Shown here: positions 1 to 64,000 of the stretch, in pieces
Layout: each line of letters begins with the position of its first letter
Numbering within the stretch: the first letter of the stretch is position 1
Source of the DNA: Longitalea luteola
GTDB lineage: Bacteria > Bacteroidota > Bacteroidia > Chitinophagales > Chitinophagaceae
Reading direction: 5' to 3'
Assembly (NCBI RefSeq): GCF_017356035.1
Contig: NZ_JAFIQX010000016.1
Coordinates: 62,001-126,000 of the forward strand
DNA: 64,000 bases
Notes under the pieces: model-generated
Told to the model about the DNA's origin: nothing
The model's input: only the letters and a program-made list of their open reading frames with translations
Databases searched by the model: none
Position numbers and translations under genes: made by a program

Positions 1-62
1 TTCACAGGGCCGAATCGCGGCTGATTTTAAATAGGACATACAATCAATTTATGCCCTGAGCC

Positions 63-1391
63 TCAGTTTTGCCAGCTGATCCAGGCTCTGGCATCCTTAG
101 CACTCACCATGTCATAACTATTCTCACCGGTTTGAACGAACCAGTATCCACTTGTGCTGTAAAATTGTTCTTTCGTTTTAAAAGCGGGGCCAGTAGTCGG
201 GTACGGCCCAACGGTAAGATCGCCATTGTAACTGAAGATGACCTTGCCGTCTGACTGAAAACTCACCTTTGGCGAAGTACCGTACGTATAATCCAGGTCA
301 TCGATAGCCGGTACGTAATAAAACGGGACCAGTGCATCGAATGCAGCACCTGTGGCGGGTTGAATGCCCGGCCAGTATGTTAAGTAGTAGTACTGCGAAC
401 TGTCTGTCTGCAGGGATTTCACATTAAAAGCATCATCTACACCGTCTACATGAAAGCCATCGCGCGAAAACCAGTAGCGCTGTGCGCCGGCGCCCCATTG
501 CCACCAGCGCCTGCCAGCCTGTATATCGGGATTAACAGGCCTGATGGCGCCTCCGATAGCAGCATCTGTATTATTTACTTTTACCTGTAAAGTATTCGTT
601 GAGGCATTAAAGCCGGTGATGGCAAATCCGCTCAGGGTTGTACCACCATTAACTACAGGGTCGCTGAAGTGAACACCTGCAGGAGAAAAATAATAAGAAG
701 TAGCGGCGCTATGCGTCGTTCCTGAAGCATCTTTCCAGGCAATGACCGCGAACTTAAGCACTGTATGAAGCCGGATCTCATACTCAGTACCGTTATACCG
801 GAGGCGTTTAAAATAGTTCAATATCTTGTTCAGGTCCGATAGCCTTGTCATTTGGTTACGTACCTGTTTATTTTCCCAGGCAGCCCGGTCCTGCGGCGAT
901 GCTTTACGCAAGACAGCAGCACTGCCATTAAAGCGGCCCGTGAGCCGGATGCTGTCTGCCGTGCAGGTGTCAATTGAAAATTCAAAATCAGATAACATGC
1001 CACCGCCAAAATAACCACCGTTCACCCGGGCATCGGGATCAGCGATCATGTGGATGTAGGAATAAGTATCGAATAACAGGCAGGGCTGTTGCAGCGATTT
1101 CAACCGGTAGCTGCTTTCCTTTAACACACCGGCCGTGGTAGAATCAAAATCGCAGTACATAAACACCCGGTTGCTTTCATTGAACCGGAGATAAAAGCTG
1201 TATGTGTTGCCCAGTTTGGTGACCAGCGTGCCCGTCCAACCATCGGCAGCGCCGGTGATCACAGCCTGGTAATCTGCCAGCTGTTCATTGATGCGGTCGT
1301 CTGCGTCTTTGTCGAAAGCGGCTTTTTCTTTGCTACAGGCAATGATTGTAGCCGATAGCAATAAGGTGTATAATATCTTTTCCATAATCAT
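63..1391 (-). CDS. DUF4302-type SusC/D-associated lipoprotein
   Basis: Secreted lipoprotein of 442 residues. The N-terminus has a hydrophobic stretch ending in a lipobox Cys at about residue 19, followed by SKE, so it is probably anchored in the outer membrane. The body resembles the DUF4302 family of Bacteroidota (N-terminal helix, then a beta-rich core with an FGGGMLSDF-like segment near residue 130). DUF4302 proteins are typically encoded beside SusC/SusD pairs and HExxH metallohydrolase lipoproteins, as here. It is the last gene of the minus-strand operon sigma-FecR-SusC-SusD-metallohydrolase, 40 bp after its neighbour. The substrate is unknown; a surface substrate-binding role is inference. 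A second Met two codons in (MEKIL) is an equally possible start. Confidence 0.8.
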   Translation of the reverse strand: MIMEKILYTLLLSATIIACSKEKAAFDKDADDRINEQLADYQAVITGAADGWTGTLVTKLGNTYSFYLRFNESNRVFMYCDFDSTTAGVLKESSYRLKSLQQPCLLFDTYSYIHMIADPDARVNGGYFGGGMLSDFEFSIDTCTADSIRLTGRFNGSAAVLRKASPQDRAAWENKQVRNQMTRLSDLNKILNYFKRLRYNGTEYEIRLHTVLKFAVIAWKDASGTTHSAATSYYFSPAGVHFSDPVVNGGTTLSGFAITGFNASTNTLQVKVNNTDAAIGGAIRPVNPDIQAGRRWWQWGAGAQRYWFSRDGFHVDGVDDAFNVKSLQTDSSQYYYLTYWPGIQPATGAAFDALVPFYYVPAIDDLDYTYGTSPKVSFQSDGKVIFSYNGDLTVGPYPTTGPAFKTKEQFYSTSGYWFVQTGENSYDMVSAKDARAWISWQN

Positions 1392-1431
1392 GTCGTGAAT
1401 GGTGAATATGAGAGTTACCGGTTTCTGCCGA

Positions 1432-2334
1432 CTATTTAATCAAACTATCCACTGCACCGCGTACCCGCTTCTGCAAAGAATAAAAGTCAATCCCCCATAC
1501 GTCCTTGAAATATGCCACTACCATCGCTTCCTTCTTACGGAGCTTGGCCCTGGCGTCTGCCTGGCTGATCCCGTTCTGGCTGGTACCGGCCGGAATGGAG
1601 TTAACGATCTTATCAAAGCCCCCACGCCCTTCTATGAGCATCATAGAGATCATTTCTACAAAATCTTCGTCGGGCGCACTCATGGCATAAGCGGTAACAA
1701 ATCCATCCCGCCGGGCAGCGTTGTCAGACACATTGTTCCAGTTGGCTGTATAAAAGCCGGGTGTGATCCGCTTAAAATCCTCGGTGTACAGCACATTCTG
1801 ATGAAGGATATGACCAAACTCGTGTTCTATAGTGTGAAACATTTGCTTTACATTAGCTGAATCGGCAGGCACATAACCCGGCATACCTTTCGTCCTGAAA
1901 TCGTTCAACACGTACAGCACGATCTTGCGACCACCCTCTGCCGTGCCCAGCGTTATGGTGCCATCGGTATTCCAGCTGGCGCTGCCACACAACACAAAGA
2001 ACTTCGGACAATAGGTTTTCACGAACACTTCCCCTGCTTCGGCGATATAGGTGTCTATCCACACTTTCTTTACTGCTTCCATCACCGGGATGATCTTTTC
2101 CTCCCGCGGTGGGATCAGGTTCTTGTTCAACTCCAGCTCAAACTGATCCCATTTATACTTCACTGATATGTTAAAGGGTTTGGTTAAATAGTCGTAGATC
2201 CAGTTATCGATGGGACCTTTTACCCAGGTATCACCACCTAACCCGGGAATATCATCCACACTGCCCAGGTTCTCACTCTTTTTGCACCCGAGCACCAAAA
2301 GAGAAATAAACAGATATATGGTTACTTTTTTCAT
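1432..2334 (-). CDS. substrate import-associated zinc metallohydrolase lipoprotein
   Basis: A 300-residue lipoprotein (lipobox LVLGC, Cys17) with a zincin motif HEFGH at residues 171-175 and a downstream Glu (about 227, in DFVEMIS) that could be the third zinc ligand. This matches the Bacteroidota family of HExxH lipoproteins that accompany TonB-dependent import systems (TIGR04549-like, from memory). It probably cleaves a peptide-like substrate at the cell surface before import by the neighbouring SusC/SusD. It follows SusD by about 130 bp and precedes the DUF4302 lipoprotein. The zinc site is seen; the substrate is not inferable. Confidence 0.85.
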   Translation of the reverse strand: MKKVTIYLFISLLVLGCKKSENLGSVDDIPGLGGDTWVKGPIDNWIYDYLTKPFNISVKYKWDQFELELNKNLIPPREEKIIPVMEAVKKVWIDTYIAEAGEVFVKTYCPKFFVLCGSASWNTDGTITLGTAEGGRKIVLYVLNDFRTKGMPGYVPADSANVKQMFHTIEHEFGHILHQNVLYTEDFKRITPGFYTANWNNVSDNAARRDGFVTAYAMSAPDEDFVEMISMMLIEGRGGFDKIVNSIPAGTSQNGISQADARAKLRKKEAMVVAYFKDVWGIDFYSLQKRVRGAVDSLIK

Positions 2335-2413
2335 TCAGAATTCAGTTTATAATTTATGGCTGCATAATCTTTTCTGTCCACTGCCTTCAGGCTTCCATGC
2401 TGAGGTGTATTTC

Positions 2414-2465
2414 ATTATCACATTATCACATTAGCTAATTAGCTAATTAGCTAATTATCACATTA
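2414..2465. repeat. 8-bp array (ATTATCAC / ATTAGCTA)
   Basis: About six octamer units sit between SusD and the metallohydrolase gene. The SusD stop codon (2463-2465) lies in the last unit. Confidence 0.8.
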
Positions 2466-3917
2466 CCTCGGGTTCTGCTCAATACCGGCCAGTTTCGCTA
2501 CATCCGGGATCTGGAACACCCGCATCGGATCATCAGCCCGAAGTGTAAGCGTTTTTCCTTCAACGGTAGGATGTACCACCGGTACTTTATAGCGCAACAG
2601 ATCGAACCAGCGCATCCCTTCCTGTACAAACTCCGCGCGCTTAAAGTCCATCACGGCTGCCAGCGAAGCCTGTTGCACATTATTGGTGCGGTAAAATGAC
2701 CGCAGCCGGCCGGCCGTGATCGTATGTTCCGATGCATTGTAGTTGTAGATGCGGGTGCTCGCATAATCGTTCAGGTCTTTTATTACATCATTGATATTGT
2801 TCAGCAGTACATTGGCTTCAGCCCGGTTGAACAACACTTCTTCCGTGGTGAACAGGGGCACCATCACATAGGGCAAACCGATCTCGGCATTGACCGACTC
2901 CCGCACAAAATATTCGTTCACCTTGGGCAAAAAGTAATTGTTGGTGCCTATAGTATACAATTGGTAGCGAAAGACGCCGCTGCCACCGGTTACGTTAGGC
3001 GCCAGTAGTATTTCATTTGATTTTGTTGCATCCAGTCCGTAACGAATGCCAATGTAATTGCGTCCCCAGAGCGACCGCGTTTCTGCCAGCAGCAGGTTGG
3101 CCGCTTCCGTAGCCTTGGCATAACGCGCCCAGAGCTCGTTATAGGTCAGCACGCGGTACTCGCTATTCCAGGGCCGCAGCAGGGCCGCTACATTGTTATT
3201 GGGAAAGATCTTTGCCGCATGCTCCAGCACTTTGGTGTATTGCCGCTTGAACAAATAGAAACGGGTGGCAAATGCATGGGCCGCCGCCTTGTTAAAATGA
3301 TAGCGCGGAACATTGTAATGTTTGTCATCGATCAAAGGCAGTCCTTCTGTAAGGTCTTTTTCAATCATCTCATACACGTACTGCACGGTCTTTCTTTCAT
3401 ATTGTTCAAAGACCACTTTCTCGGGTTTAAGTACATAAGGAATACCAGGGTCGGCGCCAGCCGTAACAGGATCATATACTTTAGAGAAAAAGGTCACCAG
3501 CATGAAATGTGCATAAGCCCGGCAAAGCAAGGCTTCGCCTTTCTGCGCCTGGTAATTTTCCGGGTCTTTTGCATTCATACAAACTTCCAGGGCCTGGTTG
3601 GCTGCGGCAATGGCCGCATAACACGCATTCCAGTAAAACTCTGGTGAATCTTCTTCATTATTAGCAACGTCCCGGAAATTAAAAGGATCTATATTCGTGC
3701 GCTCCAGATCGCCAATGCCTTTATCGGCCACATTATCTGAAATGGATTCAGCGAATGCCATGTAGTTGGCCTGCGGGTAAGCAGTACCCAGTAATTGAGC
3801 TACTTTCTCCGGCGAGTTCAATACCGCCCGGTTATCCGGTGGCTGCTCCAGGAATTTTTTACAACTGGCAACTCCCAACAGTAGGATGACTGATGAGTAT
3901 AGTAATGTCTTTTCCAT
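2463..3917 (-). CDS. SusD/RagB-family nutrient-binding lipoprotein
   Basis: A 484-residue SusD homologue: signal peptide with lipobox Cys19 (GVASCKK), the start FLEQPPDN typical of the family, TPR-like helices in the first half, and a C-terminal segment with RAEFVQEGMRWFDLLR, a hallmark of SusD proteins. It would form the surface lid that hands ligand to the SusC channel encoded just upstream. Spacing to SusC is about 100 bp and contains an inverted 7-bp repeat array. The ligand is unknown. The accompanying metallohydrolase argues for a peptide-like cargo rather than a glycan, which is inference. Confidence 0.93.
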   Translation of the reverse strand: MEKTLLYSSVILLLGVASCKKFLEQPPDNRAVLNSPEKVAQLLGTAYPQANYMAFAESISDNVADKGIGDLERTNIDPFNFRDVANNEEDSPEFYWNACYAAIAAANQALEVCMNAKDPENYQAQKGEALLCRAYAHFMLVTFFSKVYDPVTAGADPGIPYVLKPEKVVFEQYERKTVQYVYEMIEKDLTEGLPLIDDKHYNVPRYHFNKAAAHAFATRFYLFKRQYTKVLEHAAKIFPNNNVAALLRPWNSEYRVLTYNELWARYAKATEAANLLLAETRSLWGRNYIGIRYGLDATKSNEILLAPNVTGGSGVFRYQLYTIGTNNYFLPKVNEYFVRESVNAEIGLPYVMVPLFTTEEVLFNRAEANVLLNNINDVIKDLNDYASTRIYNYNASEHTITAGRLRSFYRTNNVQQASLAAVMDFKRAEFVQEGMRWFDLLRYKVPVVHPTVEGKTLTLRADDPMRVFQIPDVAKLAGIEQNPR

Positions 3918-3926
3918 GATTCAATC

Positions 3927-4010
3927 TGTTACAAGTTTCAGGTTTCAGGTTACAGGGGTTATGGTTATTGCTTTTCCTTGCAGCTTGTAACCTGTAACCT
4001 GAAACCTCTG
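3927..4010. repeat. inverted 7-bp array between SusC and SusD
   Basis: Units of the GTTTCAG/GTTACAG type on the left and their reverse complement on the right. A perfect 17-bp inverted match (3940-3956 with 3991-4007) leaves a 34-nt loop. It lies inside the operon, 5 bp from the SusC stop, so it could form an mRNA hairpin that lowers or protects distal expression. Confidence 0.85.
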
Positions 4011-4014
4011 TCAT

Positions 4015-7000
4015 TTAAATACCAACTTTCACCGACAGCGTCACCTGCTTTTGAATTGGCTGCGCTACCCCACCCGAATTAAAGAACTCGGGGTCTTGTC
4101 CTTTCAACTTATCGTCGGCATAGATCAACCAGGGATTGGTAGCGGCCGCGGTGAGCTCCAGGTTGTTCATTCCTGCTTTTTTCACCCAGGCCGGTTGCAC
4201 CTGCCAGGTAAGCGATACGGTTTTCAGCCGAATGAAATCACCTTTGGCCACCCGCTGGGTTGAATAGTTATAATTGTTATAAGGATAAGCGCCGCCTAAT
4301 TGCGCCACCGTAAATGCATCGAGAATAGATGGCACATCGGTATATTTCTCATCACCGGGCGTTATCCAGCGATCGGTAAATTCTTTGGGCATGGCATCCA
4401 TATCGGAATACCGGGTTTGAAAAGCGGGATACAACCTAATCCTGTTACCCGCCTGGTAGGTCACAAATACATTCAGTGAAAATGCCTTGTAATGAAAAGT
4501 GTTTGAAAAGCCACCGGTAATGGCAGGATCTACCGGTCCTTCATGTACGAGGTATTCGATGTTATCATCCTGCAGGTACACATCAGAACTGATCTTGCCG
4601 GTCTGGTCGGTGAACGTAGGTTTGCCGGTTCTATGATCCAGTCCTGTATAGTTCAACGAGAACAAACTTCTTACAGGATAGCCCTGGCGGTTGCCGCCTT
4701 CCGGCAGCACGAGGTCAAAGATAAGCGGGTTGTTCTGTGCATTGGTGATCTTCGTCCTGTTATAGCCGAACGTGCAGTTGGCACGCCAGCCCCAGTCCTT
4801 GCGTTTGACCACATTTCCGCCTATCAACAGTTCCAGTCCTTTCGACTCCATGTCGGCGTAATTGGCGGCTTTAGGCGTTTCTCCGCCAATGCCTGATGTT
4901 TTAATCCGGCTGATAAGGTCAAAGCTCCTGCGCTGGTACACATCGAGGCTCATGGTGAGCCGGCGTTTGAAGAAGCCGGCATCCAGTCCCAGGTTCGTTG
5001 TATATAATTTCTCCCAGGTAAGGTCGGCATTCTCGAGGTTAGCCAGTTGTATGACCGACTCTACTTCCGTAAGATAAGGCCGGCGGGTATTGATATTCTT
5101 TAATACAATGCTCGAATTGGTAGCAGGTCCCATGCTCGCCGTTAATCCATAACTGGCGCGCAGGGTAAGGTAATCGGCCCATGAAACATCTTCCATAAAT
5201 GCTTCCTGTTCTACATTCCAGGAACCGGCTACACTCCAGGTAGGCAGCCAGCGCGCTTTTTTCGATTGTCCCAACCTGTTTGAACCATCATAGCGAATGG
5301 TACTGGTAAAATTATATTTCAGGTCATAGGAATAGTTACCGGATGCATAGAACGCCACAAAGCGATCGTAATCGCGGCTCATGCCATAATACGGAAAATT
5401 ATTTTCTATGTTCTGTTTCAGGATGCGGAAATCGGTAAAGGCAGTTCCGCCATTTTCATATTGATACCCATAACCGGTATTGGAAAAGTTCTGGCGGTCG
5501 GCATATTTCACCTGTTGCCCGGCCAGGATATTGAGGGTATGATTGCCTTTAAAGACCTTTGAATACGTTAAACTGTTCCGGAAATCGTAGTTCAACAACA
5601 TATCCTCCGTACGGTTATAAAAACCACCGTACGGCAACACCACTTCAGGCTGCGCCTCGGGATCATCCGGATTGCGATACAGGAATTTGTTGTTACGACG
5701 GATGGTTGATGTACCGGCCGCCCGATAGGCTTCCGCCATATTCGCCCGTTCGGTGATCATGTGCTCGCGGGAAGATTTTACATAGCGAAAAGCGCCCACG
5801 AATTCGTACTTCAGGTTATCCAATATTTTATACGCTACATCTCCCTGCAGGCGCAGGTCGATCAGGTTCAGGTCGAGGTAATTGTTCTCCAGCTCACTGA
5901 TGATATTGAAGGGCGCAAAATTCATCCGGAAATACTCGCGATTGCCCGCTTCATCATACGGTGTTATCGTTCGGCTGGTATTCAAGGCATAACTGAACGG
6001 GTTGATATCAAAATCACGATCGAACTTACCTTCCACCGGGTTGCTGTTCCTCGCCAGGGCGCCAGGCGCCCGCTGCTGGCGCACAGAACCCACTGTAGCA
6101 AATCCGGCCGACAGTCGGTCGTTGAATTTATAATTATTGCGATAGTTAAGTGTATAACGATTCACGCGGTCGGCGATCGTCCAGCCATTGTCACCATAAA
6201 AACTGGTTGAAAAATAAGATTGTGATCTATCTGTTCCAGAAGAAATACTGACCGAATGTTCCTGTACAAAATTATTCCGGAACAACACATCGAACCAGTC
6301 GGTATTGGCCATGGCATAACGCGTAAGAAAAGACTTGCGCGCTTCAACGGTATTCTCCAAAGGAAAATTTCCGTTGACACCATTCATCAGGTCATACATT
6401 TTTCCATACACGCCGTTATCGGCTCGGTCGAGTATATTGGGACTTAAGATCCCTTTCCGTTCCAGCTCCGCCAGCACCGACATTTGTTCGGCCGAGTTCA
6501 TAATGTTGAAGTTGTTGTAAACCGGCTTTAACTGGGTGCTGTAATTGCCATTGTAATTCACTGCCACACGGCCTGCTTTTCCTCTTTTGGTGGTGATCAC
6601 TACTACCCCATTCATGGCCCGGGCGCCATACAAAGCGGTTGCCGAAGCGTCTTTTAAAATATCGAAGCTTTCAATGTCATTGGCATTTAAACCAGCCACA
6701 GCTGATCCCAACAGGGTTGTAGGATCACCGCTCGACAACTGGTCATTGGAAATGTTTACGATGTCTTCGAGCACTACGCCATCAACCACCCACAGCGGCT
6801 TGTTATCACCGTTGATAGAAGTGGCCCCGCGTACCCTTATTTTGGGAGCAGTGCCAAATGTGCCTGATACGTTTTGAATGGAAACCCCGGCAGCGCGGCC
6901 TTCCAGCATCCTGCTCACATCTGCAACGCCCTGCAATTTGATCTCGTCTGCTTTTAACCGTGCAGCAGCGCCGGCAAATTTGTTCTTATCGATGTTTTGA

Positions 7001-7692
7001 AAACCGGTAACGATCACTTCAGAAAGCACGCGTTCTTCTTCATTGGTAAGCTCTACGCTTAAAAAAGACTGGCCTTTATATAAAACCACGCGCGGCGCTT
7101 TTCCAACGTACGAAAACCGGATGCTGTCACCCGGTTGTGCATGGAGAGTAAATTCGCCCCTGCCGTTGGTGAATACGCCTTTGTGATCACCCAGGTTCTC
7201 TACCGATACCTGTCCAAGCGGTGCATCCTCCTCTTTGCCGGTAACTTTTCCTTTTAATTTATGCGATGGTATGGAATCTATGCTGGCGCGAATGGAGGGG
7301 TTCACTACACTGGCTTTGCTTTCTTTCTTTTTATCAACAGATTTCATGATGATGATAAAATTCTCTGTGATCTTGTAACCCAGGGGGCGTCCACGCAACA
7401 AACTGCGCATCACTTCATCGAGGCCGGTTTCAACAAAATTCACACTGATCTTTTCCTTATCATTAAAGAGGTCATTGCTGTAAAAAACCACGAAGCCGGT
7501 CTGGCGGCGGATCTCATTGAACACTTCGCCCAGGGCAGTGCGCTTTGATCGAAACGTTATTTTAAATTCCTGCGCAGGACCGGCGAGTACGGAAAGGGGT
7601 AATGTTGAAAGAATAACCACAACAGCAATGGATATCCAAAACAATCTCATTACCCGGATATTGTGGGGACAACGTCCGGAGGGTAATCTCAT
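4015..7692 (-). CDS. SusC/RagA-family TonB-linked outer-membrane transporter with STN domain
   Basis: A 1225-residue TonB-dependent channel. In order: signal peptide (start at residue 1 or at MRLFW, residue 15), an STN domain (about 47-115), a carboxypeptidase-like regulatory domain (about 148-225), a plug with VRGATSING and LWVVDGV motifs, then the 22-strand barrel. An STN domain signals that the transporter also talks to a periplasmic FecR protein, and the FecR and ECF sigma genes directly upstream fit this. Substrate binding outside should release the sigma factor, which then induces this operon. Length is slightly above the usual for SusC. Confidence 0.94.
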   Translation of the reverse strand: MRLPSGRCPHNIRVMRLFWISIAVVVILSTLPLSVLAGPAQEFKITFRSKRTALGEVFNEIRRQTGFVVFYSNDLFNDKEKISVNFVETGLDEVMRSLLRGRPLGYKITENFIIIMKSVDKKKESKASVVNPSIRASIDSIPSHKLKGKVTGKEEDAPLGQVSVENLGDHKGVFTNGRGEFTLHAQPGDSIRFSYVGKAPRVVLYKGQSFLSVELTNEEERVLSEVIVTGFQNIDKNKFAGAAARLKADEIKLQGVADVSRMLEGRAAGVSIQNVSGTFGTAPKIRVRGATSINGDNKPLWVVDGVVLEDIVNISNDQLSSGDPTTLLGSAVAGLNANDIESFDILKDASATALYGARAMNGVVVITTKRGKAGRVAVNYNGNYSTQLKPVYNNFNIMNSAEQMSVLAELERKGILSPNILDRADNGVYGKMYDLMNGVNGNFPLENTVEARKSFLTRYAMANTDWFDVLFRNNFVQEHSVSISSGTDRSQSYFSTSFYGDNGWTIADRVNRYTLNYRNNYKFNDRLSAGFATVGSVRQQRAPGALARNSNPVEGKFDRDFDINPFSYALNTSRTITPYDEAGNREYFRMNFAPFNIISELENNYLDLNLIDLRLQGDVAYKILDNLKYEFVGAFRYVKSSREHMITERANMAEAYRAAGTSTIRRNNKFLYRNPDDPEAQPEVVLPYGGFYNRTEDMLLNYDFRNSLTYSKVFKGNHTLNILAGQQVKYADRQNFSNTGYGYQYENGGTAFTDFRILKQNIENNFPYYGMSRDYDRFVAFYASGNYSYDLKYNFTSTIRYDGSNRLGQSKKARWLPTWSVAGSWNVEQEAFMEDVSWADYLTLRASYGLTASMGPATNSSIVLKNINTRRPYLTEVESVIQLANLENADLTWEKLYTTNLGLDAGFFKRRLTMSLDVYQRRSFDLISRIKTSGIGGETPKAANYADMESKGLELLIGGNVVKRKDWGWRANCTFGYNRTKITNAQNNPLIFDLVLPEGGNRQGYPVRSLFSLNYTGLDHRTGKPTFTDQTGKISSDVYLQDDNIEYLVHEGPVDPAITGGFSNTFHYKAFSLNVFVTYQAGNRIRLYPAFQTRYSDMDAMPKEFTDRWITPGDEKYTDVPSILDAFTVAQLGGAYPYNNYNYSTQRVAKGDFIRLKTVSLTWQVQPAWVKKAGMNNLELTAAATNPWLIYADDKLKGQDPEFFNSGGVAQPIQKQVTLSVKVGI

Positions 7693-7909
7693 AATACAAT
7701 TAGTTTTTGTATAACGGTTATACTATTTAGACAAGCATTCGTTTCAAACGGGTGACAACTATTATCTAATTTTTATTTTTTTCATTCATCAACGCGTATT
7801 CAACGATTTCATAACTGTGCAGACCATGTTCTGCAAAACACATTAGCAGATAAAAGAAGCAATAGCTTACGGTGACAGGCAACCGGCTGGTGGGGAAACA
7901 TTAAAAAGA

Positions 7910-7973
7910 GTTACAGGTTACAGAGCCCGATTGCAATGTCTTTCCCTGCAACTTGCAATCTGGAACTTGCAGC
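7910..7973. repeat. 7-bp array, partly inverted
   Basis: Left arm GTTACAG x2; right arm CAACTTG/CAATCTG/GAACTTG units. It ends about 25 bp from the FecR stop codon. Confidence 0.65.
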
Positions 7974-7997
7974 TGCTTTTGTGTAATGTGTTATTTG

Positions 7998-9140
7998 TTA
8001 TTTCCGGAAGATTGCTACTTTCCCATCCGCTATTTCATAACGAATGTCGCCGGAAGAGGCGAGCATATTGAAGAAAGTGTTGACGGGTTTGTTGCGGTCC
8101 ATGGCGCCGGAGAAGTGAAGGCCAGCCAGCGATGGATCTTTTAATTGAACATCTATATCAAACCATCTTTCCGCCACAACGGCAATATGTTGCAGGGGTT
8201 CATTGCTGAAGTAATACATACCCTGCATCCATCCTAAAACAGTGGCCTCATCAAAGGAGGCTTTCTGTAGCTCACCATTGCGGTCAGCCACTACTACCGC
8301 TTCACCGGGTGATAAAATAATCCGGTCGCCGGAAGCATTCTCTACTGATATGGATCCATTCAGCAGCGAAATGTAGGTATGTTCTTTATTGTAAGACCTG
8401 ATATTGAATGCTGTTCCCAACGCCTTTACGGTTAGCCCATTCACCAGTACGGTAAAGGGCTGACTGGCATTGTGCGCCACTTTAAAATAGGCCTCGCCTT
8501 TCAGATCCACCAGTCGTTCCCGCCGGGTGAACAATAGCGGCAACCGCAATTCCGAAACAGCATTCAACCAAACCCTGCTGCCATCGGCCAATTGAAAAGC
8601 GTAACTTTTGCCGGCAGGCACCATCAAAGTATTCCAGGCGCCGGGATCAACATTGGCGTTCCGCGCCCGTTGCATCCAGCCGCCCAGTGAATCCTGTGCA
8701 GACGTATGCACGATATTACCATTCGCGAGTTTTATTTGAATGCTTTTGCCGGCCACTGACTGTGACCTGTTCACATTTGCTATGAAAAATACAGACACTA
8801 TGATAATGCCTATGATTGCGGCAGCCACGCTGTAGCGCAACCAAACCGGTTGGGTGCGGCGTACCGGAATAGCCACTGTATCGGTAACAGGTTCGGCTAC
8901 AGGTTCGGGAATATTCACCCTTTTTTGTATAGCCTGCCAGGCATTGTCTACATTAAATTTATCGAAGCTTACCGCCTTGCGCATAGCATACACCTGCTGC
9001 ATTTGCTGCCATAATTGTTCAACCTCCTGGTGCCGGGCGATCAGGGCCGAAAGCCGTTGATCATCCTCCTCACCAATCTGGCCCGTCAGTTTATCTATTA
9101 TGAGTTGCTCGACATCATTCATATCAATATAATTGTTCAT
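7998..9140 (-). CDS. FecR-family anti-sigma factor / signal transducer
   Basis: A 380-residue inner-membrane anti-sigma regulator. The N-terminal cytoplasmic part (1-100) would bind the sigma factor, one transmembrane helix spans about 103-121, and the periplasmic part has the FecR core (LPDGS-like LADGSRVWLNA, then LKGEAYFKV and LGTAFNIRSY) plus a C-terminal STN-like segment. It lies between the ECF sigma gene (38 bp upstream) and the SusC gene, the standard regulatory trio. It should relay occupancy of the STN-containing SusC to the sigma factor. Confidence 0.93.
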   Translation of the reverse strand: MNNYIDMNDVEQLIIDKLTGQIGEEDDQRLSALIARHQEVEQLWQQMQQVYAMRKAVSFDKFNVDNAWQAIQKRVNIPEPVAEPVTDTVAIPVRRTQPVWLRYSVAAAIIGIIIVSVFFIANVNRSQSVAGKSIQIKLANGNIVHTSAQDSLGGWMQRARNANVDPGAWNTLMVPAGKSYAFQLADGSRVWLNAVSELRLPLLFTRRERLVDLKGEAYFKVAHNASQPFTVLVNGLTVKALGTAFNIRSYNKEHTYISLLNGSISVENASGDRIILSPGEAVVVADRNGELQKASFDEATVLGWMQGMYYFSNEPLQHIAVVAERWFDIDVQLKDPSLAGLHFSGAMDRNKPVNTFFNMLASSGDIRYEIADGKVAIFRK

Positions 9141-9178
9141 GGCAAGTATAAATCAAACATCAGGGGGTGTCAAATACA

Positions 9179-9760
9179 TTAAGACAATAAAATATATAAA
9201 ACGGGTGACAAACCGGTAAAATAATAATAGTCGCGCAGACTTTCACGGAGTTTTGCAAATGCCCGTCGCAGCTGCGTTTTAACCGTATTAACGGTTACAC
9301 CGGTAATAACCGCTGCTTCCTGGTACTTTTTGCCTTCCACGCAAACCAGCTCAAAAATACGCTTGCATTGCTCAGGGAGCTGGGCAATAACATTCTGTAC
9401 CATTTGAGCAGTTTCCTGGATCTCCATTATGTGGGTGTTTTCAATGATGTCTATACGCTCCTGGTAAGTTTTTTCTTTTCGGTTAACCCTGCTTTTGTGC
9501 TTCAGCAAATTCAAAGCAGCATGTTTCACCATGGTAGTGAGGTAAGAGCCCAGCGATTGTTGTACGATCTCGAATTTGCGTTCCTGCCAGAATTTTACAA
9601 AAACATCCTGCACCAGATCTTCCGCTTCTCCTTCATCCTGTAATAACAGGTATGCCTGTATGCAAAGCGTTTTGTAATACCTTTGAAATAACGCTTTAAA
9701 GCCTTGCGGGTCAGAGGTTTTGAGCAATTGTAGCAGGACATGGTCTGTTTCAGCACCCAT
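9179..9760 (-). CDS. ECF sigma-70 factor of the SusC/D operon
   Basis: A 193-residue extracytoplasmic-function sigma factor. Region 2 (about 17-60) contains EAEDLVQDVFVKFWQ, the core-polymerase and -10 recognition helix, and region 4 (about 130-175) holds the helix-turn-helix GVTVNTVKTQLRRA. It starts the minus-strand operon with FecR and SusC/D and probably autoregulates it. The C-terminal tail is hydrophobic (YILLS), common in Bacteroidota sigma factors of this group. Confidence 0.93.
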   Translation of the reverse strand: MGAETDHVLLQLLKTSDPQGFKALFQRYYKTLCIQAYLLLQDEGEAEDLVQDVFVKFWQERKFEIVQQSLGSYLTTMVKHAALNLLKHKSRVNRKEKTYQERIDIIENTHIMEIQETAQMVQNVIAQLPEQCKRIFELVCVEGKKYQEAAVITGVTVNTVKTQLRRAFAKLRESLRDYYYFTGLSPVLYILLS

Positions 9761-10200
9761 TTAGTTTAAGGTTTATGCCGTTAAAATATAAGTTTTATGC
9801 ACCAGTCTCTCAACCAGGTACATAAACGTAAAGCCGCGTCGCTAAAGGCCTCGCTTGGAAAAAGCTTCGCGAAGGCACAGCGGACAACTGTACGATGACG
9901 GGCGCGGAAATGAGTTGCTATGATTCGTGCATTCCGTTTGTAATGTCAACAAGCAATGTAGAAGGCATTTTTAACAGGTACGTTCTTACTATTATAGAGT
10001 TCGCTCCCCCGCTGCCTTTCAGCGGCATTCATTCTGTTTCTTTCATGTACAGCATTATTTAACAGCGGATTGAATTCCTAATGTACTGAAAAAGTTTTGA
10101 AACTTACAAACGTTTATGCCAAAATGTAAGGAACATTATCTGTTCTATGCGGTCGCATTCATTAGGGGATAGTTTTATATTTATTGAATTCCAGTTCCTT
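9761..10200. other. intergenic region without recognised gene
   Basis: About 440 bp between two minus-strand sigma genes. It should hold the promoter of the 9179-9760 sigma operon, but no convincing TAnnTTTG element was located. No ORF with coding character was seen. Confidence 0.5.
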
Positions 10201-10289
10201 AGTTATTCAGTTATTCAGTTATTCAGTTCATAAGTTATTCAGTTCATAAGTTGTTTAGTTTATCAATAACTCAATAACTCAATAACTTG
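10201..10289. repeat. inverted 8-bp array (GTTATTCA / TCAATAAC)
   Basis: Left arm of GTTATTCA units, right arm of near-complementary TCAATAAC units. The array runs into the sigma gene, so the last codons and the stop (10279-10281) lie in array sequence. Confidence 0.85.
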
Positions 10290-10881
10290 TCTTTCCGACA
10301 AAATAAATAAAGAGGGGAATGGAAAACAGATCAGCAGCGATCAATTGTTCCCGCAATGACCGGATGGCGTTCATGCGATGTTGCGCTACCGCTACCGGTG
10401 TAAGGTTCAGCTCTTCGGCGGTAGCTGGTATGGTGCGGCGTTCCCAACAGGTAAGCCTGAAAATGGCTTGCTCCGGTTCAGGCAAATCCAATAACTGCTG
10501 CTGCAGCTCGTGAAGCGCAGCTGAACGTACGGCGTCATCATCATACCGGCTGTCAGCCTGCCGGGCCTCTTGCAACCAACTGACACCGACAACGGGGGCA
10601 TCGGCTTTTTCTGCCCTGATATAATTAAAACAGGTATTGCGCACTGTTAGATACAGGAATGCCTTTACATCCTCCTTACTATTAAACCGGTCACGCATCA
10701 GGAATAATTTTATAAATGTGTCCTGAACAATAAAATGCGCTTCCGCTTCATCAGCGATCAACTGGTTGGCGAAATCTGTTAACAGCGAATAATGGGCGTT
10801 ATATAATTCTTTAACAGCGAGGTAGCTGCCTTGCCGAAAATCAGTAAGGCTATCATGGTTACGGGGTTCCGTCATGGGCAT
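10279..10881 (-). CDS. divergent ECF sigma-70 factor, unpaired
   Basis: A 200-residue sigma factor with region 2 (about 20-90, VQDTFIKLF and FLYLTVRNTCFNYIR) and region 4 (about 125-175, LNLTPVAVAQHRMNAI as helix-turn-helix). Region 2.4 is less conserved than in the neighbour. No FecR or other anti-sigma gene lies beside it and it is transcribed separately, 0.5 kb upstream of another sigma operon. Its target genes are unknown. The last few residues are encoded by the adjacent 8-bp repeat array. Confidence 0.85.
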   Translation of the reverse strand: MPMTEPRNHDSLTDFRQGSYLAVKELYNAHYSLLTDFANQLIADEAEAHFIVQDTFIKLFLMRDRFNSKEDVKAFLYLTVRNTCFNYIRAEKADAPVVGVSWLQEARQADSRYDDDAVRSAALHELQQQLLDLPEPEQAIFRLTCWERRTIPATAEELNLTPVAVAQHRMNAIRSLREQLIAADLFSIPLFIYFVGKTSY

Positions 10882-11118
10882 AGTTAAAAATTGAGATCAA
10901 AAGTTAAAAGGGATAAAGCTTTAAGAAGTTGAGCTCGCAGTGATTACATGTTGGCAGATAAGGCTTCCAGGGAAGTGTATAGCAAACGGATGCTGGTCTT
11001 GCAGTTATTGTATCAGACCTGGCTGCTATACCGGCAAACTGCTTGTTGGTAAATATAATAAATTGATGAATTTCTGGATGGCATTTGATACTAAAATCGT
11101 AAATTTCTTTATCAACAT

Positions 11119-11163
11119 GGTGAAAGGTGAATGGTGAGTGGTGAATGATGAATGGTGAGTGGC
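11119..11163. repeat. 7-bp array (GGTGAAT / GGTGAGT)
   Basis: About six heptamer units upstream of the TerB-like gene; reverse complement of the CACCATT family found elsewhere in the window. Confidence 0.8.
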
Positions 11164-11230
11164 GCGCGTTCTGAATGGAAAGGTATTGGCATTATAGTTG
11201 AATAAAATTGCTCACACCAAAAAATAGATT

Positions 11231-11656
11231 ATGTACACTGGTTTGCTTAAAGCCCCGGAAGAGGGCATTTGTCACCTGTTCTATTATTGTTGCATGAAAG
11301 ACGGCGCATTCAAAGATTCGGAGCTGGATATCATTTCTGATAAAATGGTTAGTATAGATATCCACAAAAAACTCAACTTCCGGGATGAAATGCAAAAGTA
11401 CAAATCGTACAAGGACCAGATCACGGACGAAGAAGGTTATCTGAAATACCTGATCAGTATCATCAAACCTACCCATACACTTGCATTGTATTCCTGGTGC
11501 CTCGAACTGTGTACCGGAGATAACACCATCAGTTTTGAAGAAGAACAATTGTTGTCACGGATCGCCCGCTTACTTAATATCGGTGAAACAGAACAAGCGT
11601 TGTTACAAAGATTAATGATCCAAAGAAGTGCGGTGCTAAAAGATAAGGAGTTCTAA
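11231..11656 (+). CDS. TerB-like protein
   Basis: A 141-residue all-helical protein with no signal peptide. Its pattern of acidic motifs (DGAFKDSELDII near the start and TGDNTISFEEEQLLSRIA near the end) is typical of the TerB/DjlA-like fold, in which paired helices carry acidic, metal-binding positions. TerB-like proteins are linked to tellurite resistance and membrane-associated stress complexes, but in Bacteroidota stand-alone copies have no settled role. No other ter genes are nearby. The stop codon is part of a GTTCTAA repeat unit. Confidence 0.7.
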   Translation: MYTGLLKAPEEGICHLFYYCCMKDGAFKDSELDIISDKMVSIDIHKKLNFRDEMQKYKSYKDQITDEEGYLKYLISIIKPTHTLALYSWCLELCTGDNTISFEEEQLLSRIARLLNIGETEQALLQRLMIQRSAVLKDKEF

Positions 11657-11692
11657 GTTCTAAGTTCTAAGTTCTACGTTTTAAGTTCTACG
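11650..11692. repeat. 7-bp array (GTTCTAA / GTTCTAC)
   Basis: Six heptamers. The TAA stop of the preceding gene (11654-11656) is the end of the first unit. Confidence 0.85.
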
Positions 11693-11750
11693 TGCACATT
11701 CACCTTGAGGCGATCGTTGAATTAAAAATCAAATCAAAAAATTAAGAATC

Positions 11751-11812
11751 AACTAAGCCCCCTTTAGGGGGTTGGGGGTATAACTAAGCCACCTTTAGGG
11801 GTTTTGGGGGTG
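11751..11812. repeat. two REP-like copies of CCCCCTTTAGGGGG element
   Basis: Two direct copies of an element with core CCTTTAGGGG and a G-rich right flank (TTGGGGGT). Each has a small self-complementary centre. Similar CCCCCAACCCCCTAAAGGGGG elements are known to me as dispersed repeats in many Bacteroidota genomes. Confidence 0.7.
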
Positions 11813-11815
11813 CGC

Positions 11816-11841
11816 AAAAAAAAGCCGGATGCCTACCCGGC
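11816..11841 (-). terminator. predicted intrinsic terminator for the gamma-glutamyltransferase gene
   Basis: On the minus strand the stem GCCGG / CCGGC with an 8-nt loop is followed by a run of T. It lies about 200 bp downstream of the stop codon at 12040. Confidence 0.65.
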
Positions 11842-12039
11842 ACCCGGCGTGCTACCACATCTCTATTCTTCCATGCGTTATTTTTGATTTGAATTCGTTT
11901 AGCTTCGGATTCTATCTCACGTCATCAACACCTCAACAACCGTTTTGTATTAATATTAACAACAAAATTATGCCATCATTTCAGCAGTTCAAATCATATA
12001 TTTAAGCCTGTAATATGTAGTTTATTTTCCACGATTTAC

Positions 12040-13878
12040 TTACCAGCCTACCCCATAATCTTCACCATGATTACTTGACCCTCCCCAGAAGGTGCCATGC
12101 TTACGATCGAAGTAGATCGCGTTCACTGGACCGGACGTACGATCTTCAAAACTCAGCTTGTAGCCCATCTTTATCAGTTCGCGGCGGGTCCAGTCGGGCG
12201 TGTTGCTGTTAAGCAGAATAGAACCGGGTTTGGGTTTGCGATCTTCACCACCTAATGACAGGTACAACTGGTAAGTATTCACATTGGCCGCTTCTACCGC
12301 TTCCTGAACAGTCATGCCAAATTCGGTTACATTTAAAAAGAACTGTAAGAGGTTTTGATCCTGGGTATCGCCGCCCTGTACCGCAAATGCCAGGAAGGGT
12401 TTCCCGTCTTTCATGGCCAGTGTAGGCGTAAGCGTTACCCTTGGCCGTTTGCCCGGTTCAACCACATTAAAAGGATTCAACACTGAATCCAGCACAAAAC
12501 TTTGCATTCGCTGGCTCAATCCTATACCGGTACGGCCGGCAATACAGGCAGGCAACCAGCCGCCACTGGGTGTAACCGAAACCACCCAGCCTGCGGAGTC
12601 AGCAGCTTCTACCGAAGTAGTGCCCCGCCAGACCTGCTCCAGATAATTTTCATCGATGGGCGCTACAGCCAGCGGTTTATCATTTTGCCAGCGTTGTAAA
12701 TATTGAGTGAATGGATTTGATTTGCCTTCAAACGGATACGGGTCGCCGGGCACGGCAGGCGTCAGGTTTTTGGCCGGATCGATCAGTTTCGCACGCTCCT
12801 TTGCATATTCTTTCGACAGCAGTCCCTTCACTGGTTCCTGCGGACCATAATACGGATCGCCATAGTAAAAATCACGGTCGGCAAACGCCAGGTGCATTGC
12901 CTGCGTTACAGTATGAATGTAGCGGGCAGAATTATAACCCATACTTTTCAAATCAAAATTCTCGAGTATGTTCAATGCCTGTAACATGGCCGGGCCCTGT
13001 GTCCACTGTTGTAGTTTGTACACCTCAACGCCTTTGTAATTGATGCTTACCGGTTCTTCGATCTGTACTTTCCAGCGCGCCATATCATCCTCGGTTATTA
13101 ACCCACCCTGCTCTTTGCAGCCGCGCACAAATTCTTTGGCAATATCACCGGTGTAGAAGCGGGCATTCGCGGCGTAGATCGCTTCTTTGCGGCTCTTTCC
13201 TTTTTTCAACGCCTGTTGTTCCGCTTCTACCATTTTGCGCAGGGTTTCATAAAGATCGGTCTGTTTAAAGATCTCACCCGCTTCGGGCGCTTCGCGCTCC
13301 TGTCCGGCATGAGGTAAAAAGACTGCCTTTGAATAAGGCCATTGTTTGATGCGATCTTTCCCCCGCTCCATGCTGTTGGCGGTTTGCGCTTCGATGGGAT
13401 AACCGGCCGCCATTTGCATGGCCGGCGCCAGCACTTCTTTCAAACTCATGGTTCCGTATTCGGCCAGCATGGTGCAAATACCACCGGGCGTGCCTGGTGT
13501 TACCGCGGCGAGTGGACCGTATTCCGGCGGGTAATGCAAACCCTTGTCTTTAAAGAAGGCGGCAGTGGCTCCGGTAGGCGCCACCCCCAGGGCATTTATC
13601 GCGATCACTTTACCTGTTTTTGGGTTATAGATCAAAGCCTGTGTTTCGCCGCCCCAGCTGAGCACATCCCACATGGTACAGGTAGCTGCGATCATGGCGC
13701 AGGCCGCATCTACCGCATTACCGCCTTTTTGAAAAATGGCTGCGCCGGCCGTAGCGGCGAGCGGTTTGCCGGTTATGGCCATCCAGCTTTTACCGTGTAA
13801 TGGCGGTTTTTGTGTTTGTTGTGCCTGCAGGGAAATGAACTGGCACATGGTTATACCAAGGACAAGAAGTTTTCTCAT
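12040..13878 (-). CDS. ggt: gamma-glutamyltransferase family protein (Ntn hydrolase)
   Basis: A 612-residue secreted precursor (signal peptide to about residue 20) of the gamma-glutamyltransferase family. It cuts itself to give a new N-terminal Thr, predicted as Thr420 in GTTSVEAAD, and then transfers or hydrolyses gamma-glutamyl groups, for example from glutathione, in the periplasm. Seen are GGNAVDAA near residue 52, the conserved TPGTPGG segment and the oxyanion-hole QGGD. The substrate-binding SSM motif of classical enzymes is replaced by VTL in PRVTLTPTL, so the natural substrate may differ. It is transcribed alone, with a terminator downstream. Confidence 0.88.
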   Translation of the reverse strand: MRKLLVLGITMCQFISLQAQQTQKPPLHGKSWMAITGKPLAATAGAAIFQKGGNAVDAACAMIAATCTMWDVLSWGGETQALIYNPKTGKVIAINALGVAPTGATAAFFKDKGLHYPPEYGPLAAVTPGTPGGICTMLAEYGTMSLKEVLAPAMQMAAGYPIEAQTANSMERGKDRIKQWPYSKAVFLPHAGQEREAPEAGEIFKQTDLYETLRKMVEAEQQALKKGKSRKEAIYAANARFYTGDIAKEFVRGCKEQGGLITEDDMARWKVQIEEPVSINYKGVEVYKLQQWTQGPAMLQALNILENFDLKSMGYNSARYIHTVTQAMHLAFADRDFYYGDPYYGPQEPVKGLLSKEYAKERAKLIDPAKNLTPAVPGDPYPFEGKSNPFTQYLQRWQNDKPLAVAPIDENYLEQVWRGTTSVEAADSAGWVVSVTPSGGWLPACIAGRTGIGLSQRMQSFVLDSVLNPFNVVEPGKRPRVTLTPTLAMKDGKPFLAFAVQGGDTQDQNLLQFFLNVTEFGMTVQEAVEAANVNTYQLYLSLGGEDRKPKPGSILLNSNTPDWTRRELIKMGYKLSFEDRTSGPVNAIYFDRKHGTFWGGSSNHGEDYGVGW

Positions 13879-13928
13879 ATGATGTGTTTTGGATACTAAA
13901 GATAAGCTTAACGGTTCACAGTTAACCA

Positions 13929-14098
13929 GTTACCGGGTGCCAGTTGCCGGGTGCCGGTTGCCGGGTACCGGGTGCCGGTTACCGGTTACCAGTTGCCGGG
14001 TGCCGGTTACCGGTTACCAGTTGCCGGGTGCCGGTTACCGGGTACCAGTTGCCGGGTGCCGGTTACCGGGTACCGGTTGCCGGTTACCGGTTACCAGT
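13929..14098. repeat. 7-bp array, GTTACCG / GTTGCCG / GGTGCCG type
   Basis: About 24 contiguous heptamers matching G-K-T-R-CC-R, with a higher-order period near 28 bp. All are in one orientation. It lies between the divergent ggt and L,D-transpeptidase genes. The three forward frames are open only because of base composition. Confidence 0.92.
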
Positions 14099-14273
14099 TC
14101 ATTCATTTTGCACCGCAAATAGGTGTAGAATTAATTCCACAGCACCTGTATTTGTTCTCTTTATAAATATGGTTGAACCAGATCAACTTAGAACAGAATA
14201 CATTAAGTTTTACTAGTATACCATTGAACAAGCGAGCCACCATTGATGGTACAAAATTTCATTAGCATGAACC

Positions 14274-15923
14274 ATGAAATACATCTTTTTTATACCTCTG
14301 GCGGCCATGTTATTAACTGGCTGCCTGAACAGTGCCGATAATGAAAACGAAGCAGGCGGGGAAAACGGCGAAAAGGCAAGATCTAAAAATATTTCATCGC
14401 GCGATTATAGCATCACCAAGGACAACTCATATAGTGATCTGTTCCTCGACAGCGCCGCACTGGTTGATTTTATAGCCCGCGATTCAGTGCCCGACTCCAT
14501 TGCCCGGCGCATGACGAGCTTTTATAATGCCCGCAATTACCAGTTTGCCTGGTTTACCAGCGAAGGGTTTACTGAAGAAGCACAGGCTTTCTGGAACCTG
14601 TTCGATCATTATGTCACCTATTCGAGCGATACCACCCTGCACAACCGACCACTCGAAAAACGAATGAACCGGTTGCTCAGCGACACCCTGACCGTAAGCG
14701 CCAAAAACAAGACCTTCCTGCAAACTGAATTGCAATTGACGGAAAGTTTAATGCAATATGCCCTGAAGAACTTCGAGAAAGGGTATGTTAAGCGGAAAGA
14801 ACTGGAACGGTTCGTGCCCATCAAAAAAGCAGATCCTATTCAACTGGCTGATTCTCTGTTATCGAAGAAGCATAAAGACAATAAATATTTCGAAGACATC
14901 AACGCCAATTATAAAGCGTTGAAAGACCAGTTGCAAAAATATCTCGACATCCATAAAAAAGGTGGTTGGCCGGCCATTCCTCCACAGGATAAACCTTTGA
15001 AAAAAGGCAGTTCGGGTCCCGATATCACCCTTATTAAAAAATACCTGGCTATTACCGGCGACCTGCCCGGCCACGACACCTCGGCGGTATTCAATGACAC
15101 GCTGGCGCAAGGCATCACCCATTTCCAGGAACGATTCGGTTTGAAGGCCACCGGCACTTTAAATAAAGAAGTAATCAAGGAAATGAATGTGTCTGTGCGT
15201 GACCGCATTGAGCAATTGCTCATTAACCTCGGCCGCATGCGCTGGATGCCGAATCAGTCGAACGGCACGCTGATCCTGGTAAACATTCCGGAGTTTAATT
15301 TACATGTTTTAGAGAACGGCCGTAAAGTATTCGATATGAACGTGGTGGTTGGCAAGGAAGGGCACAGCACCATGCAATTTACCGGAACCATGAACCAGAT
15401 CGTGTTTGCGCCTTACTGGAATATTCCACCTCGCATTGTTACGGAGGAAATTTTACCTGAAATAGAAAAAGATCCGGAGTACCTGGCGAAGAATGAAATG
15501 GAGGACCAGGGCGATAAAGATGGTGATGGTATTCCCGACATCAGGCAGCTGCCAGGCGAGAAAAACGCATTGGGTAAGGTCAAATTCCTTTTCCCCAACA
15601 GCTTTGATATTTACCTGCACGATACGCCGGCGAAAAGTTTGTTCAGCCGGAACAAAAGGGCATTCAGCCACGGCTGTATCCGGTTGGCCGATGCACAAAA
15701 AATGGCTGAGTACCTGTTACGCAATGATCCCGACTGGAATAGCGAAAAAATAGCGCAGGCTATGAATAGCACAGAACAAAAAGCGGTAAAACTGAAAGAA
15801 AAAGCGGAAGTGTTCATCACCTATTACACCGCCTGGGTAGATGATGCAGGGCGTTTGAACTTCAGAGATGACGTATATGGACACGACCAAAAGATAAAAG
15901 CGAAATTGTTTCGATTCAGCTAG
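14274..15923 (+). CDS. L,D-transpeptidase (YkuD/YcbB-like) lipoprotein
   Basis: A 549-residue cell-wall enzyme that would form or cut 3-3 crosslinks in peptidoglycan or attach proteins to it. The N-terminus is a lipoprotein signal (LLTGC, Cys17). A helical scaffold follows, then a peptidoglycan-binding domain (about 240-300, KKGSSGPDITLIKKYL) and the YkuD catalytic domain (about 335-490) with SHGCIRL, giving catalytic Cys468 and His466. An acidic insertion DKDGDGIPD in the catalytic domain resembles a calcium-binding loop. It resembles E. coli LdtD (YcbB) in domain order. It stands alone, divergent from ggt. Confidence 0.9.
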   Translation: MKYIFFIPLAAMLLTGCLNSADNENEAGGENGEKARSKNISSRDYSITKDNSYSDLFLDSAALVDFIARDSVPDSIARRMTSFYNARNYQFAWFTSEGFTEEAQAFWNLFDHYVTYSSDTTLHNRPLEKRMNRLLSDTLTVSAKNKTFLQTELQLTESLMQYALKNFEKGYVKRKELERFVPIKKADPIQLADSLLSKKHKDNKYFEDINANYKALKDQLQKYLDIHKKGGWPAIPPQDKPLKKGSSGPDITLIKKYLAITGDLPGHDTSAVFNDTLAQGITHFQERFGLKATGTLNKEVIKEMNVSVRDRIEQLLINLGRMRWMPNQSNGTLILVNIPEFNLHVLENGRKVFDMNVVVGKEGHSTMQFTGTMNQIVFAPYWNIPPRIVTEEILPEIEKDPEYLAKNEMEDQGDKDGDGIPDIRQLPGEKNALGKVKFLFPNSFDIYLHDTPAKSLFSRNKRAFSHGCIRLADAQKMAEYLLRNDPDWNSEKIAQAMNSTEQKAVKLKEKAEVFITYYTAWVDDAGRLNFRDDVYGHDQKIKAKLFRFS

Positions 15924-16135
15924 TAGTAAACAGTTAGTGACCGGTGGGGTTAGTTCGTACGCATTAAAAGTTAATTAGAAAATTAAGGTTCCAGGCAGGT
16001 TGATTGTTTATTACTTAGACCTTTCTTTCTAAATCTTTACCCGATCTCTTCCTAACTGTGCGATTAAACGATTTACTGCTAATTGGGTAAAAAAATTTAC
16101 ATCCATGGTACAACCATTTTTGGCTTGTCGGAGAT
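15924..16135. other. AT-rich intergenic region
   Basis: No gene or clear signal recognised between the L,D-transpeptidase gene and the hairpin at about 16137. Confidence 0.4.
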
Positions 16136-16136
16136 C

Positions 16137-16180
16137 AAAAAAAAAGAGCGGCCGCACAAAGTGCAGATGGGGAGCGGCCT
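16137..16180 (-). terminator. hairpin with T-run on the minus strand
   Basis: GGCCGC (16150-16155) pairs with GCGGCC (16174-16179). Read on the minus strand the stem is followed by CTC and nine T. No minus-strand gene upstream is apparent, so its purpose is unclear. Confidence 0.55.
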
Positions 16181-16240
16181 TTAGCGTATAAAATTTCATT
16201 AATTAAGATTATTTTCTAATTGTAGCATGAGAATTGCTTT

Positions 16241-16248
16241 TACCTTTG
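16241..16248 (+). promoter_or_regulatory. predicted -7 element TACCTTTG
   Basis: Exact match to the Bacteroidota TAnnTTTG consensus, 28 bp before the ATG at 16276. No clear TTTG -33 partner was seen. Confidence 0.5.
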
Positions 16249-16275
16249 TGTTTCACTTGTTACATTTTTTGGACT

Positions 16276-16545
16276 ATGCGAATTGAAGTAAAGAAAAATA
16301 TACACTTCACCAAGTTGGTGAAAGTGAACGGACGGTTGAAGGAATTTAACTTCAGGAAATTGGGTGGCCACAACGAGGGGCAATTTACGGTGGATGTAAG
16401 CGACGACAGGGGCAACCGCATCCTGTTCCGCATGCAAAAAGAACAAGAAGCCTGGAAAATACTGCCGCAACAATTGCCTAATTGGGTAATGGACAAAGAG
16501 ACCACTTTTCATGACCTGATAGAGGAAGAGCTGCGCAATATGTAA
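16276..16545 (+). CDS. small unknown protein
   Basis: An 89-residue soluble, charged protein starting MRIEVKKNIHF. The start at 16276 is preferred over an upstream in-frame codon because it is preceded by a TAnnTTTG element and because the extra 14 residues look non-coding. It reads as one small beta-rich domain (two predicted strand pairs, then a C-terminal acidic helix DLIEEEL). The family was not recognised. A hairpin at 16560-16577 follows, so it is probably monocistronic. Confidence 0.65.
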   Translation: MRIEVKKNIHFTKLVKVNGRLKEFNFRKLGGHNEGQFTVDVSDDRGNRILFRMQKEQEAWKILPQQLPNWVMDKETTFHDLIEEELRNM

Positions 16546-16559
16546 CGCATCGCCGCAAA

Positions 16560-16577
16560 TCCCGATCCTTATCGGGA
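16560..16577 (+). terminator. hairpin after the small gene
   Basis: A perfect TCCCGAT / ATCGGGA stem with a CCTT loop, 14 bp after the stop codon. Only a weak T-rich tail follows. Confidence 0.5.
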
Positions 16578-16635
16578 CTGTTTCCCCCTCAAGCCTGGTC
16601 CCGGTAGCGGGAGCACCAGGTATGTATTGCCTACA

Positions 16636-16909
16636 ATTCACTGCCAGTTACCGGATGCCGGATGCCAGTTACCGGTCGCCGGTTGCCGGTTTCCAGTCGC
16701 CGGTTACCAGTTACCGGGCGCCGGATTCCAGTTACCGGTTGCCGGTTTCCAGTCGTCCGTTACCAGTTACCAGTCGCCAGTTACCGGGTGCCGGTTACCG
16801 GATTCCAGTTACCAGTGCCAGTTACCGGGCGCCGGTTGCCGGTTTCCAGTCGCCGGTTACCAGTTACCAGTTACCGGGTGCCGGATGCCAGTTACTGGGC
16901 GCCGGTTAC
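16636..16909. repeat. 7-bp array, GTTACCG / GTTGCCG / GTCGCCG type
   Basis: About 38 contiguous heptamers of pattern GNNNCCR, the longest array of this type in the window and the same family as 13929-14098. A CACCATT-type array follows directly. Confidence 0.92.
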
Positions 16910-16970
16910 CATTGACCATTCACCATTGACCATTCACCATTGACCATTCACCATTGACCATTCACCATTC
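16907..16970. repeat. 7-bp array (GACCATT / CACCATT)
   Basis: Nine alternating heptamers joined without a gap to the preceding GNNNCCR array, so two unit families are fused at one site. Confidence 0.9.
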
Positions 16971-17127
16971 ATCTCTCACTTTAGCCCTAATCTCCATATC
17001 ATCACATTGGCGTTAAATTTCTACGCATTTAACAATGTTTTTCCCCAACCAGTTTTCATAATACATTGAGTGTCAATACAACCAGGCCGGGGCATCCTTT
17101 TTAATTGTATATAGTAAACATAGAATT

Positions 17128-17274
17128 ATGAAACCGGCAAACAGATACAGTGGAAATAAGGACGTATATAAACATTATGAAGAAATAGCACTGATCACAT
17201 TCGTACTGTTTTTGATCACTACTTTCGTGGCCTCCTGTATTTATATAGGCATCGATGGATTTTTAAGTAAATAA
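17128..17274 (+). CDS. 48-residue predicted membrane peptide
   Basis: A short frame, ATG at 17128 to TAA at 17274: a charged N-terminus (MKPANRYSGNKDVYKHYEE), then one hydrophobic helix (IALITFVLFLITTFVASCI) and a short tail. The amphiphilic layout, a clean single helix and a hairpin 60 bp downstream favour a real small membrane protein. No family recognised. Confidence 0.5.
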   Translation: MKPANRYSGNKDVYKHYEEIALITFVLFLITTFVASCIYIGIDGFLSK

Positions 17275-17332
17275 CAACCGGCACGTTATCATATATTTTT
17301 ACTCTAATCGCAGCAGCGCACAGCTCAACAAA

Positions 17333-17370
17333 AAAACGCAGAGAGTTTTACCTCCCTGCGTTTTGCATGT
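17333..17370. terminator. hairpin terminator, either direction
   Basis: AAAACGCAG (17333-17341) pairs with CTGCGTTTT (17356-17364). A-runs on the left and T-runs on the right let it work on both strands; it follows the 48-residue gene. Confidence 0.6.
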
Positions 17371-17787
17371 TAGTAGCTAAAGGGTATTATGAGTACAAAT
17401 GCACGCTACTTAGTTGTAAAAAATACAGTTAATTGAATGGGCGTAGCAAGCCAGTCGCCGACAATTCAGGCCGCTACGCCCGAGGTAAGGAGTATGGATT
17501 AAACTAAAGACTTACAATATTTTTTAATACCGTTATACCGAACCAAAGAAATAGCTGTTGAATATTCCAAACGGGGAAAAGCGAAAAAGGCATGACTACA
17601 GAAGACACTATTCCTGAAATAGCCCTTCCTTAAAGAAGATTGTTCTTCATTTACAATAGATGAACTGCCACAGCATAAAAATAAAGAACGGATGGAAAAA
17701 TGAACACGATGAAACACATCCGCTACTATCAGATAGGTTGCCTCACCAATCTTCTTCATAGGTTACAATTAGTCGACCACTGTATAA
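17371..17787. other. intergenic region with a long-range stem
   Basis: No convincing gene. GGGCGTAGC (17439-17447) is perfectly complementary to GCTACGCCC (17473-17481), with a 25-nt loop, which may be part of a structured RNA. An 86-codon frame on the minus strand (17499-17759) lacks coding character. Confidence 0.4.
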
Positions 17788-17838
17788 CAAAAATGCTGCC
17801 ACTTGTAAGGTTCTGTTAAAGTGGAGCGGCATTTTTTT
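17788..17838 (+). terminator. hairpin with T8 tail
   Basis: An imperfect stem (AAAATGC...GCCACTT against AAGTGG...GCGGCATTTT) followed by a run of T. No coding gene directly upstream; it may end a non-coding transcript. Confidence 0.5.
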
Positions 17839-18004
17839 TACTTCCTTGGCCTTTAATACCCAGTTTACTATATACGATAATCAATCTTTAAATTTAGATA
17901 GTAAATCTACGACGTGCGCGCTGTACTGAGTAGCAGGAAGTTTACACTTCAATTATTACTTACAAATTCGTCAACTTATAAACCGATCGATGTTAGCAAC
18001 GTGA

Positions 18005-19285
18005 TCAACTGATCAGCTTACTAACCTGCTCGCCCGATTGCAGTGCAGCTTCCACCGTTCCTCCATTGATGCCATCATAAAAAGCTTCACCCGCAAAATA
18101 CAACGTGTTCTCAACAGGTTCGTTTAGGAGTGTCCGTGCTTCGGTCGTAAATAATTTATTAAAACTATAAGCGCCCAAACAAAATTCATTCGTTTGCCAG
18201 CGGGCTACATACGAAGCGGTCAACAGCGATCTTAATTTGTCTGAAGTAATAGAAAAGATGTTGGCCAGCGATTGCAATGCCTGTTCAATGATGGTTGTTT
18301 CATCAATAGCTTTAAAGCGGGTAGCCGGCGGCCCGCCTATCCAACCGGTTAGCAGCGTCGGTGCATCTGGCAGATTCGTCCACCAGGTTGGGATCACTTC
18401 TTCGCTGAATAAAAAGCCGATCTCCTTGTCATACTCCTGCCAGAAAGATGTTGAAAACTGTAGCATCACTTTCAGCACCGTTCCATAACCTATTTGCTGC
18501 CAGGCCTGGCAGTGTGCATCGATGGCGGGTTCAAATGAAACAGCCGTTGAATGGGAGCTATCTGCCAACAATACGCCCAGCGGTACTGCGATGATCGCCT
18601 GCTGCGCAGAAAATGTTTTTCCATCGGCAGTAATCGCTTCCACGTGGCCTTCCTGCCAGCGGATCGTTTTAACAATGCAGGAAGTATGTATAACACAGCC
18701 ATTTGCTGTACAGGCATGCTGCAGGTATTCCGTCAATTGTTGATAGCCGCCGGCGATGCGGAACTGTTCTTCGTCTTCATGTTTCCATTCATCGCGTAAA
18801 CCCAGCACACTCACCTGGTGAATATCAGCCACATCAAACCCTTCGGCAAACCGTTGTACCGATTGCCGCAATACAGCATATTTTTCTTCATGAAAATAGC
18901 GTTGCAGGAAATCGGCCAGGGTAAGATCTGTTTGCAAGCCTGCCATGCGGTGGATCAGTTCGTCCCAGCCTTCCACAAACTCTTCCTGCTCGTGCCATTG
19001 TCCATCTTTTACGCGGATCATTTTACCGGTCATCCGGTGATAAGTTCCTCCGAATTCTTTGAGCAATTGCATGGTCAATGACAGCCGGCCATGAATGAAT
19101 TCGGCGCCTGCTTCGATGGGTTTTATAAAACCGGGAGGTTGTATGGAATGAATTCTTCCGCCAATGCGGTCATTGGCTTCCAGTAAAGTTACAGGATGTC
19201 CGGCCGCGGATAATTTACGTGCCGCCATTAATCCGGCTGCACCTGCTCCGATGATGAGAATAGAATTGCGCATTGTTCTTAACAT
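18005..19285 (-). CDS. FAD-dependent amine oxidase family protein
   Basis: A flavin monoamine oxidase-like enzyme of 426 residues. It has the dinucleotide-binding IIGAGAAGLMAARKL near the start, the GGRIHS motif about 30 residues on, and the C-terminal FAD motif FAGEAFYDGINGGTVEAAL. These enzymes oxidise primary or secondary amines, or related substrates, to imines with H2O2 release. The start at 19285 (MLRTMRNS) has an AGGA about 8 bp ahead; MRNS at 19273 is the alternative. No signal peptide, so cytoplasmic. It lies 90 bp downstream of the phosphodiesterase gene on the same strand; no functional link is evident. Confidence 0.87.
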   Translation of the reverse strand: MLRTMRNSILIIGAGAAGLMAARKLSAAGHPVTLLEANDRIGGRIHSIQPPGFIKPIEAGAEFIHGRLSLTMQLLKEFGGTYHRMTGKMIRVKDGQWHEQEEFVEGWDELIHRMAGLQTDLTLADFLQRYFHEEKYAVLRQSVQRFAEGFDVADIHQVSVLGLRDEWKHEDEEQFRIAGGYQQLTEYLQHACTANGCVIHTSCIVKTIRWQEGHVEAITADGKTFSAQQAIIAVPLGVLLADSSHSTAVSFEPAIDAHCQAWQQIGYGTVLKVMLQFSTSFWQEYDKEIGFLFSEEVIPTWWTNLPDAPTLLTGWIGGPPATRFKAIDETTIIEQALQSLANIFSITSDKLRSLLTASYVARWQTNEFCLGAYSFNKLFTTEARTLLNEPVENTLYFAGEAFYDGINGGTVEAALQSGEQVSKLIS

Positions 19286-19323
19286 GTAAGATTCCTGATG
19301 CAAAAAGAATGCGAAGGGCAAAA

Positions 19324-19372
19324 ACCCTGAAACCTGCGCCCTGAAACCAGTACCTTGTAACCTGTAACACGC
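19324..19372. repeat. 7-bp array (CCTGAAA / CCTGTAA)
   Basis: Seven heptamers, ending a few bases from the stop codon of the phosphodiesterase gene. Confidence 0.75.
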
Positions 19373-19375
19373 TCA

Positions 19376-20632
19376 TTACTTCAAGATCGGCTTCAACACC
19401 TTCAGCGATCCATCAATTTTCTCCGTAACGTTCAACCCCAATATTTTTGCGATGAGTGGATACACATGCACGTTCTCGAATGCCTCGATCTGATGGGCTT
19501 TTTTAAACGCAGGCCCCCAGGCATAAAAGGTAGCCTGCATTTCAGGCAGGGCATTATCGAACCCATGTTTGCCCGCCAGTTGAAATCTGCGTTTGCGGAA
19601 ACTGAATGATCTGGGCGCCCGGGGTACGAGAATGATGTCGCCAATACGCTGATACCAGTCATCTGCGGCCCCATAATGCCAGCGGGCCGGAACTTCTTTC
19701 GCTAGATAAACATCATAATCAACAGCCTGTTGTTTCAGAGCTTTGTAAGCGGGTTGCACATCCCTGGCATTGTAGGCATACATATGCACCAGCACATCGC
19801 CATCGGGCACTTTGAATTTAGTAGTATCAATGGCAGACGGCATGGGCAGGAGATTGACAGTGTCTGCGTTTATCATACCGTGATCGCTCAGGAAAATGTA
19901 ATTCACCGGAAGTTTTAACGAATCTGTCATGCGTACCAGTTTACCAATGCTTTCATCAACAAAATGCACGGCCTCTTCCGTTTGCCTGGCATCCGTACCA
20001 TACATATGTGCTTCATGATCTACCTGCGGCAGGTAAAAAGTAATAAAATGCGGCCGCTTGTCTTCGGGCAGCGTTAACCATTCTTTCACGGTCTGAATGC
20101 GGGTATCAATATCAATGGAGTCATTATAGCGATAATAATAGGTTGGGCGAACGCCTTTTACCGCTGTTTCGGAACCCACCCAATAAAAACTGGCTGTTAC
20201 CATTTGCTGCTGTTCGGCCAGCACCCATAACGGCGTACCGCCATACCAGCTGCTATCTTCCACCGCTTTGCGATTTCCAATGCGATAGATCTCTTTTCTT
20301 TTTTTATCGTAAAAAGTATTATCAACGAGTCCGTGATGAGCGGGATACAATCCGGTAACCAGTGTATAATGATTGGGAAAGGTTAATGAAGGATAAGAAG
20401 GGATCATGGCTTTGGCTGCCACGCCACTGCTGCGCAATTGCTGCAGGTGCCTGGCCTCGAATTTATCGGCGAAATCATTGCGGAATCCATCGGCCGAGAT
20501 GAGGATCACATAAGGCTTTTGCTGTTGCTGGGGGCTATTGCTTCGGCCAGGTACAATATGCTGGCTTATGTCTACCTGGGCCAACAACATCACCGGGAAA
20601 AAAAGGGTCAACAGTACAGTAAATACTCTCAT
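19376..20632 (-). CDS. NPP-type ectonucleotide pyrophosphatase/phosphodiesterase
   Basis: A secreted 418-residue phosphodiesterase of the alkaline phosphatase superfamily (signal peptide to about residue 18). All expected metal and catalytic segments are visible: ISADGFRNDF (first metal Asp), SLTFPNHYTL with the nucleophilic Thr, VDHEAHMYG, SDHGM and GKHGFDN. NPP enzymes split nucleotide or phospholipid phosphodiesters in the periplasm. The length is normal for bacterial members. It is divergent from the rhamnogalacturonan lyase gene across an inverted 7-bp array. Confidence 0.9.
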   Translation of the reverse strand: MRVFTVLLTLFFPVMLLAQVDISQHIVPGRSNSPQQQQKPYVILISADGFRNDFADKFEARHLQQLRSSGVAAKAMIPSYPSLTFPNHYTLVTGLYPAHHGLVDNTFYDKKRKEIYRIGNRKAVEDSSWYGGTPLWVLAEQQQMVTASFYWVGSETAVKGVRPTYYYRYNDSIDIDTRIQTVKEWLTLPEDKRPHFITFYLPQVDHEAHMYGTDARQTEEAVHFVDESIGKLVRMTDSLKLPVNYIFLSDHGMINADTVNLLPMPSAIDTTKFKVPDGDVLVHMYAYNARDVQPAYKALKQQAVDYDVYLAKEVPARWHYGAADDWYQRIGDIILVPRAPRSFSFRKRRFQLAGKHGFDNALPEMQATFYAWGPAFKKAHQIEAFENVHVYPLIAKILGLNVTEKIDGSLKVLKPILK

Positions 20633-20729
20633 GTGTTTTTGTTTGATTGCAAAAGTAAATAGGTTAATACTACTTTGTATTATGGTTTTTTAAACAATTG
20701 AACGTTGAACCCAATAAACGTGATGTGTC

Positions 20730-20845
20730 AGTTACCGGTTACCAGTTGCCGGTTTCCAGGTCTTAAGGCGGAATGTCCGCATGTAATCAGCCTGCTATTA
20801 ATTTAAACTCCTGGCAACTGGTACCTGGTAACTGGTGACCGGTAA
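20730..20845. repeat. inverted 7-bp array (GTTACCG / GTTACCA against its complement)
   Basis: Left arm 20731-20760, right arm 20810-20845. The arms are near-complementary over most of 30 bp. It sits between divergent genes, so it may carry or affect their promoters. Confidence 0.8.
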
Positions 20846-20974
20846 GTTCAGGATGGTTGTGCCGCTATCTCCTACTAACTTCCTTATCTATCCGTACTTC
20901 ATACAACGATTGCCAGCAACCCAACCAGTTGGAAAACGATGATCCCGATGATTTTCTAACTAAAAAACAGCCAT

Positions 20975-23566
20975 ATGAAGTTCGCATTTACTCTTCTAGC
21001 GAACAAGGGTATCTTATGCCCTTTTCGCACCCGCCTTTCTCATGCAACCAGCCCTTATTTATGTTGTTTTCTTTTGCTTCTGCTCCTTGCATCCGGGCGG
21101 CTGACCGCCCAAAAGCAAATGGAACGGTTAAACCGCGGTGTGGTGGCCGTACGCACCAGCAGCAGCCAGGTATATATTGGCTGGCGCCTGTTCGGCAATG
21201 ACCCGGCAGGCATCGGATTTAACGTGTATCGTAACTCTACCCTCCTGAATGCAACGCCCATCACCAATTCAACCAATTACGTCGACAACATCTCCACCAA
21301 CAGCGCCTATACCGTTCGACCCGTGATCAATGGCGTTGAACAGGCAGCCTCAGAAGCAGCCAGTGTATGGTCGCAAAATTACCTGAATATTCCGTTGCAG
21401 ATACCGGCCGGCGGCACTACGCCCTCCGGGGAAGCATACACCTACAACGTGAATGACTGCAGCGTGGGCGACCTGGATGGTGATGGTGATTATGAATTTA
21501 TTGTTAAATGGGATCCCTCCAATGCCAAGGACAATTCACAATCAGGCTATACCGGTAACGTCTATCTCGACGCTTACCAGATCAACGGTACCCGCCTCTG
21601 GCGGATCAACCTGGGCCGCAATATTCGCGCAGGCGCGCACTACACACAATTCCTGGTATATGATTTCGATGGCGATGGCAAAGCGGAACTGGCGTGTAAA
21701 ACCGCCGATGGTACGGTTGATGGCGCAGGTACGGTCATTGGCAGCGCCAGCGCCGATCATCGCAATGCAAGCGGTTATATTCTCACCGGTCCGGAATACC
21801 TGACCGTCTTTAACGGACAAACCGGCGCCGCCATGGCAACCACCAATTATTTACCGGCGCGGGGTACGGTATCGAGCTGGGGTGATAACTATGGCAACCG
21901 GGTCGACCGTTTCATTGCCGCTGTAGCTTACCTCGATGGTCAGCGACCGAGTATGGTCTTTGGCCGCGGCTATTATACCCGGATGGTGCGGGTGGCCTGG
22001 GACTGGCGCAATGGTTCGCTTACCCACCGCTGGACCTTCGACAGCAATACATCGGGTAACAGCGCCTATGCCGGTCAGGGTAATCACCAGATGACCGTAG
22101 GCGATACTGATGGCGATGGCCGTGATGAAGTGTTCAACGGTTCCAGCGCTGTAAATGACAATGGCAGCGGTATGTGGGTAAATGGACTCGGTCATGGCGA
22201 TGCGCTGCACATGAGCGATATGAACCCCGACCGCGCCGGCCAGGAAATATGGCAGCCGTACGAATCGCCTGGCAGCAACGGACAAATAGGCGCCGCCCTG
22301 ATCGATGCCCGCACCGGCGCCCGCATTTTCACCGTTGCGGAAGCATCTTCTGATGTAGGCCGTGGCCTCGCAGCAGATGTTGATCCCCGTTACAAAGGAT
22401 ATGAAATGTGGGCCTCGCGCGGCAACCTGTACACTTGCACAGGTACCAGCATTACTACGGCTAAACCCTCTATAAATTTTGCAGTTTGGTGGGATGCCGA
22501 CCTGCAGCGCGAACTGCTCGATAATATTTCCATCACCAAATGGAATTACAGCAGCAACAACTCCAGCACCCTCTTAACCGCCAGCGGCTGCGCCAGCAAT
22601 AATGGTACGAAAGCTACTCCTGCCCTGTCGGGTGATGTGCTCGGCGACTGGCGCGAAGAAGTGATCCTACGAACAACAGATAACAGCGCCCTGCGCATCT
22701 TCACAACGACCACAGTTGCTTCAAACCGCATTTATACTTTAATGCACGATCCGCAATACCGCGTGGCCATTGCCTGGCAGAATGCAGCATATAACCAGCC
22801 GCCGCACCCGGGCTTTTATTTGGGCGGTGATATGCCGGCCCCACCGGTACCCAATATCTACTTTCCCGGCAGCAGCAGCGGCTCTACCGTTACCATACAG
22901 GAGAACACCACCGGTTTTTGCAGCGTAGATGGCACCATCGATAACAACAATGCCGGTTTTACGGGCACCGGCTTCTGCAATAGCAGCAATGCCGCCGGCA
23001 GTGGCATTAACTGGCGCATATCAGCGCCTGCGGCCGGCAGTTATACCATCAGCTGGCGTTATTCCAATGGAGGCGGCAGCGACCGGCCGGCGAGTCTGCT
23101 CCTGAACGGCAGCACTGCTGCTGCATCGATCAGCTTTCCGGCTACTGCCGACTGGACCACCTGGACCTCCGCTTCAACGGTTGTAAATCTGAACGCGGGT
23201 AATACCGATATCAGGCTGCAGGCCACCGGCGCCGGTGGTTTGGCCAATATCGATAACATCAACATCCAGGGGGCGGCCGCCGTAAGCGGCGTCAGCTGTG
23301 CAGCTGTTGTGACTGCTAGCACGAACCTCACTGCGGCCAGCGCCAGTGACATCAGCATTGCGCCCAACCCCAGCAGCTATGCTTTTATCGTGAATGCTCC
23401 GGGTAATTTCAGGTACGGCGTGTATGATCAGTTGGGACGGCTGGTAGAAAAAGGGAACGGACAATTCAAAACGCAGATCGGCCAGCGGTTACCATTGGGA
23501 ACTTATACGGTGCAAATTGAAATGGGCAATAAGCGGGAAACCATAAAGATCATTAAAGCAAATTAG
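20975..23566 (+). CDS. rhamnogalacturonan lyase (PL11) with CBM and T9SS sorting domain
   Basis: An 863-residue secreted lyase. After a long N-terminal signal (cleavage near LTAQ, residue 46) comes the PL11 catalytic beta-propeller (about 47-640) with several calcium-binding DGDGD-type loops (GDLDGDGDYEF, DFDGDGKAEL, GDTDGDGRDEV). A CBM6/35-like carbohydrate-binding domain spans about 655-775. The final 70 residues (PNPSSYAFIV, then YDQLGRLVEKG, LPLGTYTVQI) form a type IX secretion C-terminal signal. It should cleave rhamnogalacturonan I of pectin by beta-elimination at the cell surface. It is a lone gene, with no SusC/D beside it. Confidence 0.93.
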   Translation: MKFAFTLLANKGILCPFRTRLSHATSPYLCCFLLLLLLASGRLTAQKQMERLNRGVVAVRTSSSQVYIGWRLFGNDPAGIGFNVYRNSTLLNATPITNSTNYVDNISTNSAYTVRPVINGVEQAASEAASVWSQNYLNIPLQIPAGGTTPSGEAYTYNVNDCSVGDLDGDGDYEFIVKWDPSNAKDNSQSGYTGNVYLDAYQINGTRLWRINLGRNIRAGAHYTQFLVYDFDGDGKAELACKTADGTVDGAGTVIGSASADHRNASGYILTGPEYLTVFNGQTGAAMATTNYLPARGTVSSWGDNYGNRVDRFIAAVAYLDGQRPSMVFGRGYYTRMVRVAWDWRNGSLTHRWTFDSNTSGNSAYAGQGNHQMTVGDTDGDGRDEVFNGSSAVNDNGSGMWVNGLGHGDALHMSDMNPDRAGQEIWQPYESPGSNGQIGAALIDARTGARIFTVAEASSDVGRGLAADVDPRYKGYEMWASRGNLYTCTGTSITTAKPSINFAVWWDADLQRELLDNISITKWNYSSNNSSTLLTASGCASNNGTKATPALSGDVLGDWREEVILRTTDNSALRIFTTTTVASNRIYTLMHDPQYRVAIAWQNAAYNQPPHPGFYLGGDMPAPPVPNIYFPGSSSGSTVTIQENTTGFCSVDGTIDNNNAGFTGTGFCNSSNAAGSGINWRISAPAAGSYTISWRYSNGGGSDRPASLLLNGSTAAASISFPATADWTTWTSASTVVNLNAGNTDIRLQATGAGGLANIDNINIQGAAAVSGVSCAAVVTASTNLTAASASDISIAPNPSSYAFIVNAPGNFRYGVYDQLGRLVEKGNGQFKTQIGQRLPLGTYTVQIEMGNKRETIKIIKAN

Positions 23567-23658
23567 CAAATGGCAAATGAATACACCGCAACGCGGCGAA
23601 TACAAACGAAATAAACGTGAACGCGGCGGTAATGGCAATACAGAAGATGCCATGCAGG

Positions 23659-23690
23659 CGGTGCTACATCAGCACCGTCTTTTATTTTTA
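23659..23690 (+). terminator. intrinsic terminator of the lyase gene
   Basis: CGGTGCT / AGCACCG stem with a 5-nt loop, followed by TCTTTTATTTTT. Confidence 0.8.
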
Positions 23691-23699
23691 CCAACAATT

Positions 23700-23744
23700 A
23701 ACTTTAAACTGTGAACTTTAAACTATGAACTTTAAACTTTAATA
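23700..23744. repeat. 7-bp array (AACTTTA / AACTGTG / AACTATG)
   Basis: Six heptamers just upstream of the YdeI-like gene. It is the reverse complement of the GTTCAAA/GTTTAAA family. Confidence 0.8.
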
Positions 23745-23756
23745 TATTAGCAAATT

Positions 23757-24275
23757 ATGATGGTAACTTTTACCACAACTTTACTCCAATTTGAACAGCA
23801 GGGTGAAAAAACCGGCTGGACCTATATTGAAATACCGGCTGATCTTGCGCAGAAGTTAAAGCCCGGTAATAAAAAGACATTTCGCGTTAAAGGTAAACTC
23901 GACAATTTTGCTATTAAAGCAGCGGCTGTGATGCCCATGGGCGGTGGAAATTTTATTCTGCCCATCAATGCCACTATGCGAAAAGGTATTGGAAAACGTA
24001 AAGGTGCGATGGTAAAAGTACAGTTACAGGAAGACAAAGCCGAAGTGCCAATAAACGCAGAATTACTGGAATGTTTACAGGATGACCCCGATGCGCAGGC
24101 CCATTTTAATAAATTATCGAAAAGTCACCAGCTTTATTTCAGCAAATGGATCGATAGCGCCAAAACCGAAGCTACCAGGACCAACCGGCTCGCCCGAACG
24201 CTGATCGCGCTGGGAAAAGGATGGGATTATGGGCAAATGCTGCGGGCGGGCAAGCAGGATAAAGAGGGTCTATAG
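23757..24275 (+). CDS. YdeI/OmpD-associated family protein with DUF1905
   Basis: A 172-residue cytoplasmic protein. The N-terminal half (about 5-95) matches DUF1905, a small beta-barrel fold (WTYIEIPADLA, then GKLDNFAIK and LPINATMRKGIGK). The C-terminal half matches the YdeI/OmpD-associated bacteriocin-protection segment (SKSHQLYFSKWIDSAKTEATRTNRLA). The biochemical role is not established in the family. It is probably monocistronic: a terminator precedes it and a 700-bp gap follows. The start is ATG-ATG (23757 or 23760). Confidence 0.82.
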   Translation: MMVTFTTTLLQFEQQGEKTGWTYIEIPADLAQKLKPGNKKTFRVKGKLDNFAIKAAAVMPMGGGNFILPINATMRKGIGKRKGAMVKVQLQEDKAEVPINAELLECLQDDPDAQAHFNKLSKSHQLYFSKWIDSAKTEATRTNRLARTLIALGKGWDYGQMLRAGKQDKEGL

Positions 24276-24969
24276 CTACCAGACGGTACAAAGTACCTGT
24301 TTAGCTATTAAAAATGAACAGACTAGCCCGTCTACACAATGCAAAATGTTGTAACATATTTCAATTCTAATATACTGCCGTTCTAAATTCTGCGTTATAT
24401 CTTTACTGCGGGATAAGTACTATTCCGCGAGCTTTGTATGTAAAGTATTAATAATAACAGTATCTTTTTATAATAAAAAAACCTTTTTACCTGTTTTTAA
24501 ATTAGTTAATTTACTAATTTGCCGCAGCTTACTAATACCCTATGATGAATTATAATCTACTTTCTGTAAAATGTACATTGGTCGTGCCTGGTATAGCGGT
24601 TCTACTGCAACAAGGTAATTGCGCGCTCCCATTCATCATTCAATTTAGTGGCTCACACAGCATAGGTAAACTTACCGCATAACATGCGTAAGCCGGTTAT
24701 TGCGGTAATACACATAAAACAGAACTGTAACTGAAGCTCTTTTACAATCAACATTATTAACGCAAAAAATTATATCAGTTCGATAGTCGTAAAAAACTGT
24801 AACAACATTACAAGTGAAAAATGGTCCATGATAAGTGCAACAATGGGTTTCCGGAATATCCGCGATGCTCCGCCGGATAAAACCAGCGCCCCTAAACGAA
24901 TGAAAATGTGAACTTTTAAAACAATAATGGTTTCAATTATTTTTATCAATCATTTTTAAAAACCGTTCT
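24276..24969. other. AT-rich intergenic region without recognised gene
   Basis: Nearly 700 bp, visibly richer in A+T than the neighbouring genes. The only frame of note (about 46 codons from 24541) has no coding features. It may hold the promoter of the next gene. Confidence 0.4.
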
Positions 24970-25938
24970 ATGATAAGTAAGTGTTCCCTAACCACACTTC
25001 TGCTCATCATCTCCGCAGTCACCTTCGGTCAAAGCCAGGTTGACGGAGTATGGAAAACCCAGGACCAAAAGGATAGCCTGTTAGTAAGCGCAAGCGGACA
25101 AAGCAATCCCGCAGTATTTGTTTATTTTCCCAGCAAAGCCAAGTTCTTACCATTTACGATCAACGGTAGCGAACTGGTACACTATGAGCCAGATGCCTCC
25201 AAGATGTCATTGAGTTTGTCGGCCGATGGAAAAACCATTACCGATGCCAATGGTGGTGCCAAGAAAGTGTATTCAAAAGTTTCTTCCCATTCACCTGTAA
25301 ACAGCAAAACGGTTGCTGCTGGTCCGGATGATTTCTTTGATTTCAGCACCAGCAATTATTACGCAGGTATCAACTTCTATCTTTCATCACACCCGGGCCT
25401 GCCATTTATGCCCAATCCAGCTTTTATCACCAGGAAAAAAGTGAAAGAAGTAAAGATTGAAAAATTCTTTGCTCGTGTAAGCGGCGGTGGTGGCGTATCG
25501 GTTCAGAAAGAATATGATCTGGTATACAATTTCAATTCCAGCGGACAGATCACCAGCGTACAGGTAATACCTTTCGGCGGCGGTCAGGAAACTGATACAT
25601 GGAATTACTCTTACAATGGCGACAAGCTGCAAAAGATCAGCACACCTGGCAGAGTATTACAATTCGACAATGATAACTGGGAAGTAGATGCCCGTCAACA
25701 GAAAAAGGTGCCGTTCATTTTCCCTATGTGGGAGTACAATGGCGACTCAAAACCACGCACTGCTACCCTGCCCTATATGACCGGCGCTCCTCTTAATGAA
25801 TATTATTACACTGGCAATCAGCTGACCAAGATATGTTCAAAAGACGTAAGCGAACCGAACATTCTGGAGCATTGCACAGAATACAGCTACAAGGATGGAA
25901 TTCCGGTAAAAATAGTAGAAACAAAGCGAAGCAAATAA
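24970..25938 (+). CDS. secreted protein of unknown function
   Basis: A 322-residue protein with a clear signal peptide (cleavage after VTFGQS, about residue 21). The region after it (VDGVWKTQDQKDSLLV) looks like a lipocalin-type or DUF2147-like start, and the C-terminal half contains beta-hairpin segments (YNFNSSGQITSVQVI, WNYSYNGDKLQKIS, EYYYTGNQLTKICS) like those of RHS/YD-type or bacteroidal DUF proteins. The family is not recognised with confidence. A strong terminator follows immediately, so it is the last or only gene of its transcript. Confidence 0.75.
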   Translation: MISKCSLTTLLLIISAVTFGQSQVDGVWKTQDQKDSLLVSASGQSNPAVFVYFPSKAKFLPFTINGSELVHYEPDASKMSLSLSADGKTITDANGGAKKVYSKVSSHSPVNSKTVAAGPDDFFDFSTSNYYAGINFYLSSHPGLPFMPNPAFITRKKVKEVKIEKFFARVSGGGGVSVQKEYDLVYNFNSSGQITSVQVIPFGGGQETDTWNYSYNGDKLQKISTPGRVLQFDNDNWEVDARQQKKVPFIFPMWEYNGDSKPRTATLPYMTGAPLNEYYYTGNQLTKICSKDVSEPNILEHCTEYSYKDGIPVKIVETKRSK

Positions 25939-25963
25939 GTGTTAACCACTTACTATCATAATG

Positions 25964-25993
25964 AAAAAAGTCCCGGTTATCCGGGACTTTTTT
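25964..25993. terminator. strong intrinsic terminator
   Basis: A perfect 13-bp stem AAAAAAGTCCCGG / CCGGGACTTTTTT with a TTAT loop; it can work on both strands. Confidence 0.95.
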
Positions 25994-26127
25994 CATTCAG
26001 GGCATTGCTGTTACCGGTACGTCGGCGGGTAAAATCAACATCCTATATTTAACGAAAAGGCCACAACAATTTCTATTTTCCACATGTTGTGTATAAGTAA
26101 CTTTACTAAAATGCTGTTCTAAATAAT

Positions 26128-26135
26128 TATATTTG
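26128..26135 (+). promoter_or_regulatory. predicted -7 element TATATTTG for phoH
   Basis: Exact TAnnTTTG match about 65 bp upstream of the phoH start; no clear TTTG at -33. Confidence 0.5.
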
Positions 26136-26200
26136 GAATAGACGACATCAGAAGATATCAGGACACTTTCCTGTATTTGTGAAACTTAAACTGAAGAGCA

Positions 26201-27202
26201 TTGACAGAAACAATCATTAGCCTTGAAACTGTAAACCCTATAGAGTTTTTCGGTGTAAACAACGGAAAACTGGATATTCTCAAAAAGAAATTCCCGCTTT
26301 TAAAAATTCTTTCAAGAGGAACCCAAATAAAATTGAGCGGCTCGCCGGAACAGGTGGAAAGCGCCAAGGAAAAAATTGAACTGATCGTTCAATACCTGGA
26401 GCGCAACGGCCACATGAGCGAGAACTATTTTGAGCAGATCCTGGGCGGCGACGATGCCGAAACAGTTGACAATTTTATCGACCGCAATCCCAACGACATC
26501 CTTGTTTTTGGCCCCAACGGTAAAACCGTACGGGCCCGCACCATCAACCAGAAAAAACTGGTGCAGGTGGCTGAAAAAAATGACATCGTGTTTGCGATTG
26601 GTCCCGCCGGTACCGGTAAAACCTATACCGCGGTAGCCCTGGCCGTTCGGGCGTTGAAAAACAAAATGGTCAAAAAGATCATTCTTACCCGCCCGGCCGT
26701 GGAAGCCGGTGAAAGCCTGGGTTTTCTGCCCGGTGACCTCAAAGAAAAGATCGACCCGTATCTGCGCCCGTTATATGATGCGCTTGACGATATGATCCCT
26801 GCCGACAAGCTTGGGTATTATATGAGCACCCGCGTAATTGAAATTGCGCCCCTCGCCTATATGCGGGGACGTACGCTCGATAATGCGTTCATCATATTGG
26901 ATGAGGCCCAGAACTCAACCGATCTTCAGTTGAAGATGTTCCTTACCCGTATCGGCGCCAATGCCAAGGCCATCATTACCGGTGATTTAACGCAGATCGA
27001 CCTGCCTAAAAATCAACGCAGTGGTCTTGAAAAAGCCGTGCGCATCCTGAAAAATATCGATGGCATCGCCCATATCGAACTGGATGAAGAGGACGTAGTA
27101 CGTCACCGCCTGGTAAAAGCCATTATCAAGGCTTACGACCGCGATCACCGCGAGAACGAGCCGGACCAGGATATTCAAACACACTGGCGCAACAGAAAAT
27201 AA
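26201..27202 (+). CDS. phoH: PhoH-family ATPase
   Basis: A 333-residue cytoplasmic ATPase. An N-terminal KH-like segment (about 10-65, then a linker) precedes the PhoH P-loop domain: Walker A GPAGTGKT at 134-141, Walker B ILDEAQN at 233-239, and the conserved ITGDLTQIDLP motif. PhoH proteins are RNA-associated ATPases, helicase-like, in stress and RNA metabolism. The reading frame begins with TTG at 26201; no Met codon lies before residue 72, and the sequence MTETIISLETVNPIEFFGV is the conserved family start, so TTG initiation is likely. An 8-bp repeat array follows 14 bp after the stop. Confidence 0.93.
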   Translation: MTETIISLETVNPIEFFGVNNGKLDILKKKFPLLKILSRGTQIKLSGSPEQVESAKEKIELIVQYLERNGHMSENYFEQILGGDDAETVDNFIDRNPNDILVFGPNGKTVRARTINQKKLVQVAEKNDIVFAIGPAGTGKTYTAVALAVRALKNKMVKKIILTRPAVEAGESLGFLPGDLKEKIDPYLRPLYDALDDMIPADKLGYYMSTRVIEIAPLAYMRGRTLDNAFIILDEAQNSTDLQLKMFLTRIGANAKAIITGDLTQIDLPKNQRSGLEKAVRILKNIDGIAHIELDEEDVVRHRLVKAIIKAYDRDHRENEPDQDIQTHWRNRK

Positions 27203-27215
27203 CACACTGAATTAC

Positions 27216-27445
27216 GATTTCTGATTTCGGGATTTCGGGATTGCGAGATTTAATGCTCTCCAAGCTCGGGGTCCCGAAACCATTTTTACGATTTCTGATT
27301 TCGGGATTTCGCGATTTCGGGATTTCGCGATTTTGGGATTTCGCGATTTCGGGATTTCGGGATTTCGGGATTTCAGGAATTTAAGTTTTATTACAGACCT
27401 CAGTGTTGAACAAATCAGAAATCTCAAAATCTCAAAATCAGAAAT
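27216..27445. repeat. 8-bp array (GGGATTTC / GCGATTTC) with inverted arm
   Basis: A long left arm of ATTTCGGG/ATTTCGCG octamers (27216-27378) and a short right arm (27412-27445) with the complementary AAATCTCA units and a terminal AAATCAGAAAT. It lies between phoH and the small lipoprotein gene. Confidence 0.88.
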
Positions 27446-27473
27446 TGCCCCATATAGTTTATTTTTGTTGATT

Positions 27474-27878
27474 ATGAAGAAATTAATTGCCAGTTTTTGC
27501 CTTTTGGCTACTTTATCCTGTAATTCAGGCGATGCAGCAGCGTATAAAAAAGCAGAAAATGCGCAGGATGCCGGCACCCAGTTTATCCGCGCTTCACTGG
27601 ATGGAGATTACAGTAAAGCCTCCTTTTATTTATTGAAGGATTCTACCAATCTATTGCTGTTCGAAAAACAACAGGCCAATTATAAACAATTGAGCAGCAA
27701 AGAAAAGAGCCAGTACAAGAACGCCGCCATCAGGCCGGTGGCCATTACGTCTGAAAACGATTCAACCGTTCAATACAATTATTACCATACATCCAATCCA
27801 TCAGATACTACAACCCTGCGGATCGTTCGCCAACAGGATACCTGGCTGGTTGATCTGAAATCGATCATAAAAATGTAG
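27474..27878 (+). CDS. small lipoprotein, DUF4878/NTF2-like
   Basis: A 134-residue protein starting MKKLIASFCLLATLSC, with the Cys at 16 as a possible lipidation site. The mature part (ENAQDAGTQFIRASLDGDYSKASFYL, then a variable stretch and TTLRIVRQQDTWLVDLK) has the cone-shaped NTF2/DUF4878 layout common in bacteroidal lipoproteins. The upstream in-frame extension to 27333 is repeat sequence and not part of the gene. It precedes crcB by 2 bp, so the two are probably co-transcribed. The role is unknown. Confidence 0.75.
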   Translation: MKKLIASFCLLATLSCNSGDAAAYKKAENAQDAGTQFIRASLDGDYSKASFYLLKDSTNLLLFEKQQANYKQLSSKEKSQYKNAAIRPVAITSENDSTVQYNYYHTSNPSDTTTLRIVRQQDTWLVDLKSIIKM

Positions 27879-27880
27879 GC

Positions 27881-28258
27881 ATGCTCTGGAAAAATATTTT
27901 ACTGGTAGGTTTGGGAGGGAGCCTGGGCAGTATTGCACGTTTTTTGTGTCAGAAATACATTTATGCGTGGCATCCGCACCCTTTTCCCTTCGGAACCATG
28001 ATAGTAAATATTGCCGGATGTTTTATAATTGGTTTACTTTGTGCCCTGGCCGATAAAGGTAACCTGTTCACACCTGCGTGGCGTATATTGCTCACCACAG
28101 GATTTTGTGGCGGATTTACCACCTTCTCAACGTTTGCTTACGAGAACATTAGTCTCCTCAGAAATGGCGATATAATGTATTTCATGCTGTATACAGCTGC
28201 CAGTGTCATCCTCGGTTTGCTGGCCACCTGGCTGGGGATGTTATTAGTCGGTGCTTAG
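27881..28258 (+). CDS. crcB: CrcB/Fluc fluoride channel
   Basis: A 125-residue inner-membrane protein with four hydrophobic helices. Diagnostic motifs are GGSLGSIARF near the N-terminus, GTMIVNIAGCF and TTGFCGGFTTFSTF, the pore-lining segment of Fluc channels. These dual-topology dimers let F- leave the cell. The start is 2 bp after the small lipoprotein gene. The inorganic pyrophosphatase gene follows 72 bp on, a meaningful pairing because pyrophosphatase is a classic fluoride target. No fluoride riboswitch was found upstream. Confidence 0.94.
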   Translation: MLWKNILLVGLGGSLGSIARFLCQKYIYAWHPHPFPFGTMIVNIAGCFIIGLLCALADKGNLFTPAWRILLTTGFCGGFTTFSTFAYENISLLRNGDIMYFMLYTAASVILGLLATWLGMLLVGA

Positions 28259-28277
28259 TTAACTGACGATTGACCAA

Positions 28278-28311
28278 TTTGCCATATGAAGCAGAACTTA
28301 TTATAGATTTG
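28278..28311 (+). promoter_or_regulatory. predicted promoter of ppa
   Basis: TTTG at 28278-28281 and TAGATTTG at 28304-28311, spacing 22 bp. This matches the Bacteroidota TTTG / TAnnTTTG form (a little longer than the usual 19-21). The ATG is at 28331. Confidence 0.65.
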
Positions 28312-28330
28312 CTTAAATTTTAAACACAAT

Positions 28331-28873
28331 ATGATAACTGTTTCCCATCCCTGGCATGGCGTGCCTCCTGGTGATCAGGCTCCACGGATTGTAAATGCAG
28401 TCATTGAGATTCCGCAGGGTTCCAGGGCTAAATATGAGATCGATAAGGACAGCGGCTTATTAAAGCTCGACCGCATCATTTATTCTTCTTTCTACTATCC
28501 GTGTAATTATGGGTTTATACCGCAAACCTATGGCGACGATAAAGACCCACTCGATATACTGGTAATCACTTCTCAACCCGTACAGGCATTGTGCCTCATG
28601 GAAGCCAAGGTGATCGGCGTTATGCAAATGATCGACGGTGGCGATGCCGATGACAAGATCATTGCCGTAGCAGCCAATGACCCCAGCGTAAAACACTATA
28701 ATAACATTGAAGAAATACCGCCGCATTTCTTTGATGAATTACGCCACTTCTTCCAGGAGTATAAAACACTTGAAAATAAAACGGTACAGGTAAATGAGTT
28801 CGGCGATAAAGCCAAAGCGCTCGCCATTATTGAAGACGCATTGAAACTATACAAAGAGAACTTCCGAAAATAA
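28331..28873 (+). CDS. ppa: family I inorganic pyrophosphatase
   Basis: A 180-residue soluble enzyme that hydrolyses pyrophosphate to two phosphates, pulling biosynthetic reactions forward. Family I signatures are clear: [14 protein letters not shown] (substrate lysines), the [25 protein letters not shown] segment holding the metal aspartates (motif D-x-D-P-x-D), and [12 protein letters not shown]. The length is that of bacterial enzymes. It has its own predicted promoter, so it can be expressed apart from crcB. A strong hairpin terminator, shared with the convergent NlpC/P60 gene, follows. Confidence 0.96.
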
Positions 28874-28882
28874 TCAGCCGAT

Positions 28883-29018
28883 GTGCTAATTTGCTAATGT
28901 GCTAATTAGCTAATTACAATACAAAAAGCTGTTGCTACGCAACAGCTTTTTGTATTTGTATTCATTAGCACATCAGCTAATTAGCACATTAGCTAATCAG
29001 CTAATTAGCTAATCGTTT
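28883..29018. repeat. 8-bp arrays (GCTAATTA type) flanking a terminator
   Basis: A left arm of GTGCTAAT/TAGCTAAT units (28883-28915) and a right, complementary arm (28961-29018) enclose the perfect hairpin at 28919-28955. The right arm covers the stop codon of the convergent NlpC/P60 gene. Confidence 0.9.
28919..28955. terminator. bidirectional terminator between ppa and the NlpC/P60 gene
   Basis: A 17-bp perfect stem (ATACAAAAAGCTGTTGC / GCAACAGCTTTTTGTAT) with a TAC loop, A/T-rich on both outer sides. Confidence 0.95.
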
Positions 29019-29774
29019 AATGATCCGCAGCTGATGCGTTCTTACGCCGGTTTCTACATTCACGATACCGGCATTATCAATTTTATCGATACGCACATTA
29101 CCGGAAGAATGAATGATCTCATGATCGTTCAGCAGGATGCCAACATGTGTGATGCGTCCTTCGGCATTGTCAAAAAAAGCAAGGTCGCCACAGCGGGCCT
29201 CCTGCAAAAAGCCCACTACTTCGCCCTGCGTGGCCTGTAAATAAGCGTCGCGCAGCAGGGGAATATTAAAGAACCGGAACACCATCTGCGTGAAGCCGCT
29301 GCAATCGACCCCAAATACCGACCTGCCGCCCCACAGATACGGCGTATTTAAAAATAATTCAGCCCTTTCCCTGATCATTTCGGCTTGCGGTTTGGCGCCA
29401 TTGGCATGCCATGTGGCTGCATCGCGGTAATCGAGCTGCAATACACCTGAGAGCTGTTGCCGGTTCAAATCATTCAGCACTGGTATTCCCAAAGGTATAT
29501 GAGCCATTTTATTATTGATGGTAATCCTGCTGATCCATGCTGCTGTATAAAACTGCGATTCGTTGTTTTTCGTCCAGGTATCGATGAGCGCCAGCTGGCT
29601 GCGCTGGCACCAGCCTTCATAACCATCGTACAGGCACTGTATTTTGATGAAATCCTTTGCTTCTTCCAGCACAAGTGCTGCTTCTGCCAGTAACAACTGA
29701 CTGATCATTTCACTTTTGTGCGCCGCCTCGGCCCGTAAAGGCGCTACCGGTACTTTGCAAACAGCGTATGACAT
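29001..29774 (-). CDS. NlpC/P60 endopeptidase with SH3-like domains
   Basis: A 257-residue hydrolase. The N-terminal half has SH3-like modules (CKVPVAPLRAEAAHKSEMISQLL, then CLYDGYEGWCQRSQLALID), the second half the NlpC/P60 domain with FGVDCSGFTQMVF (catalytic Cys), then AFFDNAEGRITHVGI (catalytic His) and EIIHSSGNVRID. It would cut the gamma-D-Glu-DAP bond of peptidoglycan stem peptides, as YkfC-like enzymes do. No signal peptide is obvious, so it could process recycled muropeptides in the cytoplasm. The start at 29774 has AAAGGGAT just upstream; a longer frame exists. The last residues (LAN) are encoded by the repeat array. Confidence 0.88.
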   Translation of the reverse strand: MSYAVCKVPVAPLRAEAAHKSEMISQLLLAEAALVLEEAKDFIKIQCLYDGYEGWCQRSQLALIDTWTKNNESQFYTAAWISRITINNKMAHIPLGIPVLNDLNRQQLSGVLQLDYRDAATWHANGAKPQAEMIRERAELFLNTPYLWGGRSVFGVDCSGFTQMVFRFFNIPLLRDAYLQATQGEVVGFLQEARCGDLAFFDNAEGRITHVGILLNDHEIIHSSGNVRIDKIDNAGIVNVETGVRTHQLRIIKRLAN

Positions 29775-29795
29775 AGATCCCTTTTGATTTGAAAG

Positions 29796-29803
29796 CAAAA
29801 ATA
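29796..29803 (-). promoter_or_regulatory. predicted -7 element TATTTTTG for the NlpC/P60 gene
   Basis: Exact TAnnTTTG match on the minus strand, 22 bp upstream of the start at 29774. Confidence 0.45.
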
Positions 29804-29814
29804 TATCACTCATA

Positions 29815-30063
29815 AAAAATCCAAGAACCAAATATCAAGAACCAAATAAATTCCAAGAACCAAAGATCAGGAACCAAATAAACTCCAAAATCCAAATTCT
29901 AAGGATTTTATTATTGCGATTTGGATTTATTCTCTGGATATTGAGATTTGTTATTTGGGTTTTATTCTTTGGTTCTTGGGATTTGAGATTTGGAATTTAT
30001 TCTTTGGTTCTTGGGATTTGAGATTTGGAATTTATTCTTTGGTTCTTGGGATTTAGGATTTAT
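29815..30063. repeat. inverted 7-bp / 35-bp array (CCAAGAA, CCAAATA against TTTGGTT, CTTGGGA)
   Basis: A left arm of CCAAGAA/CCAAATA heptamers and a right arm built from a 35-bp (5 x 7) block repeated about three times with the complementary TTTGGTT and CTTGGGA units. It is the largest mirror-type array in the window and separates two divergent genes. Confidence 0.9.
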
Positions 30064-30173
30064 ATCAAGACACTCAATAAAGAAACAACAATTCCGTTAA
30101 GGGATGGCATCAAATATTTGTGGAACTTTGAACAGTTTGCATCTCAATAGTAAGAAAACAGCATTTTCGCATA

Positions 30174-30746
30174 GTGAAACCAGACCCTAATTCACATATC
30201 AGCGATCAGCAATTGCTCAACTCCTTTTATACCAGTCGCGACAACCACTGGCTGGGGATCTTACTGCAACGTTATACCCTTTTATTACTGGGTGTGTGCA
30301 TGAAATACCTCAAAAATGAGGAAGAGGCAAAAGATTGTGTTCAGCAGGTATTTCTGAAAGCCATTACCGAACTGCATAAGTACAAGGTGGAATATTTCAA
30401 AAGCTGGCTGTATATGGTGGCCAAGAACCATTGCCTGATGAAACTGCGCGATAAACAGGCCCGTACACCGGCAGAGATAAGGGACGAAATGGCCATTCCG
30501 CAGGAAGAAGAACCCGGACTGGCGCCTCACCTCGAAAAAGACCGCCAGCTGGAGCTGATGAACGATTGCCTGCAGGAACTGAACAAAGAACAAAAACAGT
30601 GCGTAACTTTGTTCTACCTTGAAAAGCGCTCGTACAACGAAATAGCCGATATCACCGGCTTTACGCTCATGCAGGTCAAAAGCTATATTCAGAACGGCAA
30701 ACGGAACTTAAAGATCTTACTGGAACGAAAACTAAACCAATCCTGA
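30174..30746 (+). CDS. ECF sigma-70 factor
   Basis: A 190-residue sigma factor: region 2 (about 20-90, EEAKDCVQQVFLKAITELHKY and SWLYMVAKNHCLMKLR) and region 4 (about 125-185, EKRSYNEIADITGFTLMQVKSYIQNGKRNLK). The reading frame starts with GTG at 30174 since no ATG lies in a suitable position. The next gene, 39 bp on, encodes a small membrane protein that looks like its anti-sigma factor, an arrangement different from the FecR pairs elsewhere. Regulon unknown. Confidence 0.9.
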   Translation: MKPDPNSHISDQQLLNSFYTSRDNHWLGILLQRYTLLLLGVCMKYLKNEEEAKDCVQQVFLKAITELHKYKVEYFKSWLYMVAKNHCLMKLRDKQARTPAEIRDEMAIPQEEEPGLAPHLEKDRQLELMNDCLQELNKEQKQCVTLFYLEKRSYNEIADITGFTLMQVKSYIQNGKRNLKILLERKLNQS

Positions 30747-30785
30747 AAACACCGGTCTAATGAACATATACTGGCGACATGAACA

Positions 30786-31139
30786 ATGAATAACGATCTA
30801 CTGAACATATTATCCAATAGTAATAAAGACATTGACAACCAGAAGTTGATGGACTACCTGAGCGGCAAGCTGTCGGAACAGGAGAAACATGAAGTGGAAA
30901 TGTGGATGGTTGACAATGACTTTGAAAATGAAGCCGTGGAAGGACTCCAGCAAATGGCCGGCAATAAAAAGCTGGAAGGATATGTTGATCAGCTGAACAA
31001 AGAATTACACCAGTATATCAGACAAAAAAAAGACCGCCGCGAAAAAAGAAGGATCAACAACGGATTCTGGGTGTATGTTTCCATCGTCTTCATACTTATT
31101 ATCATTATTCTCGCCTATATGGTCATCAGCAGACTGTAG
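30786..31139 (+). CDS. small membrane anti-sigma-like protein
   Basis: A 117-residue protein with a soluble N-terminal helical part (DYLSGKLSEQEKHEVEMWMVDNDF resembles anti-sigma domains that begin bacteroidal regulators, split here for length into its key residues DYLSG..LSEQE) and one transmembrane helix at about 92-114. No zinc-binding H-x3-C-x2-C motif. Co-transcribed with the sigma gene before it, so probably its membrane anchor and inhibitor. The stop codon TAG is the first three bases of the following 7-bp array. Confidence 0.75.
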   Translation: MNNDLLNILSNSNKDIDNQKLMDYLSGKLSEQEKHEVEMWMVDNDFENEAVEGLQQMAGNKKLEGYVDQLNKELHQYIRQKKDRREKRRINNGFWVYVSIVFILIIIILAYMVISRL

Positions 31140-31203
31140 TTCACAGTTCAAAGTTCACAGTTCAAAGTTCAAAGTTTAAAGTTCACAGTTCATAGTTTAC
31201 AGT
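31137..31203. repeat. 7-bp array (TAGTTCA / CAGTTCA / AAGTTTA)
   Basis: Nine heptamers starting exactly at the stop codon of the anti-sigma-like gene. The far end lies 10 bp from the stop of the convergent deaminase gene. Confidence 0.9.
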
Positions 31204-31212
31204 TCCGGCCGG

Positions 31213-31689
31213 TCAATAAACGATCTTATCCGGCTTCTCATTCCATTCCTGAAAGACTTTCCCTGCATGCTCCCTTCCGAGGTTAACCATTTCAATTACC
31301 CGGTCATGCAGTGGGGCGGTTAATTCTCTATAAATAAGCGAATCATCGAACCCAACAGCGGCGGCATCGTGCCGCGTAGCGCCATAATACACTACTTTAG
31401 GTCGCGCCCAGTAAATAGCACCCATACACATGGGACAGGGTTCACAGGAAGTGTATATTTCGCAATCGGTGAGCTGAAAGGATTGTAAATTCTTACAGGC
31501 ATCGCGAATAGCCACTACTTCTGCATGTGCCGTTGGATCGTTGGAACTGGCCACGCTGTTACATCCCTGGCCAATGATCGTATCACCTTTTACAATAATA
31601 CATCCAAAGGGCCCGCCTACTCCATCGTTCATGCCCTGCCGGGCCAGGTCAACAGCCGCCTGCATAAATTGTAGTTCACGATCGGTCAT
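31213..31689 (-). CDS. nucleoside/guanine deaminase (CDA superfamily)
   Basis: A 158-residue zinc deaminase with HAEVVAI (zinc His and proton-shuttling Glu) and SCEPCPMCMGAIYWAR (zinc cysteines). The C-terminal segment, with ATRHDAAAVGFDD and a terminal Tyr, resembles the guanine deaminase subgroup (B. subtilis GuaD-like), which converts guanine to xanthine. An assignment to cytosine or tRNA adenosine deaminases is less likely but not excluded. The start at 31689 (MTDREL) is preferred over 31710. Convergent with the sigma/anti-sigma pair. Confidence 0.85.
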   Translation of the reverse strand: MTDRELQFMQAAVDLARQGMNDGVGGPFGCIIVKGDTIIGQGCNSVASSNDPTAHAEVVAIRDACKNLQSFQLTDCEIYTSCEPCPMCMGAIYWARPKVVYYGATRHDAAAVGFDDSLIYRELTAPLHDRVIEMVNLGREHAGKVFQEWNEKPDKIVY

Positions 31690-31732
31690 AATACTTTCAT
31701 TTGCTATCAAATTTAATTAAAAAGACGGAAGG

Positions 31733-31779
31733 CTCACCATTCACCATGCACCATTGACCACCATTGACCATTGCCGCTT
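31733..31779. repeat. 7-bp array (CACCATT / GACCATT)
   Basis: Short, slightly interrupted copy of the CACCATT family between the deaminase and M61 genes. Confidence 0.7.
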
Positions 31780-31798
31780 TTTCCTGTACCTTGTGCTT

Positions 31799-33673
31799 AT
31801 GACAAAAAGAATCCTCCTGTTCCTGGCCATACTAACTGTTTCGCATACATATGCCCAAAAGATCCATTATGTAGTTTCTTTTCCCAATATCGTTCATCAT
31901 GAAGCGAACATCAGTGTGGCTGCTTCCCAACTGCCTGCCGGTAAAGCCATCTTCCGCATGAGCCGTTCTTCCCCCGGCCGATACGCCACACATGAATTTG
32001 GCAAAAATGTATATGATGTAAAAGCGTTCGATCAACAGGGCAAGGCCATTACTGTCAACCGGATCGATGGCGATGTTTATGAGGTGCCCAAACAAAACGG
32101 TTATGTAAAAATTGAATATACCTTGTATGCCGCTTATCCCGATGGCACTTACTCGGGCATCGACCAAAGCAGCATACACTTGAATATGCCCTCTGCCTTC
32201 CTATGGATCAAAGGATTCGACAAAGCGCCTATCACCGTTACTTTCAATATACCCACTGATAAAAAATGGACGATCGCCACGCAGTTAAAACCTACGAACA
32301 ATCCGCATGAATTTACTGCACCGGGTTTGCAATACTTCATGGATTGTCCCACCAAGATCGGTAACCTGCACTGGAAAGAATGGACCCTGAAAAATCCAAA
32401 TGGTCAGAACTATACTTTCCGCCTGGCGCTGGAAGCACAGACTACCGATTCATTGGCAGCAGCATTTGCGGCCAAAATCAAACGCATTACAGAAGAAGAA
32501 CAGGCGATCTTTGGCGAGGTACCCGCTTTTGATTACGGCACTTATACTTTTATTGCCAGTATTAATCCTTATGTAGAAGACGATGGCATGGAGCATCGCA
32601 ATTCAACGATGATCTGCATTCCCACTCATTTCGATGGTAGTAATTACCTGTTGGGTGTTTTTGCCCATGAGTTCTTCCATTGCTGGAATGTAGAACGCAT
32701 TCGTCCGAAAACCCTGGAACCTTTCAACTTTGAAAAAAGCAACATGAGCAGCGAGCTGTGGTGTGCAGAAGGCTTTACGCAGTATTATGGCGACTTATCC
32801 CTTTGCCGCGCAGGATTGAAACCTTTGGAAGCACTGATGTTCTCGCTGGCCGGTTTAATAAACGCCAAAGAAGTGGCAGCCGGCGCCAAACGGTTCTCCC
32901 CCGTCGAAATGAGCCGTCATGCCGTTTTTGTAGATGCAGGTGTTTCGGTGGACCGCGCGAATTATGCTAACATGTACAGCTCTTATTATCCTTATGGCGG
33001 CGCTGTTGCACTGGCCCTGGACCTGCAATTGCGCTCGCAATTCAAGCTCTCATTAGATGATTACATGACCGCCTTATGGAAACGTTTTGGTAAAACGGAG
33101 ATCGCTTATACAGTTCCGGCACTGGAAGCTGTGCTGGCTGAACTTACCCGCGATAAAGCTTTTGCCAGGAATTTTTTCGCCAGCTATGTCTACGGCCACG
33201 AATCATTCAATTATGCACCGCTGTTGGAAAAAGCCGGTTTGGTCCTGAAAAAACAAGCTGCCGGTAAAGCCTGGGTTGGACAGGTAAACTTTAAGGAAGG
33301 CTCAACCATTATCAGCAACAATACTGTAGCCGGCACCCCGCTGTATAATGCCGGACTGGATTTTCAGGACGAGATCGTGCAGCTCGACGGCAAACTGGTA
33401 GCTACTCCCAATGATTTCAGGGACATCGTGAACAGCCATAAACCTGGTGACGTAATTGCGGTTCAGTATAAACACCGGGGTGATATCAAAGAAACGAACA
33501 TCACGCTCGCAGAGAACCCCGCTTATGCGCTGATGACGTATGAGCAAAGCGGTTTGACAGTAACCAAAGAAATGCTGGCTTTCAGGAAGAGCTGGCTGGG
33601 AACGAAAACGGCAATTGACAATCGACAATCGGGAAACGCAGACGTGAAACGGCAGACGGCAGACGGCCAATAA
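31799..33673 (+). CDS. M61 family metallopeptidase with PDZ domain
   Basis: A 624-residue periplasmic zinc peptidase (signal peptide to HTYAQ, about residue 18). An N-terminal beta-sandwich precedes the catalytic domain with HEFFH at 290-294 and ELWCAEGFTQYYGDL downstream. A PDZ domain near residues 510-590 recognises peptide ends. M61 enzymes (glycyl aminopeptidase type) act on peptides with N-terminal Gly or Ala. The start at 31799 matches a signal peptide; upstream codons are repeat-like. The final residues after KSWLGTK appear to be encoded by the 7-bp repeat array, an unusual tail. Confidence 0.9.
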   Translation: MTKRILLFLAILTVSHTYAQKIHYVVSFPNIVHHEANISVAASQLPAGKAIFRMSRSSPGRYATHEFGKNVYDVKAFDQQGKAITVNRIDGDVYEVPKQNGYVKIEYTLYAAYPDGTYSGIDQSSIHLNMPSAFLWIKGFDKAPITVTFNIPTDKKWTIATQLKPTNNPHEFTAPGLQYFMDCPTKIGNLHWKEWTLKNPNGQNYTFRLALEAQTTDSLAAAFAAKIKRITEEEQAIFGEVPAFDYGTYTFIASINPYVEDDGMEHRNSTMICIPTHFDGSNYLLGVFAHEFFHCWNVERIRPKTLEPFNFEKSNMSSELWCAEGFTQYYGDLSLCRAGLKPLEALMFSLAGLINAKEVAAGAKRFSPVEMSRHAVFVDAGVSVDRANYANMYSSYYPYGGAVALALDLQLRSQFKLSLDDYMTALWKRFGKTEIAYTVPALEAVLAELTRDKAFARNFFASYVYGHESFNYAPLLEKAGLVLKKQAAGKAWVGQVNFKEGSTIISNNTVAGTPLYNAGLDFQDEIVQLDGKLVATPNDFRDIVNSHKPGDVIAVQYKHRGDIKETNITLAENPAYALMTYEQSGLTVTKEMLAFRKSWLGTKTAIDNRQSGNADVKRQTADGQ

Positions 33674-33754
33674 GCAATAGACAATCGTCAATCGACAATC
33701 GACAAACCGACAATAGCCAATAGGCAGTTGGCAGTTGGCAGTAAATGCAGGCGG
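33610..33754. repeat. 7-bp array (CGACAAT / GCAGACG / GGCAGTT)
   Basis: About 20 heptamers. The first nine lie inside the 3' end of the M61 gene, the rest after its stop codon. Confidence 0.85.
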
Positions 33755-33790
33755 CAGGAGTTCAGTTATTAATTTGAAATATAGCGAGCC

Positions 33791-33849
33791 CATTCACCAT
33801 TGACCATTCACCATTCACAATTGACCATTCACCATTCACCATTCACCAT
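33791..33849. repeat. 7-bp array (CACCATT / GACCATT)
   Basis: Eight heptamers directly upstream of the predicted promoter of the next gene. Confidence 0.88.
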
Positions 33850-33861
33850 TTTTCCCCATAG

Positions 33862-33892
33862 TTTGCCATTTTTAATAATGTGTTTACCTTTC
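33862..33892 (+). promoter_or_regulatory. predicted promoter
   Basis: TTTG at 33862-33865 and TACCTTTC at 33885-33892 (one mismatch to TAnnTTTG), spacing 19 bp, start codon at 33911. Confidence 0.55.
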
Positions 33893-33910
33893 CCGTCCAA
33901 AACACTGCGT

Positions 33911-34618
33911 ATGAAAAAAATTGCCTGCCTGATGGGAGCCTGTTATTCCCTCTTTTCGTGTAAACCACCCATTTACAGTTATGTCCCGGCAACCATGAAC
34001 ACAACGGCCTATAGCCGGGCCGGCGAAGGGCAGTTCGGATTTATGTTCGGATCTCCCGGCATCGCGGCAAAAGGAGGCGTTGCCATAACCAGGAACATCA
34101 GTGTAAATGCATGGGGAGCTACCCTGCCCTCCGGCAACGATGATTATGGCAGCAGGGAAGCCGAATTTTCGCTAGGCATACAAACCAATCCGAACCACAA
34201 CAATGGCGTTACAAGCTTCTACCTGGGCATGAGCACCGGCAGTAATGAAAAGAAAAGAACGGAGTTAGACGGAAATTTCTACCGCACCTTCCTCCAGATA
34301 CAACGGTCTGCCATTGATAAACCATTGGGCAGCGCCCGCCTCGACGCCCAGTTTGGACTCCGCGTAAATTATATATCGTATGAAGGCAACAGGGGTGATC
34401 TGCCTTTTAATGATTACCGTTGGTATTATGAGCCTTATTTTGGCATCAACGTCGGTGGCAAGAATGTGCGCTTTGAACTGTTACAGGGAATTGCTTTTAA
34501 AAACACCGGTGAATGGAATCACGGCCTACGGATATTTCCGTATTTCGGCCATATCGGGATGTTAGTGAAGATCCGGAAACATAGAGAAGCGGTGAGTCAG
34601 GGAAAGTCGCCATGGTAA
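33911..34618 (+). CDS. lipoprotein of unknown function
   Basis: A 235-residue protein with signal sequence MKKIACLMGACYSLFSC; Cys17 is the likely lipidation site. The rest (GEGQFGFMFGSPGIAAKGG, SVNAWGATLPSG, then alternating aromatic segments to YFGHIGMLVKIRK) looks beta-rich, perhaps an outer-membrane-associated barrel. Family not recognised. The start at 33911 fits a promoter at 33862-33892; the longer frame to 33800 is repeat sequence. A 7-bp array begins about 10 bp after the stop. Confidence 0.65.
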   Translation: MKKIACLMGACYSLFSCKPPIYSYVPATMNTTAYSRAGEGQFGFMFGSPGIAAKGGVAITRNISVNAWGATLPSGNDDYGSREAEFSLGIQTNPNHNNGVTSFYLGMSTGSNEKKRTELDGNFYRTFLQIQRSAIDKPLGSARLDAQFGLRVNYISYEGNRGDLPFNDYRWYYEPYFGINVGGKNVRFELLQGIAFKNTGEWNHGLRIFPYFGHIGMLVKIRKHREAVSQGKSPW

Positions 34619-34626
34619 AGAAATCG

Positions 34627-34715
34627 GCAAACGGCAGACGTGAAACGGCAAACGGCAAATCAATCGGCAATCGTCAATCGTCAAACGGCAGACGGCAGAC
34701 GTGAAACGGCAAACA
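34627..34715. repeat. 7-bp array (CGGCAAA / CGGCAGA / CGTGAAA)
   Basis: Thirteen heptamers, same family as 33610-33754. Confidence 0.85.
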
Positions 34716-34752
34716 CGCTAATCATAACGCTCACTTTATTCCGACGCCTCAT

Positions 34753-34850
34753 TAACTGAATAACTCAATAACTGAATAACTCAATAACTGAATAACCCAA
34801 TAACTGAATAACTCAATAACTGAATAACTCAATAACTGAATAACTCATCA
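34753..34850. repeat. 8-bp array (AACTGAAT / AACTCAAT)
   Basis: Alternating octamers (16-bp higher-order period), ending exactly at the stop codon of cutC (34848-34850). Confidence 0.92.
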
Positions 34851-35576
34851 ACCAGCCTTTGCCAGCACATCGAGTATCTTCCTTAGTTCTTCCTCGTTAG
34901 CAATATACCAGGGGCCTGCATCTGTGATAGCCGGGTTGCGGAAAGTTACCGGGTCGGGCGCGGTTATTCGGGCAGAGGTATGAAATTCGGTTGCCCCTGT
35001 TCCATCGATCAGGGTTTGAATATTGCCCGAACGCACGCCGGCTCCGGGCATTATAATAATGCGGCCGGCAGCCTGTTGTACCAGTTGCCCCAGCAGCGCC
35101 ATACCTTCAGGCGCAGTCGATTGTTGTCCACTCGTTAAAATGCGCTCACATCCGCAGTCGATGATTTCTTCCAGCGCCTGTAAAGGATCGGGTGTGGCAT
35201 CGAATACGCGGTGACAGGTTACGCCCATCGGGTAGGCCCATTCAACGATTCGCTTCAAACGTTCTGTGTCTATCTCGCCATTCTGTTTGTGCACACCGGT
35301 TGAAATACCATCGCAGCCCAGTTGTTTGCACAACAGGATATCCTGTTTTATCACAGCAAATTCATCTTCATCGTAAAAGAAGTTACCACCGCGCGGCCTG
35401 ATGATCGGGTATAAGGCAATGCCGATCTTCTCACGGGTTAGTTTAATGGTTCCATACGAAGGCGTAGTGCCGCCATCTGCCGGGTTCTCGCATAATTCTA
35501 CCCGCCTCGCTCCAGCCTTTTCGGCAATGACAGCTGATGGTAAATTGAATGCGCAAACTTCTAATATGTGAGGCAT
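34848..35576 (-). CDS. cutC: CutC family protein
   Basis: A 242-residue TIM-barrel protein. Conserved CutC segments are present: EVCAFNLPSAVIAEKAGA, RVELCENPADGGTTPS, RPRGGNFFYDEDEF, GVTCHRVFDATPDP and MPGAGVRSGN. CutC was named for copper tolerance in E. coli, but its biochemical role is uncertain and many bacterial copies have no copper link. It is a lone gene here, cytoplasmic (no signal peptide). Confidence 0.93.
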   Translation of the reverse strand: MPHILEVCAFNLPSAVIAEKAGARRVELCENPADGGTTPSYGTIKLTREKIGIALYPIIRPRGGNFFYDEDEFAVIKQDILLCKQLGCDGISTGVHKQNGEIDTERLKRIVEWAYPMGVTCHRVFDATPDPLQALEEIIDCGCERILTSGQQSTAPEGMALLGQLVQQAAGRIIIMPGAGVRSGNIQTLIDGTGATEFHTSARITAPDPVTFRNPAITDAGPWYIANEEELRKILDVLAKAG

Positions 35577-35628
35577 GGTTGTTATTGTCTATCGATTAAT
35601 TGAAACATATTTGGTCCAATGGAACAGT

Positions 35629-35789
35629 TGCAGGTTACAAGATACAGGTACCGGGTACCGGTTTCCGGTTCGCGAGGCCCTGCATTTCAAACTGCCTGAA
35701 AGTTGTCAGGCTGTCCCGATTTTTTGCCCCGTAACAGGTAACCGGCAATTGCTTTACCCTGAAACCTGCAACCTGGAACTTGTAACAGC
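35629..35789. repeat. inverted 7-bp array (GTTGCAG / GTTACAA against CCTGCAA / CTTGTAA)
   Basis: The left arm also contains GTACCGG units, so two families meet here. The right arm (35758-35789) ends about 8 bp from the stop codon of the asparaginase gene. Confidence 0.8.
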
Positions 35790-35796
35790 TTATTAA

Positions 35797-36825
35797 CTAG
35801 TATACACTTTTAGCCTGAACCAACTTCTCTTCCTTGCCCGTTCTCACGGCATACGTAAACCCTTTCTGCAGGGCATAACCGCCGTATTGTCCTTTTTTAT
35901 TCAGGGCAATGAATCCTATCTGCAGGGTCTTTGCTTTTGAAGGATTCCGGCTGATGATCCGCTCTACCGCTTTTTTACAGGCCGCTTCCGGCGCATGCCC
36001 CTGCCGCATCAACTCCACTACTAGATGAGAACCTACAATACGGACCACTTCTTCGCCAACGCCTGTTGCAGTAGCCGCGCCAATTTCATTGTCCACATAC
36101 AAACCCGCACCTATAACCGGCGAGTCCCCTACCCGGCCATGCAATTTGAACGCCATACCGCTGGTGGTACAGGCGCCGCTGCAATTGCCACTGGCGTCCA
36201 TGGCGATCATGCCGATCGTATCATGATTGTTCGCTCCACCAGGCATATCACCGCCGGGTGCTGGTTTATGCAACTTGTTTTCTATATTAATGATGGGTTC
36301 GTACTTTGAGGTCTTCAACCATTCTTTCCAGGCCTTTTCGCTTTCAGGCGTCAACAGGTTCTCTTTCTGAAAACCATTGGCCAACGCAAATTGCAGGGCG
36401 CCGTCGCCTGCCAGTATCACATGCGGGGTCTTTTCCATAACCAGCCGTGCAACCGAAATCGGGTGCTTTATATGCTCCAGGCACATCACGGAGCCACAAT
36501 TATAATTTTCATCCATGATGCAGGCATCGAGGGTAACACGTCCGTCACGATCGGGCAAACCACCATAACCAACCGATTGATTATTGGAATCTGCTTCAGG
36601 AATCTTTACACCGGCTTCTACGGCATCCAATGCACGGCCCCCTTTGCCTAGAATAGTCCAGGCTTCGGCGTTCGCTTCCTTGCCAAAATCCCAGGTTGAT
36701 AAAACGATGGGCTCATTTTTAATGGTTGGATAGTGCGTATCTGATTGAGCCATTAGTTTCTTTCCGGTAAACAGTCCCAATGAACCAAGGAATGATGTCT
36801 GTAAAAATTTCCTACGCGTTGACAT
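35797..36825 (-). CDS. glycosylasparaginase (N4-(beta-N-acetylglucosaminyl)-L-asparaginase)
   Basis: A 342-residue Ntn hydrolase that splits GlcNAc-Asn into aspartate and GlcNAc-amine, the last step in N-glycoprotein breakdown. The N-terminus (STRRKFLQTSFLGSLGLF) is a twin-arginine-like export signal. The nucleophile is predicted as Thr203 in the HDTIGMIAMD motif, where the precursor self-cleaves. The GGLPDRDGRVTLDA and RVGDSPVIGAGLYVD motifs are family hallmarks. Its neighbours (GH20 hexosaminidase, NagB fusion) fit amino-sugar salvage, though transcription is in the opposite direction. Confidence 0.92.
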   Translation of the reverse strand: MSTRRKFLQTSFLGSLGLFTGKKLMAQSDTHYPTIKNEPIVLSTWDFGKEANAEAWTILGKGGRALDAVEAGVKIPEADSNNQSVGYGGLPDRDGRVTLDACIMDENYNCGSVMCLEHIKHPISVARLVMEKTPHVILAGDGALQFALANGFQKENLLTPESEKAWKEWLKTSKYEPIINIENKLHKPAPGGDMPGGANNHDTIGMIAMDASGNCSGACTTSGMAFKLHGRVGDSPVIGAGLYVDNEIGAATATGVGEEVVRIVGSHLVVELMRQGHAPEAACKKAVERIISRNPSKAKTLQIGFIALNKKGQYGGYALQKGFTYAVRTGKEEKLVQAKSVY

Positions 36826-36831
36826 GGTTGT

Positions 36832-36901
36832 ATTAGTTAATAAGTTAACGGGTTGATGAGTTAACCAGTTAACGAATTAACTTGTCAACTTTTCAACTTA
36901 C
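36832..36901. repeat. 8-bp array (AGTTAACG / TTTCAACT)
   Basis: About eight degenerate octamers between the divergent asparaginase and S15-hydrolase genes. Confidence 0.75.
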
Positions 36902-36929
36902 ATTTAAGCATCTAAATTAAGCGCTAAAC

Positions 36930-38831
36930 ATGAGAAAATTATTTCTTTTAATTTTTGCTTTACATTTTATCCTTTTAGTAAATGCCCAAAGCTACGAACA
37001 GGACTCAGCCTGGGTGCGCGACAATTACACGAAACGAGAAGTGATGATCCCCATGCGGGACGGCGTTAAGCTGTTCACTTCTATTTACATTCCGAAAGAC
37101 ACTTCGGAAAAGCATCCTATATTAATAAGCCGTACACCTTATTCCTGTAGTCCGTACGGAGAAAATAATTTCAATACCAGCCTCTGGATGCGCCATACGC
37201 GCTATTATGCCCGGGAAAATTATATCATCGTAACGCAGGATGTGCGCGGCCGCTGGGCCAGTGAAGGAACGTTTGTTGATGTGCGCCCTTTCAACCCCAA
37301 CAAAAAAACGGCTCAGGATATTGACGAAGCAAGCGATAGTTATGATACCATCGACTGGCTGATCAAAAATATTGAAAACAACAATGGCAATGTAGGGGTA
37401 GTGGGTGGTTCCTATCCCGGGTTTTATGCTACCATGGCTGCTATGAGCGGCCACCCGGCATTGAAAGCTGCATGTCCGCAAGCGCCGGTTACCGACTGGT
37501 TTATCGGCGATGATTTTCATCACAACGGCGCTTTCTTTCTTATGGACGCCTTTGCTTTTTATACCGGCGGCTTTGGTTACCCGCGCCCTGTTCCCTACAA
37601 AGTAGCTCCACGCCGGGCTATTCATATTCCAACGAATGATAATTATGAATCTTATTTGCGCATCGGCGCTTTACAAAATTTCAGAAAGCTTACCGGCGAC
37701 AGCCTGCAATTTTGGAAAGATCTGTATGCACATCCGAACTACGACGAATGGTGGCAGGCCCGTAACATCAGGAACTTCGTAAACAATATCCCCTCCTCTG
37801 TGGCCACCCTGGTGGTTGGCGGCACTAATGATGCAGAAGATTGTTTTGGCGCGTGGCGAACCTACCAGGCCATAGAAAAAAAAGCGAAAAACGATAACAG
37901 GATAGTGATGGGCCCCTGGTGGCATGGTCAATGGATAACATCTGATGGCACTCATTTAGGCAATGTGCAGTTTGGTTCCAATACCAGTATCTGGTACCAG
38001 AATACGATCGAGATCCCTTTCTTTAATTATTACCTGAAAGGCAAAGGCAATAGACCCAGGATCGCAGAAGCTACGGTATTCTTTACCGGCGCCAATGAAT
38101 GGAAACATTGTGAAGTTTGGCCTCCTGCCGATAAAAAAGACCAGCCCATATACCTGCAACCAGGCGGCAAACTGGGTTGGGAAAAACCTGCCGCCAAAAG
38201 CAGTTTCAGCGAATACATCAGCGATCCGGCGCATCCTGTGCCTTATACTGAAGACGTTCACTTCACACGTACGCGCGATTACATGACCGATGACCAGCGT
38301 TTTGCCAGCCGCCGTACAGACGTAATAACATTCGAAACAGCTGTATTGAACGATGATCTTACGCTGGCCGGTACGGTGGTAGCCGATCTGTTGACCAGCA
38401 TTTCAACAACCGATGCTGACTTTGTTGTTAAACTCATCGACGTGTTCCCCGATGATTTTAAATATGCCGGCGCCAACACCAATCAAAGCCGCGATGCCGG
38501 CGGCCCTTATCCAATGGGTGGGTACCAAATGCTGGTACGGGGCGAGATCATGCGCGGCCGCTATCGCAAAAGCTTTACGACGCCGGAAGCATTTAAACCC
38601 AACAAAATTGAACAGGTAAAATTTGAATTGCCTGATGTTGCACACACTTTCAAAAAAGGCCACCGCCTGATGATCCAGATCCAAAGCAGCTGGTTTCCGC
38701 TGGCCGACAGGAACCCGCAAAAGTTTGTAAACATTTACGAATGCAGTGACAGCGATTTTCAGAAAGCGACCATTCGCATTCATCATGATGGAACCAATAG
38801 CAGCGCCATCATACTTCCCGTGTTAAAATGA
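36930..38831 (+). CDS. CocE/NonD (S15) family serine hydrolase
   Basis: A 633-residue secreted alpha/beta hydrolase (signal peptide to VNAQ, residue 20). Catalytic Ser161 lies in GVVGGSYPGFYA, Asp in VVGGTNDAEDCFGA and His in MGPWWHGQW. A jelly-roll C-terminal domain (from about 395) is typical of X-Pro dipeptidyl peptidase, cocaine esterase and alpha-amino-acid ester hydrolases. The substrate cannot be told from sequence; peptides or acyl esters are likely. An inverted hairpin terminator follows. Confidence 0.92.
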   Translation: MRKLFLLIFALHFILLVNAQSYEQDSAWVRDNYTKREVMIPMRDGVKLFTSIYIPKDTSEKHPILISRTPYSCSPYGENNFNTSLWMRHTRYYARENYIIVTQDVRGRWASEGTFVDVRPFNPNKKTAQDIDEASDSYDTIDWLIKNIENNNGNVGVVGGSYPGFYATMAAMSGHPALKAACPQAPVTDWFIGDDFHHNGAFFLMDAFAFYTGGFGYPRPVPYKVAPRRAIHIPTNDNYESYLRIGALQNFRKLTGDSLQFWKDLYAHPNYDEWWQARNIRNFVNNIPSSVATLVVGGTNDAEDCFGAWRTYQAIEKKAKNDNRIVMGPWWHGQWITSDGTHLGNVQFGSNTSIWYQNTIEIPFFNYYLKGKGNRPRIAEATVFFTGANEWKHCEVWPPADKKDQPIYLQPGGKLGWEKPAAKSSFSEYISDPAHPVPYTEDVHFTRTRDYMTDDQRFASRRTDVITFETAVLNDDLTLAGTVVADLLTSISTTDADFVVKLIDVFPDDFKYAGANTNQSRDAGGPYPMGGYQMLVRGEIMRGRYRKSFTTPEAFKPNKIEQVKFELPDVAHTFKKGHRLMIQIQSSWFPLADRNPQKFVNIYECSDSDFQKATIRIHHDGTNSSAIILPVLK

Positions 38832-38864
38832 TCTAATTTAAAAGTCAATCAATAATTTCTGCCT

Positions 38865-38899
38865 AAGCGTGCCACGGAATGAACCGTGTCACGCTTTTT
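38865..38899 (+). terminator. intrinsic terminator of the S15 hydrolase gene
   Basis: A 13-bp stem with one mismatch (AAGCGTGCCACGG / CCGTGTCACGCTT), AATGAA loop, followed by TTTT. Confidence 0.85.
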
Positions 38900-38936
38900 A
38901 GTTATTAAAAACGCCTCGCATCAACTTTCTGAACCT

Positions 38937-38961
38937 TATCAACTTTTCAACTTTTCAACGT
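38937..38961. repeat. 8-bp array (TCAACTTT)
   Basis: Three octamers, same family as the right arm of 36832-36901. Confidence 0.6.
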
Positions 38962-39120
38962 ACCTTGCAGACTCTCTGTTGTTGGCTGATACCAGCTATT
39001 ACATTCTCAACACTTAAGACCGGCTGAACACCAGCAAGGTGTACTTCATTTATTTTCATTACAAAACACCCGTTCCTGACACTATTTAAAGTGCCAAAGG
39101 GTATTAACCATTTATGCATT

Positions 39121-40698
39121 ATGAAAAGAATTTGGTTCATTGCCTCACTGTTCCTGAGTATGAGTATGTATGCCCAGGTAAACATCATTCCGCAACCGGT
39201 CGAACTGAAAATGCCTGAAACTGCCGGCCAGTTTGTGATCACGGCTAAAACGCCCATCATCCTGGAAGGCGCCGGTTTGGAAAATTCAGCCCGCTTCCTG
39301 AATGATTATCTGAAACAGATCTATGGTTTCACGCTGCCCATTACTAAAAAAGCCGGCACAACGCCAGGTATCCGCCTCAATTTCGACCGGCTCAACCATC
39401 CCATTCCCGGCGCTTACAATATGGAAATTAGCGCCAAAGGCGTGTACATTGGCGGCGATAATGCCACCGGCACTTTCTATGGCGTTCAGACCCTGCTGCA
39501 ATTATTACCCACCGCAAAAGCAAGCTCTTTACCGGTATCATATCTTACCATAAAAGACCATCCGCGCTTTCAATACCGGGGCCTTCACCTGGATGTCAGC
39601 CGCCACTTCTTCCCGCTGAGTTTCGTAAAAAAGTATATCGACTATATTGCGCTGCACAAAATGAATTATTTCCACTGGCATTTAACAGATGACCAGGGCT
39701 GGCGCATAGAGATCAAAAAATATCCCAACCTTACCAAAGCCGGCGCCTGGCGCAATGGCACCATCATAGGCCGCTATCCCGGAACCGGTAATGACAGCCT
39801 CCGTTACGGCGGATTCTATACCCAGAAAGAAGTTAAAGAGATCGTTGATTATGCCGCCAAACGGTATATCACGGTTGTTCCTGAAATAGAAATGCCAGGT
39901 CATGCTTCCGCAGCGCTTACTGCCTATCCGCACCTGGGTTGTACCGGTGGTCCATACCAGGTGCAACAGACATGGGGCGTATTCAACGATGTTTTTTGTG
40001 CAGGCAATGATTCTGTATTTACATTCCTGCAAAATGTATTGGATGAAGTGATGCCTTTGTTCCCTGCGAAATATGTGCATATTGGTGGCGATGAATGCCC
40101 CAAGGACAGCTGGAAGAAATGTCCCAAATGCCATAAAAGAATGGCCGATAACAAGCTGAAAGACGAACATGAGCTGCAAAGCTATTTTGTACAGCGCATG
40201 GAAAAATACATCAACAGCAAAGGCAAAACCATCATCGGCTGGGATGAGATCCTCGAGGGTGGACTGGCGCCCAATGCCGTTGTAATGAGCTGGCGTGGCG
40301 AGCAGGGCGGCATTGAAGCAGCTAAACAAAACCATGATGTGATCATGACGCCCACTAACTTTGTGTATCTCGACTATTCACAATCCAAACAGGAAGATTC
40401 TGTAACGATAGGCAATTATGTTCCCGTTAAGAAAACATATAGTTATGAGCCCGTGCCCAAAGAGTTAAATGCCGATCAAAGTAAACATATCCTGGGTGCA
40501 CAAGGCAATGTATGGACGGAATACATGAAGACCCCGAAGAAGGTTGAATACATGATCTTTCCCCGCTTAAGCGCCCTGAGTGAAGTATTATGGAGCCCGG
40601 CAGAAAAACGCAACTGGGACGATTTTGAAAAACGCCTGCAGGAGCAATTCAAACGTTATACGTTATGGGGTACAAACTATAATAAGAAATTGGAGTAA
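39121..40698 (+). CDS. beta-N-acetylhexosaminidase (GH20)
   Basis: A 525-residue exported enzyme releasing terminal GlcNAc or GalNAc from glycans, chitin fragments or muropeptides. Signal peptide to MYAQ (about residue 19). An N-terminal GH20b domain (about 25-150) precedes the catalytic barrel, with the catalytic Asp-Glu pair at 324-325 in HIGGDECPKDSW and WHLTDDQGWRIEI before it. The start at 39121 (MKRIWF) gives a clean signal peptide; an extra ten codons upstream are unlikely. The next gene, NagB fused to a deacetylase, uses the product after phosphorylation. A 7-bp array starts 2 bp after the stop. Confidence 0.95.
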   Translation: MKRIWFIASLFLSMSMYAQVNIIPQPVELKMPETAGQFVITAKTPIILEGAGLENSARFLNDYLKQIYGFTLPITKKAGTTPGIRLNFDRLNHPIPGAYNMEISAKGVYIGGDNATGTFYGVQTLLQLLPTAKASSLPVSYLTIKDHPRFQYRGLHLDVSRHFFPLSFVKKYIDYIALHKMNYFHWHLTDDQGWRIEIKKYPNLTKAGAWRNGTIIGRYPGTGNDSLRYGGFYTQKEVKEIVDYAAKRYITVVPEIEMPGHASAALTAYPHLGCTGGPYQVQQTWGVFNDVFCAGNDSVFTFLQNVLDEVMPLFPAKYVHIGGDECPKDSWKKCPKCHKRMADNKLKDEHELQSYFVQRMEKYINSKGKTIIGWDEILEGGLAPNAVVMSWRGEQGGIEAAKQNHDVIMTPTNFVYLDYSQSKQEDSVTIGNYVPVKKTYSYEPVPKELNADQSKHILGAQGNVWTEYMKTPKKVEYMIFPRLSALSEVLWSPAEKRNWDDFEKRLQEQFKRYTLWGTNYNKKLE

Positions 40699-40700
40699 AA

Positions 40701-40868
40701 GCTGAAGGCTTAAGGCAAAAGGCTAAACGCTGCAACCCTATTGGCTATCCCCGCCTCCAGCGGCATCCTCACGAGGCATCGGAAGTTAAAGCTGTTACAC
40801 AGGAGTTGTATTTGGCGTTCCGCGTTATGCGTTCCGCGTTTTGCGTTTTGCGTTAAGCGTTCAGCGTA
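40701..40868. repeat. inverted 7-bp array (GCTGAAG / GCTAAAC against GCGTTCC / GCGTTTT)
   Basis: A left arm of five heptamers and a right arm of seven (GCGTTCC, GCGTTAT, GCGTTTT, GCGTTAA). It joins the GH20 and nagB genes. Confidence 0.85.
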
Positions 40869-40967
40869 AACAAACGTTTGCTTATTTTCTACCCGAAAAC
40901 AACCGCATTTCCCTATGAATATTGGAAATAACTTTAATTTAGCGCAACTATAAAAACCGATTTACTT

Positions 40968-42875
40968 ATGAGCATGGTTGATTCGTTTGAGAAGATACCT
41001 GTACGTATTTATCCAGATCTAAAAGAAGGTTCAAAATTTGCGGCCAGGGAAATAGCCGATCTCATCCGCAGTAAACAAGCGGCCGGCCTGCCCTGTATTT
41101 TAGGATTGGCAACCGGTTCATCACCGCGTTCGCTGTATGCCGAACTGGTAAGAATGCACAAGGAAGAAGGATTATCCTTTAAAAATGTGATCACTTTTAA
41201 CCTGGATGAATACTATCCAATTGAGAATGATGCGCTGCAAAGTTACAATCGCTTTATGCATACGCATCTCTTCGATCACATCGATATCGATCCGAAGAAC
41301 ATTCATATTCCCAATGGCGAAGTTCCCAAGGAAAAGATCAAAGCACACTGCCTGGAATACGAGCGGATGATTGAAGATGCAGGTGGAATCGACCTGCAGG
41401 TGCTGGGCATTGGTAACAATGGACATATCGGTTTCAATGAGCCCGGTTCCAGCATCAACTCCCGCACGCGGCTCGTTACACTCGATACTTCAACCCGTAT
41501 TGCCAACTCACATGAGTTCGCTAATATTTCAGAAGTGCCCCGCCTGGCCATTACCATGGGTATCAGCTCCATTTTAAAGGCCAAGCGCATTCTGTTAATG
41601 GCCTGGGGACCTGCCAAAGCAGCCGTTGTTCAAAAAGCGGTGGAAGACAACGTTACAGAACAAATACCCGCTTCCTTACTACAACAGCATAATGAAAGCT
41701 TATTCATCTTAGACGAAGCTGCAGCCGCTGAGCTTACCCGCTATAAATCACCTTGGCTCACCGGCGATCTTGAGTGGACACCCAAGATGATCCGCAAAGC
41801 GGTAGTGAACATGGCCCTGAAAGTGAATAAACCGTTATTAAGCTTAACCAATATCGATTACCGCGATAATGGCCTGGGTGATCTGCTGGTTGAAAAAGGC
41901 GATGCCTACGAGATCAACCTGCAGGTATATTACATGCTGCGCGACAGCATTACGGGCTGGCCCGGCGGCAAACCCGACCTGCATTTGCCCAACCATCCCG
42001 AACGTACCAAACCTTATCCCAAACGCTGCGTGATCTTTTCGCCCCATCCTGATGATGATATCATTTCAATGGGCGGTACTTTCCAGCGCCTGCACGACCA
42101 GGGACATGATGTGCACGTAGCTTATCAAACTTCCGGTAACATAGCTGTAACCGATGAGTTTGTTACCCGCTTCATGGATTTTGCCGTAGGCTTTGAAGAT
42201 ATGTTCGGGGTCGATAGCAAAAAATCAAAAGCCATACTTGATCAGGCCCGCCATTACCTGCGGTTCAAGAAATCGAACGAGATAGATACACCCGAGATCA
42301 GGTCGGTAAAAGGGCTGATACGCCGTTGTGAGGCCAAAGCAACCTGCCGTTATGTGGGCATTAAAGAGGAGAACATCCACTTCCAGAACCTGCCGTTCTA
42401 CGAAACAGGTACCATTGAAAAGAAACCAATGGGTGAAGAAGATGTTAAAATGACGATGGAATTGTTGCGCGCGATAAAGCCTCACCAGGTGTATTGCGCC
42501 GGTGATCTGGCCGATCCGCATGGCACCCATAAGGTTTGCCTGGACATCATTTTTGAATCATTACGCCGCATAAAAGCAGCCGGTGACGAATGGGTGAAGG
42601 ACTGCTGGGTTTGGTTGTATAAAGGCGCCTGGCAGGAATGGGACCTCAGTGAAATTGAAATGGCCATCCCCATGAGCCCTGACCAGGTAATGAAAAAGCG
42701 TTTTGGCATCTTCATTCACCAGTCGCAAAAAGACATGGTGCCCTTCCAGGGAAGCGACAGCCGCGAGTTCTGGCAGCGTGCTGAAGACAGAAACGCAAAT
42801 ACCGCCAATTTGTATGCGCAGTTAGGGCTTACAAAATATGCCGCCATGGAAGCTTTTGTGCGTTGGCATTTTTAA
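40968..42875 (+). CDS. nagB: glucosamine-6-phosphate deaminase fused to a PIG-L/LmbE deacetylase-like domain
   Basis: A 635-residue cytoplasmic bifunctional protein. Residues about 1-265 are NagB, converting glucosamine-6-P to fructose-6-P and ammonia, with GLATGSSPRSLY, TFNLDEYYP and LGIGNNGHIGFNEPGS motifs. After a linker, a PIG-L/LmbE zinc deacetylase-like domain runs from about 350, with zinc-site residues PHPDDD at 359-364 and DPHGTH near 530. The second domain may remove the N-acetyl group from GlcNAc-6-P or a related compound; that is inference. This fusion is known in Bacteroidota. With the GH20 gene upstream it makes a GlcNAc-use pair. Confidence 0.93.
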   Translation: MSMVDSFEKIPVRIYPDLKEGSKFAAREIADLIRSKQAAGLPCILGLATGSSPRSLYAELVRMHKEEGLSFKNVITFNLDEYYPIENDALQSYNRFMHTHLFDHIDIDPKNIHIPNGEVPKEKIKAHCLEYERMIEDAGGIDLQVLGIGNNGHIGFNEPGSSINSRTRLVTLDTSTRIANSHEFANISEVPRLAITMGISSILKAKRILLMAWGPAKAAVVQKAVEDNVTEQIPASLLQQHNESLFILDEAAAAELTRYKSPWLTGDLEWTPKMIRKAVVNMALKVNKPLLSLTNIDYRDNGLGDLLVEKGDAYEINLQVYYMLRDSITGWPGGKPDLHLPNHPERTKPYPKRCVIFSPHPDDDIISMGGTFQRLHDQGHDVHVAYQTSGNIAVTDEFVTRFMDFAVGFEDMFGVDSKKSKAILDQARHYLRFKKSNEIDTPEIRSVKGLIRRCEAKATCRYVGIKEENIHFQNLPFYETGTIEKKPMGEEDVKMTMELLRAIKPHQVYCAGDLADPHGTHKVCLDIIFESLRRIKAAGDEWVKDCWVWLYKGAWQEWDLSEIEMAIPMSPDQVMKKRFGIFIHQSQKDMVPFQGSDSREFWQRAEDRNANTANLYAQLGLTKYAAMEAFVRWHF

Positions 42876-42876
42876 T

Positions 42877-42991
42877 GGTTACAGTTTTCAGGTTACACGT
42901 TCCAGGTATCTGGAACCGTTTATATAGAGGGCAGTTTCTTAGGAAATTGCCCTTTTGCTTTCTGCCCTGTTCCCTGTAACCTGTAACTGTT
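42877..42991. repeat. inverted 7-bp array (GTTACAG / GTTCCAG against CCTGTAA / CTGTTCA)
   Basis: Begins 1 bp after the nagB stop codon. The arms enclose the terminator hairpin at 42929-42956. Confidence 0.85.
42929..42956 (+). terminator. intrinsic terminator of nagB
   Basis: GGGCAGTTTC pairs with GAAATTGCCC (one G-T pair), TTAG loop, then TTTT. Confidence 0.85.
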
Positions 42992-42997
42992 CACAAA

Positions 42998-43029
42998 AAA
43001 AGGCATCAACCAGTCGGTCGATGCCTTTT
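42998..43029. terminator. second hairpin, possible terminator of the pseudo-receiver gene
   Basis: A perfect AAAAGGCATC / GATGCCTTTT stem with a 12-nt loop, between the convergent nagB and pseudo-receiver genes. Confidence 0.8.
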
Positions 43030-43064
43030 CTGTTATAACGCCTTCCACAACTCTCAGAAAGGCA

Positions 43065-43370
43065 TTAATTCATAAGATCAATTAAAGTTTGTTTTTCGGG
43101 TAAATCGGTGAATACATATACGGGAATTTCGTCCATTCCGTTATTTACCCGCAGGCTTTTCAGGTGATCTATGTACCCATTTACCGGATTATTAACATAA
43201 ACGATGATAATGTCCGGCAGCCTGTTATCAAGGTGATCCAAAAGTTGTTGAAAATTCTCCACACAATCTGTTTCGACCGGCTGTGGAAGATGCTGCAACA
43301 ACTGTTTCATAGGCAGTACGTAGTCGCTGTGATCGTAAAACAATATAATATACCTGGATTTTACCTGCAT
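43065..43370 (-). CDS. pseudo-receiver domain protein
   Basis: A 101-residue single-domain protein with the receiver fold pattern: an acidic start (FYDHSD, Asp13/Asp16), then DIIIVYVNNPVNGY where the phosphoacceptor Asp would be. Position 58 is Tyr instead of Asp, and no conserved Thr/Lys pair is obvious at the C-terminus. It probably cannot be phosphorylated in the normal way and may act as a binding or decoy partner. It is divergent from a canonical receiver gene (43547) and next to the large kinase cluster. Confidence 0.7.
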   Translation of the reverse strand: MQVKSRYIILFYDHSDYVLPMKQLLQHLPQPVETDCVENFQQLLDHLDNRLPDIIIVYVNNPVNGYIDHLKSLRVNNGMDEIPVYVFTDLPEKQTLIDLMN

Positions 43371-43546
43371 ACTTTACTGTTTTTATTAGGCTATAACTTA
43401 AAAATTGTATTCCACCATTGGGATTTTGATTGTATTTTCGGTATTCCTTTTTTGTCGCGTTTTATTGCTTTTTTGCATTGATAAAGTGATGTTAAGGTTT
43501 AGAGTTCCTGCCGAATGGTAGAAAGGCAGGCTAAAAATTAAAATAT

Positions 43547-43996
43547 ATGAGCTTTTATAATCAGTATCCAACAAATGTACTAATTGCGGAGGATGACGAC
43601 GAAGACTTCCTGATCTTTTCACTGGCAATTGAAGAACTTTCATTCAAAGTGATATTATCAAGGGCGGAAAACGGCGATATTCTTTTCAAATTGTTGGATG
43701 AAAACAATCCGGATATAGTTTTCCTTGACCTGCTAATGCCATGCAAGGATGGACGACAATGCCTGCGCGAGATCAGGGCTAACAGGAAATACGATTCCAT
43801 ACCCATTATCGTGTATTCTTCGTTAAGCGATCTGCAAAATATTGAATTCTGTTATCGTGAGGGATCGAACCTGTATGCGATAAAACCGCATACATTAACA
43901 GAGTTGAAAAACATTCTCGAGAAGATATTCAGTATCGACTGGAAAAAAGTACTGTACTTTCCTCCCCGCTCTATGTTCGTACTTAATCCACAATAA
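43547..43996 (+). CDS. stand-alone response regulator receiver
   Basis: A 149-residue receiver with intact features: acidic pocket AEDDDEDF (14-20), phosphoacceptor Asp61 in VFLDLLMPCKDG, a Ser in IVYSS and a Lys in AIKPHT. No output domain is attached, so it may pass phosphate between kinases or act by protein binding. Its neighbours are a receiver-kinase (44117, convergent) and the HAMP-array kinase. A 7-bp array starts 2 bp after the stop. Confidence 0.9.
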   Translation: MSFYNQYPTNVLIAEDDDEDFLIFSLAIEELSFKVILSRAENGDILFKLLDENNPDIVFLDLLMPCKDGRQCLREIRANRKYDSIPIIVYSSLSDLQNIEFCYREGSNLYAIKPHTLTELKNILEKIFSIDWKKVLYFPPRSMFVLNPQ

Positions 43997-43997
43997 A

Positions 43998-44112
43998 ATG
44001 TTTATGGTTTATGGTTTATAGTTTATAGTTGGTTCGAAATGCGGGAAGTCTGCCATTCTTCAGCAGCCAGCTTCTGAAGAACCATAAACCATAAACTACA
44101 AACCATAAACTC
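43998..44112. repeat. inverted 7-bp array (GTTTATG / GTTTATA against CCATAAA)
   Basis: Left arm 43998-44030, right arm 44083-44112, exactly between the stop codons of two convergent genes. Confidence 0.9.
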
Positions 44113-44116
44113 CTAG

Positions 44117-45412
44117 TTATTTTTTCCCTAACAGTAATAATGTAGGATCATCCTCCCGGGGGTCACCATTCGTTTCCACAGTTGGCTGGTGAACGGGCAA
44201 TGAAATGATAAAGGTAGATCCTTTGTTCACCTTGCTTTGCACCGAGATGAACCCGTTGTGCTTTTCAACGATCTTTTTACAAAGGGTTAAACCGATACCC
44301 GTGCCTTCAAATTCGCTGTGTACATGCAGCCGCCTGAACATGTCGAAGATCTGTTCGGCATATACCTGATCGAAGCCAATGCCATTGTCCTGTACATATA
44401 TGCGGCAATATTTTACAGGTTCCTTCGTAGAGGCGGTTGCCGTGATAATCTCCGAGCGGATATTGATCACCGGCGCCTCATCTTTTTTACTGTACTTCAG
44501 GGCATTGCTCAGCAGGTTCTCGAAGAGCGGACGCATAAGGCCGGGATTCACATCAATGGAAGGCAGTTCTGTTAACTGGATTTCGGCCTTTTTCTCCCTG
44601 ATGGTTGCATCGAGTTCATCTATTGCTTCCTGCAGAATGAGATTGAGGTTATAATGAACAAATGTATCTTTTTCATTATTTATGCGCGAGAACGCCAGGA
44701 TATCACTGATCAGCGTTTGCATACGCACAGCCGCATTCTGAATGCGGTTGATGTAATTAATAGCCGGCACATCCAGCACCGACTGGTACTTAACAAATAA
44801 CAGATCGCTAAAAGTGCGGATCTTACGTAAAGGTTCCTGCAGGTCGTGAGAGGCCATGAACGCAAAACGGTCGAGGTCGCGGTTGGCCGATTCCAGCAGC
44901 GCAATGTTCTCCAGTAATTGCCGGTTCAGCTCTTTTACCCGCTCTTCCGAGGCTTTCCGCTCGGTCACTTCCATCTCCAGGTTACGGTTGATAACCGTAA
45001 GCCGTTTTTCCTGCTCTATAAGGCGATGGTTTTTCCTGTACAGATCAACCAGTACGCCTACCTTCGCCCGTAAAAGTTCTGAGTTAATGGGTTTATAAAT
45101 ATAATCTACCGCCCCCATTCGATAACCCTTGAATATGTTTTCCTCACCATAATTATTGGCGGTGATAAATATGATAGGAATGTGTTTCAGTTTTTCGCGT
45201 TCATAGATAAGCGCTGCTGTTTCAAATCCATTCAGGTTGGGCATTTTAACATCCATCAAAATAAGTGCAAAGTCAAGTTCATTCAAGAGGATCTTCAATG
45301 CCTGGCTGCCTGAGCTGGCTTTAACAAAAGCATATCCATCGGGAGCCAGAATGGCCTCCATAGACATCAGATTATCTTCGCGATCATCAACTAATAGAAT
45401 TTTTGGACGCAT
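44117..45412 (-). CDS. receiver-histidine kinase fusion
   Basis: A 431-residue cytoplasmic signalling protein: an N-terminal receiver (about 1-118, phosphoacceptor Asp54 in LILMDVKMPNLNG), a coiled coil (about 125-180), then a HisKA helix (His189 in FMASHDLQEPLRKIR) and an HATPase_c domain (RPLFENLLSNALKYSK, DNGIGFDQVYAEQIF, GTGIGLTLCKKI). No transmembrane helix. It probably receives phosphate from another kinase, such as the giant kinase whose gene lies just upstream (42 bp), and controls its own kinase part. The start at 45412 is the first ATG; a TTG lies 9 bp before it. Confidence 0.92.
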   Translation of the reverse strand: MRPKILLVDDREDNLMSMEAILAPDGYAFVKASSGSQALKILLNELDFALILMDVKMPNLNGFETAALIYEREKLKHIPIIFITANNYGEENIFKGYRMGAVDYIYKPINSELLRAKVGVLVDLYRKNHRLIEQEKRLTVINRNLEMEVTERKASEERVKELNRQLLENIALLESANRDLDRFAFMASHDLQEPLRKIRTFSDLLFVKYQSVLDVPAINYINRIQNAAVRMQTLISDILAFSRINNEKDTFVHYNLNLILQEAIDELDATIREKKAEIQLTELPSIDVNPGLMRPLFENLLSNALKYSKKDEAPVINIRSEIITATASTKEPVKYCRIYVQDNGIGFDQVYAEQIFDMFRRLHVHSEFEGTGIGLTLCKKIVEKHNGFISVQSKVNKGSTFIISLPVHQPTVETNGDPREDDPTLLLLGKK

Positions 45413-45423
45413 GTTTGTCAATA

Positions 45424-45456
45424 TGCTATTTTGCTAATTGGCTAATTGGCTGATTA
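45424..45456. repeat. 8-bp array (TGCTAATT / GGCTAATT)
   Basis: Four octamers between the two kinase genes; the last unit contains the stop codon of the giant kinase (45454-45456). Confidence 0.75.
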
Positions 45457-48400
45457 CTTATAGAACCATACCCTCATCAGTGACAGCAATTGATCTATTT
45501 TCAATGGTTTGGTAATATAATCCGACGCTCCTGCCTCAATACATTTCTGCCTGTCGCCTTTCATCGCTTTTGCCGTAACAGCTATAATTGGCAAAGTACT
45601 GTTCTTATGTTCGCGCCGTATTTTTTGCGTGGTCTCATAACCGTCCATTTCGGGCATCATAATATCCATCAGCACCATATCAATTTTCGGGTTGTCGTCC
45701 CGGATAATATTAATGGCCTCCTTTCCACTCTCGGCCGTGATCACATTTATGTTATAACGCTCAAATACGGTTGTTAGTGCGAACAAATTGCGTACATCGT
45801 CATCCACGACCAGAATATTTTTGCCGGTAAGGATATCTTCCTTTTTCCGGATATTCTCTATGATCTTGCGTTTTTCAGCCTGCAGGTCTTTATGGTTGAT
45901 ATGCAGGTGCAGCACGGTCTCTTCCAACAGGTGCTCCAGTGAATTGACCCCTTTCAACAGGATCTTACTGGATACATTGTTCAGCTGCTGCAATTCCTTT
46001 TTATTGAATTCTTTGGCAGAATACATAATTATCGGCGTGAGCCTGGGTTTACTTTCCGCCACCTGGTTTACGAGCTCATGGCCCGGCAGATCGGGCAGGG
46101 AATAATCCAGGATAATGCAATCGAAATCCTTACTGTTGATCTCATGCATGGCTTTTTCACCGGTTTCGGCCAGCGTTACCTGCATATTATCGGAATTCAG
46201 CAATTTGACGATCTGCGATGAATCCACTTCATTATCTTCCACCACGAGGATCTGTTTAACCTCTTTTTTGTTAAAGGCCACAATATCATCGAACAGGTCG
46301 TTGAGCGATTCATTATCCAGTGGTTTCAACCGGAAACTGCGGGCGCCTCGTTTTAATGCCAGTGCCCGGTTCTCTTCACCCGAAATGAGGTGAATGGGGA
46401 TATGCCGGTAGCTGAGGTCATTACGCAACAGCTCCATCACCTTCCAGCCGCTGGTATCAGGCAGCTTCACATCGAGCGTGATGGCAATAGGTGTAAACCG
46501 GTTGATAAAGTCGAAGACTTCAATATAGTTGGTAGCTACAATAGCTTTCAGTCCATACTGATGCGCTTTTTCGATAATGATCTTTCCAAACCGGATATCA
46601 TCTTCCACGATCAGGATCGCCTTTTCGTTCGGCTGTACATTATTGCGGTCGTCACCGGTATCATTGATCATTTCATTTACGATATGCAAGCCGCCTGCTT
46701 CCGAGCTCTCACCAGTAACCCTGATCGAATTGAGCAGGGTATCTATTTCACCGCTTTCCGTGCTCAGCTGGTACTGGTATTCCGACAGGTTGGCCGGCGC
46801 TTCGCGGGTTACTACGCCGGAAACATTTTCTATGGGCAGGAACAGGGTGAATGTACTTCCCTGACCCGGCTGACTGTCGAGCTCAATGGTACCGCCTAAC
46901 AGTTCCGTTAAACCGCGGCTGATGGACAAACCCAGACCGGTTCCGCCATATTTACGGCTGGTGCTTCCTTCTGCCTGCTGGAAGGCCTCAAAGATGATGC
47001 TTTGTTTTTCGAGCGGAATACCGATACCGGTATCGCTGATGGCAAAAGCAACCACGCGCTGGGCCGTATCCAGGGATGCGTTGCCCGGTTTCCAGTTGCG
47101 GTTGGCTTCGTAGATCTTCAGCTTCACCTCTCCTTTTTCGGTAAACTTGAAGGAGTTTGATAACAGGTTCTTCAGGATCTGGTTCAACCGTTGTATATCG
47201 GTCTCCATGGTTTCCGGCAGCCTGGTATCTGTTTCTATAGTAAAGCGTAAATGACGCGCTTCTGCAATTGGTTTGAAGGTGGTTTCCACAAAGGAAGTGA
47301 TCTCGAAGAAGCGTACCGGCGCAATGTTGGCGGTAATGAACCCTGATTCGATCTTCGACAGATCGAGAATGTCATTGATCAGCTGAATGAGGTCATCGCC
47401 GCAGGAGTGAATGGTCTTCGCATACCGGATCTGCTTCTCCGTTAAATTGCCTTCGGCATTTTCATACAGTTGCTGCGCCAGGATGAGCAAACTGTTCAAT
47501 GGCGTACGCAGCTCATGCGACATATTCGCCAGGAACTCTGATTTATACTTCGACGTAAGCGTTAGCTGTTCAGCTTTTTCTTCCAGCGAGCGGCGGGCTT
47601 CTTCCACCTCCTTGTTCTTCGCCTCCACTTCGTTCTTTTGTTTCACCAGCAACAGGGCTTTATCCTGCAGCTCATCGTTCGTTCTGCGCAGCTCTTCCTG
47701 TTGCACTTTCAACTCACCGGCCAGCGATTGCGACTGGGCCAGCAGTTCTTCCGTACGGGTATTCGCCTCGATGGTGTTCAATACGATACCGATACTTTCG
47801 GTTAACTGGCTCAGGAAGTCGAGGTGGGTCTGGCTGAACGTATCCAGCGAAGCCAGCTCGATAACCGCTTTCACGTTGTTCTCGAACAATACCGGCTGAA
47901 TGATCACATTGGCCGGTTTGGCTTTTCCTAAGGCAGAGTTGATGCGGATATAGTTGGCCGGTACATTGGAAAGGATGATCCGTTCTTTTTCGAAGGCCAC
48001 CTGCCCTACCAGCCCTTCGCCGATAGAGAATTCTGTTACAATGTTCTTGTCTGATTTATATCCATAAGCGGCAAACAGGCTCAGTTTTACATTCTGGGTA
48101 TCTTCTTCCTGTTTCAGGATATAGAAAGCGCCGAAGTGCGCACTTACTACCCGCGCCAGCTCTGATAAGATCTTTTGTGTTACCGTTTTCAGATCGCGCT
48201 GGCCCTGCAACATCTGACCGAATTTGGCCAGGTTCGATTTCAGCCAGTCCTGCTCCTGGTTACGTAAGGTGGTCTCCCGCAGGTTGGTGATCATCTGGTT
48301 GATGGTATCTTTCAACGCTTCCACCTCCCCTTTTGCTTCTACGCGAATGGTTCGGGTAAGGTCACCTTTCGTTACCGCCGATGCCACCTCTGAGATCGAG

Positions 48401-51400
48401 CGCACCTGCGTGGTCAGGTTCTGCGCCAGCTGGTTCACGTTCTCGGTAAGGTTCTTCCAGATACCGCTTGCACCGGGTACACTGGCCTGACCGCCCAAAC
48501 GGCCTTCAACACCCACCTCACGGGCCACGGTAGTTACCTGGTCGGCAAAGGTGGCCAGCGTATCGATCATTTCGTTGATGGTATCGATCAGCTGTGCTAC
48601 TTCACCGCGCGATACAATGGTCAATTTTTGTTTCAGGTTACCGGTTGCCACCGCCGTTACCACTTTAGCGATACCCCGCACCTGGTTGGTAAGGTTACTC
48701 GCCATCATGTTCACACTATCGGTAAGGTCTTTCCAGGTTCCGGCCACACCCCGTACTTCGGCCTGACCACCCAGTTTACCTTCGGTACCTACTTCACGGG
48801 CCACACGCGTTACTTCCGAAGCAAATCCGCGCAACTGGTCCACCATGGTGTTGATGGTATTTTTCAGATCAAGGATCTCGCCTTTTACGTCGATGGCCAC
48901 TGTTTTCGACAGGTCACCACTGGCCACAGCCTTGGTCACCTCGGCAATGTTACGCACCTGGTCGGTAAGGTTACCGGTCATCTGGTTCACGGAGTCGGTA
49001 AGGTCTTTCCACGTTCCGGCCACACCAGGCACAAACGCCTGTCCGCCCAGTTTACCATCGGTACCTACCTCACGCGCCACACGGGTTACTTCCGAAGCGA
49101 AGGCACGCAGCTGGTCCACCATCGTGTTCAGCGTTTCTTTCAATTGCAGGATCTCACCGCGTACGTCCACCGTAATTTTTTTCGACATGTCGCCGTTCGC
49201 CACCGCAATGGCCACCTCGGCAATGTTACGCACCTGGGCGGTAAGGTTACCGGCCATCTGGTTCACCGAGTCGGTAAGGTCTTTCCAGGTTCCGGCCACA
49301 CCAGGCACGTTGGCCTGTCCACCCAGTTTACCTTCCGTACCCACTTCACGCGCTACACGCGTTACTTCCGAAGCAAATCCGCGCAGCTGATCCACCATCG
49401 TATTGATGGTATTCTTCAACTCGAGGATCTCGCCTTTTACGTTCACATCGATCTTGCGGCTGAGGTCACCATTCGCCACCGCGGTAGTAACTTCAGCGAT
49501 GTTACGCACCTGCGAGGTAAGGTTACTCGCCATTTTATTTACAGAGTCGGTAAGGTCTTTCCAGGTACCAGCTACACCCGGTACGTCGGCCTGACCGCCC
49601 AGTTTACCTTCGGAACCTACTTCACGAGCCACACGCGTTACCTCCGAAGCGAAACCGTTGAGCTGGTCCACCATCGTATTGATGGTATTTTTCAATTCGA
49701 GGATCTCGCCGCGTACATCCACCGTGATCTTTCGGCTAAGGTCACCCTTTGCCACCGCGGTGGTCACCTCGGCAATGTTACGCACCTGGCCGGTAAGGTT
49801 GCTGGCCATCATGTTCACCGAGTCGGTAAGGTCTTTCCAGGTTCCGGCCACACCGCGTACTTCGGCCTGGCCACCGAGTTTACCTTCCGAGCCTACCTCA
49901 CGCGCCACACGTGTTACTTCCGACGCAAAACCCCGGAGCTGATCCACCATCGTATTGATGGTGTTCTTCAACTCGAGGATCTCGCCTTTTACATCCACAT
50001 CGATCTTGCGGCTAAGGTCACCATTCGCCACCGCGGTGGTAACTTCAGCAATGTTACGCACCTGGCCGGTAAGGTTACTCGCCATTTTATTTACACTATC
50101 CGTTAAGTCTTTCCAGGTTCCACCTACACCGGGTACGTCGGCCTGGCCGCCGAGTTTTCCTTCCGAACCCACTTCACGCGCCACACGCGTTACTTCCGAA
50201 CCGAATGAGTTCAGCTGGTCCACCATCGTGTTGATGGTATTCTTCAGCTCCAGGATCTCACCGCGCACGTCTACCGTGATCTTACGGCTAAGGTCACCTT
50301 TCGCTACCGCTGTGGTTACCTCGGCGATGTTACGTACCTGGCCGGTAAGGTTACTGGCCATACCGTTCACCGAGTCGGTAAGGTCTTTCCAGGTACCGGC
50401 CACGCCTTTTACCTGCGCCTGGCCACCCAGTTTACCTTCGGTACCTACTTCCAGCGCCACACGGGTTACCTCACTGGAGAAAGAGTTCAGCTGGTCAACC
50501 ATCGTGTTGATGGTATTCTTGAGCTCGAGGATCTCACCGCGCACGTCCACCGTGATCTTACGGCTAAGGTCACCTTTCGCCACCGCAGTGGTTACCTCGG
50601 CGATATTACGCACCTGGCCGGTAAGGTTACTGGCCATCTGGTTCACCGAGTCGGTAAGGTCTTTCCAAACCCCGCCTACCCCTTTTATTTTTGCCTGGCC
50701 GCCCAGCTTACCTTCCGAACCTACTTCACGCGCCACACGCGTTACCTCGGCCGAGAAGGAGTTCAGCTGGTCCACCATGGTATTGATGGTATTTTTCAAT
50801 TCAAGGATCTCTCCTTTTACGTCCACCGTGATCTTACGGCTAAGGTCACCCTTCGCCACCGCGGTGGTCACCTCGGCGATGTTACGCACCTGGCCGGTAA
50901 GGTTACTGGCCATCTGGTTCACCGAATCGGTAAGGTCTTTCCAGGTACCGGCCACCCCTTTCACCTGTGCCTGGCCGCCCAGTTTACCTTCGGTACCTAC
51001 TTCCAGCGCCACACGGGTTACCTCACTGGAGAAGGAGTTCAGCTGGTCCACCATCGTGTTGATGGTATTCTTCAGCTCCAGGATCTCGCCTTTAACGTCT
51101 ACGGTGATCTTTTTCGACAGGTCGCCTTTCGCCACGGCTGTGGTCACTTCGGCGATGTTACGCACCTGAACGGTAAGGTTACTGGCCATCTGGTTCACCG
51201 AGTCGGTAAGGTCTTTCCAAACCCCGCCTACACCTTTTACCTTGGCCTGTCCGCCCAGTTTACCTTCTGAACCAACTTCACGCGCCACACGGGTTACCTC
51301 CATGGAGAACAGGTTCAGCTGTTTCACCATGTCATTCACCTCTTTGGCAATAGTGGCGAACTCTCCCTGCAATACGTGGCCGCCGATCTCGAGCGGCATT

Positions 51401-51891
51401 TCTTTCGACAGGTTTCCTTTTGCCACCGAGCTGATCACATCCGCGATCTCGATGGTAGGATGCACCAGGTCGGAGATAAGAATATTAAGCGATTCAACCC
51501 CGGTACGCCAGGCGCCACGGGCATTGGGCAGTTCAATACGCTGGTTCAACCTACCCTGCTTACCAATGGTATTACCGGCACGGGTGAACTCCATCATCAT
51601 CTTTTCATTCAGCGAAATGATCTCATTGAGCGTATCGCAGATCTTGCCGCTCAGGCCAACCTGGTCGATGGGCATGCGCACACTGAAGTTGCCGTTCTTC
51701 ACCTGGGTGAGCACATGCAGGAGCTCACGGGAATCGAGTAAACCATTCAGCTGACGCTGGGTGATTTCGCTTTCATCCTCATCGATTATTTTGGCTTTTT
51801 TCTTGGCTGAAGTGATCTTTCCACTGGCAGGCACCGCCGCTGCTACATCTTGCCGGTTTGAGCGAGTAGTACTGGGTTTTGAACGCGCCAT
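45454..51891 (-). CDS. giant HAMP-array hybrid histidine kinase with GAF and three receivers
   Basis: A 2145-residue cytoplasmic kinase. The N-terminal 197 residues contain two divergent HAMP-like units. Then come eleven tandem 92-residue HAMP units (residues about 198-1209), a GAF domain (about 1225-1375), a coiled coil, HisKA (His1459 in [12 protein letters not shown]), HATPase_c (about 1515-1700), and three receivers with acceptors Asp1807, Asp1929 and Asp2076. The repeat unit ([54 protein letters not shown]) closely matches fungal group III osmosensing kinases such as Nik1/Os-1. It should sense a cytoplasmic or osmotic state through helix packing in the HAMP stack. No transmembrane segment. 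Confidence 0.95.
48265..51300 (-). repeat. 11 tandem 276-bp repeats coding for the HAMP units
   Basis: Eleven units of 276 bp encode 92 residues each. Neighbouring units alternate between two or more variants ([21 protein letters not shown] versus [21 protein letters not shown] in the first four, VPGV and VRGV variants later), so copies were probably added as pairs. High identity at DNA level makes loss or gain by recombination and assembly collapse likely. Confidence 0.97.
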
Positions 51892-52404
51892 AATCAGGTA
51901 TTTTTAGTATTTACTTTTAAAATTAGGAACATGGTATTCGAGGGATCGTACTGAGGCAGGTCGGCCAGTTTTCGATGTTGAACATCAGGAGACATGCACG
52001 GTACAATAACGCCGTATTTTGTCTCAAACGGCGTTCCGTTTTTTTTATAATATTTCATACAGCAATTGCTCCGTTTTTTTCATAAACAGTTAAGAAAAAA
52101 CTACACAAATCGCCCCATCCAGGCCATGCAACCCCAAATTGGGCAAAGCATTACCCAAACGATCATGTGGAATAATATCGTAAGCTTGTAAACCCCTCTA
52201 TTTAATTACGGGGCCACGCGCCAATAAAAATTACAAAATTCACTCATATAAATGACCTGCATTTTCGGAAAAAGGCTCCTGTACATCGTGTAACCATGGG
52301 CAGTTGAACGTTGTCGATGGCCAGTCGGTCACCATGTTTTTTTAGTAAAAATACTTAGGAAAGAAATTTTTTTAAAAAAAGTCAGGGAATGGATAAAGGT
52401 GGTG
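51892..52404. other. intergenic region upstream of the giant kinase
   Basis: About 510 bp, AT-rich, with A/T runs (TTTTTTTTATAATA near 52035) and no reading frame with coding character. It should hold the promoter of the kinase gene; no TAnnTTTG match convincing enough to report. Confidence 0.4.
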
Positions 52405-52456
52405 ACTGATGAATGGTCAATGGTCAATGGTCAATGGTCAATGGTGAATGGTGAAT
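52405..52456. repeat. 7-bp array (GGTCAAT / GGTGAAT)
   Basis: Seven heptamers, the complement of the CACCATT/GACCATT family. Confidence 0.9.
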
Positions 52457-52480
52457 AGGCTCGCTGCATTCGGGTGGGCT

Positions 52481-52935
52481 GCGGCTGTTGCAACTGTGTG
52501 CCTGAGCGGAAGACCCGCTTTAACGGGTGCGCTGCTGCTGTTGCAACTGTACGCTTGAGCGGAAGACCCGCTTTAAACCAGGCACGCTGCTGTTCCTGCA
52601 ATTGTACGCCTGAGCGGAAGACCCGCTTTAAACCAGGCACGCTGCTGTTCCTGCAATTGTACGCCTGAGCGGAAGACCGCTTTAAACCAGGCACGCTGCT
52701 GTTCCTGCAATTGTACGCCTGAGCGGAAGACCTTTAACCAGGCACGCTGCTGTTCCTGCAATTGTACGCCTGAGCGGAAGACTCCTTTAACCGGGCAGGC
52801 ATAGCTGCAACCATCGTGAACAGTTTGCGAATAAACCCCTTGCCATCGGACGTCCATGTGCGGCAGCAAATATCCAATACACGCGAATGGACAACCGCAG
52901 TGCCATCGGGCACCGATCTGCTGCTGCAACTGCAC
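52481..52935. repeat. tandem repeat with a period near 55 bp, each unit holding a small stem-loop
   Basis: Six units (spacing 53, 55, 55, 54 and 51 bp) from about 52485 to 52800, then degenerate remains up to 52935. The first four units carry AGCGG..CCGCT, a 5-bp stem with a 4-5 nt loop; in the fifth and sixth the right side of the stem is eroded. A translated frame exists on the minus strand but reflects the repeat. Confidence 0.9.
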
Positions 52936-53278
52936 TATATGCCTGAGGGATAGGTGAAAACGATATAACTATTTACAAAATTTTAAAGCTGATTTCATAA
53001 TTGATTGGTTAAAAATTCCCTTACCTTTAGTCGGTGCAGTAGCGTTCTCTTCATGCATATATAGCATACCTACAACATCCCCACAAAGGGCCTGATGATC
53101 GCACTGCATACCGGAAATATTACTAACGTTCTGCATCAGGTGTTCGCCTGTTGGTTATCATTCACAGGTTGATTGTTCATTCAGATCACATAACAGTTCC
53201 GCTGTTAGCGTGTTTGCTATGTTACGCCTGCATGCCATCGCATTATTGGAGAAATAGCCCATTAAATCATAGGTAGGT
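52936..53278. other. intergenic region upstream of the AraC gene
   Basis: About 340 bp with no recognised feature besides a mild A+T excess. Confidence 0.4.
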
Positions 53279-54259
53279 ATGCAAATAAAACTGATTGCTG
53301 ATAATTTAAAAGAACTGGCGTTTACTGATCAACTTCCAAATTCACTGAACGAATACCTGGTTCCGGGAGCGACGTCTGTTTCGGCTTCGGGGTCCTTCGG
53401 ACATGTATTGTTTCAGCAGATCCAGAGTAATGGGATATTCATCCGCCTGCAACATTTTGTGTTGAACCGGGCCAGCACATTCACTATGATGGAGTTTGAG
53501 CCTTTATTAAAGCTGCGTTTTCACCTCATCAATCATATTCAATATCACATGGAAGGACTGGGCAACCTGGTGTTCTATGAACAGGGCTATAATTTACTGT
53601 ACATTCCTTTTCAGAATAACCGGCTGTATTTTCAAAATGCGGGTGTGTATTTTTCCATCGACATACATTTTCCCGTGTATGTGCTTTCGCAGAAACTGCC
53701 ACCTTTAGTGTTGATGAATGAATTTCAGAAAAAAGTTTTGCACCAGCAGCCGGCCATGCTGGTTCCCGTGAACCAGGTGGCGAGCCGGTCGCTGCTGACG
53801 CATGTTCACCAGTTGATACAATCCGGCAAACGATCTACAGCCTCGCTGCATTCACGGTCACTGACCTTGTTGAATTTGTGCCTGGAAAATATTTCTGAAC
53901 ACCCGGTATGGGAACCCGTAACGCTTTCCATGCAGGAAGCCCAGGCCATTTTTTTGGCGAGAACCAAAATGGAAGAGAACCTGAAACAGGAATGGACCAT
54001 AAAAGAACTGACGCAATTGACGGGATTGAACGATTATAAATTGAAGACCGGATTTCAGCAATTGTATCATAGCAGTCCCGCCGATTATTTGCGCGATATC
54101 CGGATGGAAAAAGCCTGGCAGCTGTTATCGGGAAAAAGATATTCTGTATCACAGGTAGCAGAAGAAGTAGGTTATACGAACTTAAGTGCGTTCTCAAAGG
54201 CGTTCAAGAAGTATTATCATATAACGGCGAGGGAGAGAAGTAAGGAGCATAACGAATAG
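53279..54259 (+). CDS. AraC-family transcriptional regulator
   Basis: A 326-residue regulator. The N-terminal 220 residues form a ligand-binding part with no recognised motif. The C-terminal AraC-type double helix-turn-helix (about 225-322) contains IKELTQLTGLNDYKLKTGFQ, then SPADYLRDIRMEKAWQLL and the signature SVSQVAEEVGYTNLSAFSKAFKKYY. It probably controls a nearby or distant uptake operon; no obvious target is adjacent. The stop codon TAG is the first three bases of a 7-bp array. Confidence 0.93.
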   Translation: MQIKLIADNLKELAFTDQLPNSLNEYLVPGATSVSASGSFGHVLFQQIQSNGIFIRLQHFVLNRASTFTMMEFEPLLKLRFHLINHIQYHMEGLGNLVFYEQGYNLLYIPFQNNRLYFQNAGVYFSIDIHFPVYVLSQKLPPLVLMNEFQKKVLHQQPAMLVPVNQVASRSLLTHVHQLIQSGKRSTASLHSRSLTLLNLCLENISEHPVWEPVTLSMQEAQAIFLARTKMEENLKQEWTIKELTQLTGLNDYKLKTGFQQLYHSSPADYLRDIRMEKAWQLLSGKRYSVSQVAEEVGYTNLSAFSKAFKKYYHITARERSKEHNE

Positions 54260-54294
54260 TTCATAGTTTAAAGTTCAAAGTTTAAAGTTCATAG
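54257..54294. repeat. 7-bp array (TAGTTCA / TAGTTTA / AAGTTCA)
   Basis: Five heptamers starting exactly at the AraC stop codon. Confidence 0.88.
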
Positions 54295-54299
54295 AGCTT

Positions 54300-54373
54300 A
54301 AGTTATTCAGTTATTAAGTTTATAAGTTAAAACACATTGCGGGGTTTTAATAACTCAATAACTGAATAACTAA
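54300..54373. repeat. inverted 8-bp array (GTTATTCA against TGAATAAC)
   Basis: Left arm 54303-54328, right arm 54350-54373. Same family as 10201-10289 and 34753-34850, and a second array fused behind the 7-bp array at the AraC gene. Confidence 0.85.
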
Positions 54374-54812
54374 CAAACTACATATACTACTATAAAAAAT
54401 ATTGATTTTTCGATTTTTTGGCAAAATGTTTTTAGCTGTGAAATTTGGACGGCGTATCGATCACAATGTAACTTTATATTGTTGCATCAGGTAATGATAA
54501 TTGTTATATAAGTATAAGCCCGGTTCCGATCCGTCACTATCTATCAGCCGTATATCACCTGCCCTGGCGGTTGTTCGTTCGGGGTCAGGCAGCAACGAAC
54601 AGAACAATGTCTACATTTCATAAGATAAGGTTTATCATGGTGTTGTATGAATAGTGCTATTACTGCGCTGGCAATGATCGCATATTCGAATTACCGGAAA
54701 TTGGTTCAGCCAATGCACGCTATTGTGAGGGTTTGCATGGCAACTCAATCACTCGCTCCTTTTCGTACATCATTCCGGTTATTCATTATGTTCATTACCG
54801 GCGCATTTTTTA
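54374..54812. other. intergenic region without recognised gene
   Basis: About 440 bp where a SusC-type partner of the adjacent FecR gene would be expected. No coding frame or gene remnant recognised. Confidence 0.4.
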
Positions 54813-55104
54813 CGTAAAACGCTAAACGCGGAACGCGGAACGCTAAACGCTAAAGGCTAAAGGCAAAACGCGGAACGCAAAACGCCGAACGCCGAACGCA
54901 AAACGCGGAACGCAAAAGGCGGAAGACTCTCCTACCCTAACGCTACGGCGGGCAAAGCCGAATGGGCGAAACACTACCAGGACATCGGCGGCAAGCGTTA
55001 GGCCTTAAGCGTTAAGCATATTAAAGAGGGCGAGGCCGAATGCAGAAAGACTGCCCGCGATAGCGGAGGCTGGCGTTAAGCCTTTAGCGTTAAGCGTTCA
55101 GCGT
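54813..55104. repeat. inverted 7-bp array (ACGCTAA / ACGCGGA / ACGCAAA against GCGTTAA)
   Basis: A left arm of about 15 heptamers, a middle stretch of unrelated GC-rich DNA, and a right arm (GCGTTAAGC, CCTTTAGCGTTAAGC) ending 1 bp from the FecR stop codon. Confidence 0.88.
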
Positions 55105-55105
55105 A

Positions 55106-56431
55106 TTAAGGCAGTACGATAATTTTGTTCTTCTCAATTTTGAAGTGAACGCCGCTGTACTCAAGCGTTTTAATTACTGTGGAGAGATTCGCAGTGCGGG
55201 GAATGGAGCCACCGAATTTATAATCAGGTGTTTTACCTTCATAACCTATTTCAACATTATACCAGCGCGACAAAATGCGCATGATCGATCTTAGATCGGT
55301 ATTCCTTAAAGAAATATAACCGTTCTTCCAGGCAAAGGCCGCCTCCATATCTTCCGCCCTGGTCACACTGATCGATCTGCCCGCCACCTTGCCGGCCTTT
55401 GCTATCAGCGCCTGCTGGCCCGGCAGTAATACAGCAGTGTCTTTACCTGACATCACATCCGGCACCGATATTTTTATTTTCCCATTTAATAAAGTGGTTT
55501 TAACAGCAGCTTCATCGCTGTAAGCCATAATATTGAAACTGGTTCCCAGCACTTCTATAGACGCCAGCGGACCTGCCGCGGCCTCACTTGCAGGTGTAAG
55601 AACATCCACTATGAAAGGAACCGTTTCCTCATCACTTGCGGGTACACCTGACGCCCGGCCGGCCACTTCAAAATAAGCTTCTCCGGTAATGCTGACCCGC
55701 CTTTCAGCGGCCGAAAAATAAGCAGGAAATGTAATTGAAGAAGCTGCATTCAGCCGCACTTTACTACCATCCGGCAGCTGCAGGCTGTACTGACCGCCCC
55801 GCGGCGTACTTAATTTGTTATAGGGAGTTGCTATATTCCAGGCTGCCCAAAGCTGCTGATCTGCCTGTTGATTAAAACCTGTTCCTTCATATTTCAACAC
55901 ACCGTCTTCGACTTTCACCACATTCATATTCGCATCCTGTGCCAGTGTTCCATTGGCGGCATCCTCCACCTGCAGCACCCTGCCGTTCGACAGGGTGAGT
56001 GTTGCTTTATTGTCGCCCGGCGCCATATTGAATGAAGCGGGTTGGTACTGTTCAGTCAGTGGTAATTCCGGTTTTTCGGCAGACATGTATTTCCAGGTGA
56101 TGGCGCCTGCTGTCAGCAATACCGCAGCGGCGGCGGCATAGGTATACCAGCGGCGGTAGATCGGAACCGGCTTTTTTATGGTTGCTGCCTGATCGCTGAT
56201 TTTTTGCCACCAGCCCTCCATGTCTACCTGTTTCATGGCCAGCAGATCAGCCAGCAATTGATCGCCATCATTTACAGACTCAGCTACCCCGGCAAAGGAA
56301 GGATGACTTGCCTTCCACGCTTCCAGGTGTTGCAGTTCTTCTTCGGTTATTTCCTGCCGTAACTGCTTCAGCAGCAACGCAGCAAAATAATCCGCATCTT
56401 CCATGCCCGATAAATTTATTGCTGTGTCCAT
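55106..56431 (-). CDS. FecR-family anti-sigma factor, no receptor partner
   Basis: A 441-residue FecR protein. The N-terminal cytoplasmic part (ALLLKQLRQEITEEELQHLEAW) binds sigma; one transmembrane helix (YTYAAAAAVLLTAGAITW) follows; the periplasmic core has the FecR features LPDGSKVRLNAASSITFP, ITGEAYFEV and LGTSFNIMAY, with a C-terminal STN-like part (KFGGSIPRTANLSTVIKTLEYSGVHFKI). It follows the sigma gene at 56662 on the same strand. Unlike the other FecR genes here, no TonB-dependent receptor lies downstream. The start at 56431 (MDTAIN) or 56404 (MEDADY) is uncertain. Confidence 0.93.
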   Translation of the reverse strand: MDTAINLSGMEDADYFAALLLKQLRQEITEEELQHLEAWKASHPSFAGVAESVNDGDQLLADLLAMKQVDMEGWWQKISDQAATIKKPVPIYRRWYTYAAAAAVLLTAGAITWKYMSAEKPELPLTEQYQPASFNMAPGDNKATLTLSNGRVLQVEDAANGTLAQDANMNVVKVEDGVLKYEGTGFNQQADQQLWAAWNIATPYNKLSTPRGGQYSLQLPDGSKVRLNAASSITFPAYFSAAERRVSITGEAYFEVAGRASGVPASDEETVPFIVDVLTPASEAAAGPLASIEVLGTSFNIMAYSDEAAVKTTLLNGKIKISVPDVMSGKDTAVLLPGQQALIAKAGKVAGRSISVTRAEDMEAAFAWKNGYISLRNTDLRSIMRILSRWYNVEIGYEGKTPDYKFGGSIPRTANLSTVIKTLEYSGVHFKIEKNKIIVLP

Positions 56432-56521
56432 AATGTGGCCTGATATAGAAACACCGTTTCCGGGAGCTTCCTTTATAGAATGTCGAAATAATTGCGGTCC
56501 TAACAAAAATCACGTTACCGT

Positions 56522-56641
56522 TTACCAGAATGCGGTCCAGGTTACATGTTGCAGGTTCCAGGGCTTCATAGCAGCATGCTGAATAATAGTTGGATGTATA
56601 TATTTTAAGGCCCTGAAACCTGTAACTTGGAACGGGCAACT
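56522..56641. repeat. inverted 7-bp array (GTTACAT / GTTGCAG against CCTGTAA / CTTGGAA)
   Basis: Lies between FecR and its sigma gene. Left arm about 56522-56565, right arm about 56610-56641. Confidence 0.82.
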
Positions 56642-56648
56642 GCAGATC

Positions 56649-56675
56649 ACCGATTCACCATTCATGATTCGCTAT
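56649..56675. repeat. short 7-bp array (CACCATT / CATGATT)
   Basis: Three to four heptamers. The stop codon of the sigma gene (56662-56664) lies inside. Confidence 0.6.
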
Positions 56676-57255
56676 TGATAGTCAAAAAGCATAGGAGAGC
56701 AGATAACATCCCCTTCTTTAACAGGTTGGTACGTATTAACTGGATCGCCTTGGCGCGCTGAACCCAAACGGTATTGATAGAAATGCCCAGCATCCCGGCG
56801 ATATCATCGGCCGACCGGCGTTCGTAGTAGATCAGTTTAAATATTTCTTTACAGCGATTAGGCAGCTGTTCAATTTCAAATTCCACTTCCCGCAGCACTT
56901 CGGCATGAACTATATGACTCAATGCATGTTCATCGATCTTGTCCTGGATACGATTCAACTCTCTTTTAGAGGAATGTTGCCGTTGCGTATAGCGCAGGTA
57001 ATTAAGGCAGGCATTGCGGGTGGTAATGTATAAAAATGCCTTAATATTCGGAATACTATCGAAGGAATCGTACCGGTTCAACAACTTCACAAAACTGTCA
57101 GCGGCAATGTCTTCCCCTTCCCCATCATTGTCAACCAGCCGTTTTGCAAAGAAACAAAGGCTTGGGAAAAACATATTGTATACGGCCTTGAACGCATGTG
57201 TATTCCCTCTTCTGAATTCCTGTAAAAGAGATTTGTCCTGAAAGTTATGTTTCAT
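56662..57255 (-). CDS. ECF sigma-70 factor paired with an orphan FecR
   Basis: A 197-residue sigma factor with region 2 (about 20-90, GEGEDIAADSFVKLLNRYDSF and FLYITTRNACLNYLR) and region 4 (about 130-180, RRSADDIAGMLGISINTVWVQRAKAI). It is transcribed towards the FecR gene and away from a second sigma gene (57598). Since its FecR lacks a receptor gene beside it, the partner receptor must lie elsewhere or be lost. Confidence 0.93.
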   Translation of the reverse strand: MKHNFQDKSLLQEFRRGNTHAFKAVYNMFFPSLCFFAKRLVDNDGEGEDIAADSFVKLLNRYDSFDSIPNIKAFLYITTRNACLNYLRYTQRQHSSKRELNRIQDKIDEHALSHIVHAEVLREVEFEIEQLPNRCKEIFKLIYYERRSADDIAGMLGISINTVWVQRAKAIQLIRTNLLKKGMLSALLCFLTINSES

Positions 57256-57597
57256 TCCTCAGTGCTTATCACCCCCCTGTCCGCGCTACCAGGGCGATGC
57301 AATTTATATGCAGTTATTAATAATCCCCTTTATGCATGTGTAACTGATGGAACGAATATCGATCATTAAACCATACAGCCAAAAAAAATCGGCGAAAATT
57401 GTCAATGATTGCTGATAACCTGTATATATAGGTCCTTTTTATACCATAACAATGTATTTGTGTTGTACGGTATTGCTGCGACGGCTTTCATGTAATTATT
57501 GCACATTGCCGGGTAACTTGTATCTTGTGCCGCCGTCCTTTATCTTAACCATTGTATCTTTTTATTACATTTAATGAAATGATTCCCGTATACGGTT
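57256..57597. other. divergent promoter region of two sigma factor genes
   Basis: About 340 bp shared by two sigma/FecR pairs on opposite strands. It is AT-rich; a near match to TAnnTTTG (TATCTTTT) lies close to 57547, for the plus-strand gene. No reading frame. Confidence 0.45.
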
Positions 57598-58158
57598 ATG
57601 CAGGCGCCTGAACAATTATACCGGAGATTCCAGGAAACCTTCTATAAATATTACGAACCGCTTTGCAAATATGCTTTTACGATCGTAAAAGAACCGCATA
57701 GCTGTGAGGATATTGTTCAGGAAACCTTTCTGCGGGTTTGGGAGAAAAAACAAAACCTCATTGGATCTGAAGAGCTCACCTGGTATTTGTATACAGCCGT
57801 TCGTAATAACTGCCTGAGCTTCCAGGAAAAAAAACAAAAAACCATACTGGGTGAGTTTAACACACCCGATGGCATTGAAACACCCATTGAACGACCTGTG
57901 CCTGCCACCCACGAAACTGATTTTGATACGCTGTTGAAACATGCGCTCGGGCACCTGCCGCCCAAATGCCGCGAAGTTTTCGTGTTAAGCCGGGTTAGTA
58001 ACCTCACCTATAAACAAATCAGCGATTCATTGGGCATTTCCATTAAAACAGTTGAGAACCAGATGGGTAAAGCGCTCAGGATCTTACGCGCCTATATCCG
58101 GGAAAAACAGGGATTTCTGATCATTGCGTGCATAATTTGCTGGTTTTTGACGTCATAA
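57598..58158 (+). CDS. ECF sigma-70 factor of the TonB/DUF4249 operon
   Basis: A 186-residue sigma factor. Region 2 (about 12-75) shows CEDIVQETFLRVWEKKQNL and WYLYTAVRNNCLSF; region 4 (about 115-170) shows LPPKCREVFVLSRVSNLTYKQ and SDSLGISIKTVENQMGKAL. A hydrophobic C-terminal stretch (GFLIIACIICWFL) is common in FecR-linked sigma factors. It starts the plus-strand operon sigma-FecR-TonB receptor-DUF4249, 46 bp before FecR. Confidence 0.93.
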   Translation: MQAPEQLYRRFQETFYKYYEPLCKYAFTIVKEPHSCEDIVQETFLRVWEKKQNLIGSEELTWYLYTAVRNNCLSFQEKKQKTILGEFNTPDGIETPIERPVPATHETDFDTLLKHALGHLPPKCREVFVLSRVSNLTYKQISDSLGISIKTVENQMGKALRILRAYIREKQGFLIIACIICWFLTS

Positions 58159-58204
58159 GTAGGGGTAACCGACAATTTAATGTTATTACAACAGGACCAA
58201 CGGA

Positions 58205-59197
58205 ATGAACGAAAAAGAAGACATAGTAAACCTTATTGCAAAACAACTGCAAGGCCTGGCAACGGCAGCCGAAGAGGCGGCATTGCAACAATGGTTGCAA
58301 TCGGATCCTGCCTGCCAGCAGGAGTACGAGGTTCTGAAACTCATCTGGCAAAAAAGCGGGCCGCTGCTGGCCAACCCAACCTTTAATGCAGACATTGCCT
58401 GGCTGAAACTGGACAATACCATCGCTCAGGCAACCGGTCGAAAAAAAGAACCATTCCATGCCGTTATCGCTTTCTTTTCTTCGCCCCCGAAGGCCGTTGC
58501 TACTGCACTGGCACTGGTACTGATTGCCCTGGGCGGTTATTGGTGGTACCGGCAGGCCCAATGGTTAACATTTCTGGCAAACGACAAAAACGAAACGCTC
58601 ACCCTGCCCGATCGATCTGTTGTTACCGTACGCAAAGGCAGTTCTATAAAATATTTAAAGCATTTTGACAAAAAAGAACGCCGGGTGCAACTGCACGGCG
58701 AAGCATTCTTTAATGTACAACATAATGAGCATCAGCCATTTTTTGTAACTACCGGCCATACTGAAGTAAAAGTGCTGGGCACTTCCTTCCTGGTAAATGC
58801 CCTGCAGCCTGCAGACGAAGTAGTAGTGGTTACCGGCAAAGTGAACGTTACAGACACCAAAAAGAACAACCACGTATTACTCACCGGCGGACAACGCGCC
58901 GTATTTCAGAACGAACGCTTTTACCAGGAGCCGGTTGCTGATTCAAATTTTATTGCCTGGAAAACCGGTCAGCTTACTTTTAACAATGCACCACTACCCA
59001 AAGCATTGCAGGATCTTGCGCACTATTATGGCGTTGCCATTGAGCTGGCGCCCGGTATAACAGCCGAGGCAGCATCCATTCATATCACCGTACAATTCAA
59101 TAATCAACCAATAGAACAGGTGCTGGAAGAGATCAAACTGATCACCGGCCTGCAAACGAAAAAAGAAAAGGATAAAATCCTGTTTTATCGAAATTAA
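58205..59197 (+). CDS. FecR-family anti-sigma factor
   Basis: A 330-residue membrane regulator: an N-terminal sigma-binding helix bundle (LQGLATAAEEAALQQWLQSD), a transmembrane helix (AVATALALVLIALGGYWWY, about residues 97-116), then the FecR domain (LPDRSVVTVRKGSSIKY, LHGEAFFNV, LGTSFLVNAL) and a C-terminal STN-like part (QPIEQVLEEIKLITGLQ). It links the following TonB receptor, which carries its own STN-like N-terminus, to the sigma factor. Confidence 0.92.
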   Translation: MNEKEDIVNLIAKQLQGLATAAEEAALQQWLQSDPACQQEYEVLKLIWQKSGPLLANPTFNADIAWLKLDNTIAQATGRKKEPFHAVIAFFSSPPKAVATALALVLIALGGYWWYRQAQWLTFLANDKNETLTLPDRSVVTVRKGSSIKYLKHFDKKERRVQLHGEAFFNVQHNEHQPFFVTTGHTEVKVLGTSFLVNALQPADEVVVVTGKVNVTDTKKNNHVLLTGGQRAVFQNERFYQEPVADSNFIAWKTGQLTFNNAPLPKALQDLAHYYGVAIELAPGITAEAASIHITVQFNNQPIEQVLEEIKLITGLQTKKEKDKILFYRN

Positions 59198-59264
59198 ATT
59201 AGTTCTTTGTAATTCTTGGCTTGAAAAAAACAGGTGAACTGCGGGCTATAGCTTGAGTTATAGC

Positions 59265-61844
59265 ATGAAAAGACTGTTCTGTATATTGGTTGTACTGTTG
59301 TGTAGTTTTCAATTGACCCTGGCGCAAAGGGTTGGTTTGTTTGCCCGTTCCTATACCCCATCTTTCCAGCAGGGCTCCATTCGACAATTCCTCGAAGACA
59401 TCAATTCGCATAGCCCGGTTATCATTGAATATGCGGCCAATTTTTTAGATACGGGCAAGGTCATCACGCTTCAGGGATCGCCCTGCACCATAGGTTCGGT
59501 ATTGCAGCAGGTGTTACAGGATCAGGCCATCAACCTGCTCGAAAAACATAATAAGCTCATTATTACTCCTTCCCACACTACATTGCCAGCTGATTTCTTT
59601 ATTACCAGGTATGCTGTTTATGGCATCATTAAAGAAACCGTCAGTGGAGAACCGCTGGTCGATGCCACCGTATGGCACCCGGCCCGGCAGCGGGGCAGCT
59701 ACTCCAATAACCACGGTTACTATACGCTGTTACTGCCCGAAGGAAAAAATGTTATTTATATATCCTATGCCGGTTACGATACCCGAAAAATAGTGCTCGA
59801 GCTGAAAGGGAATACCCGCATGGATGTTCACCTGGCACCTAAAAGCGACATTAAGGAAGTGACTGTTACCGCTGTGCCAGCAGCAGTTGAAGTAGAAGAG
59901 AACAAAGCTTCGAAAGAAGCCAATTCCCATGACATCATTCTGGGAGAATCAGATGCTTTGCGTTCGTTCTATCTCGATCCCGGCGTGAAGAATATTCCCG
60001 AGATCACTTATGGTATGCTCGTACGTGGGGGCAGCCCCGACCAGAACATCTTTCTGCTGGATGGAAATCCGATCTTCAACCCCACGCATTTACTGGGTAC
60101 GCTTTCCATTGCCAATAAAACTTCCTTAAAATCGATGTACCTGTACAGGAAGAATTTTCCGGCCAGGTACGGCGGCGGTTTATCATCGGTGATAGACGTT
60201 ATGACCAAAGACGGCAATATGCAACGATGGCAGGGCGAAGCGAATGCAGGTTTGCTGGCGGGCTCATTTACGTTGGAAGGTCCTGTTAAAAAAGACCGGT
60301 CATCGATCATGGTCTCTTTCCGCCAAAGTTGGATCAACCCGATCCTGCGTATGCTCAGATCGGGCATCAGCGTTCAATTTTATGACCTCCATCTGAAGTA
60401 CACGCAATGGGTTGGTAAGAGGGACAAGATCATGGTGAATGCTTATGCAGGGAATGATGAATTGCAGTTACATCAGAACTATACCAACAACCAGCAACGC
60501 TGGGGTAACAAAGCGGCTACTCTTAACTGGAACAGATTGCTTAGCGCGCGGGCGTTCATCAACTCTTCTTTCAATGTAAGCAACTACGATAATATTGCCG
60601 GTTTCCGGTATAATTTATATGACAGTACCGGCCGGCTGGTGCAGAACCGGGTATACAATACATACTCATCCATGCAGCAATACAACGTGCGTACTGCACT
60701 GGAATTCTCAGCGAACAATAACATCCGGTTCAATGTTGGCGGAAAAGCAGCTTACACCCGCATCAGACCTTTCGACACCAATGTGTCTGCTGAATTTATG
60801 GACAGGCCCGGCGACTTCCATGCTTTTCCACCACTCTCCTTCAGTGATATGGTGCTGTTCTATGAAAATGAGTTCAGGCCCAACAAGCGATTGTTCTTGC
60901 GTCCCGGGTTGCGCGTTTCGTTTTACAAGCATCATGATTTCAAATACACGGCCTGGCAGCCGCGCTTTTATGCCGTGTATAAACTGGATCAACGGCATCA
61001 GCTGGATGTATCATACAATCACATGACGCAATACCTGCACATGGTAACCAATCCATACATGGGTATTAACAGTGATGCCTGGGTGCCGAGTACAGGTGAG
61101 CTGCAGCCGGAAGAAAGTGATATGATCAACCTGGGCTACAGTTACCGCAATTTTAAAAAGTTCATCTTGCATGCCGATGTATACTATAAGCAAATGCGGA
61201 ATGTGACGAATTATGCGGAAGGCAAAAACCTGTTCCTGAATACGGTTGACTGGGGTCAAAGTGTACAACTGGGTAAAGGCTGGAGTTACGGACTGGAAAC
61301 AAAAGCAGAGCGATGTACCGACAAATGGTATTTACACCTGAGTTATACTTTGTCATGGAACTGGCGGCGTTTTGCCGGACTGAACAATGGCGTGAAATTT
61401 CCTTTTAAATACGACCGCCGCCATGAGATCAATACAGCGGCTACCTTCAAATATAATAAACACTGGAGCTTCTCCGCATTCTGGATGTTTGCAACCGGCG
61501 ATGTATACAGTTTGCCCAACCAGGTATATCCGGACTTTGATGATGCCCAACAGATCAGAGATCCACTGGCGCCGAAGGAATACCGGTTGATATACAATTC
61601 GTCATTGTCAAAAATGTACAGGACCCTCCCCTATCACCGGCTCGATGTTTCAGCCAGCCATTATCATAGTTTGGGAAAGAATTTGCGTTCGCGGGTAACA
61701 GCAGGCATCTATAACATTTATGGTTCACCCAGTCAGTATGTGTATGACCTGGAAGGTACGCTGGGCAAAAGGTCATTGGTGGTAACTACCAAATACCAGT
61801 ATTTTAAAGTAACGCCTTATGTAGCATACACGGTGACATTTTAA
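59265..61844 (+). CDS. TonB-dependent receptor with STN and carboxypeptidase-like domains
   Basis: An 859-residue outer-membrane receptor: signal peptide to LTLAQ (about residue 21), an STN-like domain (about 30-100, QGSIRQFLEDINSH), a carboxypeptidase-regulatory-like domain (about 118-205, SGEPLVDATVWHPARQRG, then SYAGYDTRKIVLEL), a plug (YGMLVRGGSPDQNIFLLDGN) and a barrel ending VTPYVAYTVTF. It is not SusC-like (no long SusC signature) and is shorter. Start at MKRLF (59265); four extra codons precede it. The neighbouring DUF4249 lipoprotein is the usual partner of this receptor type. Ligand unknown. Confidence 0.93.
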   Translation: MKRLFCILVVLLCSFQLTLAQRVGLFARSYTPSFQQGSIRQFLEDINSHSPVIIEYAANFLDTGKVITLQGSPCTIGSVLQQVLQDQAINLLEKHNKLIITPSHTTLPADFFITRYAVYGIIKETVSGEPLVDATVWHPARQRGSYSNNHGYYTLLLPEGKNVIYISYAGYDTRKIVLELKGNTRMDVHLAPKSDIKEVTVTAVPAAVEVEENKASKEANSHDIILGESDALRSFYLDPGVKNIPEITYGMLVRGGSPDQNIFLLDGNPIFNPTHLLGTLSIANKTSLKSMYLYRKNFPARYGGGLSSVIDVMTKDGNMQRWQGEANAGLLAGSFTLEGPVKKDRSSIMVSFRQSWINPILRMLRSGISVQFYDLHLKYTQWVGKRDKIMVNAYAGNDELQLHQNYTNNQQRWGNKAATLNWNRLLSARAFINSSFNVSNYDNIAGFRYNLYDSTGRLVQNRVYNTYSSMQQYNVRTALEFSANNNIRFNVGGKAAYTRIRPFDTNVSAEFMDRPGDFHAFPPLSFSDMVLFYENEFRPNKRLFLRPGLRVSFYKHHDFKYTAWQPRFYAVYKLDQRHQLDVSYNHMTQYLHMVTNPYMGINSDAWVPSTGELQPEESDMINLGYSYRNFKKFILHADVYYKQMRNVTNYAEGKNLFLNTVDWGQSVQLGKGWSYGLETKAERCTDKWYLHLSYTLSWNWRRFAGLNNGVKFPFKYDRRHEINTAATFKYNKHWSFSAFWMFATGDVYSLPNQVYPDFDDAQQIRDPLAPKEYRLIYNSSLSKMYRTLPYHRLDVSASHYHSLGKNLRSRVTAGIYNIYGSPSQYVYDLEGTLGKRSLVVTTKYQYFKVTPYVAYTVTF

Positions 61845-61849
61845 TTAAA

Positions 61850-62893
61850 ATGAAAAACAGATTCCCATATAATTATTGTACGTGGTTTACTGTAGCGGTG
61901 CTTTTGCTAAGCGCCTGTAAAAAGCATTTCTCGAGCGATCAGTTTGAAGACGACAAACTGGTAGTACTGGCCGAGATCACGGCGTTTGATTCGGTGAAAA
62001 TACCTATTGGCAAAACCATCAAGGTGGAGAACGGCAGCCTGATCCGATTTGAAAAAGTGAACGATGCCACGGTAACGCTTACCGAAACCAATGCGATGAG
62101 CTGGATCCTGCAACCTAATTATTCACTGCAATATGCCAATAATCCAACCTCGGTATTTACCAGCAAGAAAAGATTCAGGGCCAATACCACGTATAAGATC
62201 GAGATTAACCACCCTACCTTAGGACTGGTACAGGCATCGACCCATATACCAACATTTCCCCGGTTGATAACGGTAGATACCGCCTCAACCGATCACAATG
62301 GCAAAGACCTGCTTTCAGCGACTATCACCTGGAAGGATTCAGTGGATCACGAAGAATATTACATTATTGAAGCGGTAAAAGAACAGGTAAGGAACAATCA
62401 CTTTTTCTATTACCAGGGTAAACGCTACAGTTATGATACGCAGGCGGGCAAAGCGTTTTACGAAACAATTAAGAACACGCCGGATGTCAGGATCCTCACA
62501 GACACCGTTGGACTGAATAAATATACCCGGCTTTATCTGTACACAGAAGATGATCAGTCGGACAATGCCCGCATCGATGAACTTACCAATCCTTTCAGGC
62601 GGATCTTTTTTACAGATGCTATGTGTAATGGTACTAACTATACAACGCGGGTATTTATCGATAAGCAGTTCTTTGTAGATCCCCGGCAGAAAGGCAGGGT
62701 GCGGCTACAATTGAAATCGGTAAGTAGGGAATTATACAATTACCTCAAGTTATACGAAAAATACAAAACCGACTTTGGTTCAGTACCTGCGAATCAGCTG
62801 GTGTCTCCCACAGGTAATATCGAACATGGATTAGGTATTTTTGGCGGGTCGGCGAAGCGGGAAAGGATCTATTATTTTGATGTGTTGTTATAA
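61850..62893 (+). CDS. DUF4249 lipoprotein
   Basis: A 347-residue lipoprotein (signal, lipobox Cys23 in LLLSACKK) of the DUF4249 family, recognisable from DDKLVVLAEITAFDSVKIPIGKT near the start, NTTYKIEINHPTLGLVQASTHIP and the FGSVPANQLVSPTGNIEHGLGIFGG segment near the end. DUF4249 proteins follow TonB receptors of this type and probably assist ligand capture at the outer surface. It starts 5 bp after the receptor gene, so they are translated together. A 7-bp array follows 2 bp after the stop. Confidence 0.93.
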   Translation: MKNRFPYNYCTWFTVAVLLLSACKKHFSSDQFEDDKLVVLAEITAFDSVKIPIGKTIKVENGSLIRFEKVNDATVTLTETNAMSWILQPNYSLQYANNPTSVFTSKKRFRANTTYKIEINHPTLGLVQASTHIPTFPRLITVDTASTDHNGKDLLSATITWKDSVDHEEYYIIEAVKEQVRNNHFFYYQGKRYSYDTQAGKAFYETIKNTPDVRILTDTVGLNKYTRLYLYTEDDQSDNARIDELTNPFRRIFFTDAMCNGTNYTTRVFIDKQFFVDPRQKGRVRLQLKSVSRELYNYLKLYEKYKTDFGSVPANQLVSPTGNIEHGLGIFGGSAKRERIYYFDVLL

Positions 62894-62895
62894 AC

Positions 62896-62932
62896 CGGTT
62901 ACCAGGTGCCGGTTACCGGTTGCCAGGCACTT
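62896..62932. repeat. 7-bp array (GGTTACC / GGTGCCG)
   Basis: About five heptamers of the GNNNCCR family directly behind the DUF4249 stop codon. Confidence 0.8.
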
Positions 62933-62980
62933 AATTTTACAGCACTACCATTTCTTGCCTCTGTATTGCTGTTTTGCACA

Positions 62981-63545
62981 AATCGGTTTGTAATTTCATC
63001 GTTTCAGGCCTGCAATGAACCGAATCTACGTTGCAATGAATCATTTCTGTGTGTTATTTCACCGTTGCAGGCTGTTATGCCATCGTTGCAAGCTGTTATT
63101 TCATCAAAGCAGCCTGTTATGAGATCATTGCAAGCTGTTATATCATTGTAGCAGCTTGTTATGAGATCATTGCAAGTGGTAAAGACATAATAACAACCTG
63201 TTATGATGAGAAAACATGCAGAAACGATCCAAATTAAGCCGGAAACGGTCCATAGCACGGTTGAAATGAGGAGAATTCACCTGAAATGACCAGATTGCAG
63301 GCTGTTTAATGATCATTTCAGGCTGTAATGGGATCATTACAGCCAACTATGGCATCGGAACTGTTTGCATGGATGCAATAGCAGGCAGTTATAACAAAAA
63401 AGCAAGCTGCAATGATGAAATAACACGCAACAAGGATCCATAGCAAAGCAAACACAAACCAAAGCAGACAGGAAAAGATCCTTTACACGCAAACACTGGT
63501 CAGGATCAACGAAGCATTGATCCAAAGCAGGCGAACAAAGATCAG
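62981..63545. repeat. degenerate 21-bp tandem array
   Basis: About 26 units close to the form ATTGCAGGCTGTTATGNGATC. From 63001 to about 63210 ten units follow each other at exactly 21 bp (63001, 63022, 63043, 63064, 63085, 63106, 63127, 63148, 63169, 63190), then spacing varies between 20 and 23 bp. 21 bp equals two helical turns and seven codons, so a translated frame shows heptads such as ITACNDL and ITGCFDE on the minus strand. Between DUF4249 and rlmH. Confidence 0.9.
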
Positions 63546-63582
63546 TAGTCAGCCGGCAGTGGTTCGTGGTAGAGATTTAATG

Positions 63583-64000
63583 TTAGCTATGATGATATTT
63601 TTCGTTCCGGATGATGGTGCAGGCCCGGTATAATTGTTCGGCCAGCATTAAACGCACCAGTTGGTGAGGAAATACCAGTTTCGAGAGCGACCAGGTGATA
63701 TTAGCTCTTTTAAAAACGGCTTCATCGACCCCATAAACACCGCCGATGAGGAAAACAAGGTTTTTCACACTTTCATTAGCGCGCGCCTGTAAAAAATCGG
63801 CCAGTTCGGGGGAAGTGAACGATTTGCCGCGTTCGTCGAGCAGCACCAGGTAATCGTCTTTTCTAAGCCATTCCAGGATGGTTTCGCCCTCTCTTTTTTT
63901 GAGGTCCATTTCACTGAGCATACCGGCATTTTTGGGAGTTGGAATGAGGTTCCATTCTACGGGAAAGTATTTGGAGAGGCGGGCGGTAAATTCCTCTATA
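63583..64000 (-). CDS. rlmH: 23S rRNA pseudouridine1915 N3-methyltransferase, 5' part outside the window
   Basis: SPOUT-family methyltransferase of about 157 residues, of which about 139 codons are visible; the gene continues past 64000. The sequence reads IEEFTARLSKYFPVEW, IPTPKNAGMLSEMDLKKREG, then LDERGKSFTSPELADFL, the knotted SAM-binding FLIGGVYGVDE and the C-terminal HQLVRLMLAEQLYRA and EKYHHS, all RlmH hallmarks. It methylates pseudouridine 1915 in helix 69 of 23S rRNA. A Met at 63921 is internal and not the start. Confidence 0.94.
   Translation of the reverse strand, partial: IEEFTARLSKYFPVEWNLIPTPKNAGMLSEMDLKKREGETILEWLRKDDYLVLLDERGKSFTSPELADFLQARANESVKNLVFLIGGVYGVDEAVFKRANITWSLSKLVFPHQLVRLMLAEQLYRACTIIRNEKYHHS

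Follow-up and report, generated by a model that had tools for sequence, protein, structure and literature searches.

Eukaryotic foldback elements such as Drosophila FB and Galileo are dispersed sequences whose long inverted arms, built of short tandem repeats, enclose a variable core, and REP/BIME sequences, which go with RAYT transposases, are small palindromes scattered through intergenic DNA close to the 3′ ends of genes. Filamentous cyanobacteria carry heptameric repeats termed STRR. Tandem heptamers are already known from cyanobacteria, Xanthomonas (where there are inverted pairs too), Beggiatoaceae, and a few Bacteroidota. In the available portion of Rehm et al. (2015; PMC4692102), Xanthomonas campestris and X. 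axonopodis have paired GGGAATC heptamer repeats, whose G-rich strand coincides about as often with one strand of aligned ORFs as with the other, and Nostoc has GGGGA(T/C)T arrays that form few inverted pairs and lie within genes to a larger extent. The corresponding portion of MacGregor (2015; PMC4679880) reports TAACTGA direct repeats in Beggiatoaceae, cyanobacteria, and five Bacteroidetes, as well as arrays with different heptamer words in Gramella, Aequorivita, and Elizabethkingia; with reference to Mrazek (2007), it states that in most genomes heptamers outnumber every other class of such repeats. The idea that the 7-nt step reflects polymerase contact is credited to Mrazek (2007) in these portions of both PMC4679880 and PMC4692102. 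An earlier note on the present DNA had chosen cyanobacterial heptamers as the nearest parallel, which is fair, while its statement that no such description was known in Bacteroidota is contradicted by the three genera just named.

The window, which is the whole stretch of 64,000 nucleotides analyzed here, comes from a soil bacterium closely related to Longitalea arenae and Niastella (Chitinophagaceae). Using an array detector for periods 4–12 with a score threshold of ≥14 (strict) or ≥13 (laxer), and gene starts and ends from our own codon-usage gene caller, we found 19 period-7 and 11 period-8 arrays in the window and none of any other period at the strict threshold, and 34 arrays, again of these two periods alone, at the laxer one. 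The earlier note had counted at least 35; its arrays, which TRF recovers where it had placed them, are real, and its twelve unit words are all present as rotations. Three Markov-1 simulations of the window gave 0 arrays at score ≥14. Autocorrelation of intergenic DNA in the window yields z = 18.4 at lag 7 and 12.2 at lag 8, with 14.0, 18.7, and 9.2 at lags 14, 21, and 28, a slight rise at lags 6, 13, 15, 16, and 20 (z = 3.2–5.4), and no positive signal at lags 9–12. The excess extends to contig C22 (504 spacers, 178,649 bp), where z is 23.8 at lag 7, 8.9 at lag 8, 15.3 at lag 14, and 17.1 at lag 21, lag 6 being equal to lag 8 by this measure (z = 8.9) and lags 9 (4.0), 13 (5.2), 15 (7.9), and 16 (5.5) being raised as well. 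By the detector, 864 kb of the host genome hold 98 period-7 and 42 period-8 arrays versus 8 at periods 5–6 and 9–12 (0 at period 5 or 9), and 138 of the 140 period-7/8 arrays are noncoding. A fixed period with changing sequence, as the earlier note had it, is thus a genome-wide property, other periods being nearly absent as arrays.

Outside arrays, exact two-copy repeats of 7 bp number 61 in 196 kb of intergenic DNA versus 20 in 197 kb from array-poor relatives, and those of 5, 6, and ≥9 bp show no rise over these relatives, with k = 5 and 6 about equal. At C22:486417–486821, 7- and 8-mers of an AAATC word alternate. When the arrays are taken as heptameric long simple sequence repeats, the 7-bp excess is present, but a 7-only unit fails on the 42 period-8 arrays. 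They resemble the repeats of Mrazek in that the heptamer is the commonest long unit and the distribution is patchy, and differ in showing inverted pairing, polarity, and a core, which do not figure in that description as far as the citing texts relay it. The host genome is a draft of 43 contigs, which would speak for an assembly or sequencing artefact, yet arrays are not confined to one assembly: they occur in the single-contig genomes G005 and DXS, and at 13 of the 267 orthologous spacers compared, two species that were assembled separately have the same unit (≤1 mismatch), so an artefact has next to no chance of being the explanation.

A stop codon lies within 10 bp of 44 of the 139 arrays considered (expected 4.3 ± 2.0), and convergent spacers hold 32 (expected 17.6) and divergent spacers 12 (expected 41.1) of these. 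Near stops, the coding strand is G-rich in 81 arrays, C-rich in 13, and equal in 31 (n = 125), arrays farther from the stop are mostly C-rich on that strand, and a downstream inverted partner was detected for 43% of 180 near-stop arrays, versus 5.5% in a permuted control, and for 57% none was; some Niastella arrays are counted twice here, as well as in the two-copy, register, density, stability, and arm tests, because loci L004 and L111 (N. caeni) share an overlap of ~4 kb. Over the 464 kb tested, inverted array pairs occur solely at periods 7 and 8 of the range 5–12 (8 in the window and 9 in C22). Inverted pairing, stop-codon position, strand polarity, and the dispersed core described below were absent from the earlier note.

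The first of the pairs in the window (3928–4007; fold z = −5.1) joins a GTTACAG-type period-7 array (3928–3956) to a CTGTAAC-type one (3977–4007), and both are kept in the aligned L. arenae sequence, the second one weaker. At 10193–10287, overlapping the 3′ end of a sigma factor gene (10279–10881, minus strand), a period-8 array of AGTTATTC is directly followed by its reverse complement AATAACTC. A GTTACCG-family pair at 20729–20845 has 22-nt arms that are 91% complementary (z = −6.05), and in the convergent spacer at 28868–29018 inverted octamer arrays of the GTGCTAAT family flank a perfect 18-bp terminator-like hairpin (28918–28956; z = −10.7). The pair at 40698–40867, made of AAGGCTG/AAACGCT and GCGTTTA, follows the gene at 39091–40698; the same spacer has no array in L. 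arenae, where another hairpin is seen by eye, and two period-7 arrays with another word (TAAGTGA, TACTTAC) in N. populi. GTTTATG and AACCATA arrays fill the convergent spacer at 44000–44110, between two response-regulator-domain genes (z = −5.94), a site with same-family arrays in L. arenae, N. caeni, and G005. From the stop codon of the gene at 53279–54259, a period-7 AGTTCAT array leads into an inverted period-8 pair (54298–54328 and 54349–54380; z = −6.8), the whole feature spanning 54256–54380. The last pair (54817–55104), with period-7 AAACGCT (54817–54913) and GCGTTAA (55073–55104) arrays, reaches the stop codon of the gene at 55106–56506 (minus strand).

Such pairs might be selected RNA hairpins at transcript 3′ ends, that is, intrinsic terminators or mRNA-end protectors made from short repeats. 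Their position after stops and in convergent spacers agrees with this, as do the very stable folds of the five pairs given with z values above, which were hand-chosen (−5.1 to −10.7), and the ordinary terminator-like hairpins seen by eye in four other species in place of arrays at 43997–44116. However, the arms bear no RNA signature in their mismatches (78 G.U versus 64 A.C, p = 0.28), the majority of near-stop arrays without a detected partner and the fast loss and gain of arrays described below do not fit, and classical terminators are neither clearly replaced nor enriched at arrays, being found in 12 of 34 convergent spacers where arrays are versus 37 of 108, and in 8 of 61 tandem spacers where arrays are versus 62 of 283 (p = 0.16). 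We therefore regard RNA selection as improbable. Terminator replacement is not favored either, classical terminators not being depleted where arrays are, and Rfam 15 gave 0 matches above the gathering score in the window.

Array turnover at orthologous spacers is fast, with arrays in one species only at 47 of 68 array-bearing orthologous spacers. A period-8 array of CATTATCA/CATTAGCT at 2413–2465, ending at the 3′ end of a SusD-like gene (2463–3917, minus strand), has as its counterpart in L. arenae a period-7 array with the different word ATTGCCT. In the divergent spacer between gamma-glutamyltranspeptidase and YkuD genes, 25 copies of an ACCGGTT-family heptamer (13925–14099) are absent from the L. 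arenae spacer, and for the TGGTCAA array at 52400–52456 (period 7) the corresponding L. arenae spacer likewise has no detected array. AGTTCAC/AGTTCAA heptamers on the plus strand (31138–31204) fill a 73-bp convergent spacer from a TAG stop codon, and this spacer has CAGTTGG-type units in L. arenae and AACTCAAT in N. caeni. The period-8 GCTAATTG array at 45424–45455, at the 3′ end of a 2145-aa reading frame, corresponds to an inverted TTGAAAAT pair in N. caeni and, by eye and below the detector threshold, to an inverted GCTGAAC-type pair in G005. Other loci hold more than one array: adjacent period-7 arrays at 16651–16971 (CCGGTTA family at 16651–16816 and 16825–16889, ACCATTG/ACCATTC at 16908–16971), period-7 arrays at 33649–33850 between an M61 peptidase gene and the next gene (CGGCAGA/CAATCGA at 33649–33742, CCATTCA at 33790–33850), and period-7 CGGCAAA plus period-8 TAACTGAATAACTCAA arrays at 34622–34845, which fill a convergent spacer from stop to stop.

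One array speaks for local birth and against a foldback element. The first 7 nt of the period-7 GTTCTAA array at 11649–11693 (plus strand) are the final 7 nt of the upstream reading frame, stop codon included, and the array is made of them; the L. arenae orthologue ends in GAGTTTTAA and lacks an array. This would be expected if the arrays were purely local simple-sequence repeats, born by 7-nt-preferring slippage on the sequence after the stop, with terminator stems seeding the inverted pairs and nothing mobile. The many spacers with arrays in one species only favor the same reading, as does the finding that isolated two-copy heptamers are already biased to stops, 21 of 111 lying within 30 bp of one versus 39 of 524 for k = 5/6 (p = 0.0005). 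Against it, the unit register continues across the final 9 gene nucleotides in just 7 of 116 cases, with 0.6 expected. We hold local slippage to be a tentative but serious explanation, to be weighed against the two sets of results that follow.

The earlier note had called the units unrelated, whereas they form a small recurring vocabulary. Among the 98 heptamer arrays, 389 unit pairs lie within one mismatch versus 109 ± 11 for letter-shuffled units, the second of the two sets compared giving 165 near-identical pairs versus 12.6, and three families cover 38 of the 42 octamer arrays. In the sister species, exact words explain 49% of 37 arrays (2% when shuffled), some of those arrays being orthologous, and in Spirosoma word recurrence may be inherited, since four of the loci there are orthologous regions. 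Recurrent words with fixed and variable positions could suggest binding-site arrays for sequence-specific proteins, one protein per word, and an octamer-spaced GTTAA array indeed keeps its position, within a divergent spacer, across several species. This leaves unexplained the period of 7/8 irrespective of word, the post-stop position, and the depletion in divergent spacers, and we judge it very unlikely.

Three further candidates were rejected. A ruler of equal stability agrees with the data from G000, L. arenae, and Niastella, where octamers are AT-richer and unit stability is about equal (−9.52 versus −9.65 kcal/mol in G000), but it does not hold for DXS or Spirosoma and involves few octamer families. 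Stop codons in every frame do not emerge as a selected trait, since units near stops and shuffled units have a coding-strand stop codon at similar rates (0.38 versus 0.46 in G000, 0.44 versus 0.41 in L. arenae, 0.63 versus 0.61 in Niastella, and 0.59 versus 0.56 in other taxa). Arm-to-arm copying per locus was dropped because the match to an arm's own partner is 19.2 versus 18.4 for same-family partners elsewhere (p = 0.25; 36 of 79 pairs usable).

In a targeted search, one word family proved to have a dispersed core: 4 of the 9 distinct genomes contain it, at 14 distinct loci in all (G006 and G030 are duplicates, as are G009 and G032). All 14 loci have inverted GTTTRTG/AACCAYA arrays on both sides, although the arrays lay outside the query, and the only 3 exact 17-mer core matches in G000 are all likewise array-flanked. 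For this family, inverted arms thus surround a core at unlinked loci, as in foldback or MITE-like elements. The search gave 0 matches in G031, G005, G032, G033, and L. arenae, and it missed the cores recognized by eye in L. arenae and G031 in the spacer that follows the gene with its end at 35576. The GATTTCGG octamer family forms five tip-to-tip elements, four in 800 kb of C22 and one in the window; each has TTTCTGATTT at one tip and the reverse complement of that sequence at the opposite tip. The window copy (27217–27445) has tips starting ATTTCTGATTTC and ending AATCAGAAAT around period-8 arrays at 27223–27250, 27297–27381, and 27419–27439. In C22, 10 of 17 forward copies of TTTCTGATTT lie away from arrays, and in 470 kb of L. 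arenae there is no TTTCTGATTT tip pair. When orthologous spacers with both tips were aligned to L. arenae, no empty site with target duplication was found; one spacer qualified, without a clean junction.

A single universal mobile core was rejected, with just 5 similar pairs among 90 array-bearing masked spacers at a threshold that is probably too strict for short cores, a laxer within-genome look also finding few. Similar inner flanks within one genome comprise 8 pairs of the same word family and 16 of different families, many of those listed coming from one composite block. Per-family motifs exceed random sets for GATTTCGG (7 versus 2.9, partly from that block) and weakly for GTTTGTG (5 versus 3.4), with little or no excess in the other ten families. 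That cores are mostly not common to different loci is in keeping with local slippage, which does not predict the genome-wide vocabulary, the dispersed core, or the common tip motif.

For what is directly observed (the period of 7/8, position, polarity, inverted pairing, vocabulary, fast turnover, and the one-family core), we tentatively favor, with a rough probability of 0.45, the reading that most arrays serve as arms of small, foldback-like hairpin elements, presumably dispersed repeats lengthened by slippage. Each element, of ~80–300 bp, would lie directly after a stop codon and would read, in gene direction, from the stop codon through G-rich tandem 7-/8-mers and a short loop or core to a C-rich reverse-complement array. 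The arm words would come from a small vocabulary, recurring at unlinked loci and partly common to the sister species. Elements may spread as dispersed repeats, and replication slippage in 7–8-nt steps, helped by hairpin formation in a region tolerating change, may lengthen, shorten, or re-word their arms; no host function would be required.

Array presence differs between related genomes in the samples taken. Seven gene families were compared with array density in genomes whose selection was guided in part by a previous inspection of one 20-kb locus per genome, and none separates array-rich from array-poor ones; Y1_Tnp, Ku, SbcD, Y-family polymerases, reverse transcriptase, XseA, and MutS2 were dropped as drivers. 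Y1_Tnp is present in 33 of 34 genomes overall, with 1 copy in array-rich G000, and, among genomes sampled for arrays as well, 1–14 in 17 array-rich and 1–6 in 11 array-poor ones. A UmuC subgroup seemed tied to arrays by score and was then dropped because a protein search found relatives 68–74% identical in five array-free genomes.

Compared with foldback elements, the units and arms here are much shorter, and a transposase, target duplication, and empty site were not found; compared with REP/BIME, there is no single fixed REP sequence, and Y1_Tnp counts do not follow arrays. The likeness to Xanthomonas, as far as the text of PMC4692102 goes, is in intergenic arrays close behind an upstream ORF with a nearby inverted partner, all of which we found here. 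Xanthomonas has one G-rich word and possible G-quadruplexes, whereas here there are many words, octamers, and a one-family dispersed core; from the word lists alone, GTTACAG, GTTTATG, and GTGCTAAT arrays have no GGG run, and GATTTCGG octamers do. The near-stop strand polarity is not described for the Xanthomonas repeats in the same portion of that paper, nor are octamers mentioned there for Nostoc or STRR, with which our arrays share tandem heptamers and several words per genome. Like the Beggiatoaceae repeats in the portion of PMC4679880 cited above, ours are intergenic heptamers that close relatives can lack at the same gene pair, but the Beggiatoaceae genome studied there has one word only, in most cases placed immediately ahead of start codons, and ours follow stop codons.

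It is possible, if doubtful, that these arrays belong to a widespread bacterial class of foldback-like mini-elements with 7-/8-mer arms, a lineage vocabulary, a post-stop position, and fixed polarity, that an enzyme or a mode of replication with a 7–8-nt ruler spreads them and changes their words, and that the Xanthomonas, cyanobacterial, and Beggiatoa heptamers are other dialects of this class. For the heptamer excess in long bacterial repeats, the literature, as relayed in the portions cited, offers only polymerase contact length, a guess. The constraint is sharper here (7 and 8, hardly ever 5, 6, or 9–12), and it comes with a common anatomy in separate Bacteroidota lineages and, as printed in the portion available, partly in Xanthomonas. 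With the sharp period, the common anatomy, and the presence or absence of arrays between relatives, the ruler and its genetic cause become accessible to experimental work in species of Niastella, Dyadobacter, and Spirosoma. Should the elements prove mobile, they would amount to a compact equivalent, in bacteria, of foldback elements.

Tandem arrays of 7- and 8-bp units were recovered from the window concordantly by TRF, autocorrelation, and an independent segment detector, in line with the fixed period proposed in the earlier note. At a score of ≥14, the segment detector found 19 period-7 and 11 period-8 arrays but none at periods 4–6 or 9–12, and three Markov-1 simulations of the window gave none at that score. 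The host is a member of the Chitinophagaceae, near Longitalea arenae and Niastella, with a draft genome of 7.3 Mb. When 864 kb of it was scanned (the window plus 800 kb of a second contig, C22), we found 98 period-7, 42 period-8, and 8 other arrays, five of these eight with period 11. Of the 140 period-7/8 arrays, 138 were at least 50% non-coding. Plain autocorrelation of the C22 spacers was less sharp, with lag 6 (z = 8.9) equal to lag 8.

Outside arrays, exact two-copy repeats of k = 7 numbered 61 in 196 kb of intergenic DNA of this genome versus 20 in 197 kb from array-poor relatives, while k = 5 (201 versus 223) and k = 6 (68 versus 69) were about equal and k ≥ 9 was close to zero in both, which argues that 7-bp repeats (as arrays, 7- and 8-bp ones) are specifically made or kept. 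Coding DNA showed no two-copy excess at k = 6 or k = 9, even though such duplications stay in frame. For k = 8, the intergenic counts were 13 versus 10, and since isolated k = 8 pairs showed no excess (28 in 382 kb versus 7 in 99 kb), the two periods may differ in behavior. At C22:486417–486821, a composite block recurs every ~120–140 bp; one word appears in it alternately as a heptamer (AAATCAG) and as an octamer (AAATCTCG), meaning that a locus can switch between 7 and 8. Rare exceptions to the 7/8 rule were seen in L. arenae, where the spacers orthologous to window 31140–31212 and 31711–31753 carry arrays of period 9, 11, and 12. The window also holds longer repeats: where an NlpC/P60 gene starts (29816–30061), AAGAACCAAAT-style units of 32 and 35 bp form inverted arrays, a longer-period relative of the same repeat kind; tandem repeats of 54–55 bp (52489–52797) and 42 bp (63052–63206) units outside large reading frames; and 9.5 copies of a 276-bp repeat (48677–51301), a ~92-aa repeated domain within a 2145-aa reading frame.

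Array position was far from random. When 139 arrays were compared with random placement, convergent spacers held 32 (17.6 expected), tandem spacers 95 (80.3), and divergent spacers 12 (41.1). As many as 44 lay no more than 10 bp from a stop codon (4.3 ± 2.0 expected), and 10 lay near starts (5.0 ± 2.4 expected). Within 30 bp of the stop, the coding strand of the array was G-rich in 81 cases, C-rich in 13, and equal in 31, versus 31, 76, and 17 farther away. This near-stop bias was present in each of four sets examined; in a set of Spirosoma, DXS (a single-contig genome), Deminuibacter, and MAGs, the counts were 16, 0, and 6. Counter to the polarity ran Flavitalea BT771 (0, 2, and 4) and G005, another single-contig genome (only 3, 2, and 1). 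TAG stops were over-used where an array begins ≤10 nt away (37/116 versus 276/1298 of all gene ends examined). A short divergent spacer (36826–36929) is filled by octamer-spaced GTTAA motifs (36832–36899), also found in L. arenae (at equal spacer length), N. caeni, N. populi, and partly N. yeongjuensis; this promoter-side array looks to be under constraint, unlike most arrays.

Near-stop arrays are frequently paired. Among 180 of them, 43% had an inverted partner ≤300 bp downstream (5.5% permuted) and 17% a direct copy (4.4% permuted), the median distance to the inverted partner being 52 nt (78 pairs). When periods 5–12 were tested in 464 kb, inverted pairs occurred at 7 and 8 only. Five pairs from the window folded with z from −5.1 to −10.7. 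Among arm mismatches, G.U was not favored over A.C (78 versus 64, p = 0.28), so the mismatches give no hint that RNA pairing is selected. Classical terminators were about equally frequent in convergent spacers with and without arrays, and not significantly rarer in tandem spacers with arrays. Short palindromes of two kinds, around CCTGCCTGCCGGCAGGCAGG and TCCCGCAAAGCGGGA, occur inside array-like repeats from several word families or next to them (C22 81992–82144, 134349–134565, 450659–450919, and 557642–557765; 132431–132632, 415283–415451, 432604–432755, and 458036–458117), as if these arrays served as insertion targets.

The sequence between inverted arms can itself be dispersed. A 94-bp core from one N. 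caeni spacer, with arrays removed, was searched in 11 Niastella/Longitalea entries (nine distinct genomes, two pairs being identical) and matched 14 distinct loci in four of the nine: six in N. caeni, four in N. populi, three in N. soli, and one in the window's genome. Each of the 14 lies between GTTTRTG and AACCAYA arrays in inverted orientation, some of them just two units long, with the junction reading CGGCAGCA|ACC or CGGCAGCA|ACA. Two further cases, seen by eye and not reported by the search, are an inverted copy of the N. caeni core at the orthologous site of N. OAS944 and, in L. arenae, a similar core followed by a right arm of a different word. A core-end 17-mer, sought with up to one mismatch in 147 genomes of the family, gave eight matches in five genomes. 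The arrays flank all three matches in the window's genome. Of two matches in another genus (G137), one has, by eye, heptamer-like arms of another word, and the other four of the eight have no flanking arrays. In the GATTTCGG octamer family, a shared tip, TTTCTGATTT, stands opposite its reverse complement in five elements within the 864 kb; in C22, 7/17 forward and 8/13 reverse copies of the tip adjoin arrays. A scan of 470 kb of L. arenae revealed no such tip pair, and no core or tip was found for most other word families.

Arrays turn over rapidly between species. Among 267 orthologous spacers compared with L. arenae (median protein identity 93%), 199 had no array, 13 a common unit, 8 differing units, and 47 an array in one species alone (37 in L. 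luteola, 10 in L. arenae), and only 17 of 117 arrays in these spacers had both flanks ≥70% identical. After the gene at 45454–51891, GCTAATTN octamers in the window and L. arenae correspond to an inverted TTGAAAAT pair in N. caeni and, by eye, an inverted GCTGAAC-type pair in G005. At 43997–44116, the window, L. arenae, N. caeni, and G005 share GTTTRTG arrays, while four species have, by eye, other hairpins instead. The array at 11649–11693 is a tandem duplication of its gene's own final seven bases, absent from the sister species; array register extended into the last 9 nt of the gene in 7/116 cases (0.6 expected), so that origin from a gene's 3′ end is real but a minority route.

Unit words recur. 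Array pairs with units within one mismatch numbered 389 for heptamers (109 shuffled) and 165 for octamers (12.6 shuffled). Exact words of the L. luteola genome covered 49% of 37 L. arenae arrays (partly orthologous arrays), 12% of 51 arrays in six other Niastella species, 0/9 in G005, and 4–10% in other genera, against 0–4% for shuffled words. Recurrent words of their own are also present in DXS (29 near-identical pairs versus 4.6 shuffled) and in the Spirosoma samples (35 versus 4.7, partly from orthologous regions); the nine arrays of G005 show none. Across 33 samples (39–864 kb each, most small, partly pre-selected), 18 had 2.3–18.8 arrays per 10 kb of spacer and 15 had zero or one (13 with zero), presence being divided within both Dyadobacter and Chitinophagaceae; none of seven gene families compared accounts for this split.

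Part of this has precedent: inverted heptamer pairs behind genes are in print for Xanthomonas (PMC4692102) and heptamer arrays for some Bacteroidota (PMC4679880), for which the earlier note knew of no description. Octamers, near-stop polarity, lineage dialects, and the dispersed core did not appear in the consulted portions of these two papers. Within a literature search of limited breadth, direct keywords for intergenic heptameric tandem repeats in Bacteroidetes returned no paper (PMC4679880 surfaced otherwise), and the papers returned for Niastella with tandem repeats dealt with other subjects, judged by titles and abstract openings.

What is demonstrated here is the period of the arrays, their position, strand polarity, and pairing, their vocabulary and turnover, and a dispersed core in one family. 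The best-supported reading is that the arrays are mostly the arms, built of tandem 7–8-mers, of small dispersed hairpins located after stop codons. Such elements would be mobile and their arms altered by slippage, and the words look like lineage-specific repeat families rather than one universal slippage preference.
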